Assembly: GCA_949710005.1 (NCBI GenBank)
Contig: OX453279.1
Coordinates: forward strand, 14,769,256 to 14,833,255
DNA length: 64,000 nucleotides
Reading direction: 5' to 3'
Origin: Ricordea florida
Lineage: Eukaryota; Cnidaria; Anthozoa; Corallimorpharia; Ricordeidae
Made by a program: the position numbers and the translations under genes. The first letter of the stretch is position 1, and each line of letters starts with the position of its first letter. The notes beneath the pieces were generated by a model, which saw only the letters and a program-made list of their open reading frames with translations, had not been told where the DNA came from and searched no databases. Shown one piece after another: positions 1 to 64,000 of this stretch.

Positions 1-164
1 TTAAAATGCAGTCCAAACTACAGGAACCATTTGTTTCTTATTTTTTACCTTCTGATAAGTCCTGGGATACAGTGTTCCGAATTTGACATCGTAAATCGTA
101 ATCGTAATCGTAAATTCACAGCAGTTTAGGAATGAACTATAATCATACGTTTGGAGAAGGGATC

Positions 165-635
165 ATGTTGACCCACCCCACCTCACCTCACCTCACCCCA
201 ACCCAACCCACCGCACCTCACCTCAACCCAACCAACCCCAACCTGCCTCACCTCACCTCACCTCACCCCAACCCAATCCAACCCACCTCACCTCACACAA
301 CCAACCCCAACCCAATCCAACCTCACCTCACCTCAACCCAACCAGCCCCAACCCACCTCACCTCAACCCAACCAACCCCAACCCACCTCACCTCACCTCA
401 CCTCACCCCAATCCAACCCACCCCACCTCACCCCAACCAACCCCAACCCACCTCACATCACCTCACCCCAACCCAACCCAACCTAACCCACCTCACTTCA
501 CCTCACTTCAACCTAACCCATCTCAACCCAACCAACCCCAACCCAACCCTTCTCACCCCAACCCTTCTCACCCCAACCCAAACCACCTTACTCCAACCCA
601 ACCATTCACAACCCAACCCAACCCACCCCATGAAT
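165..635. repeat. CCAACCCA/CCTCA low-complexity minisatellite
   Basis: About 470 bp made almost only of short A/C/T units such as CCAACCCA and CCTCACCTCA in irregular order. One strand lacks G almost completely. It stays open in one frame simply because of its composition, giving a Pro/Thr/His-rich artefact of 169 codons. No gene is supported here. Confidence 0.9.
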
Positions 636-853
636 TCATAGCAGTATTCTAAGCTCGGATAAGCGGCTTAGGAAGTTAAATCTGATTAGTATTTTTAACT
701 AATATTATTAATTATCAAATGTTTCCTTAATTTATAGCTGGAAACAGATGTGAATATCATTTCCAGAAAAGCCAGGGCAGCCTTAGCCAAGTATTCACAT
801 CAGGTATGGCTTCTAAACATTAAGGTTTGAATCGGTTTAAGCGAGTAATTGTT

Positions 854-953
854 GGCAACTGTGCACCTACCCCTCCCCTAACCCAACATTAACACTAATG
901 TTTGAACTTATTATAACTTGTTAGGTTAGGGAAGGGGTAGGTGCATAGTTGCC
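854..953. mobile_element. Short inverted-repeat element (MITE-like hairpin)
   Basis: The left arm starting GGCAACTGTGCACCTACCCC at 854 is matched in reverse complement by the right arm ending near 953, with a few mismatches, around a core of about 40 bp. It is a non-coding foldback of MITE type. No clear target duplication was identified. Confidence 0.7.
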
Positions 954-959
954 CAGATA

Positions 960-1758
960 CTTACATTGATCCGAATTGTTGTTCCAACATAGACCAGCGA
1001 AGCAAGAACAAATAAGTAGCAAAACAAACAAAAAAAAAAACAAAAAAAGAAAAAACCTTAGGTAACGTTATATTCATGGCCTGTATGTAGAGTTTGTTAT
1101 GGTTTTCTGATATATTGCTTAAGAATATCGAGGCTGAAATTTGCGAAATTTTTAAGAATATTTTAAGTACAAACCGGAGGCTGAGATTTTGAAAACGATG
1201 TAATTTTGTGTGTTGAAAATCTGTAAATACCATACAATTATGTATACGTTCTTAACTTAATCGTATAAAATTATTTCTTTTTGAAAACGGAAAAACGAAA
1301 AGCGATGGAGCACGTGCACAATGTAATGCGATACATATGTAGACACGGAACACTGGTAATTCATACCTCAATACCTTCTATAACGGAAATGTCATAAGAA
1401 TAATACAAGAAAATAGGAATATTCAGCCTGGGCCGAAAAAAAAAAGCAAAATTCTTGTTAAAGAAGAGTGTATTTAATGTTCGTTTTAATTGTGGAACAG
1501 TCAGTAGTTTCTTGCGTTTAGCCCCTTTTTATAGACTCGCGCGTCACGCCTGGCTCAGATTAAACCGCCTGCTTTCGCTGATTTCTGTTGGGATGGGATT
1601 TTTTCAGTTTGCATTCATTCCTTTTGTCACAATATGGCTTTCAGTTTGAATTTTTGAGTTGACCTATCACTGGCGCCTCTTATCAGTTGGTCTTATCATG
1701 CTTATCTCGTTAGGTTGTTGTATCAAACATTCTACAAACTCGTAAAAAAACTGTAGTT
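960..1758. other. Non-coding stretch upstream of the POU gene
   Basis: No convincing coding sequence on either strand. It holds an A-rich tract at about 1021-1058. It presumably includes the 5' UTR and promoter of the POU gene that starts at 1759, but I recognise no specific promoter element. Confidence 0.5.
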
Positions 1759-1894
1759 ATGATCACACCATCCCAAGAGACAGCTATATGGATGTCTGAT
1801 GCTGAACTAGAAGCCGGCTGTGAAATCGAAGAGAAGATTGTTGCCGGACTCAAGAAAATGCACGAAGACTTCATTGCTTCCTCTTTGACACAAG
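1759..1894 (+). CDS. POU gene exon 1 (start codon, 45 codons plus 1 nt)
   Basis: The ATG at 1759 opens an acidic, helix-forming 45-residue segment ending SSLTQ, followed by donor AAG/GTACTT, leaving one base of a split Gly codon. No homologous domain is recognised in this exon; its assignment rests on phase compatibility with the next exon and on the absence of competing ORFs. Confidence 0.65.
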
Positions 1895-4800
1895 GTACTT
1901 AGCGTTAGGTCAGCTATTCTTGCAGAGTTTTAGGCGTCTGTCAACTGTTTACTATAGAACATGTAAATACACCAAAAGTCAGTTTGTGAAAAAGTCAAGT
2001 TGAACGTTTACGTCCTTGATGCTTCAAAATGTAATTGTTCAAATATTTAATATTAAAACGTTATGTCATGGAAGGATCACTCCACCAAACTGTCTTGTCG
2101 TTTGTTACTTAAATTCAATTAGTTTATGGTGTGTCAAAGGAAATAGTAAGTAGGTTTTGATTACTCCTCACGTCTAAGTTAAGCCTTAATTCGTAGTAGA
2201 TCATTTTTTATCAGGATATCACGCGGCCCATGCGATCTTTACATGCCAAAGCTCTTTCTTAGGCTAGTGCATGGCGTCGTTTGTGTTTTATGGTTAGATA
2301 TGCTCTATTCGGTTCTGTTGGTACAATGTAGGATCACTTCATTGTCCTGGTTTACCCCTTCCTACGAGGAAACTCTGCAAGAGCCATGTTGTTATGCCTG
2401 CAGGGCTTTAGGAATGTCCTTGTGTAACAATAATAACCCTACTTATCGGACGGGTCTTGCCTCGTTTTTGAACTGCTTTGTTTCGAGGGGGAAAATTTGT
2501 TATACTCAGGGCGATTTTAAAACATTTGGAGACATATGCTCATGCCACTTAATGTGGGAACCCCCAGTCAGAGGCGCAGTAGAGGCTGGCTATCCATCCA
2601 GTCCAGGTGAATGTGCTAGTGTCCATTGGCCTCACGAGGGGAGAGGATGAAACAGAATAAACCTTCATGCGCATCGTTTGCGCACTCACTTTTTTCTGTC
2701 TTTGATACTATACGTGGCGTCAGCCGGACAAGGCTTCGACAACTTACCTCGTGCCATACATCAGGGCTTGAGAAATTTCCACCACTTCGCCTTGGCTTGC
2801 GTTACGAACCGAACTCGGTCCTTTTCTTTGAATCGTTGGACAGTGGTGTTGCATTTAGCAGTTCAGTTACACAGTCCAAACGTGACGATCAGCAGCGACC
2901 AGATCTGTCCTCACAAGTCCTTTGCGTAGCCTGTCGCAAATTACCTGTCCGTTCTGCCTCAATGAGTCACGAAGACCCTGCTCCATCAATAATTGAGGCT
3001 TGATCAGAATGTACTCTTCCAAATGTACTTTTCCGCCACTTTATTAATCATGAAAATGTCTAAGATCCTAAAAGCTAAAATCCTAATATTATCTTAACTT
3101 ACAACAATATTTCTTCTTATAAACATGATTTCCATGAATGCTGTGTGTTAAAAAATTGTGATAGGGAAGCCGTTTCAATAGATTGAATGAACCAGACTCT
3201 AATATTACAGGGTAAGCTGTTCCAAAAGGTTGCTCCGCTGTAACTAAAACCAATTTTTCATATAGTTAGTTCTCGGAAAGGGAACAACAAGTTTATTAAC
3301 CGAGTTCCTAAAAGCATAGATGGAGATATTAATAATAATGAACTTTATTGAAAACATTTCCACATAGTGGCTCTTCATTTTTTAATATGTTAAAATACTA
3401 AAACTATACTTGGCTAACTAATTAGATACTTGTAAAAGGACATATATTTACAACTAGATAATAAAAATGCAAAACTAGTAGTCATACAAAATCGACTTGT
3501 ATTCGGGAACCAGCCCGTTTACTGAAAGACTTGAAAACCATTAGGGCTTTCTGAATTTGACGTTGAGATTGCAAGACTCTCCAGCTGAGTTTGTGAAACA
3601 AGGAATCGACATCAACGTCATAACTTGGTTAATTTATAACTCGTGCAGCACGGTTTTGTAGTTTTTGTAGCTTGATCGATAATGCTTTGCCACAATTACC
3701 CCAGACAAGGCTGCAGTAATCAAAGTGAGACTGAACAAGTGACTTGTATATGCTGAGTAAGATGAATTGAGGCACAAATGGTTTAACTCGCTTCATGGCT
3801 CCAGTAACGAAAACAATCTTTTTACAATCCTTATTAATGTGGGAATGCCACGTTAGATGTCCATCGATGTATATTCCAAGTGATTTCACCCAGGAAACTT
3901 GTTCAATCGGAACATTATCAATGGAGAGTTCGAGTGTATCAGATACTTAATGTTTGCCAGGAGCCGACGCAAAGTGTAACGTAGTTGGGTTGGTCTTGGA
4001 AGAGGCAATCTTCTGAAGAGGTTGGCTTCATTTGACTAAAATCAAGGAAGAAGTTGACTTCGGCGCGAGGCGCTTGTGAAACCCTCCTTCACTCGGTCGC
4101 AGTGATTTGTAACCTAGAGTAAACCGAGACTTAATTTGGGGGGGGGGGGGGGGGGGCAGACGTCGGCACATTGTTTGTTTTATGGTCAGGTGATTAATCG
4201 CTTTGATTTGGAATTCCCAGCGGCCAGATATGTCTCGACTTGATACGGCTTCCACTATCGAAAACGAGGCAAGAAGTTTTTCACGAGCGCGAGTTTCCTC
4301 TGATAGACAATACGTTGTCTTTCTTTTAGTAATCTGGTCTGTCGTCTAGCGAGTGCTTGGATTTATTTCCTTTAAACAGCGAAGTGATTTGTTGCATTGA
4401 TAAGATAATATTACGAACGACTTCATTCAAAGTTTGACTATAGTCTCCTTAGTCGCTTTCGTGTTGCGTACTTTGGAAGTTGTAAGCGGCGGCGGGAAGT
4501 GAGGGAGGGCGAGCGTTCTTTTTCGCTTAGCTGCTCTCGCAACATGCAGCCCTTTATTCTCTGGTCTTCTCTTGAATGCATGGAACAGGCATTGTTATTC
4601 AGTATTATTATCATTGAAAGGAATCACCAAATACAAGAATGAAAGATGCTTGTCCCAACTCGTCTTTTTTAAGCACTAAAGAGCTCATACAAATCTTTAA
4701 GTAATACAAAATTTCTTGTTAATTCGTGGGGTTCTCATCGATATTGTTGTCAGTGGTATTTCAAAACGACCATACATACCGGACGGCTATCACTTAGGGC

Positions 4801-7244
4801 ACATTAACAATTAACATATCTCACTCTGACCATCACGAGACTACAGTAGCAAGAGCACTTACCCTAGAACACGTACTAGTTTCATTTGCTAGCGCTCGGT
4901 TCTTCATTTAATACACAGGCGGTAGTTTTGTGGTTTTCCGTTTCACAGTTGCCAGCGATCATTGTACAAAGAGAAATAAAAGTTGGGCTATCATGACATC
5001 TCTCGCACTAAACCTCAGTGTCTTGCTGGTTTAAAGGTACTGCAGGCTCAGCTATTGTGTCCAACCAAGTTTCTGAGAACAGCAACCTAATACAGTGCAG
5101 CAATCAGGTGAGAATTTTGATTACATCCTGTTTCTCCTGTTGGTCTTTATATTTGGTATTCACTATATAGAATTCTCACATTAAGTGCTTGCAAAGACGG
5201 GAAATGCCTCTTCTAAAGAATCATCAAATCACGCGTCATTGCAGAGCCTAAGCAAATATGAGCAGGAACTGTCAGGAAAGAATTTTCCAGGTGTTGCCTT
5301 GAAAGGCTAGAAAAGTTTTAAAATCACTGTGTAACGCTTTATCGTTGAGTGTATAGTTCCGATCGTCAACCTCACCTCCACCTAAACACAATGCCAAACT
5401 TTATCCGGTTATAAACTTCTCCCTCGCCTCCCCTTTGCAATGCCAAGTGCGTTAGAGTCTATTTTGAGGTCTAAGATTATCAAAGGGCAACTCTCAATAG
5501 CCGTGATGTATAACAAATACCAATATGTGTTTTTAGTAGGTATGGGATGTCGAAGACGTAACAGGTTTTTACGTGATCAGTCGCGTGGTGAACAGGCACC
5601 GTGCTATGACCTGTTATAACTTGTCCTTTCCACTGAACAGTAATATCCACCTTTTGAACAACAACCTACACACCTTGTACGAGTACAAATTTCATAGGCT
5701 GGAATGGAAGAAATCACCTCTGCTTTGGGACCTTGATTTCCCCTTTAAAATCACATAATCAAACGTCAATTCTTGTGTTTAACTACGTTCCCATCCGCAA
5801 TGTAAAGCTATGATTTCATTTATTCAAATTGTGTACTTGTTCCTAACACCGGCACATATGAACCCGTTATTGACCTCACTGAATGGATAGGTGGTTAAGC
5901 TAAGCTGGTAGAGCATCGCCTCAATAATAATGCGAAGTTCAGGTCTTAAACTAAATTTATGATACTATTCTTTTTCTTTACTCCTCTTGGCAAACAGCAC
6001 TAAGCGTTACCAAAAAACAACAAAAACAAAAAACAAAGCAACAACTACAAAAACAATAAAAAAAAACACACAAAAATAAGCAAAAAAAAAAAAGAAAAAG
6101 AAAACAAAACTGAAATCGTTTAAATTTGGTCTGTCTGTAGGCACGTTATTCGCCGTTTACAAGTCAAGCAGCCCAAGTACTTTGTGGTCCTCAAGGCAGT
6201 ATTAGCTCCTTATACTGTGCATACACTGTTCCTGTGTCATTTAGTGCGGTGTCTCCTGCGGGTTCACATATGCAATTGAGAAAGGCTGGCGGCACAAGTA
6301 CATCCTCTGAAACTCAAAGGTGTGTATCGGATATAACCGATCCGGGTTTACCAGACGACAGCAGTGCGCGGTTTGGCATTCTGTCTGATGGTTGTTTAAC
6401 AGCAGACATGAAAGCATTTATTGAGTCATTCAGGGCGAGACGGATTGCTTTAGGATACACACAAGAAGATGTTGGAAACGAATTGTCGCATGCAAATGGG
6501 CAGTCCTCTTACAGCCAGTCGTTCATCTCAAGATTTGAATCTAAAAATCTTGGACTAAAGGCGGCAGAGAAAATGAAACCAGTTTTACAGGACTGGATTG
6601 AGCAGAAGGAGCTGGAATGCACCAAAGGACTACGCATGTGCAAGAAGCGCAAGAGGAGAACGTCTTTCTCCAATGAAACGCTTCAGTGTTTGATTCACAC
6701 ATTTGAACAGAATCCTAAACCCACCAGTGCCGACATTGTGGAGATCTCATCTAAACTGGGTCTTGAACCGGTCACTGTCAGGGTATGGTTCTGCAATCGT
6801 AAGCAAATGCTGAAACGGGTTGCGTCTGGGAAGAGTCGATTAAATAATTCACTCAAGGCAGAAATTGATGCTAAAAAGCAAGAAGAACAAACCACCGAGA
6901 AGGACCAAGCCAAACTAGATTTCACCAACATGCCAGTGGGTCAGTTTTCCTTTACAGAAGACCGTGTCAAGGCACTTGTGTGTTTGACATCAGAGGGCAG
7001 CCCTCCCAAAAGCTCCCATCCAACCATATCAAATTCTACTGTGACGTACGCTCAGGTTCACGATGACAGCATTGTTCATTCAGGCTCTGTGACTCAAAAT
7101 ACGTCCCCACAAACCTCACTAATTGCACAGTCCTCCGAGAGAAGTTTGCCTTTCACCCCAGGAAAAGTGCAGTTCCCGGTACGAAATGGAGCACCACAGT
7201 GCGAGGCTGTTAGTGAGGTGCACTTACCAGACACAGGAACATGA
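1759..7244 (+). CDS. POU-domain homeobox transcription factor, class VI-like (three exons, 433 aa)
   Basis: Nuclear sequence-specific DNA-binding regulator. The gene was assembled from exons 1759-1894, 5046-5107 and 6141-7244; the phases (1, then 0) join without a stop, and the flanks are GT/AG (GGTACTT; CTGCAG; GTGAGA; CTGTCTGTAG). In the 433-aa product a POU-specific domain lies at about residues 155-222, including YSQS, ISRFE and the MKPVL..W segment. A basic linker KKRKRRTSF opens the homeodomain at about 234-293, which ends WFCNRKQ. The N terminus is acidic and the C terminus Ser/Thr-rich. YSQS, KPVL and KKRKRRTSF point to POU class VI (POU6F); the class call is family knowledge applied by eye. 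WFCNRKQ has Lys where most POU homeodomains have Arg. An upstream non-coding exon cannot be excluded. Confidence 0.85.
3480..4020 (-). mobile_element. LINE reverse-transcriptase C-terminal fragment
   Basis: The minus strand encodes the thumb and C-terminal region of a non-LTR reverse transcriptase, including LGIYIDGHLTWHSHI and the downstream QNRAARVI motif, typical of CR1/jockey-like RTs. The upstream part is broken by a stop near 3950, and the 5' RT and endonuclease are missing, so this is a dead 5'-truncated copy in POU intron 1. Confidence 0.8.
4138..4156. repeat. Poly-G run (19 G)
   Basis: An uninterrupted homopolymer of 19 G on the plus strand. Length is likely variable and prone to sequencing error; G-quadruplex potential is possible. 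Confidence 0.9.
5046..5107 (+). CDS. POU gene exon 2 (62 nt)
   Basis: A 62-nt exon with acceptor ACTGCAG and donor CAG/GTGAGA. In phase it completes a Gly codon and adds 20 residues beginning SAIVSNQ and ending CSNQ; the other two frames contain stops or mismatch the neighbouring phases. It is too short to appear as an ORF by itself. Confidence 0.65.
6000..6112. repeat. A-rich low-complexity tract
   Basis: An A-rich run with interspersed C (CAAAAA-type units) on the plus strand, within POU intron 2 shortly before the last exon. It probably derives from an old retroposon tail, but no body is recognisable. Confidence 0.6.
6141..7244 (+). CDS. POU gene exon 3 (POU-specific domain, homeodomain, stop)
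   Basis: The exon begins after the strong acceptor CTGTCTGTAG at 6140, directly in phase 0, and stays open for 367 codons to the TGA at 7242-7244. Both DNA-binding domains lie here. The first in-frame ATG is well inside the exon, so the true start must lie upstream, consistent with exons 1 and 2. Confidence 0.85.
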   Translation, partial: ARYSPFTSQAAQVLCGPQGSISSLYCAYTVPVSFSAVSPAGSHMQLRKAGGTSTSSETQRCVSDITDPGLPDDSSARFGILSDGCLTADMKAFIESFRARRIALGYTQEDVGNELSHANGQSSYSQSFISRFESKNLGLKAAEKMKPVLQDWIEQKELECTKGLRMCKKRKRRTSFSNETLQCLIHTFEQNPKPTSADIVEISSKLGLEPVTVRVWFCNRKQMLKRVASGKSRLNNSLKAEIDAKKQEEQTTEKDQAKLDFTNMPVGQFSFTEDRVKALVCLTSEGSPPKSSHPTISNSTVTYAQVHDDSIVHSGSVTQNTSPQTSLIAQSSERSLPFTPGKVQFPVRNGAPQCEAVSEVHLPDTGT

Positions 7245-7396
7245 ACATTGAACTTGATCGTTTGTTCCACAGTTCACCCATGTGTGACCATTTTCAGTAC
7301 TGCAGTTAGCTGGAGGACTTGATTTTAACAAAAGTCGTTGGTATTCTAGTGAGGGTTTCCGAGTATTTCATGCATGCTTTTCAGCTTAGTCTTTTT

Positions 7397-7402
7397 AATA
7401 AA
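7397..7402 (+). terminator. Polyadenylation signal AATAAA of the POU gene
   Basis: AATAAA lies 153 bp after the stop codon, followed by T/G-rich sequence, consistent with a short 3' UTR. Confidence 0.6.
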
Positions 7403-9212
7403 GCTGTTTTTCAGCTCTAAATGAGACTTTGAATTTTTCAGCGTTTTAGTTTTTAATCCTTGTGATGTTCAGAGACGTTTTTAAGAGGCACAGGTTAACA
7501 TGTTCAGATGTGGGCTAGATGCCACTTATCTGTGTGTTCCTCTCTCACCGCAGATTCTTTTTGCTTTATCGTTAACTTTGTTAGGTCGGTCGCTGGGCGG
7601 CTAACCAGTGGGTCAAGCGTCGAGGCAAGATCGTTGATCTCCAAACTCTTACCTACTTACTTACACAAGTGAACATTTTGGTTTGAATTAAGTCGATTAC
7701 CTAAATCAGTAAACCACTCACCTTGTGGAAAATACGCAGATTTTGAGAAATGATGATGGTTAGTGGTGCCTAAATCCCCCTAAATATCATTAGAGACTCT
7801 TCAAGGCACTTTGACGAAGAACCCTTTTTTATTATTTCATATCTGCATTTGAGCATCCTTCGAATATCTTGCTTTCCTTGGAGTCAAGAAAGTATATTTT
7901 TCCTATTTTTTTTCCTACCGTTTAGAGTTTAGACTTCGGCATCCTCTAGACAAGAAGAGCTAAGACATTTCCCATTTATATTATTAGAGTTACAACACGT
8001 AAGTCATAATACTTCAGGAAGAGACTCACTTAAACCGCTAGAGTACAATAGGACCGTCTTTGAAGGCGCTCCTAATTTGCCGTTGGGCTATGGAGAAAGC
8101 AAGGCAGGAAGTTCTCGTTGGCCCGCCGATTCTGTAAGCAAGTTGCAGGGATGGATTGTCAAGTTGGGGCCAGCTCATAGTCTATGAGAAGTAAAGCGGT
8201 TCTGCTCCAAGTAATAAAATGGCGATCTGAGTCTATTTTTTAAGTTTCCCGATTTTACTCATTTAAACCTTCAAGTAAGCAGTATGAAATAGAAATCTTC
8301 TTGTACAAATTGAAAGGCTAGGGCGCTGTATATCATAGAGTATATTAAACGGCAATGCTTTATAAACTATTTCCTGTCTTTCCTTAACTGGATAGCTTTG
8401 AAACCAGGAACACCACCTTGGCCCCGTAAAAATTGCGATTTTTTAATTCAGACTATTTCTCCCTTTCTGATTGGTCCAATGGCCCCGCTCTTTCTTATTA
8501 GGTAGCAGGATGATGTCAATGACCTCAAAATCAATTTCTTGTTTCACAGTTGACGACAAGTGTTATATTATCCTCCGATTTTGGAATCATTGGCGTCGGG
8601 TTAAAATATATTTGAAAATGGTTCAAAGCGAATTTGAAACGTTGACTGGAGAAGAAATCTCCGAATTTTTACATGGTACAGAAAGAAGAGTCTTGACTTT
8701 CTAAGATTATAATATGAAAAAAAAACCCACCTGAAATTATTCAATTATCATTTCACTCACCTATTTTGATTATTTAGTCAACCAAGCAGTATGTTTAACT
8801 CTAAAATGAGTCTATTCCAGAGGTATAAAATTCTGAGGACGTCGAAGATCGAACGTGTAAACAAAGGACGTTACAACTGAGTGTCACGTCCCCTCATTCC
8901 CCCACCCCACCCTGGGCCAATCACGCCACCTTATAAATACACTTCAAGACAATACTTGATGCACAAAGCAGAGCAGGAAATTGAAATGCTAACCTTTATT
9001 TATATTAATATACCAGGTTTACGTGTTATCTATCTGCACGTATTGTGTTCAGAGAGGCAAGATAGTCCTCGTACCCTAAACAGACATTCCTCATTGACGT
9101 TAAAAATGAAGGTACACCAGTCAAAAATAAACCAAACAACGTTTTGAGTAACAAATATGCCTCATGAAAAGGTACCCACAGGGTAGGTGTAATGTATTGT
9201 ATTGTTACATAT
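7403..9212. other. Intergenic stretch without recognised genes
   Basis: Short open frames (for example 8471-8704, 8881-9147) have no recognisable domain and no splice context. I see no RNA gene or repeat of note. Confidence 0.5.
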
Positions 9213-9373
9213 CCTCAAGTTCACCTTGCGGACCTACTCTATGTTTTTCCAAGGATTCTGTGTGGGCGATTAAAAGAGAGAGATCATGGCGTGATGGCGC
9301 AATCCGTAGTTATTTGGCGTGTACCGAATATAATCTAGTCTATAGCGTGCAATCCCGCGGTTGAGCCACTGCA
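9213..9373 (+). repeat. 5' LTR of the gypsy element
   Basis: Starts TGTTACAT and ends about CTGCA immediately before the putative primer-binding segment TTGGCGACGAGGAT. The block at 9229-9290 is repeated near 12870-12934. Exact ends are approximate because the 3' copy is truncated. Confidence 0.65.
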
Positions 9374-9426
9374 ATTGGCGACGAGGATAATCTTCAGAAG
9401 ACGAGATTTCAAGTCGAGTAGGAATT

Positions 9427-10367
9427 ATGGCAACAAATCTCGAAATTGGAGGAATGAGCCCCTTCGATTGCAAAGGCGACGCGACGAGTGTTGGCCCCAG
9501 GTGGAAGCGATGGAAAACGGCTTTCGAATTCTGCGTGGTAGGAAAAGGGGTCAAAGATGCAAAACAAAAATGAGCACTCTTGTTGCATTCTGCGGGGATG
9601 GTTGCCTGCGTGCAGACGTCTCCTATTTCCTTTGTTGCTCCCTTTTCCGCGAGCAACAAAGGAAATAGGAGACGTCTGCACGCAGGCAACAGGGATGGAT
9701 GTTCAGGAAATATTTGCGACATTAACAGATCCAGGACCGGCGACGACTAACGAAGAGGATAGTGCAAGTGTTTACGAGAATGCCCTCCGCACGTTGGATG
9801 CACACTTCGCACAGCAAGTCAACGGCCCATACGAGCGGCATGTGTTTCGACAAATGTGTCAGGGAGAATCTGAAACAGTCGACCAGTTTGTAACCCGTTT
9901 AATGCGCCAAGCCGAGTATAGTATGTTCGGTGACTAGACACAGGAACAGATCCCGAGACCAGATCATAGACAAATGCAGGTCAAGCAAACTGAGGAGAAG
10001 GTTGTTGGAGAAAGGTCAAGCTCTCACACTGACCCAAGCGCAGTCGATTGCTCGCTCACTGGAAGCGGCGGACATGCGAGCACAAAAGATGGAATCGTAC
10101 GGTCAAAAAGTATTGGAACCGAGCGACGGGAAAGAAGTAAATAGCGTTAGCGGAGCGAAAAGGCATGGCAATTGCTACCGCTGTGGGAAGGATGGTCATT
10201 TTGTACGGGATAAAAACTGTCCCGCACGCAAAGCCACATGTCGGAAATGCCACAATAAAGGACATTTTGCCACTGTTTGTAAAACGGATCCGACAAAATA
10301 TAAATTTCCTGAAGCTAAATCTTCAAGAAGCTGGGCCCACAAGTTTATAGCATTGATACCTCTTTAA
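9427..10367 (+). pseudogene. gypsy gag (broken): capsid-type N terminus plus CCHC zinc knuckle
   Basis: The ATG at 9427 opens a gag N terminus (RWKRWKTAFEFCVVGKG). TGA at 9571-9573 stands where related gag proteins have Arg, a CGA to TGA type change. A 90-bp palindrome is inserted at 9601-9690, and a further frameshift near 9930 is needed to continue. The last part (frame of 9930-10367) carries zinc knuckles GNCYRCGKDGHF and ATCRKCHNKGHF, the nucleic-acid-binding end of gag. Three independent defects mark it as dead. Confidence 0.85.
9594..9697. mobile_element. 90-bp perfect palindromic MITE inserted in gag
   Basis: Arms 9601-9640 and 9651-9690 are perfect 40-bp inverted repeats (GTTGCCTGCG... 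outermost) around a 10-bp spacer. They are flanked by a 7-bp near-duplication (GGGGATG at 9594-9600, AGGGATG at 9691-9697). Removing the palindrome and one flank reconnects the gag frame, so this is a clean secondary insertion. The superfamily is not known to me. Confidence 0.85.
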
Positions 10368-10377
10368 GAGTCAAGTT

Positions 10378-12716
10378 CAAAGAATGTTTCGAAGTCATTG
10401 GAAAGCTGAAAGATTATCAGGCGAAAATTCACGTTGACCCTGATCTTAAGTGGGGATACCACCAAATTGAATTGGCCGAGGAGTCAAGGGGCATCACAAC
10501 TTTCACCACTCACGCTACAACAGGCTCATGTTTGGGGTGAGCTCAGCGCCAGAACTGTACCAACACATCATTCAACAGGTGCTGCAGGACTGCCAAGGAG
10601 CCCACAACATTGCAGACGATATCATTAACCATGGCCAAACTGTCGAGGACCATGATGAGAGGCTGGAAAAGGTTTTCCAAAAGCTGAAGGACAGAGGCCT
10701 CACGGTGAACCCTGACAAGTGTGAGTTTAAGATCTCAAGAATCACCTTCATGGGACATGTTATGTCAGACAAGGGCATTGGCCCTACTGAAGAGAAAGTG
10801 AAAGCAGTGTCTGAGTCAACAGAGCCAGAGAGTGCGTCCGAAGTTTGTGCCCGTTTCATATCAGACCTTGCGACAACAGCAGAACCCTTGAGAAAGTTGA
10901 CACGACGAGGTGAAACCTTTCGCTGGGGCCCTGAACAGAGACAAGCCTTCCAAGAGCTGAGGGAGAAATTGTCTAAGGCTGAAGCCTTGGCTTACTTTGA
11001 CAAGAATTCGAAGACCCAAGTTATTGCAGACGCTAGCCCGGTAGGACTAGGAGCAGTCTTGATCCAGGAGCAAGCGGGTTTGAAACGTGTAGTTGCCTGT
11101 GCAAGTAGAAGTCTTACAAATGTAGAACGTCGCTACTCCCAAAAGGAGGCATTAGGACGTCTATGGGCATGTGAACGTTTCCATGTCTACCTCTATGGAA
11201 CCCAGTTCGAGCTGCTAACGGATCACAAGCCTTTAGAGGTAATATATTGCAGCAAGTCTAAACCATCTTCCAGGGTTGAGCGGTGGGCGCTGCGCTTGCA
11301 ACCGTACCATTTCACAGTAAAGCACTTACCCGGTTCAGAGAATATTGCTGACACACTCTCGCGCCTCACCCAGAGAAATGAAAAAGGGAGTAGTAATGTG
11401 GCCGAAGAGTACATTTGTTTAATCGCAGAGCACGCATCCCCGAAAGCAATGCCAATACAAGAAGTAGAGCGAGAATCAACGGGTGATCCAGAACTGTCTC
11501 AACTGAGAGAATGCCATAGCATAGGCGATTGGAGGTCTTGCCCAGTTGCGTGTAAGTGGGTACGTCTGTGTTAGGAAAACTAGTGTTGAGGGGTACAAGG
11601 ATCGTCGTGCCACAGAGTCTTCGGAGTAGAATCCTGGACTTGGCCCACGAGCGACACCAGGGCATGGTGAAGACTAAACAGCGTCTGCGCACTAAAGTGT
11701 GGTGGCCCAATATTGACAGGCAGGTTGAACGGAAATGCAAGGTGTGTCATGGACGCCAGCTCGTGGCACAGCCAGCACCCCTTGAACCCCTGGGGGGTAC
11801 AGAATTTCCTTCTAAGCCATGATGTGACCTCGCAGGTGACCTGCTTGGACCTTTGCCATCGGGCGAGTACTTGTTTGTTGTGGTAGATTACTATAGCCGT
11901 TACTTCGAAGTGGAAATTCTAAAGTCAGTCACTTCAAAGAAGATCATTGATTGCCTGCATGTTATGTTCTCTACTTATGCCATACCAAACTCGATGAAGA
12001 CAGACAATGGGCGTCAGTTCATTTCAGATGAAATTGAGAAGTATTTTGAAGACGATGCTATTGTACACAGAACTTCCACCCCGCTCTGGCCTCAAGCAAA
12101 TGGGGAGGTGGAAAGGCAGAACCGCTCCCTCCTGAACGTGATGCGAATTGCACAGGCGGAAAAGAAAGACTGGCCGAAAGAGTTGCTGAAGTTCCTTCTT
12201 GCATACAGAAGTACCCCGCACACCACCACTGGCGTAACCCCCGCCAAGTTGTTGTTTGGCCGAGAGAGCCGAACAAAGTTGCCCAGTTTGACAGTCGAGT
12301 CTCCACTTATGAATGAGGACGTGCATGACGAAGACAACATCGCGAAAAAAAAAGGGGAAGATCTAAGCAGATGCCAGGCGAAATGCCCAAGAAAGTGACC
12401 TGTAAGAGGGAAACCAAGTTTCGCTCAAGCTGAACCAGAGTCTCAAACTAGACACGCCTTTTGGACCGGAGCCAAAAAAGTCATCAACAAGAGAGGAAGT
12501 GAGGTTACAGTGGAATCCAGCACTGGAGAAATGTACGGCCGTAATGTAACCAATGTTAAGAAGTTCCACACTGATAGTTCGCAACCTCCACCAGTTGATC
12601 AACCAGTCGTGAGTGAGGAGTGTCAAGGGGATCTCCCTAAGAAAGACTTGCAGCCGAGGAGATCCCAAAGAGAACGCCGTACCCCGGGACATTTGAAAGA
12701 CTACCATCTCTATTGA
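10378..12716 (+). pseudogene. gypsy pol (broken): RT, RNase H, integrase
   Basis: RT begins with a gypsy connector (KLKDYQAKIH), then jumps directly to LKWGYHQIEL, meaning that roughly 90 residues of fingers and palm are deleted. RT continues with MFGVSSAPELYQ and the catalytic box IADD at about 10610-10620. RNase H follows (IADASPVGLGAVL near 11030, TDHKPL near 11220). The integrase has an HHCC-type finger (HERHQGM...CKVCHGRQ near 11650-11760) and a DDE core (VVDYYSRY, KTDNGRQF, NGEVERQN near 11880-12120). At least two frame changes (near 10520 and 11560) and stops near 11820 and 12396 break it. The C terminus ends RRTPGHLKDY. Confidence 0.9.
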
Positions 12717-12863
12717 TTGTAGGCTTATATCCCCAATAAGTAGTTTTTGTGCAAGTGCCCAAGTACTTTTCCATATAGACAATGACTGTGCATAAAAGGC
12801 ACTTCTTGCGTTATGACGTATTTTTGGATCATATAGTTTTGTTATTCCGGAAAAGGGAGGGAT

Positions 12864-12938
12864 TGTAAGAGTACACCTTGCGGACCTACTGTATGTTTTT
12901 CCCAGGATTCTGTGTGAGCGATTAAAAAAGAGAGGCCA
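12864..12938 (+). repeat. 3' LTR fragment of the gypsy element
   Basis: Begins TGTAAGAG right after the polypurine tract and shares the CACCTTGCGGACC, GGATTCTGTGTG and GCGATTAAAA segments with the 5' LTR. Similarity stops after about 75 bp, so the 3' LTR is truncated or replaced. Confidence 0.7.
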
Positions 12939-13581
12939 GTAGGCAAATATGTTCTGACTTTCCTAGTTTAGCGAGTTCTTTTTTTTGCGTCTTTAAAGAC
13001 GCAAAAAGAAACGAGGCCAATTTCCAGCCATCTTGACCGATCGAACCTGGTCAACAAAGGATTCGTTTCATGGCCATCTTTTCTCACTTTGATTTGCGGG
13101 ACAACACGAGAAATCCCGAGCGGGTAAGATAGGCCCGTCTCGCCCGCTCGCGTAGCCAATCAGAACTCAGGATTCGACTCACTTTACTCGCTCGTGGAGG
13201 TAGTCAAAGACATGTATGGGACCAGTGAATCAGTGATCAGTGTTCCCCTCACGGACCTCACCGAGGATACAGAAAACGGTTGTATTCAAAGACCCTCGAC
13301 AATACGATTAAGATACAAATACTCCTATGTAATAGTTAGTTTAGCTCGTTTAACAAGAGTCACACATCCCATAACTAGAAGAATTATAATTAAATATGTA
13401 AGGCAACCATTCATAAAGAACACACATGTATGAACGCTTTTGAGGCATCCCTCATTGTAGGAGTATTTTATGTAAAATGGACTTATAAGGCATATAGGTG
13501 TACGTTTTAAAGGTGAGTATCTCTTCCTAAATACTTCCTAAAAACAAACTTAACCTTTATAAACAAGAAAATCAACAATAC
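12939..13581. other. Non-coding stretch between the gypsy element and the START remnants
   Basis: Contains a small perfect palindrome TTGCGTCTTTAAAGACGCAA near 12985-13004 and otherwise nothing I can assign. The last coding exon expected for the START-domain gene (downstream on the minus strand) was not found convincingly here. Confidence 0.45.
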
Positions 13582-13644
13582 CTTTGCAGCCCAACTGATA
13601 AGCCACGATGAGTCCTCCAGGATTATCAAAATAATGCATAAATG
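13582..13644 (-). pseudogene. START-domain exon (FMHYFDNPGG)
   Basis: A 63-nt minus-strand exon with acceptor TTTACAG and donor AAAG/GTATTG. With the one-base overhang of the preceding exon (donor G/GTTTGT at 14700/14699) it reads KAFMHYFDNPGGLI, very like the KVFMYYFDNPGGQI of PCTP. The segment after it is about three residues shorter than usual. Confidence 0.7.
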
Positions 13645-13844
13645 CTGTAAATACAGTTATTTAGTTAGCTGCATTCAGTGTGGAAATACTTTGGCTTGCT
13701 TTGGAAAGTACAGCGCTGTTTCTCTTCTTTTGTCCTCATATCTCTTAATTTACTTCTTTTCTTTTTTTTTTCTTTCATGTTGATTGGGTATAGCACATTT
13801 AACCACTTTATATTGTTGGGCTACAGATTTCACAATTTATTAAT

Positions 13845-14548
13845 GAACAAGAAGACGCCTGAAGGCGTTCATGCGGAATGTGTTGGTTTAAAATTGCTGA
13901 CGAAGTATGTATTTTTGCTGATTGTGCGATCATGGATATCCATGGTGCAATCCAACCTGACTTGCACGTGATTCGGAGTTACAGCCAATAAAAATCAACC
14001 AATTTTTTCGGGACGGGCTCGGGATACGGGGAAGTTAAAAAAAACAAGGCAATTTTTGACTCCCAAGATGACGAAAGGAATGCGCTACCGAATTTTATAC
14101 GCTGGCTGACTACGTCATCCCGCATAATAATAATAATGTAATTTAATACAATCAGGAGCCGATTCCTGATATAATCTAATCTAATCTAATTAATATTGGA
14201 AGCGGTATTTGTTATTAATCATAACTACAACAAAATTCTCAAATCTGATTGGCTATCAACTGCCCTGATTTCAGCCTTAATAGGACAGTACACGTCATGC
14301 CTTGGTAATTCGACAGTATGCGCCATCACGCGTGCGTTTAAATGGCTTTTTTCACTGCCAGCTCAAAAACAAATCTTGGAATTTCTTGTGTTTTATATAG
14401 CTTTATATAACACACATTTTGTTAGAGTTGTGATTAATTGGTAACAGAACTTCGTGTCATCCAAGGCAATTTTTGACTCCCAAGACGACGAAAGGAATGC
14501 GCTACCGAATTTTATACGCTGGCTGACTACGTCATCCCGCATAATAAT
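13845..14548. repeat. Dispersed repeat, copy 1 (inverted copy at 46480-47095)
   Basis: Starts near GAAGACGCCTGAAGGCG and includes the block ending ACTACGTCATCCCGCATAAT. The same sequence lies in reverse orientation at 46480-47095. In this copy an inner unit of about 330 bp is bracketed by two direct copies of an 86-bp block (about 14046-14131 and 14463-14548), whereas the other copy has the block only once. The inner unit keeps an 82-codon open frame in both copies, but nothing suggests that it is translated. Confidence 0.75.
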
Positions 14549-14699
14549 GCAGATGTGGGGGAGTGCTTAAGTGTCTGATTAAAATGTTTGGAATACGGAT
14601 TTGATGATGAAAAAGAAGTAATTGAAATAACAAAAGCTTCTGCACTCTTACCGGTGTTTCTACAAAAGAAACTTTATAATTAAGATTGCTTCAACAAAC

Positions 14700-14873
14700 C
14701 TTTAGTTCCCTGAATGCCATCACTCTATATTTCTTGGCTTTGGCGATATTCTGTGACTTTGACTACACCAGACTTTTCATAAATACCTGTGCGTGGATAA
14801 CTCTTGGTAAATACAACTACAGTTGAAATACCATTGATATCCAATTCTTGCAATGCTCTTGTGCAAACATACA
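14700..14873 (-). pseudogene. START-domain exon with in-frame TAG
   Basis: Minus strand, acceptor uncertain (TACAG near 14874 or CCATAG about 25 bp upstream). It reads YVCTRALQ, then ISTVVVFTKSYP and EKSGVVKVTEYRQSQEI, then TAG (14725-14727), then SDGIQGTK. This aligns with the PCTP segment from YVYLRQ through ESDGKKGSK. The single stop replaces a Glu codon and could arise from one GAG to TAG change. Confidence 0.65.
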
Positions 14874-15283
14874 CTGTACTATTTGTACCAGTCAGTATCT
14901 ATGGTCAAGGAAAGTACTGGTGTTTCTCTGTTCCTAACTAAAACAAGATTCTCCAGAAAATTTTAAGTAGAAGGAAAGGAAGTGAGAGTAGACTGCAGTG
15001 GGCTTAAAGGCACAGAGCGCCTGTCACTCGGCAGAGGTATGCGAGGGGGTCACCCCCTCCCATTGGTTGAGTTCTGGCGAGGGAAGGGGGGGCGGGGGGT
15101 ATCCCCAAGAAAATTCTAATGTGGCGGGCGCTAAATTAACATAGTACTAATTAAGATATCAGTATGTTTTTATTTGATTTGATTTTTTTATCTTGCCACT
15201 GTCAAGGTTTGTTTTTATCGAGCAAACTACGGCAGGTTTATTTTTAATATCCATCTTAGGAACTCATTTTTTTAAGCAGGCAG

Positions 15284-15775
15284 CGTGCTCGTGATGACTA
15301 GCCAGTGGTTTTGACTGGTTGCCGGTGACCATCTCGTGCTGACTAGCCAGCGGTTTTGACTGGTCGCCGGTGACCATCTCGTGCTGACTAGCCAGTGGTT
15401 TTGACTGGTTGCCGGTGACCATCTCGTGCTGACTAGCCAGTGGTTTTGACTGGTCGCCGGTGACCATCTCGTGCTGACTAGCCAGTGGTTTTGACTGGTC
15501 GCCGGTGACCATCTCGTGATGACTAGCCAGTGGTTTTGACTGGTCGCCGCTGACCATCTCGTGCTGACTAGCCAGTGGTTTTGACTGGTCGCCGGTGACC
15601 ATCTCGTGATGACTAGCCAGTGGTTTTGACTGGTCGCCGGTGACCATCTCGTGCTGACTAGCCAGTGGTTTTGACTGGTCGCCGCTGACCATCTCGTGCT
15701 GACTAGCCAGTGGTTTTGACTGGTCGCCGGTGACCATCTCGTGATGACTAGCCAGTGGTTTTGACTGGTCGCCGG
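15284..15775. repeat. 45-bp minisatellite, about 11 copies
   Basis: Tandem 45-bp units of the type CTCGTGCTGACTAGCCAGTG followed by GTTTTGACTGGTCGCCGGTG and ACCAT. Because 45 is a multiple of three, two minus-strand frames remain open for the whole array (15-residue repeats with GDQSKPLAS). Units differ at a few positions (CTG or ATG; GGTG or GCTG), with a mixed order of variants. Each unit contains small inverted motifs such as CCAGT/ACTGG. It sits in an intron of the START-domain gene, so translation is unlikely. Confidence 0.9.
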
Positions 15776-16023
15776 AGCTTCTGGAGAACCCTCACTAAAA
15801 GCTGTGACCATCTTGAGGCATGTGTGATCTTTGCAAGTGGTTTAATAATATTCTCAAAATAAGATTTAAGTCACACTTGAAATAATCAATTAATATATAT
15901 GCACTCGATTAATCCAGGGTCCACAGAGAGTTATCGTTGGAGCAGTTATCTTTAGCTAGAAAGAAACACACATTGTGAGTGATTATAGCCAATAAAATCT
16001 GAGTTGGTAGTAGGTGAACTGTA

Positions 16024-16123
16024 TAACCCTTTAAGCCCCGAGGGGTCTCCCTGTGACGAGTAAAATCGTCTGGCGTTAGCCAGAGTAAAATCTGTAAAGA
16101 CACTATCGGGGCTTAAAGGGTTA
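16024..16123. mobile_element. 100-bp MITE with TAACCCTTTAAGCCCCGA termini
   Basis: The left end TAACCCTTTAAGCCCCGA and right end TCGGGGCTTAAAGGGTTA are perfect 18-bp inverted repeats. The core contains two copies of AGTAAAATC-type sequence. A compact non-autonomous element. Confidence 0.85.
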
Positions 16124-16369
16124 AAGAGATAGTTTTTAAGACTCTGAGTTCTGTGCCAGTGAAGTGGTCTATGAAGATATCCATTCAAGGTCTCAAACTA
16201 TAAATTTGTGACATTCAGAGCGTCTATTCAAGTGATTCACAGACTTAAAATACTTTTTGTCTCATTGTCAGTGGAATTGGTGCCTCATTTTAATAGGGGT
16301 CAAGTTGGAAATAATATCAAAAGTAGTTTCACCTTTTACTAATGGCAACAATGGATGTATCTATTCCTG

Positions 16370-17358
16370 ACTTCCAGTCTGGTTTCAGGCCTGGCGATTT
16401 AACAATTAACCAACTGATTTTCCTTGTTCATCAATTCATGAGGCATTAGAGGGTGGTATAGCCTCCCACATAGACGTTCTTAGGGAATCGTCACTCGTTC
16501 CTGCCCCATGAAGCGTGGGGCAGGAATGAGTGAGGATAAAGATTTACGAGCTGTCTTCCAAGATATAAGCAAGGCATTTGATAAGGTGTGGTATGCTGGT
16601 TTCTTGCATAAGTTGGAGGCTCTAAGTGTACCATCATCCTTATTTCAATCGTTCGAGAGTTACTTGTGTAACGGACAGCGTGCAGTTGTAGAAGGGCAAT
16701 GCTCCGACTGGCAAACAGTCAACTCTGGAGTCCCCCAAGGGTCTGTGCTAGGTCTGCTTTTATTTCTTTTTTACATCAATGACACCGACGATCTAGACTC
16801 CCTTCCATTGATCTATGCTGATGATACTACACTACTTGAAATTGTTGATGATCCCAATGTACACTGCATCAGCTGGTTCTCTCAATTTTGGAACTTGCTA
16901 GGGAGTCTCTTAATAGCAGAAGGAATCTACAAATTCTAAGCCAATTGTAAAAAAAATTGTCAACAATCTTGCTTCTCATTATTTAAGTGACCTATAAGAT
17001 ACTTCCAAAACTATCTAGTGTGCATACATATTATTTTCTTAGGCCCAGGGAAAAGTGCACATGACTTCTAAGTTGAACTTCTTGATTCCAAAACTCTTTT
17101 TTTTCCATTTGCTATCACTGGCTGGAATTCTCTGGACCTAGATGTTCAAAACTGACTGTATCTCTTCCAACTTTTAAAGCTATGTTAAGGTCAACTCTCG
17201 TTCCCCATAGTTATAATAAGTTATTTGATTTCTCTTTTTCAAGGCGTGTATCTGTTGATCACACCTACCTAAGACCTGGTATTTCTCGTCTAAGGGAATG
17301 TTTGTTCAAAATTAAGCATTGTGTACTGCCTACTTGTGAGTTCGGTCTTGACTCTTGA
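16370..17358 (+). mobile_element. LINE reverse-transcriptase fragment (broken)
   Basis: RT motifs on the plus strand: FQSGFRPGD near 16372, DISKAFDKVW near 16562, SGVPQGSVLG near 16725 and YADDTTLL near 16815. A later segment (about 17110-17358) matches the C-terminal end (WNSLD...LRPGISRLRECLF). Frameshifts, an internal deletion after about 16940, and a hairpin insertion at 16491-16533 break it. The 5' endonuclease is absent. CR1/jockey-type by motif. Confidence 0.8.
16491..16533. repeat. Hairpin insertion inside the LINE fragment
   Basis: A 17-bp stem with one mismatch (TCACTCGTTCCTGCCCC at 16491-16507; partner at 16517-16533) and a 9-base loop. It lies at the point where the RT reading frame is interrupted, with extra non-RT sequence upstream, so it is likely part of a small foldback insertion. 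Confidence 0.7.
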
Positions 17359-18105
17359 TTGGTGAAACACTTCCTTTAGTTCTACCTAAGCTATGATGCT
17401 CAACGTATTGTCCTCCTTCACTATCCTTCTAGTATTCATGGTAAAACACGAGTCATTGAGCAGTGATGCTAGGAAACTTAATTTTTTATTGCACGGCGTT
17501 AAATTTGCAACTTACAGTATAAACTGTGCTCTATTTTGTGAAGTCGGGAGTTTAATAACTAGTACTAATCCCTTTTCAATGGCCACCAATTGATTGTTAA
17601 TATATCTTGATCCAGCTATGAAATTTCTCTGTTGTAACTTTGTGTTTTGTTTGTGTATATATGTTTTGTGTGTGAGCCTAATTAAAAAAAAACTATTATG
17701 AGCTCACTTGAGTGAGTCTAGGTGCTTTTGGTGCAAACAGTGGCTAATATGTTAAAAAAAAAAACTGTAGTTTACAAGGTTGTCACTTAAGGGATGTGAT
17801 TGCTTAAGTTTGGGTTCCACAACATGTTTGGGAACGAAAAGAACACTTGAAACAATTCTTGGAATCACATTTTTTAGTATATGACTCAGGCCAGTAAGAA
17901 CATGCAATTGCCAGAAAGTACATTCAACTAATTTAATTGACAGCATGCTGTCTGTGTATCAAATACTCAAACTTACATTCTGATGTGAAATCATAACGAA
18001 TATCACATAGGAAAATGAGTATATAAAGACCCTTTTTCTGCTGCTTTTGTTTTTTTTTTTAAATAAATTTATTGTGCGCACTGAGTAGAACAGAAAGCAG
18101 CTTAC

Positions 18106-18223
18106 CTTTCACATATTTATCCCATTTCTTTGTGAATTCTAAATCCAGGTAAACCTGTTTGCAGACATGAAGGCCTACATCTGTAAGAGAACCCAGTATT
18201 TTGTATTCAAATAAATCTGAATC
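18106..18223 (-). pseudogene. START-domain exon (LFEYKILG ... KKWDKYVK)
   Basis: A 118-nt minus-strand exon with acceptor TTTCTTTCAG and donor AAAG/GTAAGC. It encodes 39 residues containing LFEYKILGSLTDV and TKKWDKYVK, a clear match to the START domain segment encoded by PCTP exon 2, and it is intact by itself. Upstream on the minus strand, CKIYRKYSE at 18819-18845 followed by donor GTATGC would fit the preceding START segment, but a TAA sits directly before it. Confidence 0.75.
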
Positions 18224-19989
18224 CTGAAAGAAAAAAATAAAAAACAGGCCACTGAGTAATATAATTAATGTGATAGAATATATTGCTATTATCATAATGG
18301 TAAAATATGATCATACATCTTGCAAAATTTACACTTGAGCTAATTAGCACTATAAACTTTAGCTAAAGTTTGTCACCTTGAAAGAACTGCCTATCGGTTT
18401 AATGCAAACACTTCCTTTCTTTGAACCTCAACTGACCAAACAGAATTACTGATATAATTATACCGGTGATTATGTATATTACTTATCTAATTTGGTTTAA
18501 GTTGGCGCATAGAACTGTCAGTTTGGTCTAAATTCATACCAGAATATGCATAAATGATTTATTCTAACTTATTGCTCTTTAATTATGCTCCAGCAAATTG
18601 TCTTTAGAGTGGCACAAAAATAGTAAACCAAGCTTAAAATAGCTCCCAAAAACATTGCATAATTTACTTCAATTACCACACAATTGCCCTTTCTGGCCCA
18701 CTTGCATATAGTTGGCCTGGCAAATGTCACATAATTTCTGTATTTTTATTGCACTCTATCAGAAGGCCTCCTGACACTGATAAGCATAACATATGCAAGG
18801 ATTTCTTCACATGCATACCTCACTGTACTTTCTGTAGATTTTACATTACACTGATTCCATAACAGAGTCACTAAAAAACTAATATTCATCTAGTGTTATA
18901 TTTTCCAATTCTAGTGCAGCATCCAGGAATTGGTGTTGTTCAAACCCATACTACTGAGGTTGCTGCTAGCAGTCATTTGAAAATAAGAGAAACAATAAAT
19001 ATTTTTTTAAAAAATTATCAGATGATCAAAAACTCAGATGTCTGCAATTCAGCAGGGTTTCTGTAAAGCTTGCCGCTACAGCCAATGTTTAATCAATTGC
19101 TTATTTCAGTTTGCTTTGTTTAGAAATCACTGTTTTTCGTTCAACGTATAATAAAACAATTATTAGATTCGGTTTTCGTGATATCCAGATCTCGGTAATT
19201 CTTATCCTGGATATCACAAAAACCTCATCCAATAATTGTTTACAGCCTGCCACCCACCTAATCAAGAATATGTCTCATTGAACACCTAAAAGAAAAATTA
19301 ACTTATAGATAGATTACCCTTAAATCCCCTTAAATAGGTTATGTATCATAAAAACAATTTAACTTAAGTGTAGATTACGTGACAACGAACAATTCCAGCA
19401 ATCAATTAATGTGGCCAAAGCCCTCTGGCCTTCCAAAGAGGATTTCCCTCTTCATCATGTACACCATAGCAATGCAATAATACTAATCTTTAGTGTAACA
19501 TCACACAGCCTGAATTAAAAATCACTCGAAGACCCTCGAAGTCAGGAGCCGATCAATGGCCTCCTGTCGAAGTCCTTTCCCAGGACGCAGCGTTTGCCCG
19601 AAATGCTGCAGGCTCTTCGTTGACTGTTTAGTGAAGAGAATTTTTGTGTTGATCTTGAAGCATTACTTCAGTTTCTACATTTCTGAGAAAATCCTAACTA
19701 TTGTTGGGCTCCCTCTTGTTATTTTCTTACGCAAACCTATTTATCTATCAGCGAGGAATAGGATCTCTTAAGGAAAGACATCGGCGCTTTAAGGTAAAGC
19801 AGTCTGGCTGATTTCAGAGCTAAATCTCCCAACCTTGGAAGTCGAGAGGCATCATCTCCCGTCACCAAAGTAATTTGGTCATGTTGCTAAATATGCCAAC
19901 ATCCTGGTGTTGTACGAAAATAATTTTTTTCCAAGAAGCTTCTTCTTACAGAAGCCTGACATCGAAGTATTTTTTTGTCGCATTTGCTA
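18224..19989. other. Region between the START remnants and the PNGase F-like gene
   Basis: Mostly AT-rich non-coding sequence. It should hold the 5' part of the START gene and the promoter of the divergently oriented PNGase F-like gene. The hydrophobic open frame at 19556-19771 has no domain match I know and no splice support. Confidence 0.45.
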
Positions 19990-20366
19990 ATGAACCTTAT
20001 CCCAAGGGAGTTGTTGATCTTGATATTTCTTATTTTCCTTGTATACAAAATTCATTGCCAACTTCCAAAGCTGCAGCCCGGCGATGTGGCTCCATCATTT
20101 TCACTGCAAACGGTACAAGGTAGAATCGTCTACAAAAAGGTTCTTTCAAGCTCCAGACCACCCAAACATCCTGTCATCTTCCACCTTTTCACCAAACGTT
20201 CAGCGTTCTTGCAAGCATTGTGGAGCAATGACACTTCATTGCACGAGTTTATTGAACACACTCCGGGAAACACTCATTTTGTTTTCATGTCATCCTCTGA
20301 CTCGACGGACGACGTTCTGTGGATGAGAGAACGCCTCCACAACGCCATTGATAAACATTTCAAAAG
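19990..20366 (+). CDS. PNGase F-like gene exon 1: signal peptide and thioredoxin-like start
   Basis: ATG 19990 was chosen because it directly precedes a hydrophobic signal (LLILIFLIFLVYKIHC); the open frame before it has no ATG. After cleavage the protein starts QLPKLQPGDVAPSFSLQ, the usual opening of AhpC/TSA-type thioredoxin folds, but the later segment FTKRSAFLQAL lacks the catalytic Cys. Donor AAAAG/GTAAG leaves phase 2. Confidence 0.85.
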
Positions 20367-23300
20367 GTAAGAGGAGAGCTCTGCTAGCTTAAGCCGTTAC
20401 CAGACATGTTGTTTGCAAATGACGAGCTAATTCACTTCCCCCAGCCTGCGGCTCGATGGTCTGGCGCCATTTTACTCACTAGCTTCAAGTTGTTAAGTGA
20501 AAATACTAGGGGAAAATAGAAGGACTGCTTATAGTTACAGTGTAAAAGTAATAATACTCGACCTCGGATAATTCCTGGCTGGATCCCTTGTGGTCCTTTC
20601 ACATCACCGCAAATAATTAATTCGATAGCCATTGTACAGAGAAGGCGTACTAGTGATAGAATATGGTGTGACACGTTATGTTTTTGTATGAGATGTTTTT
20701 GTATGACAGAGTCACTTGGGTGGTGGTCGCCTGAAGAAGACTAGCAGTAAGGAGTCGAAACGTCACAACCACCACCCAAGTGACTCCGTCGTGAGACCAT
20801 AGAACTAATTTATATTATCACTTATCTTTTTACTTAACTACTGATAGCAGTGGTTGAAATATAACACATTACTACAAGGCTAAGAATCCCAACTGGCTGG
20901 ATGTGAACCTATTTTGTACTTTGTTTTAAGAAATTTTCTAGTCAGCTTTTGAAAGACAAAAACATTCCATGTCATTTCAGTTTTTCTAATGGAATTATTT
21001 GCAGTGTAATTGACTGTTGACCTTTTTTCAAATCACTATCAGGTCTGCTGATGCCTGCCACCCCCACAGGAATGCAGACAAAAGCCATGTACACCAAGAT
21101 AGTGAAACAGAACCTTTTTTAAAATTATCATGGTCAAAACGAAATCACGTTGACAAGGTGTTAAATAAATGTCACCAAAACCTAGCTGCCCGGTGGAAGA
21201 AGCGACTTCACTTTGTAAGCCTACCATTATATGACTTTGGAAACTGGATTCCATATGCTTTAATGCACTGGCCTTGTTTTGGATCAGGTTGCGCTCTTGC
21301 TCAAGTTGTCATCAAATCAAAAGAAGGTATGATTATTACTAATTGTAATTACATGTATTTTTTAGTATGAAATACTGATACTTTGTTGCAAGAATTTCTC
21401 AAAAATAATTTTATTATGCACTCCAACATACACTAACACATGTAAATTTTCCAAAGACTTAAATGTGCATAAGCCCTTTGGGTGAATGCTAAGTATTTGT
21501 TACTTTTTGAAAATTTGCAAAAGCTTATTTGTTGCAAATTGCAGTGGAAAACATTTGATTTCTTGTTGATAACAGACATGCAACAATTTCAATTGAAAGG
21601 TTTGCACTCAGTTTCATCTTTCTGCTTTGTTTCATGATTAATTGACATGTTCTCAACCAGTCAGCGGCGCGGGTTCAAAGTTTTATAAGCTTGTACATTA
21701 TTAAGATCTGTTATTTAGATTGAAATTCACTCTGTAGGCATGACAAGAATAGGCTTAGTAAATTATGTAAAAGATATTAGTTGCACATTTACAGAAATGA
21801 CTTCAGCTGTAAGAGGTTATACCAGGGTTCATGCTACTCCTTAATCTCCTTAAAAACTCCTTACATTTGATTTACGTTCTAAACGGCGCTTAAAAACTCC
21901 TTAAATTTATAAAGTTCAGCAAAAACTCCTTAAGAACTCCTTATATCTTGTCTAACAAAGCTCCATCATTAAATTTTAGCAGAAAACATTTCACATGTTA
22001 GATGGTGTTTATACTTTCATTGACATTATACATTTTTGGGGGAAGTTCCATGTCGTGTTTTGATGTTATGTTCACGTTATTCACAATATTTCTTCTGTTT
22101 CATCATTATTATTAAATTTATATTCAATTATACAACAGTAGCATATTGTGCATGAATAATAAATAGAAACAATGGCAGTTATTTCTTTTTTTTTTCAAAG
22201 AAACAAACAAACAAAGTACTCCTTAAATATTGTATTTTGTCCTTAAAAAGTCCTTAAAAAGTCCTTAAATTCTGTTTACTCACCCCAGCACGGACCCTGT
22301 TATACAGACTTGGAAATTTGGGATGGTGGAATTAAAGTTGGCCAGAGCACATTTTGGGCATGAGAGCTGACAGGGAATTCTCTTTAAGATGAGAGAATTA
22401 GGGTCATGCAAGCAAAATTAACGTCTATTTATGAATTTTAAGATTATTATTGATAATACATGACTTTGTATAGTATTCATAGTTTGTCACCTCTTATTCT
22501 AGTAGTATATGAGAAGACTATTAAATTTTCTTTTTAGGGATAGTCTTGGACTAATTTAAAATGTTGTTGTCGCCCAAGTAAATTCACTACATGGAATTCA
22601 GTACTGTCAGTGGCATCAAATTAACAATATTGATGTTTGTAGTTGTGATCTGTCTCTATTAGGTGAGGTTGTTCTTGTGGCTCAAAGACTTGATGCAAGA
22701 TATGACTGGCTCCCCTCACCCCATACACTCCTCAAAAAAAATGGTTCTCATTTACTTGTTGCTTTTTATGGACAAGCGTGTCAGTTCAAATCAGAGTGGA
22801 AGAACAATATTCAGAACAAGGACAAAGGAAGCAATCAAAAGTCTAAGAAGAACATTGGTGGTAGAATTGCTGTCGTGGCACCTGGTGGACAGTGTACAAT
22901 ATTCACCAAGGTATGGTTAATAAAGATGTTTTAAAGTTGTTGGTGATGTAACAAGGCTTTTTGTACCCTAAACAGCGGGTTGCTGTCCTATCTTGTAGAC
23001 ATTGAGGCTGTGTTTGGTGGTGTTGAGATACAAACTGCTCTGTTTTGGGAACAATGACACAACTGAAAAAGTCTATAATCATATTGTCCATTCCTGTGTA
23101 TGAGGTGTGTGTGTTTCGACGATATATACAAGAGCTCAACGTTTTTATTTCATGGTAAAAAACACTTAAATATGACCGCGATAAAAATGACAGATTAAAA
23201 TAACTCGACAGATGTCACTCATATCTTATGCAAAACCTAACGCAGTGCAATGTAACGCTCTCCTCAACAGTGTGTGTTGAGCAGCACATAATTTATACAT

Positions 23301-26300
23301 GTTCACTTGTGTCCTCATTTTCCAGTTTGTGCTACACTGTATATTTGTAAGGTATAGATAATGTTAAATCTTATTTTTGTACTCTCTATACTGTTTATGG
23401 TTTTCTGTTTATACTATAAATAAATCATCCTCCAAGTGATTAATCACCCTGCAGTGTATATCTTTCCAAAATATCATCTGCAGGACTGTGTTAATAAACA
23501 TAAAGCATCTTTAGCTTAGAGCTGTTTGGCTGTTATAATTATCTCTGGATGTTATTAAGTTGTTTTTAATTAATTGAATCATTGTATTAGTTAGTTGTAT
23601 GTACATTCCTCATTTTTTAACTTGATGACTAGCAGCTTGTTTTTGAAATGATGTCTTACCAGAAACTCATAAGACTTGAAATGTGTAAACGCATTTGGAT
23701 GCACCTGTCTTCAACCACAGCTTGTCCACATTCAATCTACAAAGTACCATATTGAGAAAGTACCATATTGAGAAAGTACCATATTGAGAAAGTACCATAT
23801 TGAGAAAGTACCATATTGAGAAAGAAAGAGAAAACCAAATGAACCAATCATGCAGTGCCAACAAACTCGAAGACTGGGACAAGCAGTTTCCAAATATGGT
23901 AGTTGGGAAATATTGAATCTGGACGTGAGTTACATGTTTCAAGTCTTAGGATTTCTGTTATTACCTACATGTATTAAGAGTAGGTTTCCATTCCATTATA
24001 CAGTATGGCAGACTAAGTTACTTTTTTTTAGGCGCATTTGATCATATTTACATGTTAATTTGCGCCTTATAAATATTAAATATTATTATTATTATTATTA
24101 CTTACCAAACCCTTACTTGTGGTATATGTATAGATCCTTCACATGAACAAAGCAGGGGTTGATGCAGTGCTGATCTACCCAAAGGAAGGTGAAGCAATCA
24201 AGGAATTAATGTGTAATGGTCATCAGTGTTTTACACCTCTTCATGTTCCTGCATCAGTGATTTCACACAAGGATGGTGTCCATATAAAGCGTTTATTAAT
24301 GGCAGATATGGAGCTGTATGCTTCATACCAGTACACTCCTCAAGAAAATTACTTCCTAGCCATTGATGGTCAGGGAAAATTGGCAGAAGTAGGCTTGTTT
24401 CTTTTCCCATCAATGAAATTTCTGGCCTATGAAGCCAGATGGTAAGCAATAGACATTCTTCACTACTCCATGCATGCTGTTTTAATTCTATAACAGTTTT
24501 TTTCATTGTAAAGGGCGTTTTGAAATTTGATCAATATAGAGCTATAAATGAGGAATAATAATTATTGTTATGTGTTATGTGTAGTAACATCAGCACCCCA
24601 GACTCTTAGGGCTGTACCCTAGAGTCTGGATACTCAAATTGAATTTGAATTAAGAAATTATTTGTGAAAAAGGATTTGGCTATATAGAGTCAATAAATCA
24701 CACAGACCACCATTTTTACTCAATTTATATTTTACCTCTATTAAGCGGCCACTTTCCAAAGTCCCGATGGTGGCCGCTTAATAGAGGTTGCACTGTAATA
24801 GATAGGAGAATATTATTTTTTAGATTTTTTTAAAATAGAGAATGGCGAGTGGCAAGAACAATATCTCATGAGTGAATGCAGCAAGTAGTGAGATGTTCTT
24901 GCCATGAGAGCATAAAATTCATATCTTTGAGCGAAACTGTAATTTTCTTTTTATTATAGAGATAAAAACACATTAATTTAATATGTTTGTTTGGCAGCTT
25001 TGTACACAAACTGAATTGTGCAAGGCAGGAAATGACGTCATCAACATCTTCTACAGTATTTAAAATATGCCACTGCAATCATGGATGTAGTTTCGTATGA
25101 ATTTTATGACACGTGTAATTCCCAGTAAAACACTCAAGTCTATATAATAAATAGATTTTATTAAATTCAGTTATCATTTTGTTGGAGGTACCCTTGACGT
25201 GGCTAACCTCTGGTACCGGTCTTTCATTTTTATATTTTATACTGTATGTAGATATGTATAAATGTAAAGTATTACATAGTTAGAGAAATATTCCATTAAG
25301 ATGTAAATACATGCATACTTTCAGAGCTGATTCTAATTGACCATTTGCTAGGTATCTAGAGACAGTGAGGGGCTCAGTACCAATCTGTTTAGTGGCCTAT
25401 AAAGCTAGGACTTGCAGACTCGCAACTCTTAATTTACCACTTTATATCCACCAGCGCTTGGATGAATGAGAAACCTCTTCAGAAAAGTTCAAAAGGTTTG
25501 AAGGCCTTAAATGATGTACAGTGGGAAAATAAGTGTGTGATTCTGGAGTGCCCTTGTTGAAAATTATGTAAAATTTCTACTGTTAATTTTTAAGTTTCTC
25601 TCTTTTTATTGTCTGTTTATTTCTATTGTTTTCAGGTTAAACTATAAGACAGATTTAATTCACAATTTGACCAGTAGTGCAAAGATAATCCACGTGTTTA
25701 ACCACACCCTAATGGAAGGAGAGGCTGGAGCAGTGAGGACCATTGCCCTTCCTGCACCAGAAGGTCAGTCCATTCCTTACATATTAACTCCATAGTGAAA
25801 GCATACTTACCTAAAGGCTTGCAGTTCCCTGCACATAGCTACACGGCAGGGTTTTCAATAAGAATTGTAGTAGCAGGAGAATTGTGTAAAGTATCTGGAG
25901 AATATTCTGAAAGCGCTCCATGTCTGAATTTAAAACTAGCTCAGGTCATCTAAATTTGGCCAGTAAATTCTTCTTAGTAGCCGGAGAATTCTCCGAACTC
26001 CGATACCTAATGAACACCCTGCATGGTATCACTGATATAATGTAACAACGAATCAAGGATGTCCAGTAATATTCAATACTGATATGTACCGTAATACATA
26101 TATGTTTGGTCAAGATGGCTGCATATTAGTCAAGTTCTCTTTTGCGTTATTATTGAAAGAGACCTAGTCGAGGTCAATAAAAACGCAAAAAAAAATATTA
26201 TTAAAAAAACATATATTCTATTCCATGAGGTCAAGGAGAACGAGCAGATATTTCCACTACGTTTATAACATGACAGCAGGACCGGACCTGTTTCTGATGC

Positions 26301-27067
26301 AGTATTTTTGTGGTATGATCATGGTCCGTTTTCTAAGGTCTCTTTTCCCCCAACTGGTAATGACGACCCCAAAAATCTGCCGAACAAAACTTATCCCTTC
26401 TTCCTACAAAAAATTCCAGGATATGAACACTACCCAAGCCCATTTTAAAGAAACGGTTAACGTACACAAGCTTGATAATGATATATCCTTTGCTTCATAC
26501 TGTGTTACGAGTTTTCCCTTCTATTTACAGTGCAGACACTCGAACCATGAATGCGAGAAGCCTTTTTGAGACATTTCTGAATCTCGGCATTCTTTTGAAG
26601 GGCAACCCTAAACCATGGAATCCGGAAACGGAAACGGATTTTCTACCCCCTCGCTTTGCGTCCCATGACAATTTGCCTTCTTTATTGGAAATACTACATC
26701 CAATACACCATGCAAGTACCAGTTCAGTCTTCTTTGCATCAGCATCTTCTCTTCTATGCTACTATATTAGTTATAGACCATACTATATCAGTTCTCCAGT
26801 GTCATGCATCAAACGAAGACACATTGTGACACTTCCCCGGCCGAGCTCTAAAATGACGAAAACCAGCTTAGCTTCCAGGCATCGTGAAGACAGATTCTTT
26901 TGGACTGAACTCTTTCTGGAAAAGAGGCCCTCTCTGTGTATTTATTTTACTGTATCTGTTTAATTTCTTTATTCAAATCAATGACTTGAAAGCTTTTTTA
27001 CGGTCAGGGTTTTGTTTCCGTTTCCGTTTCCGGATTCCGCATTCCGTGGTTTAGCGTTGCCCACTTA

Positions 27068-27126
<59 letters not shown>

Positions 27127-27226
27127 GGGGTGGGTCGTGGGTGGGGCTAATATTTTATCGATTTAGTTAAAATTCATTCAACAGAATTCATTCATTTCAC
27201 CCAAAGACAAAAGTGAAATCAGAGAC

Positions 27227-27261
<35 letters not shown>

Positions 27262-30200
27262 CATGCGATTCGCTCCAAGGAGTTTGGAAAGTTATGTTCA
27301 GGTCAAACGCTTGATCAACTCACAAAAAACAACGAGCAAAATGTTAGCAACCTTCCTCCTGAAAGAAGGTTCCATATAAAACCAGGATCAGAAACACGGC
27401 TATTAGCCGTGTTTTTTAATTAAAATTAATCTGTGCTCGCAGTGCCGGTCAAAAATGAATAAATAAAGTATCAAAAGTAAAAGTAACAGTATCTCCCTCT
27501 GCTGGTAAGTAAAAATAAAGTTAGTGTTGATCAGTGACATTCAGACAAAGAACCGATTGCTTCATCATCATCCCCGTACCATCTACCCCGCATCTACAAA
27601 AAATATGTGCTGAAAACAAAAGATAATGACAGGCCTACACGGACTCCCCTCGTGAGTTGTGGTAGCGATGCATTTTAGCCTTCAGTCAAATCTTCACTCT
27701 AACGAGCGTATCTTTAAGAGATTTGCCTCTCTTAAATAAAATAAAATAAATAAATAAATATACATTTATATAGCGCCATTTTCCACTAATTGTCCATGGC
27801 GCTTTACAATGCTTTAAAATTAAAATCCTAATTCTTTAAAAACCTAAAATCCTAAATCCTAAAATTAAAATCCTAAGAATTAAATACGCTATATAATACA
27901 ATTAGGCTACAAATAAAAAGTAAAAACTACAAATCAAATGCACGCTTAAAAAGATAAGTCTTAAGATTAGCCTTGAAAACTGCCTCTGATGATGAAAGTC
28001 TGATCTGGAGGGGTAGTTTATTCCAGAGCCTTGGTGCCGCCACGGAAAAAGCCCTTTCACCATACGTTTTAAGATTTGCTCTAGGCTCATCAAGCAACCT
28101 CTTGTTTGAAGATCGTAGTGTCCGACCAGAAATGTTAAATCGCAGTAGGTCTCTAATGTAATCAGGGGCTAGTCCATTCAGAGCTTTGTACGTTAACAAC
28201 AATATTTTGAAAATAATCCTAAAATGAACTGGAAACCAATGTAAGCTCCTTAGTATTGGTGTGATGTGTTCATGCCTTCTAGTCAAGGTAACAAGGCGAG
28301 CTGCTGAGTTCTGTACAAGCTGAAGTCTATTAATCAGATACTTTGGGAGACCGTACAATAGGGCGTTACAATAGTCCAAACGCGATGTTATGTAAGCGTG
28401 AACAATGGTCTCAGTAGTACTCTGGGATAGGTATCGCCTAATTTTAGCTATACTACGAATGCGGAAAAATGCGCTCTTGCAGATTATTTTAACGTGTTCT
28501 TTGAAATCCAAACATTGATCGAATGCAACTCCTAAATTCCTGGCCTGTTTACTAGACTTGATTACTTCATCACCAACTCGTATATAGTCGAGGGGTGGTC
28601 GTGGACGATATTTAGAACTAATAACCAAAAGTTCAGTCTTATCCCGATTTAACTTAAGTTTGTTGCGCAGCATCCAGTCCCCAATGTCCTTAACACATAA
28701 TTCTACTGCCATCTTTGAGCTTGATAGATGATTAGGGCAATTGGACGTAAACGACAAGTACAACTGTGTGTCATCTGCATAGAGATGAAACGGTATGCTA
28801 TGCTTTCTGGCTATGTCACCCAGCGGACTTGTATAAAGGGAATACAACAAGGGTCCCAGTACAGAACCCTGTGGTACCCCGTAGGGTAAATTCTTCTTTG
28901 ACGATTCAATTCCATTGACAGAAACAAACTGTTCGCGTGAGTGAAGATACGAATGAAGCCAATTAAGAGCAGTGTTCCTAATACCAAAGCGATTCTGTAG
29001 TCTAGATAACAAAATCGAATGATCGACAGTATCAAACGCAGCCGATAAATTGAGCAATAGTAATATAACCGATCTGTTATTGTCAATACCCGTACGAAAC
29101 GGAATACGCTTACACAGCGCTGCTTTAGCGACTTACAAGCGCTGCAACGAACGTTGCGTAAAGGTTGCACGAACGCTGTTTTCTTTGCGCTGCAGCAGTG
29201 CCGAAAAATGACTGCGTGAGTGCTGCATTGGCGACAGTGAGCGCTGCACGAACGCTGCAAGAAAGATACAGCTGATTGGCCCCACGGAGCGCTACTGTCG
29301 AAAAACAGTGTTTATGCAGTGTTTATGCAGCGTTGTGCAGAGCTGCGTAAGCGCTGCAAGAAACATCTGATGTGCGTGATTGCGATTCAACCAACACGAA
29401 CATTTGTCAACAGGCTACAGGTCATATCAAGCTCGCTTACCTGTGGTTCACGCCGTTCGGTCATGCAATCGACACGAGCTATTGTAGGCTCACGAAAACA
29501 ATTTACGACTCATATAACTGCCACAACTAATACTCTACAATGAGTAAACAACACAGACTAAAACTTCCAACCTTTAATGTGAATATAAGCTTTCATTGAT
29601 CCACACGACGACAGAACTTGGATATGAAGTATACAAATAACTGTCTCCAGCAAAACAGTTTCCGCGCTTGGTAATATTGTACAGTACAAAATTTACATAT
29701 TTCTACTCACCCCAATTTTAACTTTTTTAGTTTCCCATTCTCTACGTTCAGCTTTTAAGGTAACCGAAGCGCCCTGTCCCTCTTGTCTTTGGAAATTCTT
29801 GAAAGCGGCGTGACATTGAATTCCTTCGTCTCTATTCAGTTAACGGTGCCTTATTTTGCATACGTTTTTGCTTTCTCCGGTTGGGAGTTGACTGTCGTTG
29901 ATGATTCCAAGTTTAAATAGTATATAGTTGCTTGCTATCGAAGCTACAGAAACACAGCTACAAACGTACTGGCCGAACAGTTGATCCGCGATCCGATGAA
30001 TTTTGTTCAGTTAATTCAAATTTGAGCGCGCAAAGTGAAACTGCCTCGCCTGGAGTCACAAGGTATTTCAAGGTCTCAATTACAGTCATTCTGTACCAAT
30101 AGGATGAAAGATTTCTTTATCTACCACTTGTAGCTAGCCAGATTAGGTTTCCGAAGAGAATGGTTTACCCAGGTCGTTTACCTGGTGTGATGTATTCTGC

Positions 30201-33200
30201 CTTCTTTTAGCATTTGTAAATAAGGATTTAAATCCAACTTTTGCCACTAACTTCACTCTTTTTGCACACGATCGTCAGTCACGCGACGTGTTCTTTGATC
30301 TCCTTTATCTCACCCGTCTAACTCACCAGCTGTGTTGCCAAAGACTTACGATTTGTCCGCAAAGCGTTTGCAACTCCGCTGATTAAGCAGAATCGCATTC
30401 TCAGATATTGCTCGTGGCTTCGTGTCATTGAATGTAAAGTAGTCTTTATTCGGTAAGCTGTGCCGTCCCGTCCCGTCAATTTTCGAAGACATGTTTCTGC
30501 GCTAACCTCCAAACGACCATAGAAACGTGTGAGGCCCAAGTCGGTAACCGAATCTTCATCTTTCTGTGGATTTGAAGCCTCAGTGCACAAACCAATAAAG
30601 GTTCTCATGAACGCGGTCGACAGCCGTGCAAAACACCAGCGGCGATTTGATGGTCAAGGCAATAAATTGTTTTGAAAGGTATCTCTAGTGATTTATTTTG
30701 CTTTTTGGAAGTCTTTTTGGTTTCAATTCATCCCTGATCTTAATTAATTAAAGGGACGTGCGTACTACACAGGCGCAAGTCGATCAGCAGCGTTGTGAAA
30801 CGGTATTGCAACCTTTAACATCGCTAGAAAAAGGTTCCAGTGTAAATGTTTAAATTGGATCGTCATTGCAGCTTTTAAGCAGCGGTTTGCAGCGCTGCTT
30901 TACCAATGCTTTACCGTTGCTTTTCCCTGGCAAAATTTTGCAGCGCTTTCGCAGTGCACGATATGTTGGGTTGGCTGCTTGAGCGACTCACAAGCACTGC
31001 TTTAGCGACGCTTAAACGCTGTGCAACCAAAAAAGTGAACTGTCGCAGCGCTTCAGCAGCGCTGTGTCGTTCGTACGGGTAGCCTTCAAAATATCATTTT
31101 GAACTCTCACAAGCGCAGTCTCTGTACTGTGATGAGATTTATATGCCGACTGAAATTCTTCTAATAAGCCTTCATTATCATTAAGGTGGTCCATTAATTG
31201 TGCTGCAACTGCTTTCTCCGTAACTTTGGATAGAAAATATAAATTCGAGACAGGACGAAAGTTTGAAAATAGTTCATGATCAGCTCCACTCTTTTTCAAC
31301 AACGGCTTCAACATGGCAACCTTGAATCTATCAGGTACTTGGCCACTTGTAAGAGACAAGTTAACTATACGAGTGATCATTGGAAGCAGATAATGACGGC
31401 ACCCTTTGAACACTGAGGATGGAATTGGATCAAGTGTACAGGACTTTGAAGACAGGTGATTCACAAAACCAGATACGACCTCCTCAGTGACCAGTTTAAA
31501 TTCACTTAGCAGCTGACCAGCTAGACAGCTTTCAGACTCAGCATTGCATAAAGTAACTTGACCGTCATTCAGAGTTCCATCAACTTTGTCAAGATCATTA
31601 CGGATTTTAACAATTTTGTCACTAAAATATTCAACGAATGATTCGGACAGAGAACAGTTATTAGGCCCAGATGGATAACGCTGGACTGGATTGGAGTGCA
31701 GAAGCTTCTCTATTGTCTTAAAAAGAAGTCCAGAGTTCCCTGAGTTTTCCTGGATCACTGATGAATAAAATGTGTGCTTCGCGGAGGCAATCATGTCATT
31801 AACAACACTGTTCTGAAACACATACCGTTCTCTATCTGCAGGTAATCTTGTACGTCGCCAGTTACGTTCGAGCTTCCTCCTTAAGTTCTTTTGAACACTA
31901 ATGTCAGTTGAATACCAAGGCGCACAAGGACGAAGAACTACCTCACGGGTCCTTTCGGGGGCATAAACATCAAGGGTGGACTTCAAGACCCGATGATAGG
32001 AATCAACTAACGAATCCAAATCACGCTGTGATTCGTCAAACAAGGACGAATTCATGATAGTGTCATTGAATTCAGCATAATCAATCGAACGCAGCTTCCG
32101 GTGGCGAATAGTTCTTGTTGGAAATTGTGGTTTGTGCAATAATAAATGCATAAAAATAGCGTAATGATCAGAAATCAAAGGGTCATGAACCATAACATTG
32201 TCTATAAGTTTACACTGATTTCTAGTAATGATTAAATCCAAGATATGACCACTTGTGTGAGTCGGCGTAGTCACCCATTGTTTCAGATCGAAAGATGCTA
32301 TTAGGTCACAAAAATGCAATACGTTGACATCACGCGAAGAATCCACATGTAGATTAAAATCACCGACAATTAAAAGCTCGCCTGATGCTGTGGCCAATTT
32401 CTCAAGCAGGAGAGAAAATTCATGATAAAATGTTGACAAAGGCACAGATGACGGTGGGCGGTAAATAATTATCATCCTGATCATCTTTGAGCTCTTGAAA
32501 CGAACATCCAAGAATTCGAACGACTGGAAGGAAGTGTTCCACTCACTATTTTTGCATTTAATATCCATACTTTCTTTGAAAAGCAAGCCGACACCACCAC
32601 CTCGATTCCCGTGGAATGTGGATAAAATCATAACCAGTGGGACATAAATCACCAATCTCAACACAATCAATATTTCCAGGTCTGAGCCACGTCTCCGTCA
32701 AAGCAAGAAGATCAATATCCTTGTCAACAACAAAGTCTTTCAGTACGCTAGATTTATTCCTTATTGACCTGGAATTGAGCAAACAAAAGTTGATCGCGTG
32801 AGAAGTAACCTGGGTGTTAGCAACTTGTGAGATCTGCACCTTCACGAGATTGTCGCGATTAGGCAAAGATGCAAATTTCGAAAAACGATCATTTCGATTT
32901 GAAACAACCGTCCTTATGCCCCTCTGCCTCGTTCGTGACTTCGCCCATACACCTGCTCTACATCCTCTTGTCCGAAGCAAACTGAAATCCTTTAAGACCG
33001 AAACCAGATGAAAAGGCAAACGAGCCGGCGAAAAACGCCGCACTGATAACAACTCACTTCTTGAATATGTAATAAGTTGTGGCGACCGAAATGAATGGTG
33101 ATATAATCCAACCGACCTTGAAGTAATTTCTTGGTTAGATTCAGGTCCTGGATTTGAAGATATATCAACATGCACTGTCAAATCCATGACAAAAGGTTTC

Positions 33201-36200
33201 GAGGGAAGAACTAAACAGGTAGACCCATGCTTAGCCTGTTTTGAGCATGGTTGGAACACTTCAAGACTACTGAGCTCTTGCCGTCTTATAACCACATGAG
33301 ATCCAACCAGGCTAAATTCACGTCTGAAATTGCCAGGAAGAAAACCATCGGAGAAACATCCATGGATATCTTCGAAGCAGAAGTGGTTAAAACCAGAGTG
33401 AGTCCATCCATAGGGCGAAAAATCATCAGAATAGGCTAGAAATATAAAATAAATCAAGAGAACGTGAACGACACCGGCAGCCATCTTGGCGCGCATAACA
33501 TTTCTCTTATATGATATAATCAGAGTTTTTGTATAGATGCTTTTCAGCAACGGCTGATTTTGTATGGCAACCCAGTTTTCCATTAAAATTTTCTTTAGGC
33601 CATGCACTGCTGGGTGATATGTCGTGACAAATAGCAGAAGTCTCTTTTGAGTCTTTTTTCTTTGTTGGAGTGCCAACCTTCTGTCTTCGAAGCAGACTCC
33701 TGTTAGGGACCTCTCAATGAAGTTATTAGGGTATCCTCGCGTTTTGAGGCGTAGTTTGAAGTTTGAGAGGCACTCTTCAAATGTAGTCTGTGAAACCTCG
33801 TTTTACACTTGGAGGGTGACATGAGGTGAAATGCGTGTATTGGAAGGTTTCTGTTGGCTTGTAGTGGGTCCTGATAACCAGGATAGAGTCAGTTTGAAAT
33901 CTATTCCCTTTGTATACTATTGTGTCGAGGAAAGTGATTTCCATCTCTGAAATCTCAGCTGTGAATTTGATCAAAGGGTGGAACTGGTTAGCTTGTTCAA
34001 TGAATAAATCAATGTCTTGCTTGTCTTGGTCCCAAAAGGAGATAACGTCATCAATGTGACGTTTCCATTCTATTGGCTTGAGTTTGCTCTGGCGAATGAG
34101 TTCTGTTTCACTTTCTGCCATGAAGATGTTTGTAAATGCAACTGCCATCTTAGTACCCATGGCAGTACCATGGGTTTGCAGATAGTTTTCGCCATTGAAT
34201 TGGAATGAGTTTTCCTTTAATATTAAAACAAGCATTTCACTAAGGTAGTTTGTCGGGATTGGAGGGTTGTTATTGTGAAATATGTCGTATGCCCAGCATA
34301 TTGGTCTCATTCCCTCCTCCTGTGGTATATTTGTATACAACCTTGTGACATCCATGGACACTAGGGTAGTGTCTTGGTGTATTTTAGTTCTTACCACAGA
34401 GTTAATAAAGTCTGTAGTATCCTTAATGTAGGATTTTTGCCTTTGAGCAATTGGCTGGAGCAGTCTATCCACAAATGATGACATTCTCTCGGTTGGGCCT
34501 TCACACCCGGATTCGGTCTCCTGACTGGTTTAGGCTTGTGGATTTTTCTTAGGGTATAGAAGATAGGTATTCTAGGCGGACTGGGAGTTTGTGAAAGCCA
34601 TTTAGCTGTCATGTCATCTATGTGGTTACCTTGGTGGAGCTGAGTGATAATTTGGTTCACTCTTTGTTGCTGGTCTTTCACCACAGGTTGTTTAAAGGCT
34701 TATAGTGCTCTCTGTTGTCGAGTTGCACTTGGGCCTCTTTTATTTTGTCTGTTTTATTCATGATGTCTGTTGTTGTGCCTTTATCTGCCTCTTTTAGGTT
34801 GAATGCCGAATTTTGTTTCAGTTCTACAATAGCTATAAATTCATTTCGTGACAGACTGTTCTCAGGCTTCCATGTTTTAATTTCGGTTCTTCCTTTAATT
34901 AATTTGATGTCACCAATGCCATTCTTCTTGATCAATTTAAAATAGATCTGCGATTTCCGGCTGTTGCTTGTTTTATGTTCTCGTAACGTGGAAAAACCTT
35001 GAAGCCAACATCTCCAGACTTGCAACTAACGTTGTAATGTTGTTATCTGTATATCTGCTTATCTTGCAACAGTTAGCTCAGTTGGTAGAGCACTGGACTA
35101 CCGTGCGGGAGGTCGCGGGTTCAAAACCCCGGCCGGACCAACACTCAGGGTCTTAAAAATAACTGAGGAAAAAGAGTGGCAAGAACAATGAGTGATGGTC
35201 ACGGTTTCTGTTGCTCCGCCGTGTTTGTAATTTTACTTCTGGCTCGTTGCTCGGATGACGGTTTAGACTACAGAAAGTCATGTCTAACTGCCTGGAGCAC
35301 AGCCCTGAGCATCAAGTCAATCGATAACATCGCGAACTCTCGAGAAAGTTCAGGATTTTATATCTGGTCTGCGTCGACTTGGTCTTTTGGAGGTTTGAAT
35401 ATTTCTGCGACAAACAATTGGTGCGATTTCGAGAAAAATGAGCTATTGTCTCCAAAATACACGAACAATTGGTGGGACTTCAACGATAATGAGCTATTAT
35501 CATCTTGGCATATCTGGGAAGACGCAATTTGGTATCCAGACACCTGTCACTTGTCCTATTGTGGCCTGGAATGTGTAGCAAGTTCGTTCTGCAAGATCAA
35601 ACGAAGTAAACGCCCGTGCTCTTATTATTCTAACTCTTCAGCTACATTCCATTGCTTATTAGAAGGCGATTTGGTGTTTAAACTGAATCCCGGCCCCACG
35701 AACTGTGACGATATTTCGAATTTTCAGTCTCATCATTCCAGTTCGCGCCATGTTCCTCTGTCTTCCCAGTCAAGAAATCCGTCAAACCTCATCACTGTCA
35801 ATCGATTGCCTTTCAATAAGTACTCAAACGAGCTGTTGTCTCTGTGTTTACTTAACTCGCGATCCGTCAGAAACAAGTCTGCGGCTATCTTTGATTACAT
35901 TTGCGAGTGCAAAGCTGATCTAATTGCTGTTACAGAGACTTGGCTTAATAGTCATGATGACGCAGTTCGAGCAGAACTTTGCCCTGATGGATATAAGCTA
36001 TTGGATCAAGCTCGCACTTGTCGTCAAGGAGGTGGTACCGCTCTATTGTTCAGGGACTCGTTGGCTGTTAAAAAAGTGGATGGGGGAACAAAAGTGTCGT
36101 TTGAGTTTTCAGAATGGACCGTCCAGGTTGCCTCTTCTCATGATCTTCGGGTGGTTATAATATATCGACCACAGTCGGACTCTGATGATCGAAGGATTCC

Positions 36201-39200
36201 TATGACTACGTTTTTTACTGAGTTCAGTGACTATCTAGAAACCATAGTTCTATGCAAGGAACAACTGGTGGTTGTTGGTGACTTCAATATCCATGTGGAC
36301 GTGCCAGATGATAGTGATTCTACAAAATTTTTAGAATTGTTGGAGTCTTTTAGTCTTCAACAGCATGTGATGGGCTCCACCCATATTCATGGTCACACCT
36401 TGGACTTGGTGATCACCCGCCAGTCTGATCAGATTGTTCGATCTACACCACGAATTGATCGCTATTTTTCTGATCACGCCTCGGTGTTGTGTCATCTTCA
36501 TTCTATCAAGCCTTCTTTCTCCACCAGGACACTTTCGTTCAGGAAACTAAAATCAGTTAACGTTGAAACCCTGAATGATGACCTGGCTAAGTCTGATTTA
36601 TGCAAAAATCCACCAGATGATCTTGACGAGCTTGTCCTTTCTTATAATAAAACCCTAACCGCTGTTTTGGACAAGCATGCTCCTGTAAAGACCCGAACCA
36701 TCGTTGTGAGGCCGCGAGTTCCATGGTACACTGATGAAATTAGACATGCTAAAAGAGAGCGTCGGAAGGCTGAGAGAAGATGGAGGTTGTCGAAACTTAA
36801 TTCCGACTTGGTCGCCTTCAAAATCAAGCGCAATGCTGTTAACAATCTTTTGAACAAAGCACGGCAGGCGTTTTATACTAACTTTATTGAGGAAAACAGC
36901 TTTGATCAACGTAAGTTATTCCGTGCTAGTAAGCGCTTGTTTAATCAGTCTCAGGACGACGGGCTACCTCCAAACTTGCATGCCCTGACTTTTGCTAACG
37001 ATCTGGGAAAATATTTTGTAACAAAGATTGATACCATCCGGAGACAAATTGATGCTGATATCGCAGATTTAGCGGTCCCCGTGGCGTCCAATACTGTTAA
37101 TAGTAATGCTATGGCAATTCCAACGTTATCTGCCTTCAAGACTTTGTCTGACAAAGATGTTAAATCACTAATTCTGAACTCGGCGTTGAAAACCTGCCCA
37201 CTTGACCCCATGCCCTCCCGCTTGGTCAGCAAATGTGACGCTCTACTTCCGGTCATCACTTCAATCGTAAATAAATCATTAGAAGCTGGACACTTTCCTG
37301 AGAGTTGGAAGGAAGCGCTAGTTTGCCCATTACTCAAGAAGCCTGGTCTCGATATTATATTTAAGAACTTCAGACCAGTTAGCAATTTGGCTTTCCTATC
37401 GAAGCTTACGGAGAAGGCAGTCTTTCATCAGATTCATGAACATATGGTTGACATGGGCTTATACCCAATTGCGCAATCGGCTTACAGGGAGAACCACAGC
37501 ACTGAAACTGCACTCCTGAAAGTCAAAAACGACATCCTCTTAAACATGAATAAGCAGCATGTGAATCTACTGGTGCTATTAGATCTTAGCGCCGCTTTCG
37601 ACACAGTTGACCATGATATCTTGCTGACGGCACTCAACAAGCGGAAACTTGGAGGCAGGGCGTTTGAGTGGTTCCGATCGTATCTATCAGGTCGCTGTCA
37701 GCGGATATCGGTTCGTGGGTGTCAGTCTGAGAGTTTCAGTTTGAACTGTGGTGTTCCTCAAGGCTCCTGTCTTGGACCGCTCTTGTTTACCATCTATACG
37801 AGCTCGCTACTAGATGCCATTCAAGATTATCTTCCATCTGTCCATTGCTACGCAGATGACACCCAACTTTACATCTCCTTTAGCCCTGCAGATGAAACGG
37901 GTCACTCGGATGCTATTGCTGCCATCGAGTTTTGTATTCAGGTCATCAGGAATTGGATGCATGATAATAAACTACTACTGAATGAGGATAAGACTGAGTT
38001 TCTTCTGATTGGCACAAAACAGCAGCTTGCCAAAGTAAACATCTCACACGTTACAGTCGGTAAAGCGAATATAGCTCCGCAATCTCCTGTTAAGAATCTT
38101 GGAGTATGGCTTGACTCAAACTTATCTATGGTGGATCATATCACTAAGACCAGTTCCGCAGCGTTTTATCATCTCTACAACATTAGAAGAATTAGAAGGT
38201 TTTTAACCAAAGATTGCACAGAAACACTGATACATGCTTTTATATCAAGCCGCCTTGACTACTGTAACAGTCTCCTATTTGGAGTTCCGGAACGACAACT
38301 TCAGAAATTACAGAGAGTTCAAAATGCAGCCGCGCGATTGATTTTTCAGGAGAGCAGATATTGCCACATCACACCTCTGCTCAAGTCATTGCACTGGCTG
38401 CCTGTTAGATATCGTATAGTTTTTAAAATTTTGTTGATTACTTTTAAAGCCGTACATGGTCTTGCTCCAGCCTACATAAGTGAACTTATTTCCGTTAGAG
38501 AATCTGCTGGAAGATATTACCTGCGTTCCAACAATGGTTTACGCCTTAATTATAGCTCATGTAAATCGCTCGCTACGCTTGGGGATCGCTCTTTTCATGT
38601 GGCCGCCCCTAAATTATGGAACGATCTTCCAAGTGAAATAAGAAGCAAGACATCAGTGCAAAGCTTCAAGAAAGCCATCAAGACCTTTTTATTTTCAAAA
38701 GCTTTCTAATTGTACATTGTTTTTATAGTTATATATATTTTATGCCTAACTTTTTTAGCTTGTGAATTTTTTAAATTATATTGTAATGCGCAATTGAAAA
38801 TTTTTAAATTGATAATTGCGCAATATAAGTTAAATATTTATTATTATTATTATTATTATGAGGAGAAAGTGCTGCCTTTGTAATGACATCTGTAAATGGT
38901 TAGACTTTCTAGTCTTCTCGGATAAGCACGATAAACCGCAGGCCCCGTCTCACAACTCTATCTGTAATGTGGGACGCAAAAGAACCCATGGCACTGTTCG
39001 AAAAGAGTAGGGCGTGTTCCCGGTGTCATGGTCTATTGGTTTGATTGTAATGCGCATATGATTATTAATATAGAATATGCGCAATATAAATGCAGAATAT
39101 TATTATTATTATTATTAGTTCGCTGTTTCACTTTACATATTTTTGTAGATGCGGGGTAGATGGTACGGGGATGATGATGAAGCAATCGGTCCTTTGTCTG

Positions 39201-39830
39201 AATGTCACTGATCAACACTAACTTTATTTTTACTTACCAGCAGAGGGAGATACTGTTACTTTTACTTTTGATACTTTATTTATTCATTTTTGACCGGCAC
39301 TGCGAGCACAGATTAATTTTAATTAAAAAACACGGCTAATAGCCGTGTTTCTGATCCTGGTTTTATATGGAACCTTCTTTCAGGAGGAAGGTTGCTAACA
39401 TTTCGCTCGTTGTTTTTTGTGAGTTGATCAAGCGTTTGACCTGAACATAACTTCCCAAACTCCTTGGAGTGAACCGCATGTTAAGAGATTACATCATCCT
39501 GCAAGTAATGACTGTCTCTGATTTCACTTTTGTCTTTGAGTGAAATGAATGAATTCTGTTGAATGAATTTTAACTAAATCGATAAAATATTAGGCTCACT
39601 AAACCTAGCTGATACAATGATTTTGGGATGAACCATAATACCTTAGAGTGGGAGAAGGGTTTTATAATGTTTATGTATTATTTTAATAATAAAAATAAAA
39701 ATAATTGTAAGTCAACTTAGACCATAATTAATAACAACTACTATAATATATTTATATTATCATTAGTTTTCTATTAATAATATTAATATGAATTATCATT
39801 ATTAATTGTTAATTATTAATATTACTGACA

Positions 39831-39865
<35 letters not shown>

Positions 39866-42800
39866 TTTTGAAAGGGTAGATCAGTTTGAAGTCTGGGGCA
39901 TTTTATTCGAATTGTTTGGAAGGTCTACAAAATGCCTTTGCATGAAGAAAACCTAAAGAACAGTTCGAGAGCAAAGAAAACAATTATTTTTTTAGTATCA
40001 CACGGTAGCCGGCGTGGCACATTTTTGCTAATGCATCAGTCAATACCAGCAGTGCCCATCCCCCCCGGGCATTAGCATTTTTTTAAAAAAAGTGGGAAAA
40101 TTCCCCGGGGTGGGGACACATAAGCTGTCTAAATGCCCCGGGGCGGGAACGAAGAATGAGGGCAAATGTCCTGCCCCCGGGATCATCGCCTTCCAACACC
40201 TCTGCAGTTTTTTATTAATCAGTGAATAAAATGTTCAGCTGTTCAGTATGTTAATGCAGTGGTAAGACTTCTAGGACAACAGTACGTGTTAGTTGCTTCT
40301 GATTATATTTATTCCTTCATATTTTGTTTTTAACATTAAATATTTTGTTGTATAAAAACCATTTGTTTTGAATATTTCGACTAGAAGAACGACAATCCCG
40401 TTAACAATGTTTACAACAATAAAACAAGTATCGTTGTTTTAGAAATCTCACAACTTTAATATTTTATTTCAATACTTGATTATAAACAGTTTGTTGAATC
40501 AATAACCAAAAAATTTCAACCTAGATTATTTAGTTCAACAGTGTCAAAAGCACATAACAAAGCTGGACCCTTCCATCCCTTACATCGGCAAGTTTTTCTA
40601 GTCCCTGACGGACAAGCCATTGCTCCACAAACGCCTCGTCTTTTTCGCTGAACTCATCCATGGCACTTTCAAAAACACGTGTGTCAAATGCCCGGGGGGC
40701 CGCGGGGTACGCAATGCCCATAAAATTGGGAATGTCTCACCCCCGGGACTGACAACGTAAGCAAATGCCCCGCAGTTGCCCGGGGGGGATGGGCACTGCT
40801 GGAATTGACTAATGCATAAGAGAATGCTAAGATAAATTTTGTTACAGGAAGCCGGACTCCGTGGGAGGGTACTCCCATATTTGGGCTATATAGGTATGTG
40901 CCATGAGATAGGGTTTGGTTTTTGAGGTTCTCGATCCTTTAATAGGGGATCATTTTTGCCCATGCTGGCATAGTGTTCCCTGTGTGATCCTTAGATTGGG
41001 TGCCTAAATTGTACCAGCTAAAATAACAGTGCGTAAATACCCAGTTAAGCGGAAAACAAATAATCTGTTAAAATTTATACAGTATTAGCAAAGCGATTTT
41101 ATAAAGCTTGTGTTTTTCCGTGGCGGTTATTAAAGTAGGCTTAGTCTTCTATACTTTGCTTGATGCTAACTTCCAGTAATCTTACAGAAACGAAACAAAG
41201 TTGACCCGTTCAAGCTATTTTAGTTTTAGTTTTTCTCTTGCATAGGGTGTCATTTTTCGGGTTTCAATTTTCGTTTGCTTCATCCTTAGATAGGGTCAGG
41301 GTTTAAGACCCTTCGCGGTACACACCTATCCGAAATTTATGGGAGTACCCCCCGGGCTTTGAACTCAAGCAAGAAGCACTATGACAAGCTTCGGTTGCAA
41401 AATAAAATTGCTAATGACCATGTAAAATGTGTGACGGGGTGTCGTAGTATGTCTCATTTCAGGCATGACGGGTTTTGATTAGCTCTCCGTAACGAAAGCG
41501 GGAAATAGAGAATGGCTTTTGTACATACTGAATGTGAGAATGTGTTGGGGAGAGAAATTTTCAATTCAATCGCTGGGGAGGATTTTATGGTAACAGGAAA
41601 GCCTTAACTCAAATCACCCGACAGAGAATACTCGACCTTCACCACAGAGGGAAATATAGCGGACTATGTCTGTGTTTATAGCTTTGGTTTTGACAACATA
41701 GTCGTCATGCAATATGGACAGAATAATACGTCTTTACCGCATCCACGGAAAACTGCCGCGCGGGTCAAGCTATCAGTAAATATAACCTGTGAATAAAATA
41801 TTTCTGTTGCGTTGAGCACGACAGTTGATTCAAAGTGCTTACAAGTATTCATAGACCTTCTAAAACCGGTTTTCCAAAAAATTCGATAATGTCAGAAAAA
41901 TGTCAAAATAACACCCGAGCCTTCAAACTGTTCTAACCCCTCTTTGGCCGCTTCCAAAAGAATGCAGAAAAAATGTCTGAAAAAAGGCTTTCGCGTTCAC
42001 AGTTCGAGTGTCCTCACTGTAAATACGTCAAGAAACCTGGTATAATTCATTTTAAATATCTGCAAAGTACTATCCAAAAATGTTTGTTCCCCTTTAAGTC
42101 TCGGAGAAGTGAGTTTTAAACACCAAACGCTTGTTTTTAAATACAGAGAAACGTCTTATTGTCGTTAATTATATGTAGCACGGTGAAAGTGGAAAATGTC
42201 AAATTGTTCTTGAAAAGTCACCCTCGTTCGTCTGTATTAGCCATTATTATTTTTGTGGCCTGCTTCGTTTCGTAGCTGTCGATTTTTTAATGTTCCATTC
42301 CCAATGATTTAACATGGTATCCTGTATGTAGGAGAAAAAACGCTATCAATTTCAAGAATAATTTCAACTTCAATATAAAGAAGTGTCAGCATCGACTGAG
42401 CGAATTATCTCAATACAATGCCTACAAGCACAAAGTCACTTAACAGATTCCGTTGTCAAAATCCCCCACATTTTCACATAATTCATGCCAAAACCACTAG
42501 ATCATTGAGAAAGGAACAGGGCGACGGATTTTGTAGGAATCACGTGACCTCTATCGTAGCACCCAAAAGTTTAAATTTATTACAAGATCCCCGACAATAC
42601 GCTATAAGTTTACTGTTGACCCAATTTGTTTCGTTTATAGAGTTGCGCCTCTACAGGAATGTAGAACTGGACATGTCACTGTTTTGTCCCGGTAAAAGCG
42701 ATTATTCTTGTCCACACTGGGATCATGTTGTGCATCTGACAGTTTGTTGTGATAAAGAAAGTGAACTGTGTGGAGAAGAACTGGGACGCTGGATCACACC

Positions 42801-45800
42801 ATACAGAAGGTGAGGTAACAAGCTGTTGGTTGAGCGAAATGATGTGCCACGCTGCTCGGTGTTCTGTTGTTTATGCTTGGTTTGACAAGTTATATCCTTA
42901 GGGTATTTATTTGGCTATAATGCTCCATTCAATTGAAACCAAGCCCCCCCACCTGACCCCCGGGACATAGCGGGGGAGTAACGGGGGTATGGCCTTGAAA
43001 AAACGTTATTGTAATAAATCATTTTCCCGGGGGGACGGGGCCAGTAATGCTTTTGCCGATTTGCCGGAAAATGGGAGCGGGGCTTGCAACGCCCGGCCCG
43101 ACAGAGAGGGTATGGGTCCGAGTATCAAAAATCACGCTTCCTTGTTACGTGAGTCGTTACGTGACAAGGTGGAGGAAACGTCTATGTGAAAGAGAAGATA
43201 AGCTACATCCTTTGCTATCTTCCTTATTTCAAAGCCATCACTAGGTTTTAATAGAACTCAGAAATAAATGTTTTGTTGCCTAATTCTGTGTATATGTAAA
43301 AGACTGGTCAACTATTATGGAAACCAAGTCTCTAAAAAAAATGTACAAACCGGGGTTCATGAGGGCGGGGATTGTACCAACATACTTTCCCCAATGGGCG
43401 GGGTAATTAACAAATGTAACACTTTAAAATTGTTTTATTCCCCGTTATGTCCCGGGGGTCGGGGGCCGTGGTTTCAATTGACTGGAGCGTAACTAAAGAG
43501 TTTTCTTCTCTGATGATGAATGCTGTAAGTGAAGTGTATTGTAGAATTAGAAATCATGTAACTCGACACTTCAAACTGTAATCTTATGATATAAGAATTG
43601 AAATGAATCGAACCAGAGCCTTACTGATCAGTAAAACTGTAGCATCTTAAATCAAAATGAACGGAACACCCTATGTGGGTATGTGTGTTATTTGATTGAT
43701 CTTTCTCATCATTCTTCCTCATTATTGCCTGCCTTGACAGACATCTTCTGATACAAGTGCCAACGTTAGAGATGTTCGCTTTTAACAGGTGTCCACTTCA
43801 GAGGGGTTTAATCGCAGTTTTGTTCAAAGAGAAACCTGATAAATTCGGTTGGGCCAAGCCATCAAAGCCTGGCTTATAAGAGAATTGGCTGTACATTCCT
43901 TTACAGCAGAATAAGCGAGAACGTCAGGCTACTATGTTTCTGTTACGTAGTGGAGGCCTTGAAAATGTGTCAACACGAGACTCTTCATTGTCTTTGAACT
44001 GTCAGAGAACTGAGAGGACCGACAACTATAACACACAAGATCAGTAGCAATCCAAACCCCTCGACCACTGTTTGCTAAGCTATTTGCATAGTTACAACAA
44101 TTCTTTATTAGATCGAAGAAATTCTAACATTACAAAGCTTTTGCCCGCAAATAGCAAGGGCTATTCGAGGCGGGCGAAAGAGGAAAAGACAATTTAAAAG
44201 TCACAATTAATACTCTGTACAGAACAAACCTAGAAGCAATCTAGTTTGTCGTGGGAGGCGGACCATAATGAATACTCGGAGTAACATACAATGTTATGAT
44301 TTTGAGAATCGTACTCGTGTATTAGAAATGTTTATGTAATGGTCTCCGTTTTTCAGGATTCCAAGGAGTTTATTCTTTAGTTCGCTTTTAAATTGATTTT
44401 TATTTAAAGTTTTGATAGAGAGTGGAGTGCTGTTCCAAATCAGGGCGCCTGAGATAGAGAAGGCTTTTTTCATATTTTCAGCTCTAGCTTGCTCAACATA
44501 ATAATTCTCGTTAGAAACAGATCTAGTCCAGTAACTATGGACACAAGACAGTTTCCTGAAGATATTCTTAACGTTACTAGGAGTAAGATTATTATGGACG
44601 TCGTACATTAATTGACTCATTTGCTCAAACAGCAAGAATGATATTGGCAACTGCTTTGTTTCTAAGAATAATGGGTCTGCATGAGCTCTTGCTCTCATTT
44701 GGAGAATGAGTAGCTCATGAAGGTGTGTTTCAGCAGCTTGATCCCAAGTGCAGATATCATAGTTCAGACAGGGTAGAATTAAAGAGTTTGACTAATGGTC
44801 GTGGTTGTGGGTACAAGTCATGGGGTCGTGGGTGTGAGTAATTAATAATAAGATTAGTAGTAATAAGGATTAATAATTATAATAATAATAATAATAATAT
44901 TTAGTGGGGGAATCCAACTCGCCAAAGGCGGTTTTCAGTGGAGCCCTCCTATGGTTTATAGTTCATTTTTAATAATATTAATAGTACTACTAATAATAAT
45001 TATTTTTATTATTGTAAAGAAAAAAGGATTTTTGCGTGATCCATAAAAGGCCCTTTTTGACATGGCTGTTATTTTTTTTTCGTGAAAAGTGATTAGATAT
45101 ACTATCCTTAAGCAGTGAATCGCCTTTTTTCATGGAAATTGAGACTTTTTTTTACGAAACGTGACTTGAACTGTCATTGTTTCTCTTCCTTTCAAAATAT
45201 TATCCAGTACGCGTTTCAGAACAAGACTACCTGAAGAAACATTACTGTGACTAAAATAATCATATTTCTGCGCCCAAGGTCTCTATTTGAATAGTATATT
45301 TTATCTTCGTTTAGTGAAATGGCTATTTCATTTTGGGTGAAACGTGATCTTAGACAGCGAGGTTTCAATCAAAATGAGATCAACAGGCCTTTTTATTCAC
45401 TAGTCTTGCCAAAAATTACGTACGGCCATTCTATCTATGGCTCATCACCTGCAGAACTTTGTACAGTACAACGGTCCCTAACCAGATGCTTTAAGAGAAA
45501 ATATTGCTCTTCACAGCTATGTATTTATAATTTGTTGGAGTAAAGTGGCAAGCAGAGTTTTCAAAAAGTTAGAAAGCTACGTAACCACCCACTAAGTGCG
45601 TTAATACCAACTATTAGAACTTCTTTATTTACTTATTTCAATAATTTTTCATATTAATTTATTTTATGATTTAGAAAACGACCTGGCTATTTAAATGGAC
45701 GAAGAGAAATTTTTAAATTGTAATCGGTCCTTTGTTTGATTTATTGTCACCAATGCCAGTCCTCGTGACCAATTAGTAAAGGCCTGCGACTTGCGGCTTT

Positions 45801-47125
45801 CGCTTGTACCGCACACTGGATACCAGTGGTTTTGTGCTCCTGCGCAACTATAATAATAATAATAATTTTATAATAACGGAAAATCCTTGGAGCCAGCATC
45901 TCCAGACTTGCAGCTAACGTGCTAACGTTACAACTTTGTTATCTATATATTGGCTTATCTTGGAACAGTTCATTGATGCTGGGTAGATGGTACGGGGATT
46001 TAAGATGAAGCAATCGGTTCTTTGTCTGAATGTCATGGTTTAACATAAGCTTTATTTCCCGGCAGGCAGAAGGAGATACGGTTTCACTTTTACTTTTGAT
46101 CACTTATTTATTTTTAACCGGCACTGCGAGCACGGGTAATACCTGTGTTTCTGATCTGGTTTTATATGGAAGCTTCTTTTATGTTCTGAAAACGTTGCTC
46201 TTTTAAGTGTAACACTTCACTCTTTTTAGTTTGATCTGAACAAAACTTCTCAGACTCTTTGGAACGACCCACAAATAATGGCTTTGTCTTTGGTTTCACT
46301 TTTCTTTTTTGGTGAAATAAGTGAATTCTGTTGATTTAATTTAACTAAATCAATGAAATATTAGTCTCACTAAACCAAGACGATACAATGATATTGGGAT
46401 GAACCATAATACTTTAGAGTGGGGTAAGGGTTGTATAATATTTATGTATTATTATGAGTACGATTACAGACCGAATTGGATGACACGAAGTTCTGTTACC
46501 AATTAATCACAACTCTAACAAAATGTGTGTTATATAAAGCTGTATAAAACACAAGAAATTCCAAGATTTGTTTTTGAGCTGGCAGTGAAAAAAGCCATTT
46601 AAACGCATGCGTGATGGCGCATACTGTCGAATTACCAAGGCATGACGTGTACTGTCCTATTAAGGCTGAAATCAGGGCAGTTGATAGCCAATCAGATTTG
46701 AGAATTTTGTTGTAGTTATGATTAATAACAAATACCGCTTCCAATATTAATTAGATTAGATTATATTATATCAGGAATCGGCGCCTTATTGTATTAAATT
46801 ACATTATTATTATGCGGGATGACGTAGTCAGCCAGCATATAAAATTCGGTAGCGCATTCCTTTCGTCATCTTGGGAGTCAAAAATTGCCTTGTTTTTTTA
46901 ACTTTCCCGTATCCTGAGCCCGTCCCGAAAAAATTGTGTGATTTTTATTGGCTGTAACTCTGAATCACGTGCAAGTCAGGTTGGATTGCACCATGGATAT
47001 CCATGATTGCACAATCAGCAAAAATACATACTGCGTCAGCAATTTTAAACCAACACATCCCGCGTAAACGCCTTCAGGCGTCTTCTTGTTCCTTTATTAA
47101 ATGTAACTTTTAGTAATATTATAAC

Positions 47126-47166
<41 letters not shown>

Positions 47167-50100
47167 ATTACCCACACCCATGACCCACGACCCACGACCC
47201 ATGACCACTAGTCAAACTCGCGATATAAGGTGAGAAGTACATGACGGGCAACGAAATGTCTAACCTTGGCAATAATCCCGATTGTTTTCCTGACTTTTTG
47301 ACAAATGTCGTCTGTATTGTATTTCCAGGAGAGGTTCGCGTCAATGAGTATACCAAGATATTCAATATAATTTTTCATTTCAAATGGTTGGCTAGTGTTG
47401 GAGTTTTTATTTATTCTAATATTGGGATGAAAGGAAAGAGTATTTTGACGTGGACGAGAGATGATATAGTTAGATTTTTCGGCATTTAAGGTTAGTTTAT
47501 TGACAGGTAACTATGTATACACTTTGGAAAGTTCTTTGTTAAATTCAAATTCAAGTTTTTTTAAGATCATCGGCAAACAAGTAGAAATGGAAGATTTGTA
47601 TAAATCATCGATATACAAGAGAAAAAGCAAGGGTCCCAGCACAGAACCTTGAGGAACTCCTCAGAGGGTTAGATTAACATCAGATACATAACCATCAACA
47701 GTGGTCTCTATACTGTCTGCGACCAATTAGATATGACTTACACCAGTCACTAGTGATTTACCAGTCCTCTGAAGCCATAGCTTTCAATTTTAGAGAGAAG
47801 AATATCATAGTTAGCCGTGTCTAAAGCCTTTTTTAGATCAATCATTTAACAATTAGTTAATTGGCCTTTATCAAAATTAGTAAGAGTGTCATTCAGGATT
47901 TCTAGAGTGACGTGGTGTGTGTTATGCCTACCGCGGAATCCATATTGAGATAAAAATATTATTTTGTCAACAAACTTCATGAGTCTTTTATAAGCCAATT
48001 TTTCAAATATTCTATTGAAAATTGATAACAAGGAAATTATTCGATAATTTCCTGGCTAAGACTCATCTCTAGATTTGAAAATCGGAACAACTGGGAAAGA
48101 GCCTGTGGATACTGAGACACTGAAGATTTGAGCTAAGGGTTGAGAGATAATATGACGAGACAGTTTCAAAATACTGACTTGACATGAATAGAGTTCACAG
48201 GCTTTGTTGTTTGGCAGCATTTTCATTTCAGCTTCAACGTCTGCGGGAACGAAAGGATCAAAATAAAAAAAAACTCACTATTGGCAGGTCTAAAAAAGTG
48301 CTAAAGTCATGATCTGGTGGCAGAGAAGGTTTACAAGAAGCTAATTTATGTCCACTTGCTGTCATCCGAACATAATCCACTTGCTGTCATTCGAATATAA
48401 TCCGCTTGCTGTCATCCTAATCCACTTCCTGTCATCCGAATATAATCCACTTACTGTCATCCTAATCCACTTGCTGTCATCTGAATATCATCTGCTTGCT
48501 GTCATAATAATCCACTTCCTGTCATCCGAATATAATCCACTTGCTGTCATCCCAATATAATCCACTTGCTGTCATCCCAATATAATCCACTTGCTGTTAT
48601 CCTAATCCACTTGCTGTCATCCGAATATAATCCACTTGCTTTCATCCCAATATAATCCACTTGCTGTCATCCTAATCCACTTGCTGTCATCCGAATATAA
48701 TCCACTTGCTGTCATCGGAATATAATCCACTTGCTGTCATCCTAATCCACTTGCTTTCATCCGAACATAATCCACTTGCTTTCATCCCAATATAATCCAC
48801 TTGCTGTCATCCGAATATAATCCACTTGCTGTCATCCGAATATTATCCACTTGCTGTCATCCTAATCCACTTGCTGTCATCCTAATCCACTTGCTTTCAT
48901 TCCAATATAATCCACTTGCTTTCATCCCAATATAATCCACTTGCTGTTATCCTAATCCACTTGCTGTCATCCGAATATAATCCACTTGCTTTCATCCCAA
49001 TATAATCCACTTGCTGTCATCCTAATCCACTTGCTGTCATCCGAATATAATCCACTTGCTGTCATCCGAATATAATCCACTTGCTGTCATCCTAATCCAC
49101 TTGCTTTCATCCGAACATAATCCACTTGCTTTCATCCCAATATAATCCACTTGCTGTCATCCGAATATAATCCACTTGCTGTCATCCGAATATTATCCAC
49201 TTGCTGTCATCCTAATCCACTTGCTGTCATCCTAATCCACTTGCTTTCATTCCAATATAATCCACTTGCTGTCATCCGAATATAATCCACTTGCTTTCAT
49301 CCCAATATAATCCACTTGCTGTCATCCTAATCCACTTGCTGTCATCGGAATATAATCCACTTGCTGTCATCCGAATATAATCCACTTGCTGTCATCCTAA
49401 TCCACTTGCTTTCATCCGAACATAATCCACTTGCTTTCATCCCAATATAATCCACTTGCTGTCATCCGAATATAATCCACTTGCTGTCATCCGAATATTA
49501 TCCACTTGCTGTCATCCTAATCCACTTGCTGTCATCCTAATCCACTTGCTTTCATTCCAATATAATCCACTTGCTTTCATCCCAATATAATCCACTTGCT
49601 GTCATCCTAATCCACTTGCTGTCATCCAAATATTATCCACTTGCTGTCATCCTAATCCACTTGCTTTCATCCAAATATAATCCACTTGCTTTTATCCCAA
49701 TATAATCCACTTGCTGTCATCCTAATCCACTTGCCTTCATCCGAATATTATCCACTTGCTGTCAATCCTAATCCACTTGCTTTCATCCAAATATAATCCA
49801 CTTGCTGTCATCCTAATCCACTGGCCTTCATCCGAATATTATCCACTTGCTGTCATCCTAATCCACTTGCCTTCATCCGAATATTATCCACTTGCTGTCA
49901 TCCTAATCCACTTGCTTTCATCCCAATATAATCCACTTGCTGTCATCCCAATATAATCCACTTGCTGTCATCCTAATTCACTGGCCTTCATCCGAATATT
50001 ATCCACTTGCTGTCATCCTAATCCACTTGCTTTCATCCGAATACAATCCACTTGCTGTCATCCCAATATAATCCACTTGCTGTCATCCCAATATAATCCA

Positions 50101-51962
50101 CTTGCTGTCATCCCAATATAATCCACGTGCTCTCATCCGAATATAATCCACTTGCTGTCATCCTAATCCACTTGCTGTCATCCAAATATAATTCACTTGC
50201 TGTCATCCGAATATAATCCACTTGCTGTCATCCTAATCCACTTGCTGTCATCCGAATATAATCCACTTGCTGTCATCCGAATATAATCCACTTCTATTCT
50301 AATCTAGGTTTCGTAATGAAAATTTCTTGCAATTTTGAGGTCTCTATTTACCAGAGCCTTTGTTACTTCAAGTAATACTTGTGCCGTAATTGTCATGATT
50401 ATTTAAAGTGATACATAGTTATGGTTAAGTCAGCATACGAAACCGGTCAAAGAAATAAGTCATTCCAAGTGACAACATCTCCCCAACGTCTAAAGAACAA
50501 AACAAAATCGAAATCAGTTTCTTAAATCAGTGTTCATGGGATCTAGTATCGCTCATTAACTTCATTTTTTGGGTTAGAATGGGGATGCAGTGTTCTTAAG
50601 TAGGTTTGTAAAAGGCGTACTATTTTCCAGTGGAGGATATACGAAAAGGGTACTATTTGTCAATGGAAGGCATACGAAAGGGGTATCTTTTCTGCCAAAA
50701 ATGGTAAACAAAAGGGTAAGGGGTTGGACCTCGGGTCGGAGCCTCCACGTATTTAACTTTTTAGTACCCCCTCCCCCCTCCCCCCGTGCACTAACACAGT
50801 GACAAGTGTATTGGTACGAGAGAACACTGTCCAGATGAAAATTGGCCAGCGGCGTACACCAAAAATGGTATACAAAAGGTTAAGGGGTTGGACCTCGGGG
50901 AGGAGCCTCCCCGTATTTAACATTTTTTAGTACCTTCCCCCCGGTGCACTAACACCTCCAGTGACAAGTGTATTGTACGAGAGAGCACTGTCCAGATGAA
51001 AATTGGTCAGCGGGTTACACCAAAGAATGGCGGAAGTGACTTTTCCTTTACACGTACGTTCTTTTTTCAGAGGTGTGGGTCGCTGGCTGACAAACGTTAC
51101 TCCTCTTTTGCCGCTCTTCACATCCAAAACTTGTACTTTACGAATGAAACATCCTCGCTGGGAGAGAGCGTGGAAACCTTCCCTAAGCATCAGGCTTTCT
51201 GATCACATAAACTGTGAGTACCAACCTATAATTTCTTTAATTACAACAAATAGCCTCCCCCCCCCCCCCCTTACTCTGCTGTTCCTGTGTTATTATTCAG
51301 TAATGGTCACTCTTGCTTAGGAAACCGATTGATTACGTGGAACTCGGCATCCACGCAGCATCTTATTATTAACACTTGTTAGAATAATCAGATCAAAGTG
51401 TTTTGTGTATCTTCTACCAGTTTCCAGGCATCATTACAGTGGAACACAAGAGGAACAATTCAATGTCCCTTATAAGATTATAAAGTTATTCCGTGGTGGA
51501 AAATTTGACAAGAGCTACAATAAAAAGTACCACAGGCTGGCATTTAAAGTTGACTCAAAGGCCGTGCAAGTCAAACTTGTCGCAACAATTACAGGTCATG
51601 GTAGTGATAACAATGGCTGTGCCGAGTTTTGTGTGACTTCGCATCACTTCGTCATAAATGGTTTTACGAATGTTAAGGTGTTTAAGAACGCTGCCACCGC
51701 AATGGGATGCGCTAACAGAGTAGCAGATGGTGTTGTACCAAATGAACATGGTACGTGGCTTTATGGTCGGGATGGCTGGTGTTGTGGAGAAGATATTGTG
51801 CCTTGGGTTGTCGATGTTTCGCAACAAGTTGATTTTGAAGATGAAAATGAAATAAGATATTTTGGCTGGTTTAATGGGACGGATCCAAACCCCATTAGAG
51901 ACCCTGGGGAAATCGTCATGCGTTCTTATTTAGTCTATTACAAATCTGTAGAAGCACAGTGA
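19990..51962 (+). CDS. Secreted PNGase F-like N-glycanase with thioredoxin-like and PA domains (8 exons, 732 aa)
   Basis: Predicted peptide-N4-(N-acetyl-beta-glucosaminyl)asparagine amidase, which would cleave N-glycans from Asn in the secretory or extracellular space. Exons: 19990-20366, 21043-21326, 22663-22910, 24134-24441, 25636-25763, 42641-42809, 51071-51213, 51421-51962. All seven joins keep phase and GT/AG, giving 2199 nt. Layout: signal peptide (1-23), AhpC/thioredoxin-like segment (from about 28) without a peroxidatic Cys, PA domain (about 215-358), PNGase F N-terminal domain (about 420-552) and C-terminal domain (553-732). The last shows GCAEFCVTSH, MGCANR and GTWLYGRDGWCCG, closely matching bacterial PNGase F (GCAEWC, LGCSAN, GNW..DRAGWCPG). 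Candidate catalytic residues are D476 (in CPHWD) and E621 (in GCAEFC). Introns 5 and 6 (16.9 and 8.3 kb) are swollen by transposons. Activity is inferred. Confidence 0.88.
20709..20786 (+). ncRNA. Hammerhead-like foldback in intron 1
   Basis: A 19-bp inverted repeat (GAGTCACTTGGGTGGTGGT at 20709-20727; partner ending at 20786) encloses CTGAAGA (20731), a GACT/AGTC stem, GAAAC and GTC. This is the order stem I, core, stem II, core, cleavage triplet of a type I hammerhead with a two-base-pair helix III. A non-paired CGC/ACA lies between stem I and the core, and there is one extra A after CTGAAGA, so activity is uncertain. Confidence 0.5.
21043..21326 (+). CDS. PNGase F-like gene exon 2
   Basis: Acceptor TCACTATCAG and donor AAG/GTATGA; phase 2 in, phase 1 out. 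It completes Arg and continues through SADACHPH, a basic segment and LYDFGNWIPYALMHW to IKSKEG. It probably completes the thioredoxin-like region and leads into the PA domain. Cysteines are present but no CxxC. Confidence 0.8.
21817..22304. mobile_element. MITE-like element rich in CTCCTTAAAAA
   Basis: The ends TTATACCAGGGTTCATGCT (21817) and AGCACGGACCCTGTTATA (to 22304) are imperfect inverted repeats. Subterminal regions repeat CTCCTTAAAAACT-type motifs. It is non-coding, in intron 2 of the PNGase F-like gene. Confidence 0.65.
22663..22910 (+). CDS. PNGase F-like gene exon 3: PA domain, first part
   Basis: Acceptor TCTCTATTAG, donor AAG/GTATGG; phase 1 in, 0 out. It encodes DWLPSPHTLLKKNGSHL and, at its end, GGRIAVVAPGGQCTIFTK, the typical PA beta-strand segment (G-K/R-I-V-V-x-x-G-x-C-x-F-x-x-K). 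A Lys/Asn-rich insertion precedes it. Confidence 0.85.
23741..23823. repeat. 16-bp tandem repeat, about 5 copies
   Basis: Direct repeats of AAAGTACCATATTGAG, nearly identical between copies, in intron 3 of the PNGase F-like gene. Confidence 0.9.
24134..24441 (+). CDS. PNGase F-like gene exon 4: PA domain, second part
   Basis: Acceptor TGTATAG, donor GATG/GTAAGC; phase 0 in, 2 out. It reads ILHMNKAGVDAVLIYPKEG, then VPASVISHKDGVHIKRLL, matching the PA pattern A..AGA.AVI.Y...(I/V)P...I...G..L. It then leads into YFLAIDGQGKLAEVGLFLFP, the linker to the glycanase domain. Confidence 0.85.
24734..24788. repeat. Perfect 19-bp hairpin (GCGGCCAC type)
   Basis: ACCTCTATTAAGCGGCCAC (24734-24752) is repeated in perfect reverse complement at 24770-24788 around a 17-base loop; a short foldback element in intron 4. 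Confidence 0.85.
25636..25763 (+). CDS. PNGase F-like gene exon 5: start of the glycanase N domain
   Basis: Acceptor TGTTTTCAG, donor AAG/GTCAGT; phase 2 in, 1 out. It encodes LNYKTDLIHNL and IHVFNHTLMEGEAGAVRTI, then LPAPE, corresponding to the first strands of the PNGase F N-terminal eight-stranded jelly roll. NLT and NHT are potential N-glycosylation sites. Confidence 0.8.
26600..27062. mobile_element. MITE with GGCAAC...AATCCGGAAACGG termini
   Basis: Left end GGCAACCCTAAACC with AATCCGGAAACGGAAACGG is mirrored by the right end (GTTTCCGTTTCC ... GGTTTAGCGTTGCC). The element is about 460 bp. It lies directly beside the start of the foldback unit at 27069. Confidence 0.75.
27150..27610 (-). 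repeat. PLE terminal segment, inverted copy 1
   Basis: About 460 bp containing CACGGCTATTAGCCGTG and GGTACCATCTACCCCGCATC-type sequence in reverse orientation to 39140-39605, with only scattered differences. On the minus strand it directly follows the end of the PLE reading frame (stop near 27685), so it looks like the PLE 3' terminal sequence. Confidence 0.75.
27611..27734 (-). pseudogene. PLE C-terminal remainder beyond the LINE insertion
   Basis: The minus strand reads KRGKSLKDTLVRVKI then a stop. This continues exactly where the PLE frame at 33503 (ISYKR) is interrupted, showing that 27735-33502 was inserted into this PLE. TCTCTTA at 27728-27734 is one copy of the target duplication. Confidence 0.8.
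27927..29086 (-). pseudogene. LINE RT, 3' part (catalytic core to C terminus)
   Basis: The frame resumes after the inserted element with NNRSVILLLLNLSAAFDTVDH (RT motif A near its start), then GVPQGSVLGPLLYSLYTS, the catalytic box FHLYADDTQLYLSF, the thumb motif NLGVAFD, and the C-terminal KLPLQIR...FKANLKTYLF. It ends at the stop at 27927. Typical of CR1/L2-clade LINEs. Intact in itself but separated from the N-terminal RT by 2 kb. Confidence 0.88.
29089..31079. mobile_element. 1991-bp inverted-repeat element with TA target duplication
   Basis: The ends CCCGTACGAA (29089) and TTCGTACGGG (to 31079) are inverted; the flanks are TA (29087-29088 and 31080-31081). Deleting the element and one TA restores the LINE RT frame exactly (KA-IDNNRS). 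Subterminal regions are packed with GCGCTGC/AACGCTG motifs in both orientations. No transposase frame is visible (the 96-codon minus frame at 30318-30608 has no match), so it is non-autonomous. A TA duplication would suit Tc1/mariner-like and some other groups; the terminal motif is not one I know. Confidence 0.85.
31082..33484 (-). pseudogene. LINE ORF, 5' part: signal-like N terminus, NPGP motif, AP endonuclease, RT start
   Basis: ATG 33484 opens MAAGVVHVLLIYFIFLAYS, a signal-peptide-like start. An NPGP motif (HVDISSNPGP, 2A-like, codons at 33143-33154) follows about 110 residues later. Then comes an apurinic-type endonuclease (LLNSRSIRNK, ALTETWL, frameshift near 32610, IYRPPSSV, VGDFNLHVD, SDHYAIF) and the RT N terminus (FRPVSNLYFLSKVTEK, YKSHHSTETAL). 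The frame is cut by the 29089-31079 element. Confidence 0.85.
33503..35060 (-). pseudogene. Penelope-like element RT (minus strand, frameshifted)
   Basis: Minus-strand frames 35025-34678, 34684-34391, 34484-33777 and about 33776-33503 are consecutive pieces of one PLE protein. Motifs: KEADKGTTT, IPIFYTLRKIHKP, TTLVSMDVTRLYTNIP, LQTHGTAMGTKMAVA, HIDDVISFW (catalytic box), FLDTIVYKG, then RKKTQKRLLLFVTTYHP. Several frameshifts show it is dead. The 3' continuation lies at 27611-27734 beyond the inserted LINE. No GIY-YIG endonuclease is seen in this copy. Confidence 0.85.
35071..35174 (+). mobile_element. tRNA-derived SINE, 5' part (split by a LINE)
   Basis: A-box-like TTAGCTCAGTTGGTAGAGC (35073-35091) and B-box-like GGTCGCGGGTTCAAAACCCC (35111-35130) form a tRNA-related RNA polymerase III promoter head. 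The sequence breaks at TGAGGAAAAAG (35164-35174), which is repeated at 38859-38869 where the SINE continues. It is not a functional tRNA: no proper acceptor stem. Confidence 0.85.
35175..38858 (+). mobile_element. Full-length CR1/Rex1-like LINE inserted in a SINE
   Basis: Bounded by 11-bp duplications TGAGGAAAAAG / TGAGGAGAAAG. The element is about 3.68 kb with a 13-base 5' UTR, one ORF, a short 3' UTR ending in a TGCGCAATT/AATTGCGCA hairpin (38787-38822) and a (TTA)n tail. The intact ORF and near-identical flanks suggest a young copy. Confidence 0.9.
35188..38709 (+). CDS. LINE polyprotein: NPGP motif, AP endonuclease, reverse transcriptase (1173 aa, intact)
   Basis: The ATG at 35188 is the first in frame and lies 13 bases from the element's 5' end. 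A hydrophobic N terminus (AVFVILLLAR) and a Trp-rich region with two NNW.DF..NELLS repeats are followed by a 2A-like VFKLNPGP (NPGP codons 35686-35697). The endonuclease follows: LCLLNSRSVRNKS, VTETWLNS, IIYRPQSD, VVGDFNIHVD, HTLDLVITR, YFSDHASVL. RT: FKNFRPVSNLAFLSK, LLDLSAAFDTVDHDIL, CGVPQGSCLGPLL, HCYADDTQLYIS, KNLGVWLD. The C terminus is HITPLLKSLHWLPV and LWNDLPSEIR. It replicates by target-primed reverse transcription. No frameshift or stop: potentially active. Confidence 0.93.
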   Translation: MSDGHGFCCSAVFVILLLARCSDDGLDYRKSCLTAWSTALSIKSIDNIANSRESSGFYIWSASTWSFGGLNISATNNWCDFEKNELLSPKYTNNWWDFNDNELLSSWHIWEDAIWYPDTCHLSYCGLECVASSFCKIKRSKRPCSYYSNSSATFHCLLEGDLVFKLNPGPTNCDDISNFQSHHSSSRHVPLSSQSRNPSNLITVNRLPFNKYSNELLSLCLLNSRSVRNKSAAIFDYICECKADLIAVTETWLNSHDDAVRAELCPDGYKLLDQARTCRQGGGTALLFRDSLAVKKVDGGTKVSFEFSEWTVQVASSHDLRVVIIYRPQSDSDDRRIPMTTFFTEFSDYLETIVLCKEQLVVVGDFNIHVDVPDDSDSTKFLELLESFSLQQHVMGSTHIHGHTLDLVITRQSDQIVRSTPRIDRYFSDHASVLCHLHSIKPSFSTRTLSFRKLKSVNVETLNDDLAKSDLCKNPPDDLDELVLSYNKTLTAVLDKHAPVKTRTIVVRPRVPWYTDEIRHAKRERRKAERRWRLSKLNSDLVAFKIKRNAVNNLLNKARQAFYTNFIEENSFDQRKLFRASKRLFNQSQDDGLPPNLHALTFANDLGKYFVTKIDTIRRQIDADIADLAVPVASNTVNSNAMAIPTLSAFKTLSDKDVKSLILNSALKTCPLDPMPSRLVSKCDALLPVITSIVNKSLEAGHFPESWKEALVCPLLKKPGLDIIFKNFRPVSNLAFLSKLTEKAVFHQIHEHMVDMGLYPIAQSAYRENHSTETALLKVKNDILLNMNKQHVNLLVLLDLSAAFDTVDHDILLTALNKRKLGGRAFEWFRSYLSGRCQRISVRGCQSESFSLNCGVPQGSCLGPLLFTIYTSSLLDAIQDYLPSVHCYADDTQLYISFSPADETGHSDAIAAIEFCIQVIRNWMHDNKLLLNEDKTEFLLIGTKQQLAKVNISHVTVGKANIAPQSPVKNLGVWLDSNLSMVDHITKTSSAAFYHLYNIRRIRRFLTKDCTETLIHAFISSRLDYCNSLLFGVPERQLQKLQRVQNAAARLIFQESRYCHITPLLKSLHWLPVRYRIVFKILLITFKAVHGLAPAYISELISVRESAGRYYLRSNNGLRLNYSSCKSLATLGDRSFHVAAPKLWNDLPSEIRSKTSVQSFKKAIKTFLFSKAF
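38859..39117 (+). mobile_element. tRNA-derived SINE, 3' part with LINE-like tail
   Basis: Continues the SINE after the LINE. It ends with TTGTAATGCGCATATG...ATATGCGCAATATAA and (TTA)n. This tail resembles the 3' end of the LINE inserted in it, including a hairpin (39051-39083) with a paired base change relative to the LINE hairpin. Confidence 0.8.
39140..39605 (+). repeat. PLE terminal segment, inverted copy 2
   Basis: Reverse-complement partner of 27150-27610, carrying GATGCGGGGTAGATGGTACG and CACGGCTAATAGCCGTG. A more diverged copy in the same orientation lies at about 45975-46430. Confidence 0.75.
40031..40817. mobile_element. G/C-tipped inverted-repeat element with short minus-strand ORF
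   Basis: The arms at 40031-40070 and 40778-40817 are near-perfect inverted repeats (CCAGCAGTGCCCATCCCCCC type). The core is AT-rich and contains a minus-strand open frame (40530-40721) with FSEKDEAFVEQWLVRQG, which looks protein-like but is unrecognised and has no visible start context. Non-autonomous. Confidence 0.75.
40863..41353. mobile_element. Inverted-repeat element with GGTACTCCCAT termini
   Basis: GGGAGGGTACTCCCATAT at the left end and ATTTATGGGAGTACCCCCC at the right end are inverted. The interior has repeated TAGATAGGG/CATTTTT-type motifs and no ORF. About 490 bp. Confidence 0.7.
42641..42809 (+). CDS. PNGase F-like gene exon 6: catalytic Asp exon
   Basis: Acceptor TTTCGTTTATAG, donor GAAG/GTGAGG; phase 1 in, 2 out. 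It reads ELRLYRNVELDMSLFCPG, then CPHWDHVVHLTVCC, then GRWITPYR. CPHWD aligns with the CDEWD of bacterial PNGase F, whose Asp (D60) is the main catalytic residue; here it is D476, codon 42721-42723. GRWITPY matches the bacterial GRFITPY. Confidence 0.88.
42922..43488. mobile_element. C/G-tipped inverted-repeat element
   Basis: The left arm GCTCCATTCAATTGAAACCA is mirrored by the right end TGGTTTCAATTGACTGGAGC, with matching ACCCCCGGGACATA blocks just inside each end. The element is about 567 bp; small frames inside lack any match. Confidence 0.75.
44290..44783 (-). mobile_element. LINE RT C-terminal part (continued at 47220-48345)
   Basis: The minus strand reads ILPCLNYDICTWDQAAETHL, then the C-terminal LINE module (SYWTRSVSNENYY, ISGALIWNSTPLSIKTL). 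It is the downstream half of the RT whose upstream half lies at 47220-48345; the two halves were separated by the unit at 44784-47219. Confidence 0.8.
45319..45543 (+). pseudogene. Short RT C-terminal fragment
   Basis: Encodes WVKRDLRQRGFNQNEINR, LPKITYGHSIYGSSP and VQRSLTRCFKRKYCS, the LINE RT region where ..LP.I.Y......... precedes the ..QR...R motif. Only about 75 codons remain, isolated inside the foldback unit. Family uncertain. Confidence 0.55.
45860..46430 (+). repeat. Diverged PLE terminal segment, third copy
   Basis: Starts with a block also found at 34985-35070 (AGCATCTCCAGACTTGCAGC) and continues directly into GGGTAGATGGTACGGGGAT and CCGGCACTGCGAGCAC, matching 39140-39605. It therefore shows what the uninterrupted junction looked like before the SINE landed at 35071. 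Confidence 0.7.
46480..47095. repeat. Dispersed repeat, copy 2 (inverted relative to 13845-14548)
   Basis: Reverse-complement copy, nearly identical over its length, without the 86-bp internal duplication found in copy 1. It forms the right part of the 44784-47219 unit. Confidence 0.75.
47220..48345 (-). mobile_element. LINE RT N-terminal and core part (broken)
   Basis: The minus strand contains IFEKLAYKRLMKF, LSQYGFRGRHNTHHV, a motif A relative DLKKALDT, GVPQGSVLGPLLFLLYIDD and FADD, spread over frames with several stops. The C-terminal half lies at 44290-44783. Dead copy. Confidence 0.8.
48350..50290. repeat. 1.9-kb minisatellite of 25-bp and 20-bp units
   Basis: Alternating units TCCACTTGCTGTCATCC plus GAATATAA (25 bp) and TCCACTTGCTGTCATCCTAA (20 bp), with recurrent point variants (GTC/TTC; CGA/CCA). 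Blocks of about 360 bp recur, showing a higher-order pattern. Non-coding; short frames reading HLLSSEYNPLAVI are by-products. Confidence 0.95.
50694..51020. repeat. 165-bp tandem duplication beside exon 7
   Basis: A unit starting CCAAAAATGG and including AAGGGGTTGGACCTCGGG, TTAGTACC, GTGACAAGTGTATT and CTGTCCAGATGAAAATTGG occurs at about 50694-50858 and 50859-51019. The end of the array lies 50 bp from the exon 7 acceptor. Confidence 0.85.
51071..51213 (+). CDS. PNGase F-like gene exon 7
   Basis: Acceptor TTCTTTTTTCAG, donor ACT/GTGAGT; phase 2 in, 1 out. It reads GVGRWLTNVTPLLPLF, TCTLRMKHPRWERAWKP and SIRLSDHIN, equivalent to the PNGase F stretch that carries TETW and closes the N-terminal domain. 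The secondary active-site Glu of bacterial PNGase F (E118, in TETW) has no obvious counterpart here by eye. Confidence 0.85.
51421..51962 (+). CDS. PNGase F-like gene exon 8: C-terminal glycanase domain
   Basis: Acceptor CTTCTACCAG (the alternative TTTCCAG seven bases on is out of phase). The exon encodes 180 residues: VKLVATITGHGSDNNGCAEF, CVTSHHFVING, ATAMGCANRV, GTWLYGRDGWCCGEDIVPWV, then strands to the TGA at 51960-51962. GCAEFC contains E621 (codon 51624-51626), equivalent to E206 of bacterial PNGase F. Cys positions match those of the bacterial domain. Complete C terminus. Confidence 0.92.
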
Positions 51963-52306
51963 AAATCTCGACATTGCATGCTTTTATCAACCGTTAGGTT
52001 GAATATGAAGTTAGGGATGTTTAGTGATGGTTAATTTTTTTAATTATTTCCCGATTTCAAAGGCAAAGCCAAATACTGTACAATACTACATTATCACGCA
52101 AAAAAGTTCTATAGTTTTCAATATTTTTTTACCTGGTGAGGTTTTTTGAGCTTTTTTTACTACAATCGCCGCCTAATGTTCAAAGTTTATAACCACCTTA
52201 TCATTATAATAGACTTTGTATATATGTACAATTGGTGCATTGGTTTGCTGCAGACCGCACATTACCCTCCCTCCCCCATGCCCGGTTTTCTTAGTCAATC
52301 GCTCTT

Positions 52307-52312
52307 AATAAA
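52307..52312 (+). terminator. Polyadenylation signal AATAAA of the PNGase F-like gene
   Basis: AATAAA 345 bp after the stop codon; the first clear signal downstream. The rest of 51963-53046 holds no other recognisable gene. Confidence 0.5.
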
Positions 52313-63165: not shown

Positions 63166-64000
63166 TTCAAATTCGCATAACCAATGCAAGGTAAGGTCAT
63201 GATCATTTTCCGTCGTTTAGGCTCAGTTTATGCCACCTTTAACGCGTGGCTTGCATTTTTTCTAGTTTGAACCACTTAATAAGTAACCACATGTTCAATA
63301 TGTTATTTACATTTTCCGAAGGGATCCTTAGTTTTCACCCTTCTGCTCCAGGCATGGGGAGACGTTCACCTGCACTTTCCCTTTCACTACGATTTTTTTC
63401 TTTAAGTCAGAGTTTAATAGCGCTAAGAGGCTTGCCCTATACAGACCATGCAAAGCGACAGAAAGACTGGGAAGGCTTCCCCCACTCTCTCGCTCTTCGT
63501 CGCCAACAATAGTTTTTACTCCCGTCAGGAATTTAAACGCGAACCCGATCAGCCGCCCGCTATAGCTAGGCCGACCGCAAGGGTTGAATCGAAGGGGGAT
63601 TTTAATCATAACGGAGATACCTAGTTGGCCAGCGGTGGCAGCATTAGCAGATAATATGTTGTGTAAAATACTGTCATGTTGTAAGAGGGAAATTCCCAAG
63701 AACAGAGTAGCGTAAATGTCGTCTGGCAATGTGGTGATCATTCCCGTAGATGGGAGCAAAAACAGTGACCGAGCGGTGAACTGTAAGTGTTTTATCACTT
63801 TGCTTGTGAATTTTCTGGTGGCTAAGTCAAGTTAAACACGGAAGTTAGGTAATGTGGTCGAAGAAAGTGAGATTTAGGCTATTGTAGTGTGTTCACTTAC
63901 TGCTTACTTTTCTATTCATGTACGTGCGTACAATCTTGTATTCTGAAGAAAACAAATTGGCACCCTATTGCGTGACGCCATCATGCTTGAATTTTCAAAC
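63166..64000. other. Right edge of the window, no recognised gene
   Basis: A minus-strand open frame (63328-63798) and a plus frame (63246-63512) overlap, but neither shows a known domain or splice context. A gene continuing outside the window cannot be excluded. Confidence 0.4.

Follow-up and report, generated by a model that had tools for sequence, protein, structure and literature searches.

We confirmed that the window, the whole stretch of 64,000 nucleotides of Ricordea florida DNA analysed here, contains a real and apparently intact eight-exon gene on the plus strand (19990–51962). Judged from sequence comparison, this coral gene is very probably an ortholog of zebrafish ngly2 that works as an endolysosomal acid PNGase. 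It is a member of an already described family, known to include Anthozoa, and is not a discovery. A 2025 study of zebrafish introduced the Ngly2 family and gave orthologs for Anthozoa, Scyphozoa, Hydrozoa and other, mostly aquatic, animals (PMC12753239). A tree of 1897 PNGaseF sequences has been published in which the putative eukaryotic ones come largely from marine or aquatic organisms (PMC12381499). Our search of the open-access literature for peptide-N-glycosidase F in coral or Acropora found no report.

A preliminary description of this locus had left open whether animal homologues were already catalogued. They are: Ngly2 has been cloned, assayed, solved and knocked out, its Anthozoa orthologs have been listed (PMC12753239), and an oyster member has been produced as recombinant protein (PMC12381499). 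The same two reports count against the statement that PNGase F is known mainly from bacteria. A reading of the locus as a new animal PNGase F was also dropped, since both the family and its Anthozoa members had already been published (PMC12753239). What the locus provides is an apparently full-length Ngly2 gene, with its active site intact, from an early-branching animal. With it one could examine whether the removal of N-glycans at acid pH, in eggs or lysosomes, goes back to the ancestor of animals.

Gene structure and its surroundings

The gene model was rebuilt from the window by joining the eight exons through seven introns, which gave 2199 nt and a protein of 732 amino acids. The joined frame has a single stop, at its end. 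All seven introns are GT-AG, their phases (2, 1, 0, 2, 1, 2, 1) match, and their lengths are 676, 1336, 1223, 1194, 16877, 8261 and 207 bp in order. We then compared the window with zebrafish Ngly2 by tblastn. The query was made up of the zebrafish segments from the HMMER alignment with the joined model, separated by X, and the target was the whole window; the test is independent of the exon joins but not wholly of the first zebrafish comparison. All eight exons were matched, collinearly and on the plus strand, seven of them with E ≤ 0.02 (four of these < 1e-14), and the reversed window gave one match with E 0.63. The coordinates, exon number, consistent phases and protein length proposed in the preliminary description are thus borne out by the rebuilding, with its canonical introns and open frame, and by the collinear matches.

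Exon 1 (19990–20366) carries the start ATG and encodes residues 1–126, with an N terminus that by eye resembles a signal peptide and the first part of a Tx-like domain (E 1.9e-15). Exon 2 (21043–21326) encodes a loop, then the Tx-like domain's second part (RLHF...NWI), and the beginning of the PA region (E 5.4e-8). Acceptor alternatives were scanned for exons 2 and 8. That of exon 2 is ambiguous, the positions 21043, 21070, 21085 and 21103 all being in frame and differing by up to 20 residues; exon 8 has one in-frame acceptor with the modelled donor. Exon 3 (22663–22910) encodes the PA-domain region at residues 221–303 and has just a weak match (E 0.48). Exon 4 (24134–24441) holds what remains of PA, then a stretch (FLAIDGQGKLAEVG) that lines up with the last Tx-like part of the zebrafish protein, and a linker (E 5.7e-20). 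According to the alignment to zebrafish, exon 5 (25636–25763) encodes a linker helix and the start of the PNGase N subdomain (E 0.019).

Exon 6 (42641–42809; E 1.2e-16) contains CPHWDH and GRWITPY and encodes Trp475, the catalytic Asp476 (codon 42721–42723) and His477 (42724–42726). Exon 7 (51071–51213; E 7e-10) completes the PNGase N subdomain and carries the substrate residue Trp535 (codon 51159–51161). The matches to exons 5 and 7 begin slightly 5' of the modelled starts of these exons. Exon 8 (51421–51962; E 4e-54) encodes the PNGase C subdomain, with His612 (51597–51599), the catalytic Glu621 (51624–51626) and the stop codon. Our motif search recovered the signature blocks reported earlier (CPHWD, GRWITPY, GCAEFC, MGCANR and GRDGWC) in the frames of exons 6 and 8. 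A possible polyadenylation signal, AATAAA at 52307–52312 on the plus strand, is the sole AATAAA or ATTAAA in 51963–53000 and is a sequence match only.

The earlier account of two transposon-filled introns is mostly right. It holds for intron 5 (25764–42640, plus strand, 16,877 bp), in which we found three LINE-type stretches and one reverse transcriptase piece that we take to be Penelope-like, a name that we also assume for the GIY-YIG elements of the window. This piece and one of the LINE pieces score under the Pfam RVT_1 cut-off. Within intron 5 lies an uninterrupted LINE ORF of 1180 residues for an endonuclease-reverse transcriptase (35167–38709, plus strand), which is possibly a young insertion. 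For intron 6 (42810–51070, plus strand, 8,261 bp) the account holds in part: there is a 1.9-kb tandem array, and two decayed RT-like ORFs have BLAST matches to LINE ORFs or to a further RT-like ORF in the window, while no Pfam model matched them at E 0.01.

Several other features were observed in the window. A single open frame upstream of the Ngly2 gene (6141–7244, plus strand) matches the POU (5.5e-21) and homeodomain (4.2e-16) families and is apparently an intronless POU homeobox gene. Pieces of an LTR-type retrotransposon lie at 9903–12716 (plus strand), with RT/RNase H, an integrase core and, by eye, a zinc-knuckle-like stretch. Penelope-like elements with GIY-YIG matches are found at 57066–59766 (plus strand) and 61120–62434; in the latter region the same C-terminal stretch seems by eye to occur on opposite strands (61120–62103, minus; 62060–62434, plus), as an inverted duplication. 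Minisatellites lie at 15288–15775 (period 45, 10.8 copies, 96%), at 48351–50293 within intron 6 (period 25, 83 copies, 81%) and at 53757–54692 (period 40, 23.4 copies, 93%), and the 40-bp unit of the last occurs again, inverted, at 63065–63165.

Domain composition and similarity to Ngly2

The 732-residue protein was searched against Pfam. We found matches to N-glycanase_C (PF09113, E 5.6e-30, in exon 8), N-glycanase_N (PF09112, E 1.1e-11) and PA (PF02225, E 1.2e-5, residues 276–353), all exceeding the curated cut-offs. No further family was listed up to E 1, a range in which the HMMER filters drop most weak matches. The PNGase F profiles match the part encoded by exons 6–8, and the preliminary description does not fall on this point; together with the signal-peptide-like start, judged by eye, they agree with its proposal of one gene model encoding a protein of the PNGase F superfamily. 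Seven N-glycosylation sequons are present, and CXXC is absent anywhere in the coral protein.

Among all PDB sequences, the best match by HMMER was 9lwg, zebrafish Si:dkey-256h2.1 (E 1.2e-159), aligned in three collinear stretches across Tx, PA and PNGase. This protein is the zebrafish Ngly2, an acid PNGase found in lysosomes and enriched in the ovary (PMC12753239). The bacterial PNGase F entries gave E 2.8e-9 to 1.1e-8. The label "bacterial-type PNGase F-like" is right only as to deep homology: the nearest solved relative is the zebrafish protein, and PNGase F reaches about 3e-9 at best. Identity between coral and zebrafish is 45% (261 of 581 aligned residues), and within the PNGase domain it reaches 50% (146 of 293 residues). 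The coral model has residues that zebrafish lacks: about 50 in exon 2, within the Tx region, about 24 in exon 3, within the PA region, and 11 within the PNGase domain. Some of these extra residues may be mis-spliced.

From collinearity with 9lwg, for which PMC12753239 describes the topology, the PA domain of the coral protein is predicted to be nested inside the Tx-like domain. A bacterial Tx profile matched the coral part before PA; for the piece after PA it gave 0.1 bits in coral and −2.6 bits in zebrafish with the intact sequences, neither score being significant.

We compared six active-site residues between the two animals. Zebrafish D421, E555, W420, H422, H546 and W480 correspond to coral D476, E621, W475, H477, H612 and W535, all six being identical. 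This result bears on whether the gene is a decayed or non-expressed copy while another, functional copy exists at a different place in the genome. The heavy transposon load of introns 5 and 6 would suit such a copy, but the 2199-nt frame is open, the splice sites are canonical and the tested active-site residues are intact, which makes it quite improbable.

Other candidates were considered for the identity of the protein. NGLY1, the cytosolic PNGase, has a transglutaminase-like core, and it was set aside: the Pfam list up to E 1 has three families, none of them a transglutaminase. The missing equivalent of PNGase F Glu118 was noticed by eye and dismissed as a sign of inactivity: the mismatch is uninformative on activity because the active zebrafish enzyme also has no obvious Glu at this place. 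Bacterial PNGase F proper was rejected in view of the extra Tx and PA parts and of the His at both sites in the coral protein. PNGase A was rejected as well: it carries a PF12222 domain (PMC12753239), and this family does not appear in the Pfam list of three matches up to E 1.

Possible function in the coral

Zebrafish Ngly2 has been shown to possess acid PNGase activity with an optimum at pH 3.5 and virtually none above pH 6; the D421A and E555A mutants are inactive and W480A is feeble (PMC12753239). By cryo-EM it forms a homodimer, with a Tx-like, a PA and a PNGase domain, and a model places the glycopeptide between the PA and PNGase domains (PMC12753239). The tagged protein co-localises with Lamp1, a sign of the lysosome, the mRNA is ovary-enriched, and the free glycans of eggs are reported to be almost gone or mostly lost in the knockout (PMC12753239). 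His422 and His546, near the active site, were proposed to permit the acid activity (PMC12753239).

By analogy with these findings, the coral protein would enter the secretory route through its putative signal peptide and fold into a Tx-like domain interrupted by PA, a linker helix and a PNGase domain of two jelly rolls. It would probably form a homodimer. Within an acidic compartment, for which the endolysosome is the most likely candidate, an extended N-glycopeptide would be bound in the cleft between PA and PNGase. Asp476 and Glu621 would then split the glycosylamine bond by hydrolysis; the N-glycan would leave as a whole and Asn would become Asp. We infer the activity, the acid pH, the lysosome, the dimer and the cleft from the zebrafish enzyme. 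The biological role is the weakest step: processing of glycoproteins or yolk proteins in eggs is probable if the zebrafish proposal applies, but this role was drawn from fish and may not carry over to coral.

The preliminary description had proposed that the protein is secreted and removes N-glycans outside the cell, conceivably for feeding, in mucus or in dealing with microbes. The signal-peptide-like N terminus, seen by eye, and the seven sequons suit the secretory route that such an enzyme would take, and prokaryotic PNGases are typically cell-surface nutrient enzymes (PMC12381499). However, both histidines linked to acid activity are retained in the coral protein, and the zebrafish ortholog is virtually inactive above pH 6 and co-localises with Lamp1 (PMC12753239). 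Because the catalytic and acid-pH residues of the Ngly2 paper are conserved, an endolysosomal acid PNGase appears more likely, and the extracellular role seems unlikely. An RNase B test at neutral pH could well give a false negative.

This has a bearing on assays of other invertebrate members. The oyster enzyme PNGaseCg, made in E. coli, showed little activity on glycoproteins, which its authors explained by the true substrates being untested (PMC12381499). The oyster screen was run at pH 7.0 (PMC12381499), where zebrafish Ngly2 is virtually inactive (PMC12753239), so pH may also matter for the weak oyster activity. The low activity of invertebrate members may be an artefact of pH and substrate.

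Bacterial relatives and comparison with known enzymes

We collected 30 prokaryotic loci with two short peptide patterns in a prokaryote contig collection, a selection by which phyla other than those found are undersampled. As labelled, 18 are myxobacterial, 10 are Deltaproteobacteria and two are "uncultured proteobacterium" (Pseudomonadota in the tree). A different query of the prokaryote contigs found no relative, nor did two of viral contigs. Leaving aside one fragment (L030), 29 loci (L003–L032) were compared, and the Pfam PA family was absent in all of them. The one locus that was modelled (L005, 2886–4574, plus strand) has a Tx-like N-terminal domain and a PNGase domain in its predicted structure. 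The Labilithrix (myxobacterium) enzyme, which was expressed together with those of oyster and Deinococcus, is described as a catalytic module with a flexible linker only; the oyster protein and that of Deinococcus are said to resemble each other in organisation (PMC12381499). Our own narrow search of the open-access literature for a myxobacterial PNGase with thioredoxin or protease-associated parts found none, and it missed PMC12381499.

The active sites were aligned in 34 rows: the two animals, Deinococcus, Hymenobacter, PNGase F and the 29 bacterial loci. No row lacks the catalytic Asp or Glu. The GHG histidine occurs in 33 rows, the exception being PNGase F, which has Trp, and a His next to the catalytic Asp occurs in two, both animals (Tyr in 28 others, Ala in three, Arg in one). 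Thus, in this small sample, just the His after the catalytic Asp seems particular to animals among the two acid-linked histidines. The Ngly2 paper calls the GHG histidine unique to Ngly2 when set against PNGase F (PMC12753239), and PMC12381499 places a histidine in the GHG loop of the enzymes it compares, PNGaseF excepted. We also observed that PMC12753239 pairs Trp420 with Trp191 of PNGase F and the histidines with Trp59 and Arg61, whereas in our alignment Trp420 corresponds to the Trp of EWD, His422 to the Arg after Asp and His546 to the Trp of GWG; two residue labels in that paper look exchanged.

In the tree, coral and zebrafish, the sole two animal sequences, are grouped with a support of 97/100, and with two animal sequences alone the tree is silent on the time at which animals gained the gene. 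Between animals, Deinococcus and the remaining bacterial groups the branching lacks resolution, several end branches being long, and a clade of animals and Deinococcus is neither shown nor rejected (p-AU 0.446). Recent transfer from bacteria, or bacterial contamination, was considered here, the family being present in bacteria and all 30 prokaryotic loci being myxobacterial, deltaproteobacterial or proteobacterial. Against this, the gene has seven GT-AG introns, the large ones with retrotransposons, its PNGase domain is closer to zebrafish (50%) than to the bacteria found (27–42% in the best segments), and the two animals pair in the tree; we regard such an origin as hardly credible.

For the older history of the gene, we offer a tentative reading that is somewhat doubtful in our own view. 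Animal Ngly2 might derive from a Tx-like/PNGase lipoprotein of a Myxococcota-type bacterium, with PA inserted into the Tx-like domain either before animals, as the PA and PNGase of Deinococcus may show, or within them, and with WDY changed to WDH on the animal branch. The WDH histidine is one of two changes proposed to make Ngly2 an acid enzyme (PMC12753239).

Among known systems, PNGase F of Elizabethkingia meningoseptica (1pnf, 3pms) shares with the coral protein the homology of the PNGase domain and the equivalents of Asp60 and Glu206, but it has neither Tx nor PA, and Arg and Trp replace the two histidines. Its optimum is neutral to alkaline (PMC12753239). The bacterial Tx-PNGase loci, besides their lack of a Pfam PA match, have WDY (26) or WDA (3) where coral has WDH. 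Deinococcus radiodurans WP_010889584 (PNGaseDr) resembles the coral protein in combining PA and PNGase (PF02225 E 1.8e-12, PF09113 E 2.9e-35, PF09112 E 1.4e-5) and in retaining Asp, Glu and the GHG histidine; it differs in its identity of about 30%, its WDY for WDH and its N terminus, lipoprotein-like by eye, and it scores 2.8 bits against the bacterial Tx profile, below the inclusion threshold. PNGaseCg of the oyster Crassostrea gigas, likened here by its published description, is like the coral protein an animal member of the PNGase F superfamily in which a protease-associated module covers the active site, and differs in being little active at pH 7.0 (PMC12381499). Zebrafish Ngly2 differs in lacking the roughly 50 (Tx), 24 (PA) and 11 (PNGase) extra coral residues; the two agree in a Tx-like domain without CXXC joined to PA and PNGase, in the catalytic pair, in the acid-site histidines and in the equivalent of Trp480.
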